Virus record (IMG/VR): IMGVR_UViG_3300022902_001407
Span: 1 to 45,849 of that record
Strand: one strand, 5' to 3'
Source of the DNA: a virus
Length of the DNA: 45,849 nucleotides
Positions 1 to 45,849 of the stretch are shown piece by piece. Positions within the stretch are counted from its first letter, which is position 1. Each line of letters starts with the position of its first letter. The position numbers and the translations under genes were made by a program. The notes beneath the pieces were generated by a model that saw only the letters and a program-made list of their open reading frames with translations, ran no database searches and was not told where the DNA came from.

Positions 1-519
1 ATGAAGCACGGAATGCTCAAAGGAGTAACTAACCCCTCCGGAAGAAACTTCAAGACTGTCTCTGATGGTCGCGGAGGATATTCTGTTGAACCAATCGGTA
101 CACTAAGTGTCTTCACAGGCACTGACTCGTGGGGGCATTACTTTTCGAGAGCAGAAAAACGTGGTGAACTTGAACTTGTTTCTTATTCACGAATGACCCC
201 TATTGAAAAAGAGTTTATTCGTGGGTTGGAACATGTCAACCACTTAAACTTCCCGTTACGACGGTTCAAAACGGTCAATACAAGGCAGTATGGGAAGAAG
301 AAGGTTGGTCGGGAAGGAAAAGTTGTCCGAACACCAAACGAAGATTACGGGGCAACAAATATCTTCCTGTACCTCGGTGATGATCCTACACTTGGTAAAA
401 AACAGGATGAAGAACGAGAAGGTCAAGCAAGACATCGACGCATTAGAGAAACACGAGCGTTAGATTTTTTACGCAGTAATCACAAGAACGTTTATTTCAG
501 TGGAAGAACCAATGAGTAA
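1..519 (+). CDS. Hypothetical protein, possibly cut at its 5' end
   Basis: A 172-residue basic protein that I do not recognise. It opens with ATG at the first base of the window, so the true start may lie upstream. The C-terminal third is rich in Arg, Glu and Lys and looks helical; there is no signal peptide or membrane segment. It overlaps the next gene by 8 bases, and this compact chain runs on into the packaging genes, so a role around DNA packaging is possible but is only inferred from position. Confidence 0.7.
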   Translation: MKHGMLKGVTNPSGRNFKTVSDGRGGYSVEPIGTLSVFTGTDSWGHYFSRAEKRGELELVSYSRMTPIEKEFIRGLEHVNHLNFPLRRFKTVNTRQYGKKKVGREGKVVRTPNEDYGATNIFLYLGDDPTLGKKQDEEREGQARHRRIRETRALDFLRSNHKNVYFSGRTNE

Positions 520-835
520 ATCTAAGAAGAAGTATAATCCAGTAAAATCATTACCAACCCCAAAGGAAGACCCTAAACAGTTACCGCCAAACGAAGATCC
601 TGATTGCATGGATATTTGCCATGTTTACTTCAATGAGAAGACAAACCAATTTTCGGTTGTGGGTAATGAGAAGGCTGGTATAGACTTAATTCTTGCTGGA
701 CTTAATAAGATATCAGGCATGTTGCTTCATCAAGTATTTACTTCGATGAGTGCGATGCAGAAACAGATACAAGGACAACAAATCGTCAAGCCAACAGCAC
801 AGGGCGTTGAAAAATTCGGGAAAGGCGTGCATTGA
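512..835 (+). CDS. Small hypothetical protein upstream of terminase
   Basis: A 107-residue protein of unknown function. The ATG at 512 is preferred over an in-frame GTG at 500 because it gives the short stop-start overlap typical of this operon. The first 30 residues are Lys/Pro-rich and probably disordered; a helical segment with several Met follows (residues about 60-95). It overlaps the following TTG-started gene by 4 bases (TTGA), which suggests translational coupling. Confidence 0.7.
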   Translation: MSKSKKKYNPVKSLPTPKEDPKQLPPNEDPDCMDICHVYFNEKTNQFSVVGNEKAGIDLILAGLNKISGMLLHQVFTSMSAMQKQIQGQQIVKPTAQGVEKFGKGVH

Positions 836-1863
836 GTAAACTGGTTGACATATCAGATAATATTAGACTAACGTCACTGAATACCAAGTTTAATGGTAGA
901 CAGGTGACGGCATTCTCGTCTATTGGACTCAATACCGTTGGGGACTTATCTGATTACATGGTTGACCACAAGTATCACGAGATGCTGATGCTGAATGATA
1001 TTGCCGAACACGCTATTTATATGTGCCTTCTTCTGATGAAAGATTTCGGGTTGTCGTATCATAAAGATTATGTTCGATGGGAGAATGAAGAATACGCAAA
1101 GTCTCCATCTGGCATAAAGAACATGAAGAAGATTGATGTTCGTAGGAAACAGGCGAAGGAAAATGACACCGAATTTACATATGGTCGTGCAGGTCGAATG
1201 AAGGGGACGAAGAAAAGTGAGAGTGAGAAAGAGAAGGAGAGACTCTCAACCGAAAAATCAATTGATATTATAAAACATTATTTCACAACTGGCTACGACC
1301 CTGTAGAAACGTGCAAAGCATTCGGGTATAAGAAGACCATCGACTACCCGACATCATGTTCGCTCATTGAGCACCACCGATCAAAATTAAAGACATTAGG
1401 CATCTACGCACAGGTTCTTAAAGAATTGGGGATGGAGCCGGATGATATGCGTGATCGGGCGTTATCAACACTTAATGACTCGCTGAATGCTATTAAACAT
1501 GAATGGATTGGCAAGCATATTGTTAGGGATCAGAAAGCTGATTTATTAAAGATTGCCCCTGAGTTGACAGATAATCAGGTATCCGCTATCCTTATGGAAC
1601 AATTCATAATTGATAAAGTATACAAGATGTCTATCGAGGTTGCTGATCATAAGATAAGAAACGAGGCAGTCAAAATAATGGGATCTGTGTTCCCGCAACC
1701 AAAGTCAGAAAGCGGGGCAAATCCAAAAGTAGCGAAGAACCCTGAAGAGGCGATGGAACAGTTGATTGAGCAGACGAAACGGATGATAGACCAGTTGCAA
1801 AGGGAGAACCCCGAAGCACTCGAAGTATATATCGAAAAGTTGAGAAAGCGGTATGCTGCATAA
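832..1863 (+). CDS. Putative terminase small subunit
   Basis: A 343-residue protein that starts with TTG inside a TTGA overlap with the gene before it. The centre (about residues 135-200) looks like a DNA-binding helical region: a segment whose periodicity suits helix-turn-helix, with TTGYDPVETCKAFGYKKT in the middle. The C terminus is a Lys/Glu-rich helix able to form a coiled coil. Its place immediately before the terminase ATPase gene fits a small subunit that recognises phage DNA and loads the motor. It is longer than the usual 150-200 residues, so it may carry an extra domain. The assignment rests on position and general architecture, not on a clear family match. Confidence 0.5.
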   Translation: MSKLVDISDNIRLTSLNTKFNGRQVTAFSSIGLNTVGDLSDYMVDHKYHEMLMLNDIAEHAIYMCLLLMKDFGLSYHKDYVRWENEEYAKSPSGIKNMKKIDVRRKQAKENDTEFTYGRAGRMKGTKKSESEKEKERLSTEKSIDIIKHYFTTGYDPVETCKAFGYKKTIDYPTSCSLIEHHRSKLKTLGIYAQVLKELGMEPDDMRDRALSTLNDSLNAIKHEWIGKHIVRDQKADLLKIAPELTDNQVSAILMEQFIIDKVYKMSIEVADHKIRNEAVKIMGSVFPQPKSESGANPKVAKNPEEAMEQLIEQTKRMIDQLQRENPEALEVYIEKLRKRYAA

Positions 1864-2663
1864 TGAAAGCAACCGAAAATGACATTTATTTTTCACAGCA
1901 AGATTCGTGGTACTTTATAAAAAACTTCTGTTTGACGTTTGACGAGCATGACAAGCAGAACCTGAAGCATTTCCCTGATTGGGATGAGATATTCCCAGTT
2001 TTTTGTGAGATGGCTCAAGGATTATTAGAGAAGGGACAGTCTACGGGATTTACACAAGTTATGTTAGTCCCGAAATCAAGACAATTAATGATAAGTTGGA
2101 TCAGCATGGCATTCCTGTTATGGGTTGACATGTTTGTTGACGGGAGTTACTGCATTGTCCAATCGAAGAAAGTTGAGGATAGTGCATATCAGTTGACCCG
2201 TGTTGAGTATATGTATGATAATCTTCCTGTAATTTTCCACGATCATGTCGGGAAACCAGGTGGCAGGAAGAGCACTAAAAAGTTTAGAACAACCAATGCC
2301 TCGTGGATAGAGGCTGTTCCAAGTGGCGGTGATGTTGTAAGGAGTAGAGTTCCAACTGTATTTTTCAGTGACGAGTCTGCTTTTCAGGATGACTTTGACG
2401 AGGCGATGAAAGCCGGTTTAGCGAATTCATCCTTAATAATCAGTGTTAGTTCACCAAATTCTGGACACTTTCAGAGATTAGTAGAGGATACCGATGGCGA
2501 AGCCGTTGAAGGTTTTGGCAATCTGCCCGACTTTGAGCAAGATTGCGATGGTCAAGATGAGTCAGTCGATGAAGGAAGGGAAACCGATAATGAAACTGGA
2601 GGGGTTCTCTTGCAAGGACGCTCCGGAAAACAATCAGGTCGCGGTTGGAAGATGGTTAGATAA
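1863..2663 (+). CDS. Terminase large subunit, N-terminal ATPase part (split gene)
   Basis: This ORF encodes the packaging-motor ATPase of a terminase large subunit. Visible motifs are the Walker A-like loop PKSRQLMIS (residues 70-78, a variant seen in many phage terminases), Walker B VFFSDESAF (166-174, with the Asp-Glu pair) and motif III SVSSPNSGHF (194-203). Homology-like sequence stops near residue 210; the last 55 residues read as low-complexity Gly/Asp/Glu sequence and overlap the next ORF in another frame. The expected C-terminal nuclease domain is missing here and appears 555 bp downstream in the same frame. The gene is therefore interrupted. Whether the two halves act as separate subunits or are joined at RNA level cannot be told from sequence. 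Confidence 0.85.
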   Translation: MKATENDIYFSQQDSWYFIKNFCLTFDEHDKQNLKHFPDWDEIFPVFCEMAQGLLEKGQSTGFTQVMLVPKSRQLMISWISMAFLLWVDMFVDGSYCIVQSKKVEDSAYQLTRVEYMYDNLPVIFHDHVGKPGGRKSTKKFRTTNASWIEAVPSGGDVVRSRVPTVFFSDESAFQDDFDEAMKAGLANSSLIISVSSPNSGHFQRLVEDTDGEAVEGFGNLPDFEQDCDGQDESVDEGRETDNETGGVLLQGRSGKQSGRGWKMVR

Positions 2664-3219
2664 GTTTCTTGGTGGCACAGGGTCTTTCGGGATTAATAGT
2701 GCTGTCATAAATACTCGAAGTATGATGTTTATACCAACAGTATACGCACTTCACCATCTTCATTATGATGTTTACAAGATGTCAAAGCTTGATCCGATCT
2801 TTGAATCAGACGATAAGTTGGTATGGATAAAGTACCCGAAGTCAGCGAGACAAATGGCTGGGCTTCCACCATTAGCAAAGGGGAAGAAAACAGAAGAACC
2901 TTATCCTGTTATCCCAGTTGAACTAAGGATAGCCTTTGGAATGGCTGTACAGTACATTATGCGTCTAAATGATGGCTGTCCGATAATTGAGTTGAAGTCA
3001 CCAAAGCAACCTATTCCACACGAACAAAGACCTATTATCCTCTTTATGCGTGGAAAGGAAGTTGACGGAACAAAGAGGGTTGCACAACCAGAAGAACCTG
3101 CCGACAAGTATGGCGAGTTTGGAATGGAAGAGTCCGAAGACGATGGTGGTAATGACCTTGACGTTAAGCCCCTTGAAAAGAATTATGATGATGTAGAATC
3201 TGTTGATGAGGGTGACTAA
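2494..3219 (+). CDS. Unknown protein inserted between the two terminase halves
   Basis: A 241-residue protein I do not recognise. It starts with ATG at 2494 behind an AGAGG ribosome binding site that lies inside the terminase ATPase coding sequence, and it ends in a TAATG overlap with the nuclease half. It shows no HNH, GIY-YIG or LAGLIDADG motif, so it is not an obvious homing endonuclease. The central part is mixed alpha/beta in composition; the last 40 residues are strongly acidic (Glu/Asp runs). Position suggests it invaded the terminase gene just after motif III. An acidic tail could serve protein contacts, but no function can be assigned. Confidence 0.7.
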   Translation: MAKPLKVLAICPTLSKIAMVKMSQSMKEGKPIMKLEGFSCKDAPENNQVAVGRWLDKFLGGTGSFGINSAVINTRSMMFIPTVYALHHLHYDVYKMSKLDPIFESDDKLVWIKYPKSARQMAGLPPLAKGKKTEEPYPVIPVELRIAFGMAVQYIMRLNDGCPIIELKSPKQPIPHEQRPIILFMRGKEVDGTKRVAQPEEPADKYGEFGMEESEDDGGNDLDVKPLEKNYDDVESVDEGD

Positions 3220-4238
3220 TGCCACATGACTTTGGCGACACAAGTATTCATTGGCGGAAAAGGTTTAAACCATATGTAACGAGTCGTGGATACTCAGTAT
3301 TGCCACTGTACTACGCAATGGTTCCGAAGTACGATCCTGAGCGTGATGGTAAAGAATGGCTCAGGAATAAAAAAATCTCGATGTCTGATAAAGAATTCAG
3401 ACAAGAACACGAAATAGATTTTGCAGCAGTAAAAGGTGGTCTGGTTTATCCCAAGTGGGCGAAACAGACCCATGTTCTTTGGAAACCGATACCATTACAG
3501 AAGCACTGGCTATATCAGTGTGCGATTGATCCTGGAGTGACAATAACTGCTGCGATGTGGCAAGCTATTGTTCCTATTGAGATTCTTCCTGATGGGAGGC
3601 GTGCTGGTGGCTGGGTGATAAATTTCGATGAGTATTATGTCGGGGATGGTGTTAAAGGTAGTGAAAGTATCTCTGCGAATAAACATGCCATAGCGATCAA
3701 GGAAAGAACCCAACTTTGGTGTGACAGGATATTCGGGAAAGATCACAATGGTAAGAGTCTAAAAGATGGACAGGCGTGGATACAAACAACGCTTATGGAT
3801 CCGTCATCATGGCGTAGGGAATCGAGTAGCAATGATCTTGGCTCAATCTTTCTTCGTTACGAAGAGGAAGGGATCAGGACACTTGAGAAGGGATCTCCCA
3901 AGACCAATGTTGATGGTGGCATAGAGAAGGTCAAGAGCCTTGAAGACTTAGTTCCTGAATCGCAACATCCGAACAGGGTTATAGACAGAGATGGAATCGG
4001 GTTCCCAACAAAATTCTGTTTTCCTGATATGAGATATTTTATAGCTGAAAAAAAGAAGTACCAATACAAAGATGGAGGGGGTGTCCGCAAGAAGGATGAT
4101 CATCTCTGTGACTGTGAGCGAATGTTAGCAGTACATGCTCACGAGACTGTGACTGTAAAGAAGAAACGCCCGTTATCTACGATTGGGCAAAAACTCCAAC
4201 AGAAGAAGCGGAACCAAAACGAGAGGAAAATGTTTTGA
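3219..4238 (+). CDS. Terminase large subunit, C-terminal nuclease part (split gene)
   Basis: A 339-residue protein equivalent to the RNase H-fold nuclease half of a terminase large subunit, which cuts concatemeric DNA at the start and end of packaging. The linker sequence LPLYYAMVPKYDPERDG (29-45) and EFRQEHEIDF (59-68) is typical of the region that links ATPase and nuclease domains. Candidate metal ligands are Asp104 (AIDPGVT) and the Asp-Asp pair at 293-294 in KKDDHLCDCERMLAV. It has its own ATG in a TAATG overlap with the intruding ORF, and an in-frame TGA lies just upstream, so it is translated as a separate chain. The tail is Lys/Arg-rich. Confidence 0.85.
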   Translation: MPHDFGDTSIHWRKRFKPYVTSRGYSVLPLYYAMVPKYDPERDGKEWLRNKKISMSDKEFRQEHEIDFAAVKGGLVYPKWAKQTHVLWKPIPLQKHWLYQCAIDPGVTITAAMWQAIVPIEILPDGRRAGGWVINFDEYYVGDGVKGSESISANKHAIAIKERTQLWCDRIFGKDHNGKSLKDGQAWIQTTLMDPSSWRRESSSNDLGSIFLRYEEEGIRTLEKGSPKTNVDGGIEKVKSLEDLVPESQHPNRVIDRDGIGFPTKFCFPDMRYFIAEKKKYQYKDGGGVRKKDDHLCDCERMLAVHAHETVTVKKKRPLSTIGQKLQQKKRNQNERKMF

Positions 4239-4531
4239 GTAAAAAAGCAGATGAAAAAATTTCAGGGACAGAAATAAAGACTGCTGGGAATAAGTCTAAT
4301 GTCCAGAAACCGAAGCCCGTCCCTGAACCAAAGAAAGAAATAGTTGTCACTCCTCAGCCGAAAGTGGTTGTGAAGAGCGACTTGATTGAGTTGTCGTATA
4401 CGCCTGAAGGGAGAGCTGAACGAGCTGATTTAATGCGAAAGACTATCAATGAAGCTTTGAACGGTACAGATGTGAGGGCGAAGTTGCGAGCACTTGAGAT
4501 GGCTCAGACATACAAGAATATCTTACGATAG
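4235..4531 (+). CDS. Small hypothetical protein, Lys/Pro-rich N terminus
   Basis: A 98-residue protein that begins with TTG in a TTGA overlap with the terminase nuclease ORF. Residues 1-45 are rich in Lys, Pro and Val and are probably disordered. Residues 55-98 form a predicted helix pair with alternating Arg, Glu and Ala. Function is unknown; small helical proteins between terminase and portal can be packaging accessory factors, but nothing here proves that. Confidence 0.65.
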   Translation: MSKKADEKISGTEIKTAGNKSNVQKPKPVPEPKKEIVVTPQPKVVVKSDLIELSYTPEGRAERADLMRKTINEALNGTDVRAKLRALEMAQTYKNILR

Positions 4532-4549
4532 ACATAAAACGGAAAACAA

Positions 4550-5131
4550 ATGAGTGAAGAACACAATTTTCATCCTGAGTGGGATAGGCAGAAGGGCGAC
4601 AGGGATTTTCATAGAGCGATACAAGAGCGGTTTGGTCGCGTTCTAAACATAAGTAATCCGTTTATGCGAATTACTTCAAGGGGAGGTCTTGGTGACTTCG
4701 AGAACCTTGTTTATAACTGTCTGAGGGGCATTATTATTATCTTGATGACCATCTATGACAGGATAGAAGCCCTTGAAAGCAAAAGTGGGATAGAGTCACC
4801 TAAGAGAATTGTTGTTCCCAATGTGCCAAAAGCTGAAGTAAAAACAAAACCGAAGCCGAAAATGGGCAGACCAAGAAAGACGATTGAGATTGGGTCAATA
4901 GATGGCGTTCCTCCGTACAAGATGACCGCTACTGAATATTTTGACGCTTATGATCTTGATCAACTCCCTGGCAGAGTAGCAGCAAAACATCAACGAATTT
5001 ACACAACACACAGGTCGTCAGTCGAAAAAGCACTGAAGATGGGTATTGATGTGGAAGATAGGGTGATGAAGAGGTATCCGGAATTTAATCAATTGATAGA
5101 GAACATCCGATTAAAGAAACAAACAAAGTAG
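4550..5131 (+). CDS. Hypothetical protein with AT-hook-like segment
   Basis: A 193-residue protein between terminase and portal. A helical N-terminal half with a hydrophobic stretch (CLRGIIIILMTIY, about residues 61-73) is followed by a basic linker KPKPKMGRPRK near residue 105, which resembles an AT-hook (GRP core flanked by Lys/Arg) and could contact DNA. The C-terminal half is helical and could form a helix-turn-helix. A DNA-contacting packaging accessory role is plausible from motif and position; I cannot place it in a named family. Confidence 0.65.
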   Translation: MSEEHNFHPEWDRQKGDRDFHRAIQERFGRVLNISNPFMRITSRGGLGDFENLVYNCLRGIIIILMTIYDRIEALESKSGIESPKRIVVPNVPKAEVKTKPKPKMGRPRKTIEIGSIDGVPPYKMTATEYFDAYDLDQLPGRVAAKHQRIYTTHRSSVEKALKMGIDVEDRVMKRYPEFNQLIENIRLKKQTK

Positions 5132-5134
5132 ATC

Positions 5135-7210
5135 ATGGCATTTTTTAAGTCACGAAAAAACAACCTTACGTCAGATGAATTTAACGCTCGAAAGAGTGGT
5201 GAAACGAGCCGTTCCAATTCTGACATAAATAAGGTTTCGGGAAAGATAGATGGGGAATCTGTTGAGGACGTTCGTGCATGGGCACAGGACAAGATACTCC
5301 AACTTTCTGATGCTCGCGACACGATGGTTCCGAGCTTAGTGGCTGACGGATACACAAGTGTTAGTTCTCGATCAAGCAGCAGACATGCCTATGTTAATCG
5401 GACAGTGGAAAATTATGGATATTTCCATGATCTAAAAAGGATGTTGTTGGAAGATGCTGATTTCAGGGGTGGGGTTTTTGAAAAGGCATATTCAGCAGAG
5501 AACTTTCTTCAACAGATGATGAGGGACAAGTTCAGCGTCTTTGCGGATGCTAATACTTCTTTCAGGTATGAGCCACTTGACGGGACTGATAATACTCAAG
5601 TTAATTTCATTTATGAACTTAATCAGATAGTCCCAAAGAGGATCAGAGATGAAGGGTTCAATGAAGCCCGACTTGATGCCATTGCACAGACGAGTGCTTA
5701 CGGAACGTCGATCATTCTTTATCTTCATACGATGACAAAGGGTGAACCTGATGGTGTTAGTTTCTTTGAGGTTGCAGATCCACTTGGATTCCTCGTTGAA
5801 TTTGGATCAACAAAGATAAATGGCAGAGGAACCAAAGTATCTAAGACTTTTGTTATTGTAAGAATGCGTGATCCAAAAGAGATTGAACGTGAATGGGGAA
5901 AGAAGTTATCTAAAGAAGATAGCAAAAAGAACTTTGTAGATCCTCGTGAATTTTCCCTTATGCACGCACTGGATTATACCGCATATAACACAGGCACTCT
6001 TAATGACATAACCGACAAGATCCCTGAAGTGATGGTGTTTTATGATGATCAGGAGACAGAGAAGGTGATCGTAGATGTGCCTATTATGCGGATCAAGAAA
6101 GACATAGACGGTAACGATGTTGTTGATAAAAATGGTGACTTTGTAGAAGAACCTGTCATAGTTGATGGTGTTCCACAGACCGAAAAGTTTGACACCAAGA
6201 CGAGCCGAATGGTGTATCCAAAAGGTAGACTCATGGTGTTCGCTGCTGATCAAGTGTGTTATGACGGGCAAACTATCTATGAACATGGTTTAAGACCCGG
6301 TGCTCCATTACATAATACATGGGATGGGGTTAACTTCTTTGCCCTCGGTGATCCCGATATTGGTGGGGACACCCAACGAGCAATAACAAAGATGAACGGG
6401 GAGTTTCAAAGGAATATAAACTCTATGAGCGGTGTACTTGGTGTCAATACAAAGGCACTCGTAAACCCTGATGAAGATGTTATAAAGCGTGAAGGTGATG
6501 TCGATACTGTTAAGTTGAATGTGCCAAGCGGAAGTGCTCCAATAAAAGAAATTATGGAATGGTGGACACCTCCTGTATTTGGGCAAGAGCAGTTGATGTA
6601 TTACAGAGACAAGATTAATGAAGGGCGATTTATATTTGGTGCATCGAGAGAGTCGTTGGCTTCTGAGTCAGGGAAGAAGCTTCAACTTATGGATGAACGT
6701 GAGATCCGCTTTCAGAACCCAATTGTAGTCAGTGAAGAACTCGGATTGCATTATATTGGCATGATGTGGTTATCTAACCTCAGACAGTTTGACCGAGAAA
6801 GAAAGGTATACCCAGTTCAGGGGAGAAGTGGAGAAAGAGGTGCTCCGATGGTGTTATCTGGGGAGTCGCCTCAATTATTCGATACAGAAGGTTCTGTTAT
6901 CCATTTCCCGATCACAACCCACAGGGACTTTATAGGTGCGTCTAATCGACAGGAAGAAATAAAGTTAATTGGCGAAGCTTTACCACTTATTGACGGAAGT
7001 CCTTTGGGCGATCAGATATTAATTAGACTTGGAATTCCAGACTTGCTTGAACAGGTAGTCGCAGACAGACAGGCAAGGGCAGAACAGGCTCGATTGTTAG
7101 AGTTGGCTAAAGAGGCGGGGTTGTTTGATGCTCTCGCAGATGGCAAGGTATCTCTTGAAGATGCGATAAAAGAAATTCAGACCAAAGCAAGGAATGCAAA
7201 TGGATCATAG
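5135..7210 (+). CDS. Portal protein
   Basis: A 691-residue protein that forms the dodecameric ring at the capsid vertex through which DNA is packed and ejected. Position between terminase and scaffold, length, and the segment FGASRESLASESGKKLQL (about residues 496-513) with the following helix are typical of large portal proteins of this type. The C-terminal 60 residues form an Ala/Arg/Glu-rich helix, as in portal barrel or crown regions. It starts three bases after the previous stop and its 3' end overlaps the next small gene. No truncation is visible. Confidence 0.85.
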   Translation: MAFFKSRKNNLTSDEFNARKSGETSRSNSDINKVSGKIDGESVEDVRAWAQDKILQLSDARDTMVPSLVADGYTSVSSRSSSRHAYVNRTVENYGYFHDLKRMLLEDADFRGGVFEKAYSAENFLQQMMRDKFSVFADANTSFRYEPLDGTDNTQVNFIYELNQIVPKRIRDEGFNEARLDAIAQTSAYGTSIILYLHTMTKGEPDGVSFFEVADPLGFLVEFGSTKINGRGTKVSKTFVIVRMRDPKEIEREWGKKLSKEDSKKNFVDPREFSLMHALDYTAYNTGTLNDITDKIPEVMVFYDDQETEKVIVDVPIMRIKKDIDGNDVVDKNGDFVEEPVIVDGVPQTEKFDTKTSRMVYPKGRLMVFAADQVCYDGQTIYEHGLRPGAPLHNTWDGVNFFALGDPDIGGDTQRAITKMNGEFQRNINSMSGVLGVNTKALVNPDEDVIKREGDVDTVKLNVPSGSAPIKEIMEWWTPPVFGQEQLMYYRDKINEGRFIFGASRESLASESGKKLQLMDEREIRFQNPIVVSEELGLHYIGMMWLSNLRQFDRERKVYPVQGRSGERGAPMVLSGESPQLFDTEGSVIHFPITTHRDFIGASNRQEEIKLIGEALPLIDGSPLGDQILIRLGIPDLLEQVVADRQARAEQARLLELAKEAGLFDALADGKVSLEDAIKEIQTKARNANGS

Positions 7211-7463
7211 AGATATATTAGAAGCGATTGAGAGTGTTAAGGATGTCACAGATACTGCAATAGTTGTTGTTCATTTCAGGAATGGCAATGAATATCGGAT
7301 AGAGGTAAAGACAGGGGAAACCACTCGTGGACATGATGCAGAGAGGTGGAGTAAATATATCTTAGACATGCGTCAAAACATGCGATGGGGATCAGTGTCA
7401 TTAGTTATTGTCGATGGTGAAGAGATACATGCCACTCGTACTGTTGGCACAGTTGGAACATAA
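7200..7463 (+). CDS. Small hypothetical protein after portal
   Basis: An 87-residue protein. The ATG at 7200 is chosen over the one at 7194 because only it lies at a workable distance from the AAGGA ribosome binding site at 7189-7193. It contains two beta-rich stretches (AIVVVHFRNGNEYRIEV and SVSLVIVDGEEI) and looks like a small beta domain. It is the last gene before a terminator-like hairpin, so it probably closes the packaging transcript. Function unknown. Confidence 0.65.
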   Translation: MDHRDILEAIESVKDVTDTAIVVVHFRNGNEYRIEVKTGETTRGHDAERWSKYILDMRQNMRWGSVSLVIVDGEEIHATRTVGTVGT

Positions 7464-7520
7464 AAGATAACTAAGTTCCCTTCTGGGAAGTGATTATACC
7501 GTAAGGTTACGGAAAAACCG

Positions 7521-7566
7521 AACCGAGCGTTCTTGTAGTGATGCAGGGGTACTCGGTTTTTTATTT
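7521..7566 (+). terminator. Rho-independent terminator between portal and scaffold genes
   Basis: The arms AACCGAG (7521-7527) and CTCGGTT (7552-7558) form a 7-bp stem that runs into a TTTTTATTTT tract. A second possible pairing uses AAAAACCG (7513-7520) with CGGTTTTT (7555-7562), so the two arms compete. Just upstream are a TTCCC/GGGAA hairpin (7476-7489) and a CCGTAA/TTACGG palindrome (7499-7512). The 122-bp gap holds nothing else. Confidence 0.65.
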
Positions 7567-7585
7567 TAAACGCAAAGGAAGAACC

Positions 7586-8347
7586 ATGCCGAAGTTTGGA
7601 GAATTTGATACTCTTGAAGAGTTGGTTGCTGACAATAAGGCAAAGTCAGAAAAGGTTGGAACACTTGAAAAGTCAGTCGAATCATTGACAGAGAAGGTCG
7701 GGGAGATTGACGGGCTTAAAGGCAAAATTGCTGAGTTGAGTAAGAAACCTGCTCAGAAGAAAACTGGACAAACTGCTCAAGAGAAACTCGACGCATTTGA
7801 CACCAAGTTTGATCCGAGTGACCTGAACGGTGAAGAGATGCGAACCTACAACACTGCCAGATTTAAGTTATTGCGAGCAGTTGAGAAGGAAGAAGAACAA
7901 TCTCGCACTGACCGCAAAAACGCTGATGAGAAGGTGATTCAGGATAAGCACACTGCGAAGTTTATTGAACAGAGTTGGGAAATGGTTGAACGTGAATATC
8001 AGGAAGAGCACGGGAAGCCAATGCCGAAGAAAGAACGGGCAAAGTTAGAGAAGTACTGTAAAGACAACAGTCTTCTCGCTACTGAGGGTGTCCTTAAAAT
8101 GGCTCTTGATGATGCAAAATCCAAATCAAAGACTGATGAGGATGAAGCCAAAAAGAAAAAAGAAAAAGAAGAAGCAGATAAAAAAGAACAGGAACGTAAG
8201 GATCGAGTCCACACGTCTCCAGAAGGTGAAGCCAAAGATGAAGGGAAGGTAATTTTCTCAGGTCGTGATGGCAGGGCTAAGATAGCCTCAGAGATTGCGA
8301 GTAACGAGAAGTTGAATGCCCTCTTTGACGACATCGGAAAAGAATAA
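7586..8347 (+). CDS. Putative capsid scaffold protein
   Basis: A 253-residue, highly charged and probably all-helical protein directly upstream of the major capsid gene, the usual place for the scaffold that guides procapsid assembly and then leaves. Residues 25-60 have heptad spacing suited to a coiled coil, and residues 185-215 are a Lys/Glu run. The ATG at 7586 follows an AAAGGAA ribosome binding site; an in-frame start at 7538 lies inside the terminator hairpin and is rejected. There is no protease signature. The family match is by composition and context. Confidence 0.7.
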   Translation: MPKFGEFDTLEELVADNKAKSEKVGTLEKSVESLTEKVGEIDGLKGKIAELSKKPAQKKTGQTAQEKLDAFDTKFDPSDLNGEEMRTYNTARFKLLRAVEKEEEQSRTDRKNADEKVIQDKHTAKFIEQSWEMVEREYQEEHGKPMPKKERAKLEKYCKDNSLLATEGVLKMALDDAKSKSKTDEDEAKKKKEKEEADKKEQERKDRVHTSPEGEAKDEGKVIFSGRDGRAKIASEIASNEKLNALFDDIGKE

Positions 8348-8373
8348 TTCATTAACAGTTAAGGAGGTTTATT

Positions 8374-9432
8374 ATGGCTGCAAGAGCTATAACAACCTAT
8401 ATTAACGCTATTGTTCAGGACTCGATTCTCAATAAAGGTAATGTGATTGATAATATCTTTGAAGGGAATCCTGGTCTTGACTGGTTCTGGACGATGCGCG
8501 AAAGGCAAGTTGGAGGCGAGAGGTGTAATTGGATATTTTACCGATCCGATCCTCAACAGGGGCAGACAATTTCGTTATACGAAGATTATCTGGTAGCTCC
8601 AGTTGACGACGAACTTCAGGCTTCAATCATTTGGGCAGATTACATCTTCCCGCTCGTGTTGTCAAAAACACTCTTGAAGAAAGTCACAGGCAAAGATGGG
8701 TTAATCAACCTGACTCTTGCCTCGATGGAGAAAACCAGAAAATCAGCGAAAGCACAACTGTCACAGGATCTGTATGGTGTTGGTGACGATTATGCCCACC
8801 CTGTATTTAATGGTAAGACCAATGCCAACCCATTGTTTGGTATTGACGGTATTGTTGGTGTTGACAGGACTTATGCTGGGTTCGACAGCACGACCTACAC
8901 TCAGTTGGATTCAACTGTTGTAACCATTGATGGTTCAACGTATGCAGACATGTATTCATCTTCTGATGCGAATTACTTGCCTGATGCGATGGAAAATGTC
9001 ATTACCGAAACCGACTTCGATGATGGAGACAAAGGGATCAACAAGATTCTAACCACCAAGATCGGGTTGGAAGCATTGAAACGAGCAGTTGGTCGTGGTG
9101 ATGCTGGACAGGCTGCAAGTACTGTTGGTGGTATGCGTATTGACGGTGGCTACCCGAAGGATGGAGTCGCTAAAGCTGGTGTAACTTCGTTCTGGTGGGG
9201 TGGTATTCCCGTAAACCGTGATAACAAGTGTACTGCCGGAAGAATGTTCTTCTTGAATTCGGACACCATGTATATGAAAGTTCTCGCAGGGTCTGACATG
9301 ACCTATGAACCTGCTGAACCGAATTCTGCTGGTGATTCCATTGTTGGAAACTTCAGTGTATCTGCACAGATCATCTGCACCGAGCCTCGTAGGCAAGGTA
9401 AGATCACTGGAATTTCAACAGACAGAACATAA
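8374..9432 (+). CDS. Major capsid protein
   Basis: A 352-residue protein that builds the icosahedral shell, presumably with the HK97 fold. Its context (scaffold before, decoration-like protein after), its length and a very strong AAGGAGG ribosome binding site fit the most abundant virion protein. It has a helical N terminus, a long beta-rich middle with Asp/Thr/Tyr loops (about 150-210), and the IGLEALKRAVGRGDAG stretch (about 230-245) typical of a spine-helix region in phage capsids. No signs of proteolytic maturation are evident. Confidence 0.85.
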   Translation: MAARAITTYINAIVQDSILNKGNVIDNIFEGNPGLDWFWTMRERQVGGERCNWIFYRSDPQQGQTISLYEDYLVAPVDDELQASIIWADYIFPLVLSKTLLKKVTGKDGLINLTLASMEKTRKSAKAQLSQDLYGVGDDYAHPVFNGKTNANPLFGIDGIVGVDRTYAGFDSTTYTQLDSTVVTIDGSTYADMYSSSDANYLPDAMENVITETDFDDGDKGINKILTTKIGLEALKRAVGRGDAGQAASTVGGMRIDGGYPKDGVAKAGVTSFWWGGIPVNRDNKCTAGRMFFLNSDTMYMKVLAGSDMTYEPAEPNSAGDSIVGNFSVSAQIICTEPRRQGKITGISTDRT

Positions 9433-9442
9433 GGAGGAAATG

Positions 9443-10168
9443 ATGAACGTAAACCACATGAACTTCAATTACACCGACACTTTTAGTTCCAGTGACATTG
9501 AAACTGGAGCTGGATACAAACTCGGTGATCGTGTTGAAACCCCAAATGGCATCTTTGTTCTGACTGAAGCCAATGGTGACTTGACTAAAGGGATGATCCT
9601 TACTGATGTTCTCCTGTATGCTACAGATGCAGTGACATATAGTGCGACAGCGTTAACTTTGACGATTGCTGACGCAGGATCAACTGTTGCTCAAGGTAGG
9701 CTTGCTGGACAACTTATTCACTTTGATGACGACGCTAATGACATTGGTGATGCAGTCTACGTCAAGGGGAACACTGCTGGAGCAAGTGGTTCAGCAATGG
9801 TAATTAGCCTTTTTGCGGCAATAACCACTCCTGGAGCAAGTCTTGACATAACGGTGTACGACCCGAACTATGTCAAGAAAACGGCAGCATCTACTGTTCT
9901 TCAGAGAGTTGTAGGTGTGTGTCCAACCACAGTAACTCAGGCAACTGCCCCGTATTTCTGGAGACAGGTTTCTGGTCTTGCTCCTGTATTGACTGGTGGC
10001 ACTGGTGCTGCAAACAGGAAGCTTGACGCTGGTGATGACACGGCTGGGTCTGCTGGTGAATCTACAACCACTGCTGCTGACGATGTAAATTGCTTTGCAA
10101 CAGTCGTTAGCCCATCCCCCGCTGCTGACAAGTTATGTGTTGCAAGAATTAATGGCATCTTGTCGTAG
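9443..10168 (+). CDS. Putative capsid decoration or head-fibre protein
   Basis: A 241-residue, Ala/Thr/Gly-rich beta protein immediately after the capsid gene. The ATG at 9443 lies five bases behind an AGGAGG site; the adjacent ATG at 9440 is too close to it. Segments such as GDRVETPNGIFVLTEANGD and GDAVYVKGNTAG resemble beta-barrel decoration proteins that bind the capsid surface. A strong hairpin follows the gene. The role is inferred from position and fold-like composition. Confidence 0.65.
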   Translation: MNVNHMNFNYTDTFSSSDIETGAGYKLGDRVETPNGIFVLTEANGDLTKGMILTDVLLYATDAVTYSATALTLTIADAGSTVAQGRLAGQLIHFDDDANDIGDAVYVKGNTAGASGSAMVISLFAAITTPGASLDITVYDPNYVKKTAASTVLQRVVGVCPTTVTQATAPYFWRQVSGLAPVLTGGTGAANRKLDAGDDTAGSAGESTTTAADDVNCFATVVSPSPAADKLCVARINGILS

Positions 10169-10176
10169 ATAATCTT

Positions 10177-10208
10177 TTGAGGTGGAGGTTTAACTATCTC
10201 CACCTCAA
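10177..10208 (+). terminator. Strong hairpin after the capsid genes (terminator-like)
   Basis: A perfect 11-bp inverted repeat, TTGAGGTGGAG (10177-10187) and CTCCACCTCAA (10198-10208), encloses a 10-base loop. Only a weak T-run follows (TTAACCTTTC), so it may reduce read-through or protect the 3' end of the capsid mRNA rather than stop transcription fully. That would fit the high demand for capsid relative to connector proteins. Confidence 0.6.
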
Positions 10209-10230
10209 TTAACCTTTCAGGAGTTCCAAA

Positions 10231-11343
10231 ATGCGCGGCATCCTAATGTCGTCTGTTATTAGCGACGTTCTGACTGTACTCTTAGATGAGTTGCGAGAAG
10301 GAATTGTCCCTAACAGAATATTTGTTGAGAGACTTTTCAATCGTGCTCATCAGGAAATAGTTACACAACTTGAGAACTTCAAGTTCAATCTCAGAACCAC
10401 AATCACAAAACAAACAAGTGAGTCAGTAACGGCTACGGCTAACACTGACACGAGAACGATCTATGCGAGTGGATCTGCGTTTACTGACGACGAGCACAAT
10501 GGGTGGTTGGCTAAGAACTCCACCTCTAAGGGTGAAGCGTTCATAACGGATACTGTTGAAACTGGATCAGTTCTGTATCTATCACATGCTATTGCGGGAC
10601 AAGCTTCTGGTGATGCCATAACCATTGAGAGACTTGCGAAGTGGGTTGATCTGCCCTGGTACGTTATTCGACCTTACGAACATGATGGTGTTCATTGGGG
10701 TGGGAATAACCAACGTCTTGATCCTATCAGTTTACCTGAGATGCAAGATTTATACAGGAGTAACTCTGCTCCGGTTGGAACACCTTGTAAATATGCGATT
10801 GAGAATCAGAGACTATGGATATACCCGCAACCGACATCTACGGATATTCTGAAGATTTCTGGTTATCGTAGACCTGCTGACTGTATGGATATTGCAACAA
10901 CGTCTAATGGAAGTTCTCGTGGGGACACCATTATTAGCACGAATTTCCCAACCAGAGAAGACGACCATTATCAAGGGACTGATGTACTTATAAAGTCAGG
11001 AACCTATGCTGGTGAGGTTCGTACAATTGACGAGTATGATCAGGCGAATAAGACTGCGTACTTTGAATCCCCATTCTCAGGACAAATAGATTCCGGTGTT
11101 GAGATCGAACTTCTGTCTGCATTTACCGAAGAGTATCGTGGGCTGATGGAAGATTACTTAAAGTGGAACTTATATAGACGGCATAAAGAGTTCCGCAATG
11201 AAGCAAGTTATTACGAGGCTGAATACAGGAACAGACTTAACGAGTTGATTCAAGTCCACAGACGAAAAACTACATCGAATGCAAATCTTGGAAGTAGTGG
11301 AAGATTTAGAACTAACAGACCAATTGTTCAGGTGAGTAGCTAA
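10231..11343 (+). CDS. Head-tail adaptor-like protein 1
   Basis: A 370-residue protein, first of three consecutive connector-like genes. The N terminus is a helical bundle, the middle is beta-rich (ASGSAFTDDEHNGWLAK and a second similar element near residues 235-275), and the C terminus is a long helix ending in a basic tail (DYLKWNLYRRHKEFRNEA). This helix-beta-helix plan matches phage adaptor proteins that bind under the portal. The start follows an AGGAG site seven bases upstream. Family membership is inferred. Confidence 0.6.
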   Translation: MRGILMSSVISDVLTVLLDELREGIVPNRIFVERLFNRAHQEIVTQLENFKFNLRTTITKQTSESVTATANTDTRTIYASGSAFTDDEHNGWLAKNSTSKGEAFITDTVETGSVLYLSHAIAGQASGDAITIERLAKWVDLPWYVIRPYEHDGVHWGGNNQRLDPISLPEMQDLYRSNSAPVGTPCKYAIENQRLWIYPQPTSTDILKISGYRRPADCMDIATTSNGSSRGDTIISTNFPTREDDHYQGTDVLIKSGTYAGEVRTIDEYDQANKTAYFESPFSGQIDSGVEIELLSAFTEEYRGLMEDYLKWNLYRRHKEFRNEASYYEAEYRNRLNELIQVHRRKTTSNANLGSSGRFRTNRPIVQVSS

Positions 11344-12020
11344 TGCCAATTACATACACGACTTTAGAAGAAATGGTTGGCGACTTTCTGGAAGAAGAAG
11401 GGACTAAACCAGCAAGTGATTGGGTTCGGTATATTCAGGCACTGCGTCAGAAGGGGATCAAATGGGCTGAGATGCAAATGTTACGGCATCTCCCTGACCA
11501 CGATTGCCGGAATCTTATCTATACTGAAGGGATTGCAACTGATGCAAGCGGAGTGATTATCACAACAGAACTTGCTCCTGCTGGGGAAGAAAAGTTCTTT
11601 GGTGTAGTTGACATTTATAACACATCACTTACTCCGGATACCCACTTTGTTGAGATCCCATTTAGTCAGTTGAGATTCAAAGACAACAGAAACTACGATT
11701 ATGGTCATTATTGGTACTATGCAGCGTCAACCCATACAGGAGTAGGGGAAGTCAGGCAGATACAACTCAAGGCAAGTGTTGATGCTGATTACAAATCAGT
11801 TACTGACTCCAACCTGTTTATGACATATAAAGTCATGCCAAGTTCGTATCAGGGTAATTTTGGAGCAGTTAAAGTTCCATTTGAACGGAATGAAGAGTTG
11901 GCTGCTAAAGGTGCTGCTGGATATGTATTCAAAGCAGAGGGTGATCCGAGGGCTGAAAATTTGCTACAAGAATTTTATCAAGAAATAGGAATAAGCGATG
12001 ACAGCACAAGACGTAGTTGA
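11343..12020 (+). CDS. Head-tail adaptor-like protein 2
   Basis: A 225-residue protein that starts in a TAATG overlap with adaptor-like protein 1. It begins with a helical TLEEMVGDFLEEEG element, continues through beta-rich sequence and ends in a helix with GDPRAENLLQEFYQEIG, a plan shared with its neighbours. It may be a second ring or a tail-hub protein below the portal. The 3' end overlaps the next gene by 23 bases. Confidence 0.55.
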   Translation: MPITYTTLEEMVGDFLEEEGTKPASDWVRYIQALRQKGIKWAEMQMLRHLPDHDCRNLIYTEGIATDASGVIITTELAPAGEEKFFGVVDIYNTSLTPDTHFVEIPFSQLRFKDNRNYDYGHYWYYAASTHTGVGEVRQIQLKASVDADYKSVTDSNLFMTYKVMPSSYQGNFGAVKVPFERNEELAAKGAAGYVFKAEGDPRAENLLQEFYQEIGISDDSTRRS

Positions 12021-12618
12021 TGACGTAGAATATGATCTGGATCTACAGGGTATAGTTGTTAATCCTGGCAGGTTGTTGGCTCTTGTGAAGGAGGCTGAAA
12101 ATAACTTCTGTCACAACACCAGATGTTTATTCAAAGAGGGTACTCAGGCAACTACGGCAGATACTTATGACTACAACCTTCAAACTAAAGTTAGTGAAGG
12201 TGGGGTAACAGAGAAGATCATAACGATTCATTCTGCTAAATATGGTGCGTCTGGTGCTGAAGAACCAATGAATGAAGTGAGTGTGAATGCCTTCAATAAG
12301 ATCAGCGACTTCTACTCTGATGTATACGAAGACATTTACACGATGGTTACAAGATTGACCATGAGGCTATTTCATAACCCAACAACGGCATATAACATAA
12401 AGTTCATTTACAGTTATGAGCCGAACACTGATATTACAAAAAGGGCATCTACGCTAACTTTAGATGATATTTACAGGGAGGCATTGTACGACTATTGTAT
12501 GTGGAAGTCACTTGCCCCAATCCCAAAGTTTGTTGAGTTGGCTGATCATTACCGGAAGTTGTACATGAATGAAACGAAAGCTAATGTTTGCATTCCAAAA
12601 AAAGAAAACATAAAGTAG
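11998..12618 (+). CDS. Head-tail adaptor-like protein 3
   Basis: A 206-residue protein, the third in the connector cluster. It repeats the same plan: helical N terminus (VVDDVEYDLDLQG), a beta-rich centre, and a C-terminal helix pair (LTLDDIYREALYDYCMWKSL) resembling the end of adaptor-like protein 1. Three adjacent genes with similar layout suggest stacked adaptor rings or ancient duplication. Function is inferred from order and layout. Confidence 0.55.
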   Translation: MTAQDVVDDVEYDLDLQGIVVNPGRLLALVKEAENNFCHNTRCLFKEGTQATTADTYDYNLQTKVSEGGVTEKIITIHSAKYGASGAEEPMNEVSVNAFNKISDFYSDVYEDIYTMVTRLTMRLFHNPTTAYNIKFIYSYEPNTDITKRASTLTLDDIYREALYDYCMWKSLAPIPKFVELADHYRKLYMNETKANVCIPKKENIK

Positions 12619-12629
12619 AGGACAAACCA

Positions 12630-13274
12630 TTGAAACACAAGACTTTAATACTGGTAATTATCCTATTAGGGATTACGATTGCTGGTGGGTCATTTGCAGT
12701 AGACCTCAATAAGGAGCGAAATAAGCTCCAAGCGTCTTCTGCTGAAAACCAGAAAGAAGGGTATTGGGCTTCTAATACATTTGTAACCTATACCCGTGTA
12801 AATGGGTATCCAACGGGAAAGGTTTATTACTTTTCGCTCGATGCTGATAGCGCATCAACTCAAGGGGCTGTTGATATTCCGTTATGGAAGCATTGGGGTA
12901 CTAAGGCTGCATATTCAATATCAGTCACTGATACTGGGGCAGGACTACTTACAGATGGGGATTCCCTTTTCACTGAGATCCTTGTTCGGGGGATGAATGC
13001 CAATCTTGAGGTTGGCACTGCTGTTACGCTTAATGATAGTGGGAACAACCAAGCAACCGTAAAGATCACGGCACTTAATACTGCCTTAATAGTCGGAGAG
13101 ATTGATATCGACACATTGGTGTATGGCTGGGAGAGGATGAAGTTGACGTGTACGCAGTCATTAGTGGATGCTCAAAACACAGCAACCCTTCAAGTGTTGC
13201 TAATGGTATCCCTACCGTTCAGCACAGAGTACCTTGAATCCCCGTACTTCATAAGAGAGGAGACAGAAAATTGA
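12630..13274 (+). CDS. Putative secreted beta-rich protein in the tail module
   Basis: A 214-residue protein when started at the TTG at 12630, which follows an AGAGG site by eight bases; an earlier in-frame TTG at 12588 has no such site. The start reads KHKTLILVIILLGITIAGG, a clear Sec signal peptide (basic n-region, about 16 hydrophobic residues) with a likely cut after SFA. The rest is Thr/Asp-rich and beta-like. A signal peptide is odd for a protein encoded between connector and tail genes, since tails assemble in the cytoplasm. Confidence 0.65.
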   Translation: MKHKTLILVIILLGITIAGGSFAVDLNKERNKLQASSAENQKEGYWASNTFVTYTRVNGYPTGKVYYFSLDADSASTQGAVDIPLWKHWGTKAAYSISVTDTGAGLLTDGDSLFTEILVRGMNANLEVGTAVTLNDSGNNQATVKITALNTALIVGEIDIDTLVYGWERMKLTCTQSLVDAQNTATLQVLLMVSLPFSTEYLESPYFIREETEN

Positions 13275-13771
13275 AAATAAGATACATTTTAATACTCCTG
13301 TTACTCTTTGTGACGACAACTGTATTTGCTGTTGAGTTTCCGAAAAGTACACAGTCTTTATCAAGTGCGACATCGGTTATCCGAACAGCAACGCAACAGA
13401 CCTTTTCCGGCAAAGGGACTTCATACACATTCTTGGTTCGCACGTTAGCGACAAACGACTATGCAAGGTTCTTTATCCCTATAAGTGGCATGGATGCCGG
13501 GACGCTAACATACAGTACAGCATCGGATTCTGACTCAGTATTTGTGAGTGTAAGGTATGGAACTGCCAATGGTATTGGAAGTGGGGAAAAGGTATACTAT
13601 GCTCCAGTTGTGCAGGACAGTTCATTGTATTGGTACAAAGCCCAGAGTAAGTCTAAAATAGATACTAACCTTGACATATTCCCTGCTCCGTGGCTCGTCG
13701 TTGACGTATCTGCTGCTGGCGGGACATGGACAAACAACACAACTGTCGAAGTATTCATAAAAGAGGAATAG
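13271..13771 (+). CDS. Putative secreted protein, partner of the preceding gene
   Basis: A 166-residue protein that starts with TTG in a TTGA overlap with the previous gene. The N terminus KIRYILILLLLFVTTTVFA is a textbook signal peptide with a cleavage site after VFA. The mature part is Ser/Thr-rich and beta-like, similar in style to the preceding secreted protein. The two are translationally coupled and probably act together. No lipobox Cys is present. Function unknown. Confidence 0.65.
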   Translation: MKIRYILILLLLFVTTTVFAVEFPKSTQSLSSATSVIRTATQQTFSGKGTSYTFLVRTLATNDYARFFIPISGMDAGTLTYSTASDSDSVFVSVRYGTANGIGSGEKVYYAPVVQDSSLYWYKAQSKSKIDTNLDIFPAPWLVVDVSAAGGTWTNNTTVEVFIKEE

Positions 13772-13776
13772 AATCC

Positions 13777-16700
13777 TTGCCGTTAGAATTTGAAACGAAG
13801 ACTAATCGACCCCAAACCGGAGGCATGGTCACTGGGGTCGATGGAAGATTTATCAGAGACGACCAATTCCAATTGCTACAGAACCTCATGTTCGAGGATG
13901 GACAATGGGGAAAACGTCTTGGCTTAGAAGATCTCTATCTTTCAAATCCTGACACAACTGATATCCAGTATCGGATATATTATTCTGGTGCTGGTGGATT
14001 TGCAAATGGTGATGCTGTAACAGGTGCGGTTTCAGGAACGGTTGGTCAAGTTGTAGATACTCAGGCGACATATCTGCGATTATCTACTTTGGTTTCTGGC
14101 GATTTCATTATTGGGGAAGCGATAAGTGGTGCTCCTTCAGGAGGCTCAGGAACTGTCACTCAAGTTCAAGTCCCCCTTCAGGGTACAATACTCGGTCTGT
14201 GGCGACTTTATAAGCCTAACGGGGATAAATACAGTCTCTGTGTGGATGTTGATATAACAACCCATAATTGCCGTCTATTAATGAAGAAGAATGACACGAT
14301 AACACCATCAACACCTCCTGTTGGATGGAAGGTTATTGACAAAAATTTCAATGTCAATGCCACTGGTGCTGAGTTATCGTATTACTTCACTGCACTGTTT
14401 GGTGATAAATTAATTCTAACAGACGGACGTGGTGATGTCCGGTTCTTTGAAGAACAGGATGGAACGAATATTGTACGTGGGAGACTTGGAGCATTACCTC
14501 CGAAACGGCAGTCATCTATTGGAACGACCAAGTGGGGAAGTGATACAATTATTGATGGTGGTTTCGTAAGATACTGTACGGTGTATGTTTATGAAGATGA
14601 AGATGGGAAGGTGTCATTTAGCAACCCCTCGCCTCGCACTGCTATCTACGCTGGCGACTGGATGGGAAAGGCTCATAATGGGATACCATTTAGCTCTCCG
14701 GGCTTAGAAGACCCTGTCATTCTTAAACAAGTTGGTATGGAGCAATTAGAGATCAACAACATCCCTGTCGGCACAGAATATCAGTCTTCAGCAACTGACA
14801 CCAATCAAATAAAGAGGATTATCAGACGGGATGTTTATCGGCAGGTGAAAAGATTCTCTGATGAATTATTCCAGAGTTGGGAAAAGATTGGAGAGGAACG
14901 GATAATTGAAGGTGAGGGTGGCGAAGAGTTTCTTGATCAGGATTTGAATCCACCAAGAACCCCATTGGATATCGACAACTTTGCACCGCCTAAATCACGA
15001 TACCCTTTGACGCATAAGAACCACCTGATGCTGTATAATTACACTGAAGATGCTATTATTGCTCCTTCTGACCAGTCTGACGAGACTTACGAGTATTACG
15101 AAGCATTCGGGTTACTAAAGCGATCAACTCTTGTTGTCAAGAATAACACCAATCGTGGCTACACAGATGCAATTGTCCGGATAAAGCTTCAGTGGCACAC
15201 ATCTACAGGTGTGGGGTACATAGACTTTGATGATACTGTTGCTAATGCTGAAAGGCGCATTCGATTTACGGATAGCGACGGCAAGACTATAATTCCTCAT
15301 TACATAGAGTCGTACAATAATGTTTTCCCTGCTGCTGGTGGATTAGGAGTAGGGGCAGCGACTCATTCTAATGCTGCTGTTGACGAGATGGTTGTTGTGC
15401 TTCGGGTTCCCGAAATTGTTGCTGGGAGTTCGGCTCGGTTGTATGCGTATTATAATTCTGGATCTCCTGTTGTGGACGTTTCTGATTGGACTGCTGTTTA
15501 TCACAGGCGACATGCTCATTCAGGGATGAATAATCTTCTTAATTTCGACGACGATTTGCCAAGTGAATTTGACTTTCCGTTTGATGTTCCGCCTGTTGCG
15601 GATAAGATCAAGTTTTATGAAATGACGAAGGAAGATGCAGAATGGGATACTGAATTGTCTCTTAATGATGGTGATGCAATGCGGTATGCTAACGATCCCG
15701 GCAAGTCAGGGACTGCATTTGGTGAAAAAACATTACGAATACAAGATGCAAGAAGTACACTATTCCTCCCTGAAATATTGCCTGATCCACAATCTGTTGG
15801 AACTATACAATTTTTCTTTAGGGTTGTAACAATACATGCTGCTCCTGCTGTCAGCCTTATATTCGGGAGTATGCCTCCTTTGAGACAGGGACTCGATGTT
15901 GGCATTAGGGTCAAGTACACGGCTGCTGGAACCGTGCTTAGGATAGAATGGGGTACAGGAAATGCAGAAATTGTAGATGATGTCACAGATGGGAATTGGA
16001 GATTTGTGAGCATTGGGTGGGGAACTGACGACAAGCATATGTACTATCGTGAAGTTGGCGGTAATATAACATATGACATCGACGGGAGCCTTGTTGCCAT
16101 AACTGTTCCGGGTGGTGGTCACTCCTTTGGAAGAACCTCCCCTATTCAGTGGGGTTTGGAAGATGGTTATCTCGATGAACTTACAGTTTTAGAATACTGT
16201 AACACTCCTGAAGAAACTGAACAAGTATTTAGACGACAGAATCTTGATTCGTACTTTTATGACATAACTAACGCTAACGGTGATGTGGAAGGGGCTGGCT
16301 ACGGATGGAATCTTGCAACAGCAACTTGTTCTATCAACACATTAGATCATAAGGACGTTGGCGACTCTGGCGACAGGAAGCCTACTGGACTCGCAATATC
16401 AGACGGAGATAATCCCCATGTGTTTAGCTTCAGGAATAGACGTTCGATTGGTGACGGAACCGGAGAAGGGACAGGGATAACCGAATTAAACGGAAGTGTG
16501 TTTGCATATAAAGACAACGGAATTTACAGGGTTAGAACTGATGGGGAACTGTCACAATGGATAGCAGACGACGCACCTGTTGACGAATCGAAAGGTATTG
16601 GATGTGTGTCACCAATGACACTGAGACGTGCCAGCATAAGAACTCCCGGTGCAGGATGGCGAGAAGCAGACATATTCTTATCCGAAGATGGATTGTACGC

Positions 16701-17730
16701 CTACTTTGGTGGCGGAGAGTTCCTTGAATTGTCTAAGAATATTAGCGATGTGTTCGATGGTCTTGATGGGGAACAGTTGGCAAGTTGCACAGGATTAGTG
16801 TGGCGAGCCAAAGGAAAACACAATGTCTATGTGTTGGGGATAGCAGAAACAGAACGTGCCGACATTGCGACTGAAGGAGAACTTGAACGTCATTCTCCAA
16901 CATACTATGTTGCTGATAAATGCTATGTATTTGACTTGGATATACCGGAGGGCGGGGTACGCATATCGAAACTTACAACGAAACAGGCTGCTGGGTTTAT
17001 TCTTGGATACCCCGTCCAATGGGAAAGTGGCAAAGGAAAAGATAATAGTGAGATGCTATTTGCTAATGGTCAATCAGCCTATATCTACGTGTGGGGTCAA
17101 CGAACCGGAAACGACAAATATGTTGACACATGGACACTGACGGGTGGTGCTGATGTGGATGGCAATATTCCTGTTGCATTAAGGACTCGCAAATTCTGGC
17201 ACGAATCTGCTATGTTCAGGGGAATGAAGGTATTCTACCGAGGACAGAGACTCGACGGGGCAACAATGAAGTGGTATAATAATATCCTCCAGGCGATTCC
17301 AAGAACTTACGATGAGGTTGCATTCGAGTCAGGAGAAAGTGATGATCCCGTAACCCATGCTGGGACGGCTAATATTGAATCAGGGGGAGTGCGAGGGAAG
17401 TTTACTTTGTTACCAAAGGCTGCGAAAGGTGAATGGTTTGATGTCCTTATTGAAGATCAAGTTACTGTTATCAACCATGATGGAGCGGATTTATATGACG
17501 ATGCAGAGACATTAACTGGCGGTACTTCAGGGGCAACAGCAACGGTTGTTTCGCATTCGAGTGGGGTTGTTGTAATAACCTCTGTGGTTGGTGTGTTCGT
17601 GGTTGGTGAGGCAATAACTGGATCTGTATCGGAAGATACTGCTGCTTCAGTTAATTTCGGGAACTTCGCAGACGGTGACTTAAAGTGGGATGGTTTCGCT
17701 TATGAATTTACTAATCTTCCGAGATCATAA
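13777..17730 (+). CDS. Large beta-rich tail protein with lectin-like domains
   Basis: A 1317-residue protein. The TTG at 13777 is preferred because it follows an AGAGGA site and avoids a long overlap with the previous gene. Regions seen: a small GDAVTG/GEAISG module (about 68-131), a DUF2341-like domain (about 449-575), a LamG/concanavalin-like jelly roll (about 648-808), a beta-propeller-like region with repeated short blades (about 888-1158) and a second copy of the small module (about 1241-1288). This suits a tail nozzle or stabilisation protein with built-in carbohydrate-binding parts. The exact place in the particle is inferred. Confidence 0.65.
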   Translation: MPLEFETKTNRPQTGGMVTGVDGRFIRDDQFQLLQNLMFEDGQWGKRLGLEDLYLSNPDTTDIQYRIYYSGAGGFANGDAVTGAVSGTVGQVVDTQATYLRLSTLVSGDFIIGEAISGAPSGGSGTVTQVQVPLQGTILGLWRLYKPNGDKYSLCVDVDITTHNCRLLMKKNDTITPSTPPVGWKVIDKNFNVNATGAELSYYFTALFGDKLILTDGRGDVRFFEEQDGTNIVRGRLGALPPKRQSSIGTTKWGSDTIIDGGFVRYCTVYVYEDEDGKVSFSNPSPRTAIYAGDWMGKAHNGIPFSSPGLEDPVILKQVGMEQLEINNIPVGTEYQSSATDTNQIKRIIRRDVYRQVKRFSDELFQSWEKIGEERIIEGEGGEEFLDQDLNPPRTPLDIDNFAPPKSRYPLTHKNHLMLYNYTEDAIIAPSDQSDETYEYYEAFGLLKRSTLVVKNNTNRGYTDAIVRIKLQWHTSTGVGYIDFDDTVANAERRIRFTDSDGKTIIPHYIESYNNVFPAAGGLGVGAATHSNAAVDEMVVVLRVPEIVAGSSARLYAYYNSGSPVVDVSDWTAVYHRRHAHSGMNNLLNFDDDLPSEFDFPFDVPPVADKIKFYEMTKEDAEWDTELSLNDGDAMRYANDPGKSGTAFGEKTLRIQDARSTLFLPEILPDPQSVGTIQFFFRVVTIHAAPAVSLIFGSMPPLRQGLDVGIRVKYTAAGTVLRIEWGTGNAEIVDDVTDGNWRFVSIGWGTDDKHMYYREVGGNITYDIDGSLVAITVPGGGHSFGRTSPIQWGLEDGYLDELTVLEYCNTPEETEQVFRRQNLDSYFYDITNANGDVEGAGYGWNLATATCSINTLDHKDVGDSGDRKPTGLAISDGDNPHVFSFRNRRSIGDGTGEGTGITELNGSVFAYKDNGIYRVRTDGELSQWIADDAPVDESKGIGCVSPMTLRRASIRTPGAGWREADIFLSEDGLYAYFGGGEFLELSKNISDVFDGLDGEQLASCTGLVWRAKGKHNVYVLGIAETERADIATEGELERHSPTYYVADKCYVFDLDIPEGGVRISKLTTKQAAGFILGYPVQWESGKGKDNSEMLFANGQSAYIYVWGQRTGNDKYVDTWTLTGGADVDGNIPVALRTRKFWHESAMFRGMKVFYRGQRLDGATMKWYNNILQAIPRTYDEVAFESGESDDPVTHAGTANIESGGVRGKFTLLPKAAKGEWFDVLIEDQVTVINHDGADLYDDAETLTGGTSGATATVVSHSSGVVVITSVVGVFVVGEAITGSVSEDTAASVNFGNFADGDLKWDGFAYEFTNLPRS

Positions 17731-18014
17731 TGGGTGATGCAGAAAGAGAAATTCGGACTAAGGTTTCACAGACTCATGAAGTCCAAGATTCGTTGCCTAA
17801 TGATAAAGAAGGCTTTGATGGTGAGCGGAGGTTTATTAAGCGACCTAAATCGAGAAATGGTGTGAAATATGATTTAGCGAAGAAGTATCCCGATGGGTGG
17901 AGGAAACAACTTCAGGGTGCAGATATGGTGAGTGACAAAGATGGGGTGAGACTTGAAGTGCAGTTAGGGAACAAAATCTATCGAGTAAAATTGGAAGAGG
18001 TCGAAAATGGCTAA
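17730..18014 (+). CDS. Small hypothetical protein between tail and internal virion genes
   Basis: A 94-residue, charged protein that starts in a TAATG overlap with the tail gene and overlaps the next gene by 8 bases. The C-terminal half (GADMVSDKDGVRLEVQLGNKIYRVKLEEVEN) has beta-hairpin character; the N-terminal half is hydrophilic. No known family recognised. Confidence 0.65.
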   Translation: MGDAEREIRTKVSQTHEVQDSLPNDKEGFDGERRFIKRPKSRNGVKYDLAKKYPDGWRKQLQGADMVSDKDGVRLEVQLGNKIYRVKLEEVENG

Positions 18015-18540
18015 TAGACTGCTTGAAGAAGCGATTAACCTTCAGCGTTCAATATCAGGGGATAACCTTCATAATCGGATGGTTTCTCGTGGTGCTCGTG
18101 ATGTTGCTGGTCAACGAGACTTAGGGATTCAGCGAGCGAGAGAAACTATCGGCAGTGATGAACCAGGTGTTCTTGCTGAACTTTTCGGGAATATAGAGAA
18201 AGGTGCTCAACGTCAATTTGGTGACATTGTGGAAAATGTTGATGTCCTTCGTGGTCAGGCTGTGCAGAAAAAGGCTTCTAATCTGTTGCAAGTTGGATTA
18301 TCCCTTAACAGGATCGAAGAACAGAAGAAGGCTGAGGATTTGAGGTTTAAGCGTGATCTTGTAACGGGCGTTGTTGGTGGTGGCATTGGCTTGATTGGTG
18401 CTGGTATTGGTGCAGCAGGAACTGCAAAGTCATTTCGGGAACTTATCGACTTGTTCAACAGTGGGCAGATCGACGAGGACACTCTCCGTCAGTCAATTGG
18501 TGAAGGTAACTTCCCTCAATTCGGGGGGGATTTCGCATAA
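18007..18540 (+). CDS. Putative internal virion protein with glycine-rich hydrophobic segment
   Basis: A 177-residue protein. The first 110 residues are helical and charged. A Gly/Ala/Ile-rich hydrophobic stretch at about 120-140 (VVGGGIGLIGAGIGAAG) looks like a glycine-zipper membrane segment. Small proteins of this kind, located just before the giant ejection protein, are typical of podovirus internal proteins that leave the capsid first and help build a channel in the host envelope (compare T7 gp14). That comparison rests on position and architecture, not on sequence similarity. Confidence 0.55.
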   Translation: MANRLLEEAINLQRSISGDNLHNRMVSRGARDVAGQRDLGIQRARETIGSDEPGVLAELFGNIEKGAQRQFGDIVENVDVLRGQAVQKKASNLLQVGLSLNRIEEQKKAEDLRFKRDLVTGVVGGGIGLIGAGIGAAGTAKSFRELIDLFNSGQIDEDTLRQSIGEGNFPQFGGDFA

Positions 18541-19433
18541 TGGCTGTTAGAGACATAGTGGCAGGTATTCAGCAACTTGGGGCAGGACTTGCAGAAGCAA
18601 AGGTTGCTCCAATTAGATCAAAGGCTCGATTTGCTGAACAGAACTTCTGGCAAGAACAGGGTATTCGTCAGGAGATCGCGAAGGAAGATCGTGTGCAGAA
18701 AAAAGTCATTGAGCGACTTAAAGTTGCTGAAACCATCCGGCAAGACCGTGAAGAAGCAAATCGACTCAGGACAAAACGAGAAGGCTTGTTTAGTCAGGCT
18801 GAGTCAAGAATCAGTAATGTCAGAAGCCTTATCGTATCAAACCCTGATAGATTCGCAGATGATGCACTCACTCGTGTTGACCAACGAAGGGCTGATATAG
18901 TCCGCAGGGGGGAAGATTCCACAGCAAGGATAGAGTCACGCACACCGCTTCTGGATGATGATATTTTGGATGTGATGGATGAGTTAGAACTTGAAGGTGC
19001 TCAGGCACGTAAGAAGAAGGAAAAAGTGGCGGCAGAATCAGCAGAGTTGACTCGTGACATAAAGAAAAAGAATCTTGCGAGCAAAGGCAAACCACCAAAA
19101 GTCAAGGAGGCTTCTATCCGGTTTATTGGTTCTGACAAAAACCCACGAACAGCGTCTATTGGTGATCTTACAGCAGAGGTCGTTGCTGCCGAGAAGAAGG
19201 ACATTAAGCTCACTGCATCTGACAAATGGGCGAGAACTGAAGGTCGCAAGATATTGAATGAATCTCTAAGCCAGAAGCATGAAGAGAAGGGGGGTGTTCT
19301 TGATTTGACTAAGGGTGGAGATACACAAGAAAATCCAATCCCCAAAGGGTTTAAGGTTACGGGAGAGAAGACTGAAACTGGGGAAATTATCATAGAGAAT
19401 GAGCATGGTGTACGGGGGGTCTGGAGAAAGTAA
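18540..19433 (+). CDS. Putative internal virion protein, coiled coil
   Basis: A 297-residue, strongly charged helical protein that starts in a TAATG overlap. Residues about 30-100 and 135-190 are Lys/Glu/Arg-rich with heptad-like spacing. The C-terminal 40 residues contain a small beta element (GFKVTGEKTETGEIIIENEH). It sits between the glycine-zipper protein and the giant protein, as the second ejection protein does in podoviruses. Function is inferred from order. Confidence 0.55.
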   Translation: MAVRDIVAGIQQLGAGLAEAKVAPIRSKARFAEQNFWQEQGIRQEIAKEDRVQKKVIERLKVAETIRQDREEANRLRTKREGLFSQAESRISNVRSLIVSNPDRFADDALTRVDQRRADIVRRGEDSTARIESRTPLLDDDILDVMDELELEGAQARKKKEKVAAESAELTRDIKKKNLASKGKPPKVKEASIRFIGSDKNPRTASIGDLTAEVVAAEKKDIKLTASDKWARTEGRKILNESLSQKHEEKGGVLDLTKGGDTQENPIPKGFKVTGEKTETGEIIIENEHGVRGVWRK

Positions 19434-22400
19434 TGACATTTGTACCACTCACTGAATTGGATGCACAAGGAAATCGAAAGGGGTTTATTCCACTCGCAGA
19501 AATTGACGCAGAGAGGAAAGGATTCATCCCGCTCGACGAACTTGATGGCGTAGACCCAAACGACACTATCCTTAATTCAATAAAGGTCGGAATTAAGCAG
19601 GGAGTTGATTATCCATTTTCAGGGTTCTTGAGAACAGCAGGGACACTCTCTGGTCTTCAGACGCAAGACATTCGATTCAGAGATAAACAGTTCTTTGCAG
19701 ACCAATTACCTGAATCAAGTCCCGAAGAAATAGAACAGGCGCGCCAGAATGTTGCTGAGAATCCGCTATTCCCTGCGTCATTTGTGGACGGTGCTGGTGA
19801 GCGCAATTTATTTGATCCCTTCGTAAAGTCGGCAGAAGAATTTGAGAAGGCGAGCACTAAGGTTACTGGCGCAAAAGAAGTTAAGCGAAAAGAATTTGAA
19901 TGGTCTGATTTAGCAAGTCTAAAGCGCGTGACCCAACTTGTCGCGGAAGGTGCTCCGACAATGGCTTCGCTAATGGTTGCAACTATGGTAAACCCCCAAC
20001 TTTCAACATCACTCATGCTTGCGGGGGAGGCAGGTGGAACATCAAAGGAAATTGATGACCATGAAAAAGAAACAGGGCTTACTATTGATCCCCACAAAAA
20101 GGCTCTAATTGCCTTGTCTTCAGGTGCGGTAAAGGCTGCTCTTGAAAGGGCAGGTATGGATGCAATACTCGGAAAGTCTGGAGTTAAGGCACTCACCACT
20201 AAATTCTCTAAGACGATGTTTGGTATTGGTATTGAAGATTTGACAGAGGGGATTCAGGGCGGGGTAGATTACGTTGCTCAGACCTTGTATGACGTAATGG
20301 AAGAATTCAATGTCGGGGAGCTTTTCTCTAAAGTCGGGAAGTCGATGGGCGAGGCATTGCCCCTATCTGTGACTGCTGGAGCAGGAGGCTCAATTTTCAG
20401 GAAAGATGGTGACACGAAGACCGCGAAAAAAGAAGATGACGACGTAAAGAAGGTTCGTGACGAGATCGCACAGAGGGAAGCGGAGGCTGTTACTCCTGAA
20501 GAAGTTGCCGAAGAAGGCAAGATTGCAGACGCTGATCAACCTCGTGCCACAAGTGAACAGGCTGGTAAGTTAAGGGAAATCTTTGAAGAATCTGATATTG
20601 ACCAAAGCAAGGTTGGTGAAATAGCAACAGAGATTCTCGACGAGTCCGAAATTGTTCGTAGTGAGGATGGAAAATTTGAGACGATTACAGGTAAAGGAGC
20701 GCAACAATTAATCGACAACTCAAGTGAAATCAAGCGTATTGCTTCTGTTAGTGACTTTATCGTATCTGAAATCGAGCGTGGGAAGAAGATAGAGAAGGAA
20801 CGCACTGCGCAGGTTATTGAGAAAGAACTCAATGAGTTAATCGAGACCAAGAAGATTGAAACTGAACGCAAAAACAAACTCTTAGAAGAAGACAAACAAC
20901 TTGTTGAGGCTAAAGACCTTAGTGAAATTGCAGAAGAAGTCGAGAAAGAGAATTATGATGAGGCTATCCGATTAGCCAATGTTATCAAGGAACAGGACGA
21001 AGCTCTTGGTATGGAAGATGTTATTGATGAACTGAAGGTGTTTGCTGATAAGAAGATTACTCAAATTGCTGAAGAGAAAAAGGTTGCTAAAGAAAAGAAA
21101 GTTGCTGACGAGAAGGCGGAGAAACTAAGGGTTGAGACAGAAGCCACAGCCCTTGCCGAGAAAGTACCAACAATGACGTTCCGTGATCTACAAAAAGAGT
21201 TGAAGTCTCGTGGGCTGAAGGCTACTGGAAATAAACAAGTATTGACAGATCGGTTGGCTGAAGACTTGGGTGTTCCTATTCCTGAAGCAGTCGAACCTGA
21301 TGTTCAGAACGAACAGGCTTTGGCACAGACGCAGGAAATAGTCGCAGGAGTCACCATAATCACTCCTAAGCAACAAGAAACAGGAAAGGCTACAATAACC
21401 CCCGTTGATAAGAAAGTTGCTAAGGAAGCGATTAAGTCAGCAACTCCGACACAGATTACAGAGACACAGGAGACCGCTGCCCAAGATGTTGCTAAAGAAT
21501 CCGGAATGTCTGATGAGGATATGAAGGGACAGATTAAAGATGATACTGAAGCAAAACCGTTCCTGACTAATGACGATGGGTTGGTTGAGATGAATATGGG
21601 GATTCCACTTCCGAAGCAAACTCGTGGTCTTATAGGTCGTTGGAATAACTATCTATTCCGTCAGGGCAAAGGCATGGAGCAAGGTAATGTTCAGCAGGAA
21701 TCAGAGAACAGAAAACAAGTTGCACAGCAGATAAACTTTGACCTTAATAATGACCGTAAAGATGGGGTCAAACTCCAGAACGATACAGTAATTCCGATAG
21801 CACAAAAGTTCCTTGCAGATAAAGGTTACGCAAAACCAGACACTCAGCGAATGCGAATAGCGTCTGATAGATCTAAATCCCGTAAGAAGAGAATTACTGC
21901 TCTTCAACGTGAGGGGGTATCCCGTGATTTGGCAGAGGCTCGACTCGATAATTTAGACTCATTCTTGATAAATGATTTCGACTTCAATGTAAGTCGGTTT
22001 ATCGAAGATAATATTATCGGTGAAAGGATATTTGAGAAGAAGTTGACCCTTCGTGATGTCGCTGAACAAATGCAGGAAGCAGGAATAGACGCTAATATTC
22101 GTGGTGATGATGCCGTTGAAACACTGAGTACTAAAGACCGCATAAGACAATTGCGAAAAGAGTTTACCGAACTCAATAAACAGAAAAAGAAAACCGAATC
22201 ACAGAAAGAAAAAGATGCTATTGAGTCAAAGAAGGATGGCAACAGAAAGCTTCAGGAAGAGTTACGAACCAACATCACAAGTATCGAACTATCAACACTT
22301 GAAGGTCGCATTGATCAAATGATTGACGGTGGTATTGTTGCAAGCAAAGAAGAGAAGGTGGCATTAGCAAAGATTCTCGATGTTACACCTGAAGAAATCT

Positions 22401-25099
22401 ATCCTAATCTCGACGCAAATTGGATTGCTGATAAGATTGGCGTTAAACCTGATGACCCGTTCGTGCAGTGGCTCGTAAAATGGAAAGCGATTCGTGATGG
22501 GTTCGCAGATGTATTGGCACGTCACCCTGATTTGTCCGATGAAGTTCGGAATATTATCTACGAGAATGCTGCTTATGTGAAACGGAACTTTGCGATTGAC
22601 CTGCTTGGCAAACAAATGCAGATTGACCCTGGACGGAAGGATGTTGTGGTTGCACAAGTTGAAGGATCCGTCAGGGAATCAATCGCTCGGTGGGCTGACC
22701 ACATGAAACGAATTCCTAAAGAATCTAAACAATCTATATACAGTTATATAACTACCGGAGATCAGAGATCATTCAATGCCGTTCCTCGTAATCTTCAAGA
22801 ACGAGCAAAGGCATTGCGGAATACATACAATTCCATGCACAGACAGATTACTGATTTGCAGTTCGACCCAAATATAGACGAGTTCACGTACAGTCAATCG
22901 GCACAGGCAATACATTTATCAGCCCTTGACATGGTTGATAATTACATAATCAATCGTACTGAGAAAACCAAAGGTCAGACGGTTCACGGAGTGCCTGTTG
23001 ACTCAATCCTGAAGCGGTTCCTTGAGAGTCGTGAGTTCAGGGCAATGTATGGTGAAGTAATTGACCCTGTTGATCGGTTAATGTCTACGTCACTCGCACA
23101 GCAACAACTGTTCAATAATCTAAACTTCCTCCAGCAGATTGGGTTGCAATCGAATGAAGGTGTGGTGTGGTCTGGAGCTAAAGATACGAAGGCTGGTCAT
23201 GTCAAAATGATACCTGAAATTCCTAAACGATATGGGAACCTGAGCGGTAAATATGTATCACAAGGGACATACGATGTAGTTGTTGGAGATTTCATTCAAA
23301 CACAGTGGATTCAGACAGTATCAGATTTGCATAGGGGGTTATTGGCTCGTGTCAGGCTTGGGAAACTGGCTGACCTCACGCCTATGATGCGAAACTTCGG
23401 CACATCGTATGTGATGTCACTTGCAAACGGGGATATAACTACCCATCCTGTTAAGTTTACAAAACATCACAACAAGGGCGTAAAGACGTTAGCGAAATCT
23501 TGGAAGGGAGATAAAACAGCACAGGCAGAAATCTCAAAGATGATCGGGTTAGGTGTTCTTGCCAAGAATGCACAGTCACAGGTTCAGGAAACCCAGATTG
23601 AAATCGGGGCTGATTATCTAAACAGCGTGTCATTGACGGTCAACCCAGAAATAGCGAGTACGAGTAAACTTGGAAAATTGAAAGACGCTGAAAAGAAAGT
23701 GCTTCAGAAGGCTGGTGAGATGTATCAGTTAATGGATATCCCGACCAAGATAGCGTCGTTCCAACTTCACAAAGAGTTGAACCTTGAAGCAGGGATGGAA
23801 ACGAAGCAAGCTGAAGAGTCTGCTGCTGAATTTGTAAAGCAGCACTATCAATACACAGATAGGACTTCTCGAATTGCGAAGAAGATGTCGAAGGCTGGAC
23901 TCGCTGACTTTATGAGTTTCAAGTTCGACGCTGCTCGAATATGGTACAATGGGCTGGTTCATGCTCAGAAACAGTTCAAGAAGGGCGACATTCGCCCGAT
24001 GATTGGATTCACTCTCGCTAATGGCGTTCTTGGGATTGCTGCTGCAACAACCGCAGAGTTAGGGAGTGAAATTCTTGGCAAAGCGTTATCCAAAATAAGC
24101 CTTGATGATAAAGATAGAAAAGAATACGACAGAGCTGTTAACCAAGACGAGATGAATGCTATCCGTCACTTCCAACCTGAATATTGGCAAGATGCTGTTG
24201 AATCAGGATGGTACAGGAATGACGGGACTCCGGTACTGGCTATTTATGATTACGTGAACTTCTTTCCACACTTATCAATCCCTGCTGCCGCTATTCAGCA
24301 AGGTAATATGAAGGCTGCTCAAGGGAAAATTATCGAAGAGATGGTTGGTCAGATACCAGGTATGACCGCAACTGCTGCCGTCAAGCTATTCTTCGGGTCT
24401 GAGATTGATGCACTTGACATAATTGAGCAGACATCGGACGAATTGAAGGGTGAGCGTGTTGCCAAATTCAAGAAAGAGACGACGGTTATTGAACGGTCAG
24501 GAAGAGCACTCAAGGATATTGCTCCTGCATTACCTGTAAAACTTGCCACACTATTTGATCAATTATGGCGTGAAAAGACAGGGAGACAGGACGGTTGGGT
24601 TAAAAGTTCCAATGAGGCTCTTCAAAGAATTGTAGTTCCGTTCAAAATTAGAGCACAAGATCCTGAAAAGAGTGTAGGTGATAAGGTCAGGAATAACGCA
24701 ACAGTATTCAGTGGTTCCCGAACCTTAGCATCAGGGACTGGCAGGAAGATTGACGATATAGACGAGCAGATCGGGAAGTTAACTGACAAAAAGAAAATTG
24801 CCAATAACGAGCGTGATAGAAGCAAACTTTACGATCAATTACATCAGAATCACTTATTGATGGGCAGTAAGGTTCGGGAGGCTATGACCACTGCGAACAA
24901 AGGCAAGATTGCATTCCCAAAATACGATTCGCAGATGGACTTCATAGATAAGTTTGGAAAACGACTTGGGGCTTCAATACACGACGATAATATTAATGAC
25001 TCGTTCCAGTTGGCATTCAAGTCACAGATAAAATACATCGAGGACATGGGCTTCGATTACGACGATTACATTGAAACTTTAATAGAGGAAACAAAATGA
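19433..25099 (+). CDS. Giant internal virion/ejection protein with SAP domain
   Basis: A 1888-residue protein, the largest in the window, coupled by TAATG to the preceding gene. It opens with three short repeats (FVPLTELD, GFIPLAEID, GFIPLDELD; residues 3-38). Helical, partly hydrophobic sequence follows to about 320, a long Lys/Glu coiled coil spans about 340-575, and a SAP-type DNA-binding motif lies near 580-613 (FRDLQKELKSRGLKATGNK). The C-terminal two thirds are helical, with a hydrophobic stretch near 1520-1545. Size, position and helical design fit the large ejectosome proteins of podoviruses (T7 gp16-like in role). No lytic transglycosylase motif or polymerase signature was recognised. 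Confidence 0.65.
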   Translation: MTFVPLTELDAQGNRKGFIPLAEIDAERKGFIPLDELDGVDPNDTILNSIKVGIKQGVDYPFSGFLRTAGTLSGLQTQDIRFRDKQFFADQLPESSPEEIEQARQNVAENPLFPASFVDGAGERNLFDPFVKSAEEFEKASTKVTGAKEVKRKEFEWSDLASLKRVTQLVAEGAPTMASLMVATMVNPQLSTSLMLAGEAGGTSKEIDDHEKETGLTIDPHKKALIALSSGAVKAALERAGMDAILGKSGVKALTTKFSKTMFGIGIEDLTEGIQGGVDYVAQTLYDVMEEFNVGELFSKVGKSMGEALPLSVTAGAGGSIFRKDGDTKTAKKEDDDVKKVRDEIAQREAEAVTPEEVAEEGKIADADQPRATSEQAGKLREIFEESDIDQSKVGEIATEILDESEIVRSEDGKFETITGKGAQQLIDNSSEIKRIASVSDFIVSEIERGKKIEKERTAQVIEKELNELIETKKIETERKNKLLEEDKQLVEAKDLSEIAEEVEKENYDEAIRLANVIKEQDEALGMEDVIDELKVFADKKITQIAEEKKVAKEKKVADEKAEKLRVETEATALAEKVPTMTFRDLQKELKSRGLKATGNKQVLTDRLAEDLGVPIPEAVEPDVQNEQALAQTQEIVAGVTIITPKQQETGKATITPVDKKVAKEAIKSATPTQITETQETAAQDVAKESGMSDEDMKGQIKDDTEAKPFLTNDDGLVEMNMGIPLPKQTRGLIGRWNNYLFRQGKGMEQGNVQQESENRKQVAQQINFDLNNDRKDGVKLQNDTVIPIAQKFLADKGYAKPDTQRMRIASDRSKSRKKRITALQREGVSRDLAEARLDNLDSFLINDFDFNVSRFIEDNIIGERIFEKKLTLRDVAEQMQEAGIDANIRGDDAVETLSTKDRIRQLRKEFTELNKQKKKTESQKEKDAIESKKDGNRKLQEELRTNITSIELSTLEGRIDQMIDGGIVASKEEKVALAKILDVTPEEIYPNLDANWIADKIGVKPDDPFVQWLVKWKAIRDGFADVLARHPDLSDEVRNIIYENAAYVKRNFAIDLLGKQMQIDPGRKDVVVAQVEGSVRESIARWADHMKRIPKESKQSIYSYITTGDQRSFNAVPRNLQERAKALRNTYNSMHRQITDLQFDPNIDEFTYSQSAQAIHLSALDMVDNYIINRTEKTKGQTVHGVPVDSILKRFLESREFRAMYGEVIDPVDRLMSTSLAQQQLFNNLNFLQQIGLQSNEGVVWSGAKDTKAGHVKMIPEIPKRYGNLSGKYVSQGTYDVVVGDFIQTQWIQTVSDLHRGLLARVRLGKLADLTPMMRNFGTSYVMSLANGDITTHPVKFTKHHNKGVKTLAKSWKGDKTAQAEISKMIGLGVLAKNAQSQVQETQIEIGADYLNSVSLTVNPEIASTSKLGKLKDAEKKVLQKAGEMYQLMDIPTKIASFQLHKELNLEAGMETKQAEESAAEFVKQHYQYTDRTSRIAKKMSKAGLADFMSFKFDAARIWYNGLVHAQKQFKKGDIRPMIGFTLANGVLGIAAATTAELGSEILGKALSKISLDDKDRKEYDRAVNQDEMNAIRHFQPEYWQDAVESGWYRNDGTPVLAIYDYVNFFPHLSIPAAAIQQGNMKAAQGKIIEEMVGQIPGMTATAAVKLFFGSEIDALDIIEQTSDELKGERVAKFKKETTVIERSGRALKDIAPALPVKLATLFDQLWREKTGRQDGWVKSSNEALQRIVVPFKIRAQDPEKSVGDKVRNNATVFSGSRTLASGTGRKIDDIDEQIGKLTDKKKIANNERDRSKLYDQLHQNHLLMGSKVREAMTTANKGKIAFPKYDSQMDFIDKFGKRLGASIHDDNINDSFQLAFKSQIKYIEDMGFDYDDYIETLIEETK

Positions 25100-25701
25100 A
25101 GCAGATACTAACATACCTAACTATCGTGAGTATTATCCTGATCGGTGGGTACGCAATAGGGGAAGACATCACAAGACCCCCACTTAAAGCAATGGGTAGG
25201 GCTGATCTGTTTGATGTAGGGAGACACTTCCCATTCTTCTATATTGGTGCAACTACTGTTGCGAGTGCGAGTGCAGGAACTACAGCTTGGTTACAAATTA
25301 GTTACAGTTTTGCAGACACAACATCAGCCATAGAGAAGATTGCCTATCGAGAACTTGGCTGGCAAGACCCTGCATACTTTGGGATAGATATCCTTTATGG
25401 TGGGGCGGATAGTGCAGGGGTTGACACGGCTTACTTCGAGTATGCGTGGGATACGACAGCCGCTCCAACTTGGAATGGTGATTTGTCTAACTACTTCATT
25501 GCAACAGGGGCTTACGACTCCACTCTTTACGGGATTTCAATTTACAACCCCCTAAGTCTTAGTTCTACGGATGCCGCAGCGAAAGGGTACAATTACAAGC
25601 TTGGGATTCAGCGGGGAGGGTATGTAAGGTTTATATTCTCGACCCCCAGTGACATTGCTGATGCAACAATCTTCAATTGGACTTTCTGGTGCAAACACTA
25701 A
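25096..25701 (+). CDS. Putative secreted tail-region protein
   Basis: A 201-residue protein that overlaps the giant protein gene by 4 bases (ATGA). The start KQILTYLTIVSIILIGGYA looks like a signal peptide or a single N-terminal membrane anchor. The remainder is rich in Tyr, Ala, Thr and Asp and appears beta-rich, like receptor-binding or appendage proteins. First of four adjacent genes with N-terminal export-like segments. Function unknown. Confidence 0.6.
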   Translation: MKQILTYLTIVSIILIGGYAIGEDITRPPLKAMGRADLFDVGRHFPFFYIGATTVASASAGTTAWLQISYSFADTTSAIEKIAYRELGWQDPAYFGIDILYGGADSAGVDTAYFEYAWDTTAAPTWNGDLSNYFIATGAYDSTLYGISIYNPLSLSSTDAAAKGYNYKLGIQRGGYVRFIFSTPSDIADATIFNWTFWCKH

Positions 25702-25711
25702 GGAGATTAAC

Positions 25712-26581
25712 ATGAAGAAAATCTTTATTTTGTTAATTACTTTGTGCATGGTTGCCCCATGTTTCAGCCAGTACAGTAGCCACAGTGCAGTCCGCCAAGT
25801 CAAGTATACTGGACTTTTGGATGAGAATGGAGATCCTTACGGGGTGAAACAGATTGATGGGAAACCTCGGACATCTTCGATGCCTTACTCCTATGACATC
25901 GCAGAAGGGAACGTCTCTGGACATGAGGCTATCAGGATCTTTGGTCACAATGACAACATTGGGACTGCATGGGAAGTCCTCTCGCATAATGGAGGAGTGC
26001 AACATTATGTGTCTTCTGCTGAGGTGTTGCAGTTCTCAAGTAGTGATATTGAGGATGATGTTGGGGGCGATGGAGCAATTACTGTCTATATAGAGGGGTT
26101 AGATGCTTCCTATGTAATCCAGAGTGAAACAGTGACTATGGATGGGATAACTAATTCGCCCACAAGCAAGGCTTATCTAAGAGTGCATTTTATAAGGGTA
26201 TTAACAGCAGGGGCTACGGGGTGGAACGAGGGCATTATATCTGTGAAGGATAACGGAGCATCTAACACTATCATGACAATCCCGATACAAGATAACGAGT
26301 CCCATTGTGCTATATATACTGTCCCATCAGGGAAAACCCTTTTTGTGACACACTGGGTAGGTGGTGAATCAAGCAATAAGGGGACTGACCTGAGCCTTTG
26401 GATTAGACCATTTGGAGGTCTTTGGTATAATAAACGGGAGGTTCCTGTTCTTAGTAGTGTCCTTGACTTGGATATAAATTTTCCATTAAGTATCTCCGAA
26501 AAGACAGATATTGAGTATCGGGTTATGGGGGTTCTTGCCGGAGCTAATGTTGGTGGAGGACTTGAGTGTTGGATAGAATAA
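25712..26581 (+). CDS. Putative secreted appendage/receptor-binding protein
   Basis: A 289-residue protein. The ATG at 25712 follows an AAGGAG site. The N terminus KKIFILLITLCMVAPCFS is a clear signal peptide with a cut before QYSSHS. The mature chain is beta-rich, with several short strands and aromatic loops (HNGGVQHYVSSAEVLQF; SGKTLFVTHWVGGESSN), resembling proteins that assemble as trimers on phage tails. No catalytic motif is seen. Its position after the ejection genes suggests host contact. Confidence 0.6.
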   Translation: MKKIFILLITLCMVAPCFSQYSSHSAVRQVKYTGLLDENGDPYGVKQIDGKPRTSSMPYSYDIAEGNVSGHEAIRIFGHNDNIGTAWEVLSHNGGVQHYVSSAEVLQFSSSDIEDDVGGDGAITVYIEGLDASYVIQSETVTMDGITNSPTSKAYLRVHFIRVLTAGATGWNEGIISVKDNGASNTIMTIPIQDNESHCAIYTVPSGKTLFVTHWVGGESSNKGTDLSLWIRPFGGLWYNKREVPVLSSVLDLDINFPLSISEKTDIEYRVMGVLAGANVGGGLECWIE

Positions 26582-26607
26582 TGGCACACATAAAAGGAAA
26601 GGGCGTG

Positions 26608-27429
26608 ATGAGAGTTCTTACAAAAGTTATAGTATTTGTGGTGTTGATACTATTAGCCTCAAATTGTTTCGCACAGCAACGACCATATGGGAGAGATGGT
26701 CGGTGGAGCAGGATAGATGTCCGATGGGGGCGTAATCACCAACCAACGTCATCCACTTGGAGTCCAACCGACTACGCCAATATTGAGATATGGATTAAGG
26801 CTGATTTAGGGTTTGCTGCAAATTTATGGACAGATCAGTCCGGCAATGGCAATGATTTTTCCCAATCAACAGGGGCTAATCAACCATCATTGGCAACGTC
26901 TGTACAGAATGGATTACCTGGTGTATTATTTGATGGTACTGATTTTATGTCTGCTGGTGATGTGGACGGCTACTCTAATACGAGAGGGCTAACTGTTTAT
27001 GTTGTGAAAAAGACCGCAGGAGCCGTTGCTGACGACATCTTTATCAGTAAATATAATGCCACTGGCGGGGCGAGGGAATGGTATATCAAGACAGATAGAT
27101 ATACAACCCAAGAGGCTGCTGGAGCTTTTGACCCCAACACTGCGGTTACGTTGACCCCTTCCATTGGGACAAAGATATTGACAGGAACATGGCTCCCTGG
27201 TGGGAAGCCGACTGCTTATGAAAACGGAGCACTTGTGGGGTCATCGACCTTAGCTGTGACTGACATAACTGATACAGCTGCTGATTTGGATTTAGGAGCG
27301 ATAGACAGTGGTAATCTGTGGATGTTGACGGGGCATATCCTTGAGTTAATTATCTATTCAGACGACCATGACGCAACAGAGCGAGCACAGGTTTTATTAT
27401 ATCTTAACAATAAATGGGCGGTATACTAA
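26608..27429 (+). CDS. Secreted LamG-like (jelly-roll lectin) protein
   Basis: A 273-residue protein when started at the ATG at 26608, which lies behind AAGGAAAGGG; an in-frame ATG at 26581 overlaps the previous stop (TAATG) and would add nine residues. The signal peptide is RVLTKVIVFVVLILLASNCFA. Residues about 45-273 look like a concanavalin A/LamG jelly roll: WTDQSGNGNDFSQSTGANQP, VLFDGTDFMSAGD, YVVKKTAGAVADDIFISKY and the final ILELIIYSDDHDATERAQV are the usual landmarks. Such domains bind sugars, so a receptor- or surface-glycan-binding role is likely. Confidence 0.7.
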   Translation: MRVLTKVIVFVVLILLASNCFAQQRPYGRDGRWSRIDVRWGRNHQPTSSTWSPTDYANIEIWIKADLGFAANLWTDQSGNGNDFSQSTGANQPSLATSVQNGLPGVLFDGTDFMSAGDVDGYSNTRGLTVYVVKKTAGAVADDIFISKYNATGGAREWYIKTDRYTTQEAAGAFDPNTAVTLTPSIGTKILTGTWLPGGKPTAYENGALVGSSTLAVTDITDTAADLDLGAIDSGNLWMLTGHILELIIYSDDHDATERAQVLLYLNNKWAVY

Positions 27430-27725
27430 TGAAAATATTAATGGTTAGAATGGTGGCGTTGTGGGTAATTGCGTTGACGGCTGGCATGGATGTCATAATC
27501 TGTGAGAACGAGGCAGAGTACAACGCTATTGAGGCAGTCATCCACGCGGGTAGGATAGAGGATGGAGCTGTGGAGGAAAGGTGGTCAGATCCGATTATTC
27601 ATCCGGTTTCAGGTGATTACGCAATCCCTGTTGAGGATCATATTCTAAAGTATCTAACGCAATCTCAGATCGAAAGAGTTGAGGATTTGCCTGAGAGCTG
27701 GGTTCCTGAAGTTGTCTCAGACTAA
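27429..27725 (+). CDS. Small hypothetical protein with hydrophobic N terminus
   Basis: A 98-residue protein that starts in a TAATG overlap with the LamG protein gene. The first 22 residues (MKILMVRMVALWVIALTAG) are hydrophobic and may be a signal or anchor, though no clear cleavage site is visible. The rest is acidic. It may assist its lectin-like neighbour, since the two are translationally coupled. An 86-bp AT-rich gap without a convincing terminator follows. Confidence 0.6.
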   Translation: MKILMVRMVALWVIALTAGMDVIICENEAEYNAIEAVIHAGRIEDGAVEERWSDPIIHPVSGDYAIPVEDHILKYLTQSQIERVEDLPESWVPEVVSD

Positions 27726-27811
27726 GCCAGACTGTCCTCTTGTCAGTTGGATTTGTTTGATATTGGTTTCGTTAATTTTTATTTATTTTTCTATACATTG
27801 GGTTTGCTGAA

Positions 27812-28150
27812 ATGAGTGATCCGAAAAAAGAGCGCAGGAATGGATATATTGATATTGCAGGTAAAATAGATTCTCTTGATGATAAGTTTAGCAACCTTGA
27901 TGACAAAGTTGAGAAGATCGTTGAGGCTATTCATGGCAATGGAGAACCTGGCATAAAAACTCGGTTATTCTTGCAAGAAGAAAAATCTGAACAGTTTGAG
28001 GAATACATAAAAATGAGACAAGAAGCTTTAAGGGATGAACGCATTGCACGAGATAAGGAACGAACAGAGGACCGGAAGATGAAGTGGGCGTTGTTCATCG
28101 TTCTGGTTGGGACATCTCTGACTATTCTCGGAAATATCTTTTTGGGGTAA
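27812..28150 (+). CDS. XhlA-like coiled-coil membrane protein (lysis accessory)
   Basis: A 112-residue protein with an N-terminal coiled coil (DSLDDKFSNLDDKVEKIVEAI, then Glu/Arg-rich helix to about 88) and one C-terminal membrane segment (WALFIVLVGTSLTILGNIFLG). This layout matches the XhlA/haemolysin family that accompanies phage holins and endolysins at the inner membrane. It stands at the start of the lysis-type cluster. The family call is by topology. Confidence 0.55.
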   Translation: MSDPKKERRNGYIDIAGKIDSLDDKFSNLDDKVEKIVEAIHGNGEPGIKTRLFLQEEKSEQFEEYIKMRQEALRDERIARDKERTEDRKMKWALFIVLVGTSLTILGNIFLG

Positions 28151-28153
28151 ATT

Positions 28154-28453
28154 ATGGACACCATAGTTCAGTTTGTTACAGGAAATTGGGAGGTGCTCTC
28201 CGGATCGGTTGGGACAGTTGCTGTCTTGGTTGGTGGTTCCCCTATTAGCGTGATATTCAAGTCACGACCAAAGACGTACGAGTTGTTTCATAGTCTCGCA
28301 CATTTGATTATGATCTTTACTCCAGAGAGGAAGACGGGGAGCGACAAAGCTCATCACAACACAATTACCGATGCTTCTAAGGGGATCTATGATGCCTCTA
28401 TGGGGAAGTTTAACTCGAATTATCCGGAGACTGACGATGAAGTTCAAGTCTAA
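28154..28453 (+). CDS. Small hypothetical protein, possible holin-like
   Basis: A 99-residue protein beginning four bases after the XhlA-like gene. Hydrophobic stretches at about 13-36 and 46-56 could dip into or cross the membrane; the C-terminal 40 residues are polar. Holins are commonly found at this spot, but the hydrophobic segments are short, so the role is open. Its 3' end overlaps the DUF1353 gene by 17 bases. Confidence 0.5.
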   Translation: MDTIVQFVTGNWEVLSGSVGTVAVLVGGSPISVIFKSRPKTYELFHSLAHLIMIFTPERKTGSDKAHHNTITDASKGIYDASMGKFNSNYPETDDEVQV

Positions 28454-28829
28454 CTGCAAATATATAGTTGAAATTGTCGATGATGCGAAGGCACAGATTC
28501 TACATGAACCCTATAAATTTGAACTTTACGGAGTAGATAATATTATTCCTAAAGGGTTCAAGTTCGACGGAGCTTCAATACCTGGATGGCTACATAGTAT
28601 CTTCCCGAAAAGGGGCAAGCATTCAATTGCTGCTCTTTTACATGACTACGCTTATGCTACACATACCATGAACGGAGAACCTTGTTCAAAGAGCTTCGCA
28701 GATCAAGTGTTCTTTGACGTTATGGAGGCTTGCGGTGTTCGGTGGCGGAAGAGTCCTATGGTTTGGGCTGTGCGCTGGTTCGGTAAATCGTCATGGCGCA
28801 AGGACAACAAAGACGAAAAGAATGCTTGA
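28437..28829 (+). CDS. DUF1353 family protein
   Basis: A 130-residue protein with the DUF1353 signature: FKFDGASIPGWLHSIFP (about 41-57), then AALLHDYAYATH (about 64-75), followed by a helical end with FFDVMEACG. The family is common in phage late regions next to lysis genes; its biochemical role is not established. The ATG at 28437 follows a CGGAG site and gives the normal family length. It converges on the HNH gene of the opposite strand, 10 bp away. Confidence 0.75.
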   Translation: MKFKSNCKYIVEIVDDAKAQILHEPYKFELYGVDNIIPKGFKFDGASIPGWLHSIFPKRGKHSIAALLHDYAYATHTMNGEPCSKSFADQVFFDVMEACGVRWRKSPMVWAVRWFGKSSWRKDNKDEKNA

Positions 28830-28839
28830 CAATCGCTGA

Positions 28840-29334
28840 TTAATCTACATTATTTAATCGGGCAAATTCACCGAAGTGTCCTATAGCATACTCATTGTAA
28901 GCACGGGCTGCGTCTTTCTCGTTAACAAAGCGACCAAGATAGACATTGAGTGATGAAGCAACCCACTTGTGGCGAGCCTTATCCCAGTAGACCCCTTTAT
29001 ATACTGATGATGTTGATTTTCCCCTATAAAGCTTGCTTTTTTTGCGATTTCTTGTGTTCTGTGATTGCGTGGCAATTCTCAGGTTGTCTCTTCGATTGTC
29101 GAGTCCATCCCCATTGATATGATCAATCCCAACGTGGTTGTTGGTTAATCCAAGTATAACTCTATGAAGAAGGATGGTCTTAAAATCAACAACTCTTTTA
29201 GCATACACTGTGCAGTTGCTTATGAACGCAGTCCATCTGAATTGATTAAGCCATTCATAGTCAGCGTCATCAACTAATGCAACGTACATCCCTTTGTGTT
29301 TTGTCCCATTTTGGGAGAGTTTAATCTCTTTCAT
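28840..29334 (-). CDS. HNH homing endonuclease with AP2-type DNA-binding domain
   Basis: A 164-residue protein on the minus strand, the only minus-strand gene found. It begins KEIKLSQNG and contains the HNH core with HRVILGLTNNHVGIDHINGDG (about 57-76) and NRRDNLRIATQSQN, then an AP2-like domain (GVYWDKARHKWVAS, then AARAYNEYAIGHFGEFARLN). The family cuts DNA and spreads selfishly. It is a close paralogue in layout of the genes at 32346 and 43509. It has its own promoter and a leader with interleaved repeats that covers its ribosome binding site. Confidence 0.9.
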   Translation of the reverse strand: MKEIKLSQNGTKHKGMYVALVDDADYEWLNQFRWTAFISNCTVYAKRVVDFKTILLHRVILGLTNNHVGIDHINGDGLDNRRDNLRIATQSQNTRNRKKSKLYRGKSTSSVYKGVYWDKARHKWVASSLNVYLGRFVNEKDAARAYNEYAIGHFGEFARLNNVD

Positions 29335-29341
29335 TGGAATT

Positions 29342-29401
29342 CCTTTAGTTAGTGTTGAGAAGGCAGACGACCACTAAAGGAAAGTCTCTGCCAAGCTCAA
29401 C
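29342..29401 (-). promoter_or_regulatory. Interleaved-stem (pseudoknot-type) leader of the minus-strand HNH gene
   Basis: Read on the minus strand, GTTGAG (29401-29396) and GGCAGA (29392-29387) pair with TCTGCC (29367-29362) and CTCAAC (29359-29354), forming a 12-bp helix with a small internal loop. CCTTTAGT in its loop (29380-29373) is complementary to ACTAAAGG (29349-29342) downstream of it. The order is therefore A-C-A'-C', a pseudoknot. C' includes the AAAGG ribosome binding site, so the fold would hide it. A further small hairpin, ATCGG/CCGAT, lies nearer the promoter. Confidence 0.65.
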
Positions 29402-29436
29402 GGTTGTTTTAGATCGGTGATCAATTCCGATACTGC

Positions 29437-29465
29437 AATATACTAAAAGTTCTAACCAAAAGCAA
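29437..29465 (-). promoter_or_regulatory. Sigma70-like promoter for the minus-strand HNH gene
   Basis: On the minus strand: -35 TTGCTT (29465-29460), a 17-bp spacer, -10 TATATT (29442-29437). It stands back to back with the plus-strand promoter at 29471-29499, the two -35 boxes being five bases apart. Confidence 0.65.
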
Positions 29466-29470
29466 CTAAT

Positions 29471-29499
29471 TTGCATTTCCCCTATTTGTTTTGTATATT
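29471..29499 (+). promoter_or_regulatory. Sigma70-like promoter for the gene at 29576
   Basis: -35 TTGCAT (29471-29476), a 17-bp spacer, -10 TATATT (29494-29499). The predicted start at about 29506 coincides with the first base of helix A of the leader. Confidence 0.7.
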
Positions 29500-29505
29500 C
29501 AATTA

Positions 29506-29558
29506 ACGGTTAACATAATTTTGTAGGACACCTCGTGTTTAACCGTGCGGGGTGTTCT
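29506..29558 (+). promoter_or_regulatory. Compact pseudoknot-type leader
   Basis: A1 ACGGTTAA (29506-29513) pairs with A2 TTAACCGT (29539-29546), 8 bp. B1 AGGACACCTC (29525-29534) pairs with B2 GGGGTGTTCT (29549-29558), 10 bp with two G-U pairs. The order is A1-B1-A2-B2 with only two bases between A2 and B2. CAGTTTTGGAGG follows, so B plus the T-run could also act as a weak terminator. A1 begins at the predicted transcript start. Confidence 0.65.
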
Positions 29559-29575
29559 CAGTTTTGGAGGGAAAA

Positions 29576-30076
29576 ATGCACAGTATTTTTGAGAAAGATC
29601 CTGAAATTGGTCAAGCCATAAGGCTTCAAGGTGAATTTAATGGGGCAAAAATGGTTGTCGATGGGCACTTTGATCTGATCACAGGTGATGATAATCCAGA
29701 TGTTTATGGGATATTTTGTGATGGCAAACATGACAACCCCCTGCATACTCACTTACGGGTCAATTACAATGTCTTCACACATTGGGAACCGACTGTCGAC
29801 AACCCCGACGGCACGACCGACGCGGAAGTTGGAATCATTACGGTTAATGGAGATTGTGATCGAGAAGCTCTTGAATTCAATTACTCGTTAACGAATGTCA
29901 CTCCCGGCGATAATCAAATTCACAACATTGCCCTTGTCAGGGAGAAAGCGAAGGAATTAGGTAAGTTGATAATTCAGGGGTGTCCAAATGGACGTTGTAA
30001 GTCAACTGCGAAGACTAACCTTGAAGAAGTTGTCATGTGGGCTGTGAAAGGGATTGTGTTGGACTGGAAGGAATAA
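29576..30076 (+). CDS. Hypothetical protein with its own promoter and structured leader
   Basis: A 166-residue acidic protein that I do not recognise. The ATG at 29576 follows GGAGG. It contains His/Asp-rich segments (DGHFDLITGDDNPDVYG; DGKHDNPLHTHLRVNYNVF) that could bind metal, and a C-terminal helical part with a Cys pair (IQGCPNGRCKST). Single-gene unit: promoter and structured leader before, strong terminator after. The presence of the leader suggests controlled expression. Confidence 0.7.
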   Translation: MHSIFEKDPEIGQAIRLQGEFNGAKMVVDGHFDLITGDDNPDVYGIFCDGKHDNPLHTHLRVNYNVFTHWEPTVDNPDGTTDAEVGIITVNGDCDREALEFNYSLTNVTPGDNQIHNIALVREKAKELGKLIIQGCPNGRCKSTAKTNLEEVVMWAVKGIVLDWKE

Positions 30077-30134
30077 AAGATTAACTGTTAATTGTTCTAT
30101 CCTTATCAATTAACCTGTGGGGATTTCCCTGCTT

Positions 30135-30168
30135 AAAGAGCCAGTCTTCGGAATGGCTCTTTGTTTTT
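30135..30168 (+). terminator. Rho-independent terminator
   Basis: Perfect 9-bp stem AAAGAGCCA (30135-30143) / TGGCTCTTT (30154-30162) with a loop containing TTCG, followed by GTTTTTG. Just upstream, GTTAATTG (30087-30094) and CAATTAAC (30107-30114) form another hairpin, with ATCC inside its loop and GGGAT downstream, a weak echo of the interleaved leaders. Confidence 0.85.
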
Positions 30169-30178
30169 GTTGACTAAC

Positions 30179-30207
30179 TTGACTTTTGCCGATATTTTTC
30201 GTAATAT
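30179..30207 (+). promoter_or_regulatory. Sigma70-like promoter for the phosphoesterase gene
   Basis: -35 TTGACT (30179-30184), a 17-bp spacer, -10 TAATAT (30202-30207), placed directly behind the terminator. The leader to the ATG at 30241 is short and has no interleaved repeats; an AAAAAAGGAGAG site precedes the start. Confidence 0.75.
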
Positions 30208-30240
30208 AGGATATCGTCATTAAAAAAGGAGAGTTTTGAA

Positions 30241-31101
30241 ATGGCAGATAATAGTGCATTTGCGAAGTTTGTGTTCCGTCACCACCTAAAGAACAATGTT
30301 TCTTTCCCTATATTTTTTATGGGTGATTTCCACCTTGACGCACGGAAGACTGATGTCGGATTTATTGAGAGGGAGTTAGAGAAGGCGAGAGAACTTGATG
30401 CCCGAATCATCCTGTTGGGGGATATATTTGATGGGATATGGTGCGGAGATCCTCGTTACATGCCAGCAGTTTCTATCCAGAGACTTGAAGGACGAAACCA
30501 ATTAATTAGAGAAACAGTTCAGTACGGGAAAGAGTTTCTTAAACCGTATGCTGATTTGATTGATATTATTGCAATTGGTAATCACGAAGAAACCGTCCTG
30601 AAGCACCACCATTATAATCTCATTCAAGAACTTTGCCGTGAACTGACAACCGATGATCATGTTGTTAATTATGGGAAACGTTCTGGTAATGCGTTTTATC
30701 GGTTTGAATATCCCAACGGGGGGGCGGTTCAAACTGTTAAGATACATTATACTCATGGGTCTGGTGGTTCTGCTCCTGTGACTGACGGACTCATCAAGAT
30801 GAAGCACAAGAAGATCCACTTGGAAGGATTTGATATTCATGTGTCAGGTCATACCCATACTCAGGCTTATGCTCCGAAGGTTGCATTTTATCCATCAGAC
30901 AACGACGCAGAGATGAAGGAACGACATGCTAACCTTATCTGCGTTGGCTCTTATGGGGATCTTATTGAAGACGGTTGGGAATCAACAAAGGAATTTGCCC
31001 CACAGAGGAAGGGTGGTTATTACGCGGATGTTCAATTGGTTGGGAAGTACAGGGATAAAAGTATTGAAATTCGACATATTACAAACAGGGTACGACGATG
31101 A
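30241..31101 (+). CDS. Calcineurin-like metallophosphoesterase
   Basis: A 286-residue hydrolase of the metallophosphoesterase superfamily, acting on phosphate esters with two metal ions. All signature motifs are present: GDFHLD (28-33), GDIFDG (60-65), GNHE (113-116), His171-172 region YTHGSGG, and GHTHT (203-207). It is full length for the family. The substrate cannot be deduced; phage members can act on nucleic acid ends or nucleotides. It is transcribed from its own promoter and overlaps the DUF5675 gene by 4 bases. Confidence 0.9.
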   Translation: MADNSAFAKFVFRHHLKNNVSFPIFFMGDFHLDARKTDVGFIERELEKARELDARIILLGDIFDGIWCGDPRYMPAVSIQRLEGRNQLIRETVQYGKEFLKPYADLIDIIAIGNHEETVLKHHHYNLIQELCRELTTDDHVVNYGKRSGNAFYRFEYPNGGAVQTVKIHYTHGSGGSAPVTDGLIKMKHKKIHLEGFDIHVSGHTHTQAYAPKVAFYPSDNDAEMKERHANLICVGSYGDLIEDGWESTKEFAPQRKGGYYADVQLVGKYRDKSIEIRHITNRVRR

Positions 31102-31487
31102 GACAAGTAACCCTAACCCGTGACGAGTTCACCGAAGACAGCACACTTGGACTGTTAGAGTGTGATACCGGAGAAGTATTCCACACGTTGGAACTTCCGT
31201 GGAGAGGTAATGAACCTTTCAAGAGTTGTATCCCGATTGGTAACTATCTGTGTAAGTTTCTCCCAAAGGCGGTTAAGCGAAAGAATGTGTGGCATATAAA
31301 GGGAGTCTTTGAACGGGACTCGGTTCTGATCCATGTTGGTAACTTTCCCCGCAACACAAAAGGATGTGCGCTCATTGGGTTGACTCGTGGGGATGATGCC
31401 GTGTATTCGAGTAAGATCGCATTGGGTGCGTTCAATAATGTCATGGGTCGTGAAGACTTCATTCTGAAGATACAAAATAAGGCGTAA
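31098..31487 (+). CDS. DUF5675 family protein
   Basis: A 129-residue protein with the DUF5675 plan: STLGLLECDTGEVFHTLELPW, CIPIGNYLCKF, then a VLIHVGNFPRNTKGCALIG motif. The family is frequent in phages, often near lysis genes, with conserved His and Cys suggesting an enzymatic role that is not settled. It overlaps the phosphoesterase gene (ATGA) and is the last gene before an 850-bp gene-free stretch. Confidence 0.8.
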   Translation: MRQVTLTRDEFTEDSTLGLLECDTGEVFHTLELPWRGNEPFKSCIPIGNYLCKFLPKAVKRKNVWHIKGVFERDSVLIHVGNFPRNTKGCALIGLTRGDDAVYSSKIALGAFNNVMGREDFILKIQNKA

Positions 31488-31511
31488 AATAGACGCAGTA
31501 CCGTGCCTGTT

Positions 31512-31540
31512 TTGAACTCTAACGGGAAAGATGGCATAAT
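31512..31540 (+). promoter_or_regulatory. Candidate promoter of the structured RNA region
   Basis: -35 TTGAAC (31512-31517), a 17-bp spacer, -10 CATAAT (31535-31540). It matches the spacing of the other promoters in this part of the genome and would start transcription near 31547, just before the run of hairpins. Confidence 0.45.
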
Positions 31541-31546
31541 GTGTGG

Positions 31547-31945
31547 GTAGATAACAAAAGTCTTCGCTACGGGCTTTATTTGAACTATTAGGAAATCCTT
31601 AACAGTTCACTTTTACTGAAACATCGGGCTGTGTATCAGAAATACTGAAGCATGAGTTGTCAAGTTTTCTTTGACAACTGGACTAAAAAGGAATTTTAAC
31701 AAGTTGCCGTCCGGCTTAACCCCGTGATTGCCGAGTGTTGCTATTGGCACGCTTCACGACCCGATCACCCCGGACGGAACAATCGGTCTTGAGACTGATT
31801 AGCCCCTGTGTCGTGATAGCCAAATGATCGGCACAGGGACGAAAATCTATCGCGTTGACTGCATCCGCTTAATTGCAGTGATACTCCCATGACCCTCGGT
31901 TCTCCTTTGCCGAGGGTCTCTCCTTTGAGATCACAATCTGTGATG
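31547..31945 (+). ncRNA. Candidate large structured noncoding RNA (about 400 nt)
   Basis: No plausible gene lies here. Consecutive inverted repeats fill the stretch: TGAACT/AGTTCA (31581-31609); AGTTGTCAA/TTGACAACT (31655-31679); an 11-bp long-range stem GTT-CCGTCCGG/CCGGACGG-AAC (31703-31780) enclosing CGTGA/TCACG and TGCC/GGCA; AATCGGTC/GACTGATT (31781-31800); CCCTGTGTCG/CGGCACAGGG (31804-31838); ACTGCA/TGCAGT (31858-31879); GACCCTCGG/CCGAGGGTC (31891-31918); ATCACA/TGTGAT (31930-31944). The GC-rich stems contrast with the AT-rich DNA that follows. I see no tmRNA, RNase P or group I intron core. It could be an ornate phage RNA or several small ones. Confidence 0.5.
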
Positions 31946-32219
31946 TCAAGTTTCCACTTTAACATTAAACTTGCATATAACATTGCCTACGTTATTGTGC
32001 GATTATGTGGTTAGTGTAGTGTTTCTTATAAGTATACCACTTGTTGATAAATGGAATACACTTGCATATTGTGTTACATAATGTCGTCTTTTGTGAGCGA
32101 TTGTATGCAAAAGGTTTTGACTGTACTTCCTGCAATCAAAATGAATAATGTGCAATGTCACTCTCAGATAACGATTCTACACGTTTCGTAATCTTTTCTC
32201 ACCCCTCCGCATGTTTCGC
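31946..32219 (+). other. AT-rich gene-free stretch with TTGCATA repeats
   Basis: No ORF with a ribosome binding site is seen. ACTTGCATAT occurs twice (31969-31978 and 32060-32069), its inverted core TATGCAA once (32104-32110), and CTTGCATTT once more at the edge (from 32219), where it forms the -35 of the next promoter. The stretch lies beside the structured RNA region and could be a protein-binding region or part of an origin; this is speculation from composition and repeats. Confidence 0.35.
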
Positions 32220-32248
32220 TTGCATTTGGGGAATAAATGTGTTATGTT
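32220..32248 (+). promoter_or_regulatory. Sigma70-like promoter for the HNH gene at 32346
   Basis: -35 TTGCAT (32220-32225), a 17-bp spacer, -10 TATGTT (32243-32248). The transcript would begin at about 32255-32257, where helix A of the leader starts. Confidence 0.6.
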
Positions 32249-32256
32249 TGGGTATG

Positions 32257-32327
32257 ATCCGGCAAGGTCAACACTAAAACTTTTTGCATGTCCTACGTCC
32301 TGATCTTGCCGGATAGACGTAGGACAT
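32257..32327 (+). promoter_or_regulatory. Pseudoknot-type leader of the HNH gene at 32346
   Basis: A1 ATCCGGCAAGGTC (32257-32269) pairs with A2 GATCTTGCCGGAT (32302-32314), 13 bp with one G-U. B1 ATGTCCTACGTC (32288-32299) pairs with B2 GACGTAGGACAT (32316-32327), 12 bp perfect. A2 lies in the loop of B, and B1 in the loop of A. A single base separates A2 and B2. TTTAGTTTTGGAGG follows, so B looks like an intrinsic terminator that runs into the ribosome binding site. This is the clearest example of the leader type in the window. Confidence 0.75.
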
Positions 32328-32345
32328 TTTAGTTTTGGAGGTATG

Positions 32346-32816
32346 ATGAAAGAGATTAGAATTGGTCGATATGGGGCTGTTGCTCTCGTTGATGACGATG
32401 ACTTTGAAATATTAAACCAGTATAAATGGTCACGTGATAAGGATCTCAATACAAGTTATGGATATAGATCAGATAAAGGCAAATGGCTTTTTATGCACCG
32501 TGTTATTCTCGGGTTGACTGATCCCAAAATCCATGTCGATCATATTAATGGGGATGGGTTAGATAACAGACGATGCAATCTCAGAACAGCGAACCACTCC
32601 CAGAATCAGATGAATGCAAGGAAGCGCAAAAACTGCACCTCGATATACAAGGGTGTTTCTTATGACAAGGGTAAAGGGAAGTGGATGGCGTGTGCTGGGC
32701 TAAATGGGAAGGTGCTTAAGCTCGGCTTATATACAGACGAGAAAGAGGCTGCCCGAGTCTATAATGATTTCGCTAAAAAGCACTACAAAGAGTTCGCCAG
32801 ATTAAATGATGTATAG
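32346..32816 (+). CDS. HNH homing endonuclease with AP2-type DNA-binding domain
   Basis: A 156-residue nuclease. The second ATG of the ATGATG pair (32346) is chosen because it has better spacing to GGAGG and gives the KEIRIG start shared with its paralogues. The HNH core is HRVILGLTDPKIHVDHINGDG with NRRCNLRTANHSQN; an AP2-like domain follows (GVSYDKGKGKWMACAG, AARVYNDFAKKHYKEFARLN). It is expressed from its own promoter through a structured leader. Such genes are mobile and cut a site in related genomes that lack them. Confidence 0.9.
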   Translation: MKEIRIGRYGAVALVDDDDFEILNQYKWSRDKDLNTSYGYRSDKGKWLFMHRVILGLTDPKIHVDHINGDGLDNRRCNLRTANHSQNQMNARKRKNCTSIYKGVSYDKGKGKWMACAGLNGKVLKLGLYTDEKEAARVYNDFAKKHYKEFARLNDV

Positions 32817-32852
32817 AACTCCGATAAACAAAGACTAACAAGCAGGTGGGGT

Positions 32853-33032
32853 ATGCAGGCTAACCAAATAATTAAGGGTGAGAAGGTCAGTGTCGAATGG
32901 CTCATGGAAGAGATAGAGAAAATGAGTTTCATAGAGACAAATTACGCCAACAGAATCGTGCTCGTTGAAGATATAAAAACAGCTGTTCAAAAACATGTCG
33001 CAAAGGCTGATGAATGGAATTCAACAAAATAA
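32853..33032 (+). CDS. Small hypothetical protein
   Basis: A 59-residue protein starting at the ATG at 32853 behind AGGTGGGG. It has an amphipathic helical character (SVEWLMEEIEKMSF, VEDIKTAVQKHVAKADEW). Its 3' end overlaps the start of the truncated methyltransferase fragment, as would be expected for an old operon in which this gene was coupled to that methyltransferase. Confidence 0.6.
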   Translation: MQANQIIKGEKVSVEWLMEEIEKMSFIETNYANRIVLVEDIKTAVQKHVAKADEWNSTK

Positions 33033-33136
33033 TTCAGGGCGAGTGTTCGGAAGTGATGTCAACCTTTCCAGACGAGTGTATTTCGCTTACAGTAACTTCA
33101 CTTGACAATCGTGTCTATTTTTACTATATTAAATAG
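33014..33136 (+). pseudogene. Truncated N-terminal fragment of a DNA methyltransferase
   Basis: An ORF of 40 codons whose first 29 residues match the start of a beta-class methyltransferase: NKIIQGECSEVMSTFPDE here against NKVIHGNCVDVMCNFPDN in the intact enzyme at 33676 (10 of 18 identical), continuing to LTVTS against IVLTS. The similarity ends exactly at the TSPPY catalytic motif, where the promoter of the next HNH gene begins (33102). The last 11 codons are promoter sequence read by chance. The fragment has lost both catalytic and cofactor motifs and must be inactive. Confidence 0.75.
33102..33130 (+). promoter_or_regulatory. Sigma70-like promoter for the HNH gene at 33152
   Basis: -35 TTGACA (33102-33107), a 17-bp spacer, -10 TATATT (33125-33130). 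The -35 abuts the broken methyltransferase reading frame. The leader is only about 15 nt and has no interleaved repeats, unlike the other HNH cassettes; CGGAG serves as ribosome binding site. Confidence 0.8.
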
Positions 33137-33151
33137 AAAACGGAGTTTTTC

Positions 33152-33682
33152 ATGCCAAAGAGAATTTGTCCCCCAGATAAGATTATTACTGACCTCTATG
33201 ATTCAGGAATGACGCCAGCTCAGATCGGGAAACATTTAGGTATTAAAAAAAATACCATTTGTGGTAGATTAAGGTTGTCTGGACATAAGCTTAGAACAAT
33301 TTCGGAAGCGATAAAGATTAATTATAAAAATGGGCAGAAACCTGTTAAATATTGGGAGGGGAAAAAACAGCCATTAGATATGGTGGAAAACCGTATAAAT
33401 AAAATTAGAGGTGAAAAACATTATCTGTGGAAAGGTGGAAAACATCGTCGAGGTTATAGGGGGAATATTGAGAAAAAGATTTGCGCTGACTGTGGTGGGA
33501 AATTAAATCTTGGGATACATCATAAGGATTTAGATCATTATAACAATGCACCTGAAAACCTTCAAGTTCTTTGCGTTTCTTGTCATATGTCACTCCATAA
33601 ACAAATGTATTGGGATGCGATTAAGGCAGGTGAAACCCCGCCCAAAAGTAACGGTATCGTTGGTTGGAGTAAAGATGATTGA
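33152..33682 (+). CDS. HNH endonuclease with N-terminal helix-turn-helix
   Basis: A 176-residue protein. Residues about 10-45 form a helix-turn-helix (IITDLYDSGMTPAQIGKHLG, then KKNTICGRLRLSG). The C-terminal HNH domain has zinc-type Cys pairs and the catalytic His: ICADCGGKLNLGIHHKDLDH and VLCVSCHMSLH (about 111-149). It is a different HNH family from the AP2-type paralogues. The stop overlaps the start of the intact methyltransferase by 7 bases, so both are probably translated from one mRNA driven by the promoter at 33102. Confidence 0.85.
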   Translation: MPKRICPPDKIITDLYDSGMTPAQIGKHLGIKKNTICGRLRLSGHKLRTISEAIKINYKNGQKPVKYWEGKKQPLDMVENRINKIRGEKHYLWKGGKHRRGYRGNIEKKICADCGGKLNLGIHHKDLDHYNNAPENLQVLCVSCHMSLHKQMYWDAIKAGETPPKSNGIVGWSKDD

Positions 33683-34454
33683 TCAATATGTGAATAAAGT
33701 CATACACGGTAATTGTGTGGATGTGATGTGCAATTTTCCAGACAATTCAATTCCAATTGTTTTAACTTCTCCGCCCTACGACTCACTCAGAGATTACAAA
33801 GGCTACAAGTTCGACTTCGAGGCTATTGCGAAACAGTTGTATCGGGTCACGAAGCAAGGTGGCGTTGTCGTGTGGGTTGTTGGGGATCAGACTGTCAAGG
33901 GCAGTGAAACAGGAACGAGCTTTCGACAGGCGTTGTACTTCAAGGAAATCGGGTTTAACCTTGAGACAATGATTTGGGAGAAACCTACATTTACAGCAAC
34001 AGGATCGCTAAGAGTACGCTACGCCTCTGTATTTGAATTTATGTTTGTTTTAACTAAAGGAAAAGTGAAAACATTTAATCCAATAATTGATAGGATATGT
34101 AAATCAGCAGGAGGTAAAAAGGTAGGCACAGTTAGAAAAACTGACGGAACGCTTAAACGTAAAAGTAGTGAGGGGAAGGTTCAGCGTGAATTAGGTCAAA
34201 GATTTAACATTTGGAAAATACCGACACAAACTCAAATTGGACACCCCGCACCCTTCCCCGAACAACTTGCAGCCGATCATATCCGCAGTTGGTCAAACGA
34301 AGGGGATATTGTTCTTGACCCAATGGCAGGAAGTGGTACAACGCTGAAAGCAGCAAGGAAACTTAGGCGGAAGTATATCGGGATAGAAATATCCGAAGAG
34401 TACGTGGCAATCTGCGAAGAGCGATTGTCGCAACAAGTGCTGGAATTTAACTAA
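33676..34454 (+). CDS. Beta-class DNA methyltransferase, SPPY type
   Basis: A 259-residue enzyme; the ATG at 33676 (MIDQYVNKVIHGN) is preferred, as the longer reading frame upstream lies inside the HNH gene. Catalytic motif IV is TSPPY (about residues 32-36) and the cofactor motif DPMAGSGTT (about 215-223) comes later, the beta-class order. SPPY is typical of N4-cytosine enzymes, though some N6-adenine ones carry it. It would methylate phage DNA, probably to evade restriction. It is coupled to the HNH gene and has a broken homologue upstream of that gene. Confidence 0.85.
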
Positions 34455-34530
34455 CAGGATCGCATCTTGAAAGTGACCGAGTAAACTTTAACTAACCGCC
34501 CTTTTCGGGGTCGGATAAAAAGGAGGAAGT

Positions 34531-34896
34531 ATGAAGGCTGAAGAAGTAGAACTCAAGGTAGGGGATTATCTGTATTGGACAGTACGTGCCTACGACGGAA
34601 TACATCGCTCGAAGATTACAAGGTTCACCAAGACTTTGATTGGGCTTGAAAATGGACACAGAGTTAATAAATCTACATTTAAGATAACAGGAATGTACGT
34701 ATTTGAGAATTGCATAGCGTATCCAGAAACAGAAGAAAACAAGACAGAGTGGCTTCGTAAAACTAATATAGATTCAATCGAATTGCTATGTGATAATATC
34801 CGCCTTGAGGATAAGAGTGGAATCTCTGTTGATATATTGCAGGACATCAACGCATTACTTAAATTAGCACTCACCAAACTGGGGTTAGAGCCATGA
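34531..34896 (+). CDS. Hypothetical protein
   Basis: A 121-residue protein behind an AAAGGAGG site. The N-terminal half is beta-rich (LKVGDYLYWTVRAYDGIHRSK), suggestive of a small barrel; the C-terminal half is helical (LEDKSGISVDILQDINALLK). No known family recognised. The 76-bp gap before it contains a short GC-rich hairpin near 34488-34507 with no clear T-run. First gene of a tightly coupled cluster leading to the second methyltransferase. Confidence 0.65.
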   Translation: MKAEEVELKVGDYLYWTVRAYDGIHRSKITRFTKTLIGLENGHRVNKSTFKITGMYVFENCIAYPETEENKTEWLRKTNIDSIELLCDNIRLEDKSGISVDILQDINALLKLALTKLGLEP

Positions 34897-35114
34897 GCGA
34901 CGTAGAAGTAGTTGACAAGAAGAAGTTGCTGGAGTGGATTGACGGTATGACTGCGAGTAATAATGGTCATGTTCCGGGTGTTGCAATTTGGATACTAATC
35001 AGAAAAATCGAATCGGGCGAACTCGACCCCGATCCTACACCAAGCCTTCTCGAAGAAGGGCTGAAGCAGTGCTTTCCAGGCGTGAAGTTCGTAACGAGCG
35101 GGGAGAAGAAATGA
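34893..35114 (+). CDS. Small hypothetical protein
   Basis: A 73-residue protein overlapping the preceding gene by 4 bases (ATGA). The sequence is mixed helical, with a C-terminal end GEKK that is shared, along with its DNA, by the next genes. No family recognised. Confidence 0.6.
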   Translation: MSDVEVVDKKKLLEWIDGMTASNNGHVPGVAIWILIRKIESGELDPDPTPSLLEEGLKQCFPGVKFVTSGEKK

Positions 35115-35329
35115 AATTCTACCGTCCAAAATTCCCCGATGACCATAGACTAGTACGGGCAATAATTTTCGACCACTTCGCACGGTGGTTCGGTGGCCAG
35201 TATCAAGATGATCATCCCTACAAGTGGACTAATGCTGGATGGATGCGCGAGTCTGAAGGTGAGTGGAAACAGATTCCATCTGGAGTAACCGTTATGGGAT
35301 GGTGTTATATTCAAGGGGAGAAGAAATGA
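35111..35329 (+). CDS. Small hypothetical protein, aromatic-rich
   Basis: A 72-residue protein starting at the ATG at 35111 in an ATGA overlap. It is rich in Trp, Phe and His (HFARWFGGQYQDDHPYKW, WMRESEGEWKQIPSG). It ends in GEKK like its upstream neighbour. Function unknown. Confidence 0.6.
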   Translation: MKFYRPKFPDDHRLVRAIIFDHFARWFGGQYQDDHPYKWTNAGWMRESEGEWKQIPSGVTVMGWCYIQGEKK

Positions 35330-35580
35330 AGACTAACTTGCCCCTTTACATCTACTGGTCGTTGGTCTATGTCACTGTGATCCTATCTCTATGGGTAGCG
35401 ATATTCCCCGAAGATTGGGGGATTAAGAAGGAGTGGACACCTGCTGACATTGAGGGGTGCGTCATGGATGGGAATTCCGAGATAATCATTGACAAGTCAG
35501 GTGGTATTATTCGTTGTGGGGTATTCGTCCAGCCAGACTCAACCAAGCGACCTAAGTTAATTTATCGGGAGAAGAAATGA
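35326..35580 (+). CDS. Small membrane protein
   Basis: An 84-residue protein with one N-terminal membrane segment (LYIYWSLVYVTVILSLWVAIF, about 6-26) and a polar domain after it with two Cys. It overlaps both neighbours by 4 bases (ATGA). Presumably in the inner membrane; role unknown. Confidence 0.6.
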   Translation: MKTNLPLYIYWSLVYVTVILSLWVAIFPEDWGIKKEWTPADIEGCVMDGNSEIIIDKSGGIIRCGVFVQPDSTKRPKLIYREKK

Positions 35581-36260
35581 TCGCCAACAGAGTAGTGTGT
35601 GCTGACGCAAGGGAGTTCACTGCGACGTTGCCAGCCGAGTCTGTGGGACTTGTGGTGACAGATCCTCCCTACATCAAGAAGTACAAGACGAATCGACGCA
35701 AGGTTAAAGGACACCAATTCTCGACAGAGATCAAAGGGGATGCAGATCCACAGTTAATCATTGACATTATACCACAGTTGTATCGTGTAATGAAAATGGA
35801 TTCAGCTATGTACATGTTCTGCTCGTGGGATAAAGTGGGCTTCTTCAAGGCTCAATTAGAACGATTCTTCCGTATCAAGAACATGATTATATGGAAGAAG
35901 AACTCACACACGGCTGGTGATTTGAAAGGAGCATTCGGGTTCCAGTACGAGATTATCTTTCTTGTTAATAAGGGGAGGAAGTTATTTAACGGGAAAAGGA
36001 TCACTGATATATGGGAGTTCGATAGATTAGTGGGGAAGAAGCAACAGCACCAGAATCAGAAGCCTGTTGACTTATTGAAGCAGTGTATTGAGAAGCACTC
36101 TGACGTTGGTGATCTTGTGTATGATCCGTTCTGTGGAGTGGGGTCAACTTTGGTAGCGTCTAAGGCTCTTGGAAGACAATACTTGGGAGTGGAATTAGAC
36201 GAAACTTATATCCCGATAATAGAATCCCGTCTATCCCAAACCGTGCTAAATTTCAAATAG
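35577..36260 (+). CDS. Beta-class DNA methyltransferase, DPPY type (N6-adenine-like)
   Basis: A 227-residue enzyme with catalytic motif IV DPPY (about 29-32) before the cofactor motif DPFCGVGST (about 181-189), the beta-class order. DPPY is typical of N6-adenine methyltransferases. There is also NQKPVDLLKQCIEKHS (motif X-like region) near 159-174. It ends the coupled cluster of four small genes. Its target sequence cannot be deduced. It is unrelated in detail to the SPPY enzyme at 33676, so the phage may place two different marks. Confidence 0.85.
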   Translation: MIANRVVCADAREFTATLPAESVGLVVTDPPYIKKYKTNRRKVKGHQFSTEIKGDADPQLIIDIIPQLYRVMKMDSAMYMFCSWDKVGFFKAQLERFFRIKNMIIWKKNSHTAGDLKGAFGFQYEIIFLVNKGRKLFNGKRITDIWEFDRLVGKKQQHQNQKPVDLLKQCIEKHSDVGDLVYDPFCGVGSTLVASKALGRQYLGVELDETYIPIIESRLSQTVLNFK

Positions 36261-36282
36261 TGAAAAAAGTTGCGGGATTTAC

Positions 36283-36311
36283 TTGACTTTGGGGAGGGGA
36301 TTAGTTATAAT
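36283..36311 (+). promoter_or_regulatory. Sigma70-like promoter of the recombination operon
   Basis: -35 TTGACT (36283-36288), a 17-bp spacer, consensus -10 TATAAT (36306-36311). The best promoter match in the window. It drives the structured leader and the genes from 36539 to 40479. Confidence 0.85.
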
Positions 36312-36329
36312 GGGAGTACGAAAGAACGA

Positions 36330-36505
36330 TTGGACATCGACAACTAAACCAGATTTTTTACACTGCATGCCTCAAGAGTGCCCTACGGACTGATAACCTA
36401 CATACGTGTTATGTTATCCCGTATGCAGTGTAACTTCTTAGCCGTATCATTCTCGCGTCGATGTCCAAGCCCATCCGGGTAATCCTTTGCGATTTGATAC
36501 GGCTA
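36330..36505 (+). promoter_or_regulatory. Large structured leader of the recombination operon
   Basis: A1 TTGGACATCGAC (36330-36341) pairs with A2 GTCGATGTCCAA (36457-36468), 12 bp perfect. Inside is an own hairpin TTACACTGCATGC/GTATGCAGTGTAA (36358-36370/36421-36433), itself holding GATAAC/GTTATC. C1 TAGCCGTATCA (36439-36449) lies before A2 and pairs with C2 TGATACGGCTA (36495-36505) after it, 11 bp. A and C interleave as a pseudoknot. TTTTACTTT follows C2, so C can also act as a terminator hairpin. The ribosome binding site AGGAG lies some 20 bases further on. Confidence 0.7.
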
Positions 36506-36538
36506 TTTTACTTTAACAACCAATAGCAGGAGAAGATT

Positions 36539-36856
36539 ATGGTAAGAGATAAATTTACAGATAAAATATTAACCAAAATCATGCGATGTGCTTGTGATTC
36601 TTGCGATGGATGCGCTAATACTATCAATGAAAAGTGTCAGATAATAGCGAGCAACAGGGCTTGCAAGTGGTATGGGAAGATGTGTGATGGAAAATATAAA
36701 TCTGTGACATGGGGCAAGAAAGCCGACCCCACCGAGCCGGAGGATACTGACTGCAAATTTCTCGACAGCGGTGGCGGTTGCGAGCTAATGTCCTTCCGGA
36801 AGTGCGACGATGAAATATGTCCGCGAAACGATATGGAGGCAACCAATGGCAAATAA
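36539..36856 (+). CDS. Cysteine-rich small protein, likely metal-binding
   Basis: A 105-residue protein with eleven Cys, clustered as CACDSCDGC near the start, single Cys in the middle (EKC, RAC, KMC) and a second cluster near the end (TDC, GGC, RKC, EIC). The pattern suggests one or two zinc or iron-sulphur sites. It is the first gene behind the structured leader and leads the recombination operon. No family recognised. Confidence 0.65.
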   Translation: MVRDKFTDKILTKIMRCACDSCDGCANTINEKCQIIASNRACKWYGKMCDGKYKSVTWGKKADPTEPEDTDCKFLDSGGGCELMSFRKCDDEICPRNDMEATNGK

Positions 36857-37043
36857 ATTAGACGACCTCAGAACAGATATGAACAAGTGCGAGGGCAAGC
36901 TTCAGGCGAAGTACCTACACTTGGAGATAGCAACAAGGAATGCCATTGATTCTCTGTCAGGGGCACTATCGGAAGTAATGTCTACAAAGATAGAACTTGA
37001 AGAAAAAGAAGAAAGATACCATAAATATTTAGGAAAGGAGTAA
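36846..37043 (+). CDS. Small coiled-coil protein
   Basis: A 65-residue, fully helical protein started at the ATG at 36846, which follows GGAGG and overlaps the previous gene. Leu/Glu/Lys spacing suits a short coiled coil (KLQAKYLHLEIATRNAID). It ends two bases before the ATPase gene and could be its partner. Confidence 0.6.
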   Translation: MANKLDDLRTDMNKCEGKLQAKYLHLEIATRNAIDSLSGALSEVMSTKIELEEKEERYHKYLGKE

Positions 37044-37045
37044 TC

Positions 37046-38536
37046 GTGGGGAAGAAACAGGCAGTAAAAAAAATCAGTGTTTATGATCTTGGTAAAGTCA
37101 AGCGCGGAGTGCTGACGTTCAAGGATGGTTGTCCAATTAGTGAGCTTTCATCGTATCGGAAGAATGCACAGGGCAAGACCAATTTCCTTATGGGGTTGGA
37201 TTTCACCTCACAAGGGAAACGTGGACTCAAGAAAAAACCTGTACATGATGGCGCAAAGAAAGCCCGTGTTGAAGTCGAATTGACAGACCTCGTTATTGTG
37301 TCTGAGATAACTTTCAATGGCACAGTGTCCCGTCGGGTAATTCCCAAAAAAGGTTCAGGGATTGTTGGCAACGAAGAGTTTATTGGCAAGATATTCAAAG
37401 GCGTTGACCTTGACCCTGAAGAATTCAAGGGTAAATCACGGATCGAAAAGTTCCGGTTCGCAATGAAGTTGACCGGATGCCAAGATAAGCTCGATGCAGT
37501 TGACGCAAAGCGAGCTATTGTTTATGACCAACGGGCTTTGGCAAAATCCCGCCACAAGGATTCACAGGCTCAGCTTGATGGGATGATTTACCCGAACGCA
37601 GACCTTCCAAAAGAAGAGATTCCTGCGAGTGAACTGGTTGCTGAACTCAACAAGGTTCGTGGGCTTGAACTCAAGAAGAGTACATGTTTGTCTAAGGTTG
37701 AAAGATTAAAATCTGAGTTGGCTCACGATCTCGTAACCAAAAAGAACACCGCACAGACGAATATTAACTTGATTATTGGTATTGGTCAAGGACTCAAGCA
37801 AGATGTTGTTGACACCAAAAATGATATTGCTCGGCTTGAAAAGGAACTTGCAACTGCGAAGGGAGATCTTGAGGTTGAAGAAAAAATGATCAGCGACAAG
37901 CAAGATGAACTCGTAATTGCCAGAAAAGAATTTGATGCAATCAACATCAGTGATATAGACTTCACCGCAGATCCCAACATAAAAACGGCACAGGACGAAC
38001 ATGACGGAATTGTAGTCCCTGACGCTTCCGAACTTGAAGCGAAGATCGAATCGAACGAAGTGACAAACGCAAAGATCAGGTCAGCCAAATCCTACTGGAA
38101 AAAGAAATCCGAGAACGACAAAAACCGATCTGAAGTCGAAGCCAAAGAAAAAGAATATCAAGATCTGGCAGATAAAAAGATTGAAATTGTCAAGGCAGGT
38201 GCTATCCAAATTCCGGGATTAGATCTGGATTTCCAAAGCGAAACGCTGATGTATAAAGGGCGGGATATTGACTCCGCAAGTTACGCAGAGTCGATTATGA
38301 GCGCAACGGAAATGTTGATTGAAGCAAACCCTGACTGTCCGTTCTTTGTTATCAGGAATGCCGCTTCAATTGGCGATGAAATCAGACAGCAAATGGTAGA
38401 CATGTGTCTTGCTAAAGGTGCTCAGGGAATCTTTGAAAGTATATCTGAGGGTGATTTGCCGGGGCTAATCTTTGTTGATGGTGTTGGTGAGGTTTATGAA
38501 GGGCAGAATGAGTTATTCAAGGGAGATTCGGAATAA
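37046..38536 (+). CDS. SMC/RecF-like ATPase of the recombination operon
   Basis: A 496-residue protein started at GTG 37046 behind AAGGAG. It has the SMC-like plan: an N-terminal head with a Walker A-like loop NAQGKT (40-45; the first Gly of the usual motif is replaced), a central coiled coil (about 165-370), and a C-terminal head with a Walker B-like LIFVDG (474-479). Such phage ATPases are found beside annealing proteins and exonucleases and probably manage DNA ends. The changed Walker A raises the question of full ATPase activity. Confidence 0.7.
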   Translation: MGKKQAVKKISVYDLGKVKRGVLTFKDGCPISELSSYRKNAQGKTNFLMGLDFTSQGKRGLKKKPVHDGAKKARVEVELTDLVIVSEITFNGTVSRRVIPKKGSGIVGNEEFIGKIFKGVDLDPEEFKGKSRIEKFRFAMKLTGCQDKLDAVDAKRAIVYDQRALAKSRHKDSQAQLDGMIYPNADLPKEEIPASELVAELNKVRGLELKKSTCLSKVERLKSELAHDLVTKKNTAQTNINLIIGIGQGLKQDVVDTKNDIARLEKELATAKGDLEVEEKMISDKQDELVIARKEFDAINISDIDFTADPNIKTAQDEHDGIVVPDASELEAKIESNEVTNAKIRSAKSYWKKKSENDKNRSEVEAKEKEYQDLADKKIEIVKAGAIQIPGLDLDFQSETLMYKGRDIDSASYAESIMSATEMLIEANPDCPFFVIRNAASIGDEIRQQMVDMCLAKGAQGIFESISEGDLPGLIFVDGVGEVYEGQNELFKGDSE

Positions 38537-39342
38537 TGGCAGGTAAAAACACACAGGTCGAACTCATCCCGAAAAAGGGTTCATCGGCAATAGAACATGT
38601 TGAAAGCCACCTTCCGGCAAGTCCGATTAGTCAGGTTATGGAACTGGCACAGAATAAAGATTTCGATCCTGAAAAGTTTGATACCATCGTAAAGTTCATG
38701 CGTGAAGAACGGACGTGGGATGCAAGGAAGGCACATAGTGAGGCGATTGCTTCATTCCAAGCCAAATGTCCAAACATCAAAAAAACCACGAAAGGACATG
38801 GGTATAAATACGCTTCGTATGAAGATTTGCTGGATGTAATACAGCCCCTTCTTGAAGAATATGGCATATCAATCCGGTTCAGCTTTCCTCCTTCCACTAA
38901 TCCTGAAATGACCCACGTTATAGGTTACATAACAGTTGGAGCACACACAGAAACGTCTGAGTTTGAACTTCCCAAGCATCGGTTGCCTCAGAAAATGGTT
39001 CCCGATGTAAACGATGCAAGGAATACAGGATCAACCTTATCTTACGCTAAGAGGTACTGCATTATTAATGCCTTGAATATTGTCACTGAGGGAGAGGACA
39101 AGGACGGGGTTACTTCTCAGGCAACCATCACAGAGAATGATGCAAATGTAATAAATGCCCTAATCGGGGATATTGAAGATGAACCAGATGGGGATAAATT
39201 TGATTTGATTCGATGGAAGGAATACGTGGGTGTTAGTGAGTTCACACCGATAGAAGAAATCCCGAAATCAAATCTCGGCAAAGCCATATCATCACTCAGG
39301 GACAAACTTAAATGGTTGCGCGACAAAGGCGGTAAATCATGA
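38536..39342 (+). CDS. ERF-family single-strand annealing protein
   Basis: A 268-residue recombinase of the ERF superfamily. Landmarks are AIASFQAKCPNIKKTTKGHG (the Phe-Gln and Lys-rich start), YASYEDLLDVIQPLLEEYGI, and the conserved NDARNTGSTLSYAKRYCIINAL. It anneals complementary single strands during phage recombination and replication. It starts in a TAATG overlap with the ATPase gene and overlaps the nuclease gene by 4 bases. Confidence 0.85.
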   Translation: MAGKNTQVELIPKKGSSAIEHVESHLPASPISQVMELAQNKDFDPEKFDTIVKFMREERTWDARKAHSEAIASFQAKCPNIKKTTKGHGYKYASYEDLLDVIQPLLEEYGISIRFSFPPSTNPEMTHVIGYITVGAHTETSEFELPKHRLPQKMVPDVNDARNTGSTLSYAKRYCIINALNIVTEGEDKDGVTSQATITENDANVINALIGDIEDEPDGDKFDLIRWKEYVGVSEFTPIEEIPKSNLGKAISSLRDKLKWLRDKGGKS

Positions 39343-40079
39343 ACCTGATAGACCGAATCTCAAATGTCGAACAAGGGACGATTGAGTGGTTCCTGCTTAG
39401 ATCGGGCGTGTTGACAGCCTCAAGGATGGATAAAGTATGTTCCCCTGTGAAGATGCAATATGCCACAACTGGGGCAGACACCTTAATCAATCAGTTAATG
39501 GCTGAGGTATTCTTGCCGGGTGCTCCAGAAATGGTTGGGGCGTTCACATCAAGGGCGATGGAAAATGGAACCGAAACAGAATCAGAAGCAAGGGAATATT
39601 TAGGTTTCATTACCGAATTGAATATCCAAGAGGTCGGATTCATCAAGTCGGAATGTGGTCGATTTGGATGCTCCCCGGATGGATTGATTGTTAATAAAGA
39701 TGGTGAATATGTTGGCGGTCTTGAACTTAAATGCCCGTTGCCACATACCCACATCGGTTACATGCGGTATCCTGCCGACCTCCTGAAGAAGTACAAGATC
39801 CAGGTTCATGCGAGCCTCTTGGTGTCTGGTCTGAAGAACTGGAAACTGATGAGCTACTTTCCTGGATTAGATCCGGTTATCATCGACGTTGTGCCGGACG
39901 AAACCACAGATAAGCTTCGAGACGTTCTGGAGATATTCTGGAAGAACTGGAACACCGCAAAACAACTACTCGAAGAAAAGGGGATTGATTTTAATCCTGT
40001 TCGTAAACCACAACCCGAACCACAGTACGGAATATCGGAAGATGAAGCTACTGAAGATTTGGGATTTGAGGGAGTATAA
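39339..40079 (+). CDS. YqaJ-like (lambda exonuclease family) recombination nuclease
   Basis: A 246-residue nuclease with the PD-(D/E)xK layout of the YqaJ/lambda exonuclease group: an early SRMDKV helix after the RSGVLTA segment, CSPDGLI (Asp ligand, about 111-117), GGLELKCP (Glu-x-Lys, about 127-134), and a later KIQVHASLLVSG helix with the Gln. It would resect DNA ends to give single strands for the ERF protein. Coupled by ATGA. Confidence 0.8.
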   Translation: MNLIDRISNVEQGTIEWFLLRSGVLTASRMDKVCSPVKMQYATTGADTLINQLMAEVFLPGAPEMVGAFTSRAMENGTETESEAREYLGFITELNIQEVGFIKSECGRFGCSPDGLIVNKDGEYVGGLELKCPLPHTHIGYMRYPADLLKKYKIQVHASLLVSGLKNWKLMSYFPGLDPVIIDVVPDETTDKLRDVLEIFWKNWNTAKQLLEEKGIDFNPVRKPQPEPQYGISEDEATEDLGFEGV

Positions 40080-40080
40080 C

Positions 40081-40479
40081 ATGTCGGTAAGTTTAACCAT
40101 ATTAATTGGCAGGGTTGGCAAAGACCCTGAATCATCGGTTGCTAAAAGTGGGATGAAGATTGTAAAGTTTTCATTGGCAACAGAGAACTTCAAGAAAAAA
40201 GTTGCATGGCATAAAATAGTAACATTCGGCAAGTTGGCTGAAGTTGTCGAACAGTACGTCAAGAAGGGGAAACAGGTCTACATCGAAGGTGAGATCAGTT
40301 ACAATGACTATGAAAAAGAGGGGGTCAAGCAGTACTTCACTGAGATCATAGCCAATAAAATGAAGTTGCTTGGTAGCAGAAGCGACTCACAACCAGCCCC
40401 GCAGAGCACCGCGACGCATGTGGTGAACAACTCTGCACCAGCACCAGTGGTAGACGACGGAGAGTCGCTTCCTTTTTGA
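40081..40479 (+). CDS. ssb: Single-stranded DNA-binding protein
   Basis: A 132-residue SSB. The ATG at 40081 starts the OB-fold (SVSLTILIGRVGKDPESS), with VKFSLATENF and WHKIVTFGKLAEVVEQYVKKG as typical elements (residues about 25-65). A Pro/Ala/Gln-rich linker leads to the acidic tip DDGESLPF, the bacterial-type docking peptide for partner proteins. An upstream reading frame in phase with this gene overlaps the nuclease gene and is not used. Last gene of the recombination operon. Confidence 0.9.
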   Translation: MSVSLTILIGRVGKDPESSVAKSGMKIVKFSLATENFKKKVAWHKIVTFGKLAEVVEQYVKKGKQVYIEGEISYNDYEKEGVKQYFTEIIANKMKLLGSRSDSQPAPQSTATHVVNNSAPAPVVDDGESLPF

Positions 40480-40495
40480 TATTACCATTTTAAGC

Positions 40496-40524
40496 TTGAC
40501 TTTTGGCTATTTTGAGCTTAATTT
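40496..40524 (+). promoter_or_regulatory. Sigma70-like promoter for the HNH gene at 40629
   Basis: -35 TTGACT (40496-40501), a 17-bp spacer, -10 TAATTT (40519-40524). It starts 16 bases after the ssb stop. Helix A of the leader begins five bases after the -10. Confidence 0.65.
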
Positions 40525-40528
40525 ATCA

Positions 40529-40610
40529 TTGTAACCTTTGTACGATGAGTCATTAGTCATTATCCCGATTCGTCTTTAGCATACGTGCAAAGGTTACAAC
40601 GAGTCGGGAT
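40529..40610 (+). promoter_or_regulatory. Pseudoknot-type leader of the HNH gene at 40629
   Basis: A1 TTGTAACCTTTGTACG (40529-40544) pairs with A2 CGTGCAAAGGTTACAA (40584-40599), 16 bp with one G-U. B1 ATCCCGATTCGT (40562-40573) pairs with B2 ACGAGTCGGGAT (40599-40610), 12 bp with one G-U, sharing a single base with A2. TTTGCTTTTGGAG follows. A direct repeat AGTCATT-AGTCATT (40547-40560) lies in the loop. B plus the T-run is terminator-like. Confidence 0.75.
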
Positions 40611-40628
40611 TTTGCTTTTGGAGTCAAC

Positions 40629-41150
40629 ATGAAAGAATGCTTTAAGTGTAAGGAATGGAAGTCACTTGACAAGTTCTATAAACATCCACAAATGGGTGAT
40701 GGTCATCTTAATAAGTGTAAGGACTGCACCAAGAAGGATACGAAAGAAAGGACTGATCAATTAGCATCTGATCCTGAGTGGGTAGAGTCGGAAAAGAAGA
40801 GGCATCGGGATAAGTATTATAGGCTTGGATATAAAGAAAAACATAAACCCTCTCCGCAAAAACGGAAGAAGGCTGATCGACGATGGAAAGAAAAATATCC
40901 AGAGAAAATAATTGCGTCTGGAAAGTGCACCTGCTTATCCAAACCCGGATTAAACATCCATCACTGGTCATACAATGAAGCCCACTACAAAGACATACTG
41001 TACTTGACGATGGAAATGCACAATAAATTACATTCGTTCCTCACATACGATCAACCGAAGAAAATGTACCGAACGAAAGAGGGGGTCTTATTAGACACGA
41101 AAGATAAACATTTAGCGTACTATGAGCAAATCAAAGACGCTGAATATTAA
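40629..41150 (+). CDS. HNH-like endonuclease with N-terminal zinc site
   Basis: A 173-residue basic protein. Two N-terminal Cys pairs (CFKCKEW and CKDCTKK, about 4-34) form a probable zinc site followed by a Lys/Arg-rich helix. The C-terminal part has an HNH-like His pair (GLNIHHWSYNEAHYKD) and MEMHNKLHSF. It belongs to a group of phage HNH proteins distinct from the AP2-type ones. It lies in its own transcription unit with a structured leader. Confidence 0.75.
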   Translation: MKECFKCKEWKSLDKFYKHPQMGDGHLNKCKDCTKKDTKERTDQLASDPEWVESEKKRHRDKYYRLGYKEKHKPSPQKRKKADRRWKEKYPEKIIASGKCTCLSKPGLNIHHWSYNEAHYKDILYLTMEMHNKLHSFLTYDQPKKMYRTKEGVLLDTKDKHLAYYEQIKDAEY

Positions 41151-41192
41151 TTTTGATACACCACACATTAACAATAACATAGGAGGTAAAGC

Positions 41193-41513
41193 ATGAACAC
41201 AGTAATCAAGGCACATTTAGAAGCCGTTGCCAAAAAACACGGCTGGGATGATTTCGACATCACTGACGGCTGGAATGTTTATGAGCTTTTGTCAGAAGCG
41301 AAAGAGTTGTTCCGGGGAAAAGCGGATGTCCACCGTTGGTATAATGTGGAATTTTGCGTTGTTGATCTTGATGGTATGGAAATTGGATTTGACGACATCG
41401 TAACCACAGGGGACGAGAGCGCACGGGAGATGGACATCGAATTTGACTTAGTTGGTGTCTCCGAAGTCGTGTCAGAAGAAGTCAAGACTACCGTGTACAA
41501 GCGGAAAGAATAG
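41193..41513 (+). CDS. Acidic hypothetical protein
   Basis: A 106-residue acidic protein behind an AGGAGG site. It contains helical (IKAHLEAVAKKHGWDDF) and beta (VEFCVVDLDGMEIGF) parts and ends in a basic peptide. No family recognised; starts a series of small accessory genes. Confidence 0.65.
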   Translation: MNTVIKAHLEAVAKKHGWDDFDITDGWNVYELLSEAKELFRGKADVHRWYNVEFCVVDLDGMEIGFDDIVTTGDESAREMDIEFDLVGVSEVVSEEVKTTVYKRKE

Positions 41514-41526
41514 AAAGGAGGCTGAA

Positions 41527-41724
41527 ATGCCGAAGTATTTTATAACATGGAACCCCACAGGGCATGGGGGAGACGAAAGCAAAGCAGTTGTTGAGGCAAC
41601 AGATGAAGAGGAAGCGACCTCCATTGCATATGATTATGCAAAGGACGAATTTGAATCTTCAGCCGAATACTCAGCCGAAGAGTTCGACCCCGACAACGAA
41701 GAACACGAAGAACACGACGAATAA
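41527..41724 (+). CDS. Very acidic small protein
   Basis: A 65-residue protein started at the ATG at 41527 behind AAAGGAGG. The first 25 residues form a beta hairpin (PKYFITWNPTGHGGDESKAV); the C-terminal 40 are dominated by Glu and Asp, ending EEHEEHDE. The charge resembles DNA-mimic inhibitors, but no known family is recognised and the role is open. Confidence 0.65.
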   Translation: MPKYFITWNPTGHGGDESKAVVEATDEEEATSIAYDYAKDEFESSAEYSAEEFDPDNEEHEEHDE

Positions 41725-41746
41725 CCCATTCACAAACAAGGAGGCA

Positions 41747-41782
41747 ATGTCTTATGCGGAAGTAAGGACTCGCAAGTTCTAA
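41747..41782 (+). CDS. Minigene encoding an 11-residue peptide
   Basis: An ATG at 41747 behind a perfect AAGGAGG site opens a frame of only eleven codons, MSYAEVRTRKF, followed by TAA. The strong ribosome binding site suggests it is translated. It lies 41 bases upstream of the tRNA-like element. It could be a leader peptide, a remnant of a longer gene, or chance. Confidence 0.4.
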   Translation: MSYAEVRTRKF

Positions 41783-41823
41783 TACTTTACAGTGTCGCTG
41801 GGTATCAATGTTACCTGGCGGAT

Positions 41824-41896
41824 GGCAGTGTAGCTCAGTGGAGGAGCATAATCCCTAACAAGGACGAAGACGGTTGTTCGATTCAGCCCACTGCCA
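41824..41896 (+). tRNA. tRNA-like gene, anticodon AAC by position (Val), imperfect anticodon stem
   Basis: A 73-nt cloverleaf: acceptor GGCAGTG/CACTGCC (7 bp), D arm GCTC/GAGC with a GG-containing loop, T arm GGTTG/CAGCC with loop TTCGATT, and discriminator A followed by CTA instead of CCA. The anticodon loop CTAACAA has the expected T33 and A37, giving anticodon AAC. The anticodon stem has only three pairs (TCC/GGA) with two mismatches at the base, and two bases rather than one precede it. It is either a divergent phage tRNA or a decaying one. Confidence 0.6.
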
Positions 41897-41922
41897 CTAA
41901 CACATTAACAAAGGAGAAAGAA

Positions 41923-42213
41923 ATGAAAGACGCAATGGAATTATTCGGTGATTTACAAGAAGATTGGGTTAATATCTGTGAAGACAATATCCAACAGTCG
42001 GGGCGTGGGAGCAGACAACTTGCTTCAAATATGAAAAAGTTTTCACCTATGAATTATCCAACATATTACAGGGTGTTAGAACTTGTAACTGAACTCCAAA
42101 AAAAGTTGGTGGAGTTTAAACCACATATTGCCAAAGCAGAGCAAGCCGACCAAGCCGAGTCAGACCTTCTCCTCCAAGACCGGAATCAGGACTACGAGGA
42201 TTCTGTGCTGTGA
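41923..42213 (+). CDS. Small hypothetical helical protein
   Basis: A 96-residue protein behind AAAGGAG. It is helical and acidic, with a Gln/Glu/Ala-rich C-terminal third (AKAEQADQAESDLLLQD). It is linked to the next gene by a GTGA overlap. No family recognised. Confidence 0.65.
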   Translation: MKDAMELFGDLQEDWVNICEDNIQQSGRGSRQLASNMKKFSPMNYPTYYRVLELVTELQKKLVEFKPHIAKAEQADQAESDLLLQDRNQDYEDSVL

Positions 42214-42440
42214 GACACGAAATTAAACACAACAGCAAAACATACTATTGGCGAGATGGTCAATATTTTGGGTTTGAGAATAAGAAGGGAGATGATCTTA
42301 ATATGGCAAATATTCCCAAGTATGTTATGGTAAAAATGAATGCCCAAGTATATGGAGTCGCTTGGGTTGAGTTCGGTAGGGAGAAGTCAATCAAAATTCC
42401 ATTAACCGATGAACAAGTTAGGACTATTTGTGAAGGATAA
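42210..42440 (+). CDS. Small hypothetical protein
   Basis: A 76-residue protein started with GTG in a GTGA overlap. It has beta-rich halves (HNSKTYYWRDGQYFGFEN; KMNAQVYGVAWVEFG) and may be a small barrel. No family recognised. Confidence 0.6.
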   Translation: MRHEIKHNSKTYYWRDGQYFGFENKKGDDLNMANIPKYVMVKMNAQVYGVAWVEFGREKSIKIPLTDEQVRTICEG

Positions 42441-42476
42441 ACCACCCTTAGCGGGTAAACCAAACGGAGGTAAAGA

Positions 42477-42731
42477 ATGACTTACAAGAACGACTGGGAC
42501 GGAGTCTTGTCACAAAGTTGCCTTGATTTTATCAAAGCACAAGACGGAGATTTTGCATTCTGTAAACGGAAGCCAGCATCTTATGCCACTGGAGTTTTTA
42601 TCGGTGGCGAAGTGTTCCCATTTGATGTCTATGGATTTGCATATGCAACCAAGTCCGAACGTGCATTGTTCACAACCGCATACGCTGTTATTAATGATGA
42701 CGTGAATGATGTCGAATTCGCAATTTCGTAA
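42477..42731 (+). CDS. Small hypothetical protein
   Basis: An 84-residue protein behind ACGGAGG. It contains aromatic-rich beta sequence (GVFIGGEVFPFDVYGFAY). It overlaps the membrane protein gene by TAATG. No family recognised. Confidence 0.6.
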   Translation: MTYKNDWDGVLSQSCLDFIKAQDGDFAFCKRKPASYATGVFIGGEVFPFDVYGFAYATKSERALFTTAYAVINDDVNDVEFAIS

Positions 42732-43138
42732 TGTTTTTCGGAACCTTACATAAAGAAATGGACTCCCCATCTGCTTTGTACTTTACAGGGATGGGGGGAT
42801 CATTATTGCTATCCTTGAAGATCGGGACAGACTACGGCTTCTGGATAGCCGGATTAGTCGCATTCAGGCTTGCGTGGGACATCTTTAATCGGTATTTGGA
42901 TGTTGACTATGGGACAACTTGCTACGGCTTGCTGAAGGGGATTAAATACGCTGTGTACATTTGGTTTTCATGGCGATTAGTTAGCATTGATATTATGGCA
43001 AGTTTACTGCCTGTGACAATTATCATATTCTCAATGTATTTTATAGCCGTGTGGGTGTTTGATATGAGGAAGTTCAACAAGTTAGTCGCATTCACATGGA
43101 TGCTGACCGACGTAATTATCATATGGAGGATGCTGTGA
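42731..43138 (+). CDS. Integral membrane protein, about four segments
   Basis: A 135-residue protein with hydrophobic segments near 18-48, 67-85, 89-112 and 116-134, so three or four membrane crossings. It is coupled to both neighbours (TAATG before, GTGA after). It is not a recognisable holin. It may alter the host membrane or exclude other phages; the role is unknown. Confidence 0.65.
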   Translation: MFFGTLHKEMDSPSALYFTGMGGSLLLSLKIGTDYGFWIAGLVAFRLAWDIFNRYLDVDYGTTCYGLLKGIKYAVYIWFSWRLVSIDIMASLLPVTIIIFSMYFIAVWVFDMRKFNKLVAFTWMLTDVIIIWRML

Positions 43139-43332
43139 GCCGGTTCATGGATAAGTGCAAAAAGACAAACTTTCCAAAAAGTAGGTGGGAAGGATTCACA
43201 AAGGATAAGACAGCAGAGGCTATTGCGAACAAGAAGTCAGTTCATGGACAGGGGTGGAGTATTGACCCTGACAAGTACGATTCAAATCACAAAGTACTCG
43301 ATAGAGGATCTGTCGAGAGGAGTTCAATGTGA
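43135..43332 (+). CDS. Small basic hypothetical protein
   Basis: A 65-residue Lys/Ser-rich protein started with GTG at 43135 in a GTGA overlap. Its stop overlaps (GTGA) the start of the truncated DUF4406-like fragment, which shows the fragment was once the next gene of this operon. No family recognised. Confidence 0.6.
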   Translation: MSRFMDKCKKTNFPKSRWEGFTKDKTAEAIANKKSVHGQGWSIDPDKYDSNHKVLDRGSVERSSM

Positions 43333-43385
43333 GATTACCGAGCTTGGTCTATATCGCGGGACGGTTATCTGCGAAAAAGGGTTGA
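43329..43385 (+). pseudogene. Truncated N-terminal fragment of the DUF4406/DUF1937-like gene
   Basis: GTG at 43329 opens an 18-codon frame reading MRLPSLVYIAGRLSAKKG. The intact gene at 44190 begins MRLPKLAYIAGRLTAE: 12 of the first 16 residues agree. The frame ends in a TGA that is part of the -35 box (TTGACT, 43382-43387) of the next HNH cassette, so the break is at the cassette edge. The fragment keeps the GTGA coupling to the gene before it but has lost nearly all of the protein. Confidence 0.75.
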
Positions 43386-43410
43386 CTTTCCAATAAAAAG
43401 TAGTTATATT
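43382..43410 (+). promoter_or_regulatory. Sigma70-like promoter for the HNH gene at 43509
   Basis: -35 TTGACT (43382-43387), a 17-bp spacer, -10 TATATT (43405-43410). The -35 overlaps the stop of the truncated gene fragment. Confidence 0.8.
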
Positions 43411-43416
43411 ACCAGA

Positions 43417-43489
43417 GTCTACCTACGTAAAGATTTTCAAGAGTTAATCCCTACTTGTCCACAAATCGTGGGTAGACACAAGTGGGGAT
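43417..43489 (+). promoter_or_regulatory. Pseudoknot-type leader of the HNH gene at 43509
   Basis: A1 GTCTACCTACG (43417-43427) pairs with A2 CGTGGGTAGAC (43467-43477), 11 bp with one G-U. B1 ATCCCTACTTGT (43447-43458) pairs with B2 ACAAGTGGGGAT (43478-43489), 12 bp with one G-U. A2 and B2 are directly adjacent. B1 begins ATCCC and B2 ends GGGAT, as in the leader at 40529. TTCTCGTTAGGAGG follows. A1 starts at the predicted transcript start. Confidence 0.75.
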
Positions 43490-43508
43490 TTCTCGTTAGG
43501 AGGTTAAG

Positions 43509-44027
43509 ATGAAAGAAATTAAACTGTCAAGAACAGGGTACAAGCACAAAGGGGACGCTGTAGCCATTGTTGATGATGAAGATTATGAGTGGTTAATTCA
43601 ATTTAATTGGCACATCAAGAAGGCTGACCCAAAAAGAAATACTGGGTATGCTCTTGGTATCGTAAATGGCAAGAACTCAAGAATGCACCGAGTAATAATG
43701 GGTGCTACTGATCCAAAGGTTCAAGTCGATCACATAAATGGGAATGGACTTGACAACCGTCGATGCAACTTGCGATTAGCAAGCAACTCTCAAAACCATA
43801 TGAATACAAAAAAAATTAAAGGTTGTACATCTAAGTACAAGGGTGTTGTTTGGCATAAGAAGAGACAGAAGTGGCAAACCCAAATCGTGGCTGACTCCAA
43901 GTATATGTACATTGGAGTGTTTGACTTAGAAGAAGACGCAGCACGAGCATATAATGAGTTTGCTGTAGCGTGTCATGGTAAATTTGCAAGGCTAAATATA
44001 ATAGGTGGGGATAATGAAATTAACTAA
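43509..44027 (+). CDS. HNH homing endonuclease with AP2-type DNA-binding domain
   Basis: A 172-residue paralogue of the genes at 28840 and 32346. HNH core HRVIMGATDPKVQVDHINGNG with NRRCNLRLASNSQN; AP2-like part GVVWHKKRQKWQTQIV and AARAYNEFAVACHGKFARLN. Unlike its paralogues it runs nine residues past the FARLN end, into sequence that overlaps the next gene, as if the cassette's right edge lay there and the original stop was lost. It is expressed from its own promoter and structured leader. Confidence 0.9.
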   Translation: MKEIKLSRTGYKHKGDAVAIVDDEDYEWLIQFNWHIKKADPKRNTGYALGIVNGKNSRMHRVIMGATDPKVQVDHINGNGLDNRRCNLRLASNSQNHMNTKKIKGCTSKYKGVVWHKKRQKWQTQIVADSKYMYIGVFDLEEDAARAYNEFAVACHGKFARLNIIGGDNEIN

Positions 44028-44193
44028 GACACATGAAGAGACGGTAGAGTTTTTTGAAGACGAGGAAAATGATATCCTTTATCGCTTTATGGTTGATGTG
44101 TGGGAGTTTTTTGACCATGCGTCATTCTGTTGGGAAACAGTAACCAACGAACATGAAATTTCTATACTCCAAGACATGAAGGAGAACCAATGA
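44014..44193 (+). CDS. Small acidic hypothetical protein
   Basis: A 59-residue protein started at ATG 44014 behind GGTGGGG, overlapping the end of the HNH gene by 14 bases. It is rich in Glu and Phe (EETVEFFEDEENDILYRF). Its stop overlaps the start of the DUF4406-like gene (ATGA). It was probably carried in together with that gene. Function unknown. Confidence 0.6.
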   Translation: MKLTKTHEETVEFFEDEENDILYRFMVDVWEFFDHASFCWETVTNEHEISILQDMKENQ

Positions 44194-44636
44194 GACTTCC
44201 AAAATTGGCATATATTGCGGGGAGATTAACCGCAGAAACAACACAGGAAATTCAAGAGAATATCCAACGTGCTGAGATGGTGGCTGGTATGGTCATGGAA
44301 GCAGGTGACGGTGATTGGGGATCTTACTGCCCCCATTCTGCTACTGAGGGAACTCATTCTGTTTGCCAGCGATTTCAATGGCGTGGAAGTGGGCTGTCCG
44401 ACGATATATGGTACAAGGTAACATTATCTATACTATCAAAGTGCGACGGGATGATTGTCCTTCCTGGATTCGCAGAGTCAGAAGGTACGCAAGGGGAGAT
44501 ACTGTTTGCTAAAGATAACGGTATCCCGTACTCGATACTACAGCCACCGACAATGGAGCCTGAGTGCTTTACACTATTACAAGTCAGGAAAGCATTGTCT
44601 GACATAGAGAACCAAATTCTTGACAGGGGTGAATGA
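44190..44636 (+). CDS. DUF4406/DUF1937-like protein (nucleoside deoxyribosyltransferase-like fold)
   Basis: A 148-residue protein. Landmarks of the fold are YIAGRL (8-13), ENIQRAEMVAGMVMEAG, then YCPHS, WYKVTLSILSKCDGMIVLPG (Asp near 90), and the SEGTQGEILFAKDNGIP helix with its Glu. These proteins resemble nucleoside 2-deoxyribosyltransferases and may act on nucleotides or nucleotide signals; the substrate is unknown. A truncated homologue of its 5' end lies 860 bp upstream, on the other side of an HNH cassette. Confidence 0.75.
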   Translation: MRLPKLAYIAGRLTAETTQEIQENIQRAEMVAGMVMEAGDGDWGSYCPHSATEGTHSVCQRFQWRGSGLSDDIWYKVTLSILSKCDGMIVLPGFAESEGTQGEILFAKDNGIPYSILQPPTMEPECFTLLQVRKALSDIENQILDRGE

Positions 44637-44701
44637 TGGTCACCGATTGCAATAAAAAGAAAAAAAGTGATTCAAATAAACTAACATCACAGGAGAAATA
44701 A
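44633..44701 (+). CDS. Possible 22-residue lysine-rich peptide
   Basis: An ATGATG start at 44633 overlaps the previous stop, and the frame ends in TAATG at the next gene. The peptide is Lys/Ser-rich (CNKKKKSDSNKLTSQEK). The coupling on both sides is suggestive, but the frame may simply be the leader of the next gene with its AGGAG site. Confidence 0.3.
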   Translation: MMVTDCNKKKKSDSNKLTSQEK

Positions 44702-44982
44702 TGAAACTAATATCAGAAGTTGAGTACGAATCAGAAGATGGAATGGGGTGCAGAGGAAGCGAGCGATTTGAGTTGATCTTTGAGCAAGAGCCAGATGATA
44801 CAGATCGCAAGGAGATTAGAGATTCCTTCAATGAGTACATTGGGGATATGACGGGTGAATATCCTAATACATGGTGGGAAGACGAGTGTGACCATTGTTG
44901 TGTGCGAAACGGGGATCACTTGAAAAGTTGTTATGGACATCCCGACTTCAATCCAGATCCATCACCACCGGAGAAATCATGA
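44701..44982 (+). CDS. Small acidic protein with Cys/His cluster
   Basis: A 93-residue acidic protein behind an AGGAG site. The C-terminal third has CDHCCVRNGDHLKSCYGH, a possible zinc site. It overlaps the following gene by 4 bases (ATGA). No family recognised. Confidence 0.65.
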   Translation: MKLISEVEYESEDGMGCRGSERFELIFEQEPDDTDRKEIRDSFNEYIGDMTGEYPNTWWEDECDHCCVRNGDHLKSCYGHPDFNPDPSPPEKS

Positions 44983-45362
44983 GTAAGAAAGTAGTCCAAA
45001 TCGCGATTCAATACGCTGTTGAGTCGGGCTATGATTGCTTCACGAATGGAATAGACTGTGTATGTCCTATTGCGACCTTTCCTGAATGCTTTAGAGATTT
45101 CGATACACCAATGCACACTGATATCGTTGAATATTGTCATCCTGCCAAAACAAAAGACCTGGATTCTAATCGTATTCATAGACATATATTTTGTTATGAG
45201 TGTGGAAGACCGTCAAGTTGGAGGATGATAGGAGAGGTTAATGGCATGGAATGTTGCACAGAGTGCGTTAATGAGTCTATTCCCGACGATGAGATTGAAG
45301 ATAATGGGTGTTCTGAATCTGACTGCCCTGATTTGGGTGGAATACAAAATAATCCATATTAG
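44979..45362 (+). CDS. Small zinc-ribbon-like protein
   Basis: A 127-residue protein started at ATG 44979 (ATGA overlap). A Cys-x2-Cys pair (FCYECGRP) and a second one (ECCTEC) about 20 residues later form a likely zinc ribbon near residues 72-97; further Cys lie near the start and end. The C terminus is acidic. Function unknown. Confidence 0.65.
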   Translation: MSKKVVQIAIQYAVESGYDCFTNGIDCVCPIATFPECFRDFDTPMHTDIVEYCHPAKTKDLDSNRIHRHIFCYECGRPSSWRMIGEVNGMECCTECVNESIPDDEIEDNGCSESDCPDLGGIQNNPY

Positions 45363-45379
45363 TCTAATGAGGACGAATC

Positions 45380-45463
45380 ATGAGCAGTAAAGAGTATGCC
45401 ACCAAACTCCGCGATCCCCGCTGGCAGGATAAGCGGAAAGAGATACTGGATAGGGATGGGTAA
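45380..45463 (+). pseudogene. N-terminal remnant of an HNH endonuclease
   Basis: A 27-codon frame ending KLRDPRWQDKRKEILDRDG and then TAA. This is the typical start of a widespread phage HNH family, which continues with the first Cys pair of the zinc site; here a stop comes exactly where that pair is expected. The catalytic part is absent. The TAA overlaps the ATG of the next gene (TAATG). It may be a decayed homing gene or a short peptide now used for translational coupling. Confidence 0.55.
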
Positions 45464-45849
45464 TGTATAGATCAATAGAAACAAAGATGTGGACAGATCC
45501 AAAAGTTGAAAAACTTATTGAGAACAAGAATCAGGATTCAATACTGTTCTTTATATGGCTGGTAACGAGTGGATATGCTCATTTGTCAGGTATATACAAG
45601 ATCAAAAAACATGTTATGATTAATGATCTCAACTACCCTGAAAAGAAGATAGATTCAATCTTGGATACCCTATCCGAGTTAGGATTGGTTATGTGGGATA
45701 GGGTATATAGCGTTATTTTCGTGAAAAACATGTTCAAATATCAGGGGTCTGGTCAAAAGGCAAGAGCGAACACAATAAAACAACTTTTATCTTTGCATGA
45801 AACATATTTAATTACAGAGTTTCTAAAAGCTTATCCAGAAGTAAAGGTA
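45463..45849 (+). CDS. Replisome-organizer/DnaD-like replication protein (cut at window end)
   Basis: The first 129 codons of a gene that stays open to the last base. The start MYRSIETKMWTDPKVEKL, then LFFIWLVTSGYAHLSGIYKI, LDTLSELGLVMWDRVYSVIF and NMFKYQGSGQKA match the N-terminal winged-helix domain common to phage replisome organizers and DnaD/DnaT-like proteins, which load the helicase. The C-terminal part lies outside the window. It suggests that the replication module begins here. Confidence 0.65.
   Translation, partial: MYRSIETKMWTDPKVEKLIENKNQDSILFFIWLVTSGYAHLSGIYKIKKHVMINDLNYPEKKIDSILDTLSELGLVMWDRVYSVIFVKNMFKYQGSGQKARANTIKQLLSLHETYLITEFLKAYPEVKV

Follow-up and report, generated by a model that had tools for sequence, protein, structure and literature searches.

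A leader in which two long inverted repeats are interleaved in the order A1-B1-A2-B2 precedes several genes of the viral DNA analyzed here (the window, i.e., the whole stretch of 45,849 nucleotides, positions 1 to 45,849 of IMG/VR record IMGVR_UViG_3300022902_001407), and the same leader recurs in approximately 30 unrelated phage contigs, where it comprises a consensus promoter, A1 at approximately the transcript start, B1, A2 abutting B2, a U-run and an SD. This seems to be a kind of gene switch that has not been described before, probably a ribosome-gated one, and the reading that we tentatively favor, with a confidence somewhat short of even, is that this modular cis-acting phage leader RNA acts as a promoter-proximal ribosome-gated intrinsic terminator (attenuator), the mechanism of which we infer from its sequence.

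Interleaved stems in the window

Listing every A1-B1-A2-B2 arrangement in the window (G.U allowed, mismatches 0, span <=130, A2-B2 gap <=4) yielded four best-placed exact-stem matches, at 29506, 32257, 40529 and 43417, each immediately 5' of an SD-ATG, with scores of 41, 62, 62 and 53 and A/B stem lengths of 8/11, 14/12, 16/12 and 11/13 bp, respectively. Dinucleotide shuffling of the whole window gave a score of at least 44 in only 3 of 24 cases, and in per-site shuffles leaders 29506, 32257 and 43417 were matched in 0/1000 and leader 36330 in 0/100. For leader 40529, the stems taken from the exact-stem scan measure 14-16 and 12 bp, each with a single G.U; here the mismatch-tolerant scorer, a poor fit that chooses different stems, returned p=0.003; leader 29401(-) gave p=0.01 in per-site shuffles. 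The interleaved topology reported in the original prediction is thus real, the exhaustive scan lying far above shuffled sequence, and the single architecture claimed there for six sites holds for the four listed above, whereas 36330 (strong stems of 12 and 11 bp, with A2 and B2 separated by 26 nt and an L1 of 97 nt that contains an extra hairpin) and 29401(-) (A imperfect, with a core of 6 bp) are looser members of the leader set.

Leader 1 (29506..29558, + strand; A1 29506-29513, B1 29525-29535, A2 29539-29546, B2 29548-29558) follows a sigma70-like promoter, TTGCAT-17-TATATT (29471..29499, +; also scored as TTTGCA-18-TATATT), has CAGTTTTGGAGG directly after B2 and precedes a gene (29576..30076, +) whose product ends in a C-terminal Acb2/Tad1 hairpin domain (residues 112-160; Pfam PF24729, E=1.1e-13), its N-terminal part being without a family assignment; a search of viral contigs for relatives of this Acb2-like protein found none, nor was a relative of the window's portal-like protein found among cultured phages. 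Leader 2 (32257..32327, +; A1 32257-32270, B1 32288-32299, A2 32301-32314, B2 32316-32327) has TTTTAGTTTTGGAGG directly after B2 and lies upstream of an HNH-AP2 endonuclease gene (32343..32816, +); its 5' ATG at 32254 opens a 7-codon ORF only. The looser leader 3 (36330..36505, +; A1 36330-36341, B1 36439-36449, A2 36457-36468, B2 36495-36505) is served by the promoter TTGACT-17-TATAAT (36283..36311, +, by promoter scoring) and is followed by an operon whose first gene (36539..36856, +) encodes a Cys-rich 105-aa protein that matched no family in a family search. Leader 4 (40529..40610, +; A1 40529-40544, B1 40562-40573, A2 40584-40599, B2 40599-40610), with an approximate promoter TTGACT-17-TAATTT placed by eye (40497..40525, +), stands before an endonuclease VII-like gene (40629..41150, +; PHROG 2340/2633) located immediately after ssb. 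Leader 5 (43417..43490, +; A1 43417-43427, B1 43446-43458, A2 43467-43477, B2 43478-43490), in which no gap separates A2 from B2 and each stem has one G.U, follows the promoter TTGACT-17-TATATT (43382..43410, +, by promoter scoring) and precedes another HNH-AP2 endonuclease gene (43509..44027, +), as does the weak leader 6 on the opposite strand (29340..29401, -; A core 29401-29396 / 29359-29354, B 29382-29373 / 29349-29340; gene 28840..29334, -).

The promoter lies upstream of A1 both in the window and in relatives, and the 17-bp spacer described as exact at all six window sites is indeed possible at 6/6, although several of the -35 boxes are poor when scored or judged by eye. A1 begins 4-8 nt past the -10 box at four of these sites, ~19 nt past it at 36330 and ~36 nt at 29401(-), and 5-8 nt past it in most matches overall; predicted starts fall at A1 and not downstream of it, and the proposal that A anchors the 5' terminus of the transcript in the fold was supported. 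The shared 3' junction TTTTGGAG was confirmed at 29506, 32257 and 40529. The terminator-like appearance of B plus the U-run was likewise borne out, a G+C-containing stem followed by a U-run sitting between promoter and gene, even though a standard terminator scan, whose loop limit is 3-8, omits the B stems, the B loop often being large compared with that of a classical terminator. The U-run is weak in some leaders (L134, L139 and W_43417), and the T-runs of the window are interrupted (TTTTAGTTTTGG) and therefore weaker terminators than those of the relatives. The SD is unpaired, 3' of B2 and of the U-run, in all leaders except L055.

Occurrence in other phages

A context-free topology scan of 1.86 Mb of phage DNA returned 37 matches vs. 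1 in shuffles (seven of the 37 being a single family, and copies within one phage not being independent); an SD-start came next after 30 of the 37 and a T-rich run after 24. Interleaved leaders follow five of the six top-scoring promoters of phage contig G001. The A2-B2 gap is 0-2 nt in most leaders, and the stem sequences differ from leader to leader, even within one phage. Most genes behind the leaders encode homing endonucleases that are free-standing and of the HNH or endonuclease VII-like type, and some leaders precede early genes (HTH/DnaD-like replication, ParB-like).

Cultured phages of Salmonella, Klebsiella and E. coli (Skate and Akira) carry the leader too, and the class occurs in common Salmonella phages. 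Among cultured phages, a 150-bp promoter-to-SD module is 97.3% identical, whereas identity between the downstream HNH endonucleases is 40%, and the leader is therefore a portable promoter-to-SD module; promoter, leader and SD move together as a swappable unit. The Skate leader was absent from the plasmids and E. coli genomes searched, planctomycete chromosomal HNH genes gave matches near chance level only, and none was found at endonuclease VII-like homologues, many of which have Bacteroidetes-like promoters. Scans of operon-embedded HNH genes in phages Stahl, 268TH002, Felix O1, KpV52 and AG11, as well as Faith5x5, MetMV, CHPC1198, SP01 and Pam5, likewise gave no match. The presence of the leader in many phages, cultured ones included, its behavior as a swappable module and the leader ORF described below had been missed in the original prediction.

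Pairing at the RNA level and the leader ORF

Stem positions hold 52 G.U pairs vs. 19 A.C mismatches, and homologous leaders, when checked for covariation, do show compensatory changes: double ones in both A and B between L011c, L040a and L208, and, in the Skate family, a U-A to C-G double change, with B also showing U-A / U.G / C-G (the Skate set offers few such changes, a number that 58 of 500 shuffles also reach, and A is invariant there). The excess of G.U over A.C together with the compensatory changes means that the pairing acts as RNA, on the coding strand, and the earlier notion that topology and not sequence is conserved stands, RNA-level pairing being kept while the stem letters differ. 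In nested folding, the leader prefix gives A in 32/32 leaders, B is stabler than A in 25/32, and the complete leader usually switches from A to B; in L309, A and B cannot both form fully, because an L1 of 8 nt is too short for spanning a B of 31 bp. In general the two stems may coexist as a pseudoknot or form one after the other. A constant A+B rod length, as for an RNase III substrate, was considered and set aside, since a cut-off applied to the summed score skews it.

A 5' ATG is present in 19 of 35 leaders vs. an 11% background (~45% of leaders are without one), and the ORF that it opens extends to the main start in 15 of these 19 vs. 4.3 expected. Such an ORF, running through both stems and ending at the downstream start, characterizes most leaders outside the window, and an ORF starting at the RNA 5' end occurs in about half of all members; in the window's own six leaders it was sought and found in 0/6. 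In 10 leaders no more than 4 nt separate its stop from the main start, stop-start overlaps (ATGA/TAATG) occur in many, and in nine Skate-type leaders the frame stays open to the main start or beyond despite differing indels. A conserved leader peptide was considered and rejected, L011c and L040a being homologous but using different frames and LPST10 being frame-shifted vs. Akira.

Proposed mechanism and alternatives

What is said here of transcript starts, of termination and of translation of the leader is predicted from sequence. Under the ribosome-gated terminator reading, A would fold first and lock the RNA 5' end, where most members outside the window would have a leaderless start codon; B would fold next, beside the U-run, and RNA polymerase would halt just 5' of the SD. 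A ribosome loading onto the 5' end before A2 is synthesized would keep A open and permit polymerase read-through, and in ORF-bearing members the same early ribosome would keep B open too and, if the stop of the leader ORF coincides with the main start, pass on to the main gene, so that a potentially harmful nuclease would be expressed at a low level and in dependence on translation. As the window leaders lack the through-running ORF, only the 5'-end lock and the terminator-like part are applicable to them. It is possible, though rather doubtful, that the device is in general a portable and widespread one, in which the 5'-anchored interleaved stem locks a leaderless start and a ribosome must engage within ~60 nt of synthesis if termination is to be avoided; the same doubtful reading would make it a ribosome-availability gate, defined by topology only and exchanged among unrelated phage genes.

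Alternatively, the leader might hold the triphosphate end in a helix and thereby block RppH/RNase E or 5' exonucleases, stabilizing the mRNA of a single-gene cassette, with the U-run as just a U-rich standby site ahead of the SD. Such 5'-end protection would account for the position of A1, which in most members coincides with the predicted transcript start, is sequence-independent and suits the window leaders, as these lack an ORF and their T-runs are weak; a single 5' hairpin would be enough for it, however, and it leaves unexplained B abutting A2, the relatives' T-runs and an ORF whose translation would open the structure, and we consider it unlikely. The stabler stem being B, which abuts the U-run, and the position ahead of early genes such as the HTH/DnaD-like replication and ParB-like ones would also fit a plain leader terminator, constitutive or protein-antiterminated in the lambda pR'-tR' style, restricting read-through until a phage antiterminator appears, with the short terminated RNA perhaps being a stable small RNA in its own right, both of its ends closed off. 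That A, the 5' ATG and the open frame would all be unneeded, and that no antiterminator gene was identified, speak against it, and it, too, seems improbable.

Quite improbable is translational control as in T4 homing endonucleases, whereby the structure would bar ribosomes from the start of the nuclease gene until opened by the transcript or by translation of the leader: the targets are homing endonuclease genes, the stop-start overlaps recur and leader hairpins do govern T4 endonucleases (PMC2988022), but the SD lies outside both stems except in L055, and a late transcript cannot escape the leader structure, because the promoter is upstream of all of it. Inverted repeats that adjoin promoters and precede genes for DNA-binding endonucleases might instead serve in the DNA, as operators or as recombination or homing sites, yet G.U is far above A.C, the place between transcript start and SD is constant, a U-run is present and the sequences vary within a single phage, making this very improbable. 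The ligand-responsive switch suggested in the original prediction is disfavored because no sequence is conserved in stems or loops: a SAM-II- or preQ1-like pseudoknot riboswitch would have helices in the same H-type order, and SAM-II leaders may likewise join pseudoknot, terminator and two AUGs (PMC9373788), but conserved binding-pocket nucleotides are absent, the target genes have no common metabolism and Rfam gave no match even when E values as high as 5 were allowed, so that we would hardly expect it at all. Of that earlier interpretation, the topology, the 5'-end tie, the terminator-like B and the lack of an Rfam class were upheld.

If the ribosome gate is real, mobile phage genes would bring along a ready-made, host-independent expression control limiting a dangerous nuclease, and RNA engineering would gain a compact sequence-free part. 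The gate would also make the competition of leaderless translation with co-transcriptional folding directly testable in E. coli.

Relation to known systems

Compared with Rfam, the leaders match no known class, and literature searches for a published description of them found none; the class seems to have escaped notice because homology tools miss a regulator conserved in topology only. Attenuators of the trpL/tnaC type are translation-dependent and have leader peptides, and bicistronic coupling is also known; the ORF-bearing leaders outside the window share with these an ORF across a terminator-like structure and a stop overlapping the next start (ATGA/TAATG), whereas here the ORF begins at the RNA 5' end without an SD, its start codon lies in or beside a stem, and the leader peptide is unconserved, even frame-shifted between relatives. 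The lambda pR'-tR' order of promoter, short leader, terminator-like stem and genes is also the order seen here, in contrast with an absent known Q-type site and an interleaved 5'-anchored stem. HDV-like ribozymes, in which P1 lies at the RNA 5' end, arrange their helices as P1-P2-P3-P1'-P2', and the leaders match this arrangement when L2 contains a small hairpin (Skate, L011c, L208), but P4 and J4/2 are absent here (the A2-B2 gap being mostly 0-2 nt), as is an Rfam match. The Rfam family of C4 / P4-type antisense leader RNA gave no match either, and both pairing partners are inside one short leader.

In the SAM-II leader of S. meliloti metA, an H-type pseudoknot close to the 5' end is followed by a terminator and two AUGs (PMC9373788); the leaders described here have neither the conserved aptamer sequence of SAM-II or preQ1 nor a ligand pocket. 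T4-type homing endonucleases (I-TevI, mobE and seg43 of Aeromonas phage 25) are under RNA hairpin control, and there, as here, a structured leader lies immediately 5' of genes for homing endonucleases; the hairpin of seg43, of unknown function, also stops just ahead of a free SD (PMC2988022). The T4-type structure is, however, one nested hairpin, mostly SD-sequestering, with a late promoter within it that allows escape (PMC2988022), whereas in the present leaders no stem sequesters the endonuclease SD as a rule and no late promoter lies inside a hairpin; they have two interleaved stems, their own upstream promoter, a U-run and an SD that is free in nearly all.

Interleaved-stem leaders within the window

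When all A1-B1-A2-B2 arrangements in the window were enumerated and scored (stem A pairing A1 with A2, stem B pairing B1 with B2), the plus-strand leaders starting at 29506, 32257, 40529 and 43417 scored 41, 62, 62 and 53, respectively, a score of 44 being attained in 3 of 24 shuffled windows, and all four are directly followed by a Shine-Dalgarno (SD) sequence and a start codon. The original prediction of one interleaved cassette at six sites holds for these four and, in a looser form, for 36330-36505 (+), which is significant and has a 97-nt L1 loop containing an extra hairpin and a 26-nt gap between A2 and B2, whereas 29401-29340 (-) is only marginal (p = 0.01). The genes behind the leaders encode three HNH-AP2 endonucleases, one endonuclease VII-like protein, an Acb2/Tad1 hairpin-domain protein and a Cys-rich protein that is the first of its operon; no close cultured relative of this IMG/VR phage fragment was found.

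Some other features of the window deserve mention. The protein encoded at 29576-30076 carries the Acb2/Tad1 hairpin domain (signal-sponge family) only C-terminally, fused to ~110 unassigned residues, and no relatives of it were found among viral contigs; the 400-bp region 31500-31930, which precedes the next promoter, contains several long inverted repeats and lacks an evident ORF; and the ORFs 1863-2663, 2494-3219 and 3219-4238 resemble parts of one terminase large subunit, possibly a single gene that is interrupted or frame-shifted.

Recurrence and exchange of the leader

Using HNH proteins as queries against viral contigs and scanning the DNA upstream, the same topology was found in unrelated phages, including L011 (three copies), L040 (two copies), L044, L048, L009, L036, L042, L107, L134 and L139, as well as on contigs of two MAGs, one assigned to Zixiibacteriota and one to Chitinivibrionales; among the regions preceding 152 HNH/EndoVII starts, 18 have a best score of at least 50 (1.1 expected). 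Across whole contigs of leader-bearing phages, an HTH/DnaD-like replication gene and more HNH genes also follow leaders, as do what are, from a reading of sequences to which Pfam assigns no family, likely a ParB-like gene and another replication gene. A context-free scan of 1.86 Mb gave 37 matches at 50 or above (7 of them from the family of phage Skate) against 1 in shuffles, with an SD and start after 30 and a T-rich run after 24. In phage contig G001, leaders lie behind five of six near-consensus promoters, the sixth preceding what reads as a decayed HNH gene. On the minus strand of L286, at reverse-strand position 15624, a TTGACA-TATATT promoter is followed by a leaderless 58-codon ORF whose 5' end encloses interleaved stems (20 and 12 bp) and a T-run. 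MAGs of Planctomycetota (Phycisphaerae) carry strongly expanded sets of HNH-AP2 genes, with several copies in each genome (contigs L203-L282), and these genes lack the leader.

In cultured Salmonella, Klebsiella and E. coli phages, the leader precedes an HNH-AP2 gene oriented against its neighbours, this unit occupying two different genome positions; in other cultured phages, HNH genes that lie inside operons lack it. The stretch running from promoter to SD (150 bp) is 97.3% identical between phages Skate and Akira, with no similarity found immediately on either side, whereas the endonucleases behind it are 40% identical; promoter, leader and SD are thus swapped or kept separately from the gene.

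Pairing, folding and the leader ORF

With G.U and A.C penalized equally and a few stems wrongly picked, the stems contain 52 G.U against 19 A.C, as base pairing of the coding-strand RNA, rather than DNA palindromes, would produce. The covariation expected of homologues was borne out by double compensatory changes in both stems among L011c, L040a, L208 and L011b. Across nine Skate-type leaders, B is 97% paired and shows one double change, from U-A to C-G, besides the series U-A / U.G / C-G, whereas A and a small L2 hairpin are invariant; the shuffle control for this set is not decisive, as the nine are 94% identical.

When each of 32 leaders is folded only as far as A2, stem A forms in every case, an outcome partly given by construction; at full length, with crossing stems disallowed, 27 of the 32 favour B, and B is more stable than A in 25 of 32. 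In most leaders, A and B can plausibly be present together as a pseudoknot; in L309, an L1 of 8 nt is too short for the 31-bp B, so that the stems must compete there. The class may thus fold as a pseudoknot or act as a sequential switch.

An ATG lies at or near the 5' edge of A1, close to the predicted transcript start, in 19 of 35 leaders (background 11%), and in 15 of these 19 the frame is open to the start codon of the main gene (4.3 expected from shuffles). The leader ORF stops within 4 nt of that codon in 10 leaders, and some others continue in frame into the downstream gene; phages Akira and LPST10 have differing single-base indels, yet TAA immediately precedes ATG in both. The peptide sequence is not conserved. 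At ~15582-15470 on the L297 minus strand, a leader is in frame with the start of a putative Rz1-like lysis lipoprotein (MLLLTGC), so the ORF-bearing form exists beyond endonucleases too. None of the window's six leaders has a through-running ORF (32257 has a 7-codon ORF only), so ORF-bearing and ORF-less forms both belong to the class.

Possible mechanism and relation to known systems

Our preferred reading is a ribosome-gated terminator, in which A would lock the RNA 5' end, B and the U-run would halt the polymerase ahead of the SD, and a ribosome that engages the 5' end early would hold both stems open and, in ORF-bearing members, would then reinitiate at the main gene. Topology, RNA-level pairing, placement between promoter and SD, exchange of the module and the open frame are demonstrated; from these, the transcript start, termination, translation and gating are inferred. 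The ORF-less leaders limit this mechanism for the window. Its rivals are a plain or protein-controlled terminator and 5'-end protection by the leader. Translational control as in T4 is another: there, hairpins sequester the SD of endonuclease genes and are escaped through an internal late promoter (PMC2988022), whereas the leaders described here have neither trait. SAM-II leaders combine, in one case, a pseudoknot, a terminator and two AUGs (PMC9373788), which the phage leaders resemble, but possess a conserved aptamer; HDV-like ribozymes have the same helix order but, unlike the leaders, P4 and J4/2.

That the leaders fit no known class, as originally proposed, agrees with Rfam, which gave nothing except a tRNA at gathering thresholds and no credible match for the leaders at E up to 5; a literature search, sparsely covering subscription journals, found no description of such leaders. 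The phage leader RNA class is real and apparently undescribed; it is placed under "attenuator-like mRNA leader" because we infer its action, with a substantial chance of greater novelty.

The endonuclease VII-like relatives of the gene at 40629 lie almost always directly behind ssb (L149-L202), the sequence upstream of them ending in an acidic SSB tail (..LPF stop). At many of these loci, the end of ssb (approximately TTACCNTTTTAA) recurs between ssb and the gene's promoter, as it does in the window at 40475-40496 (ACCATTTTAA), and this repeat looks like either a duplicated homing site or a target-like operator.
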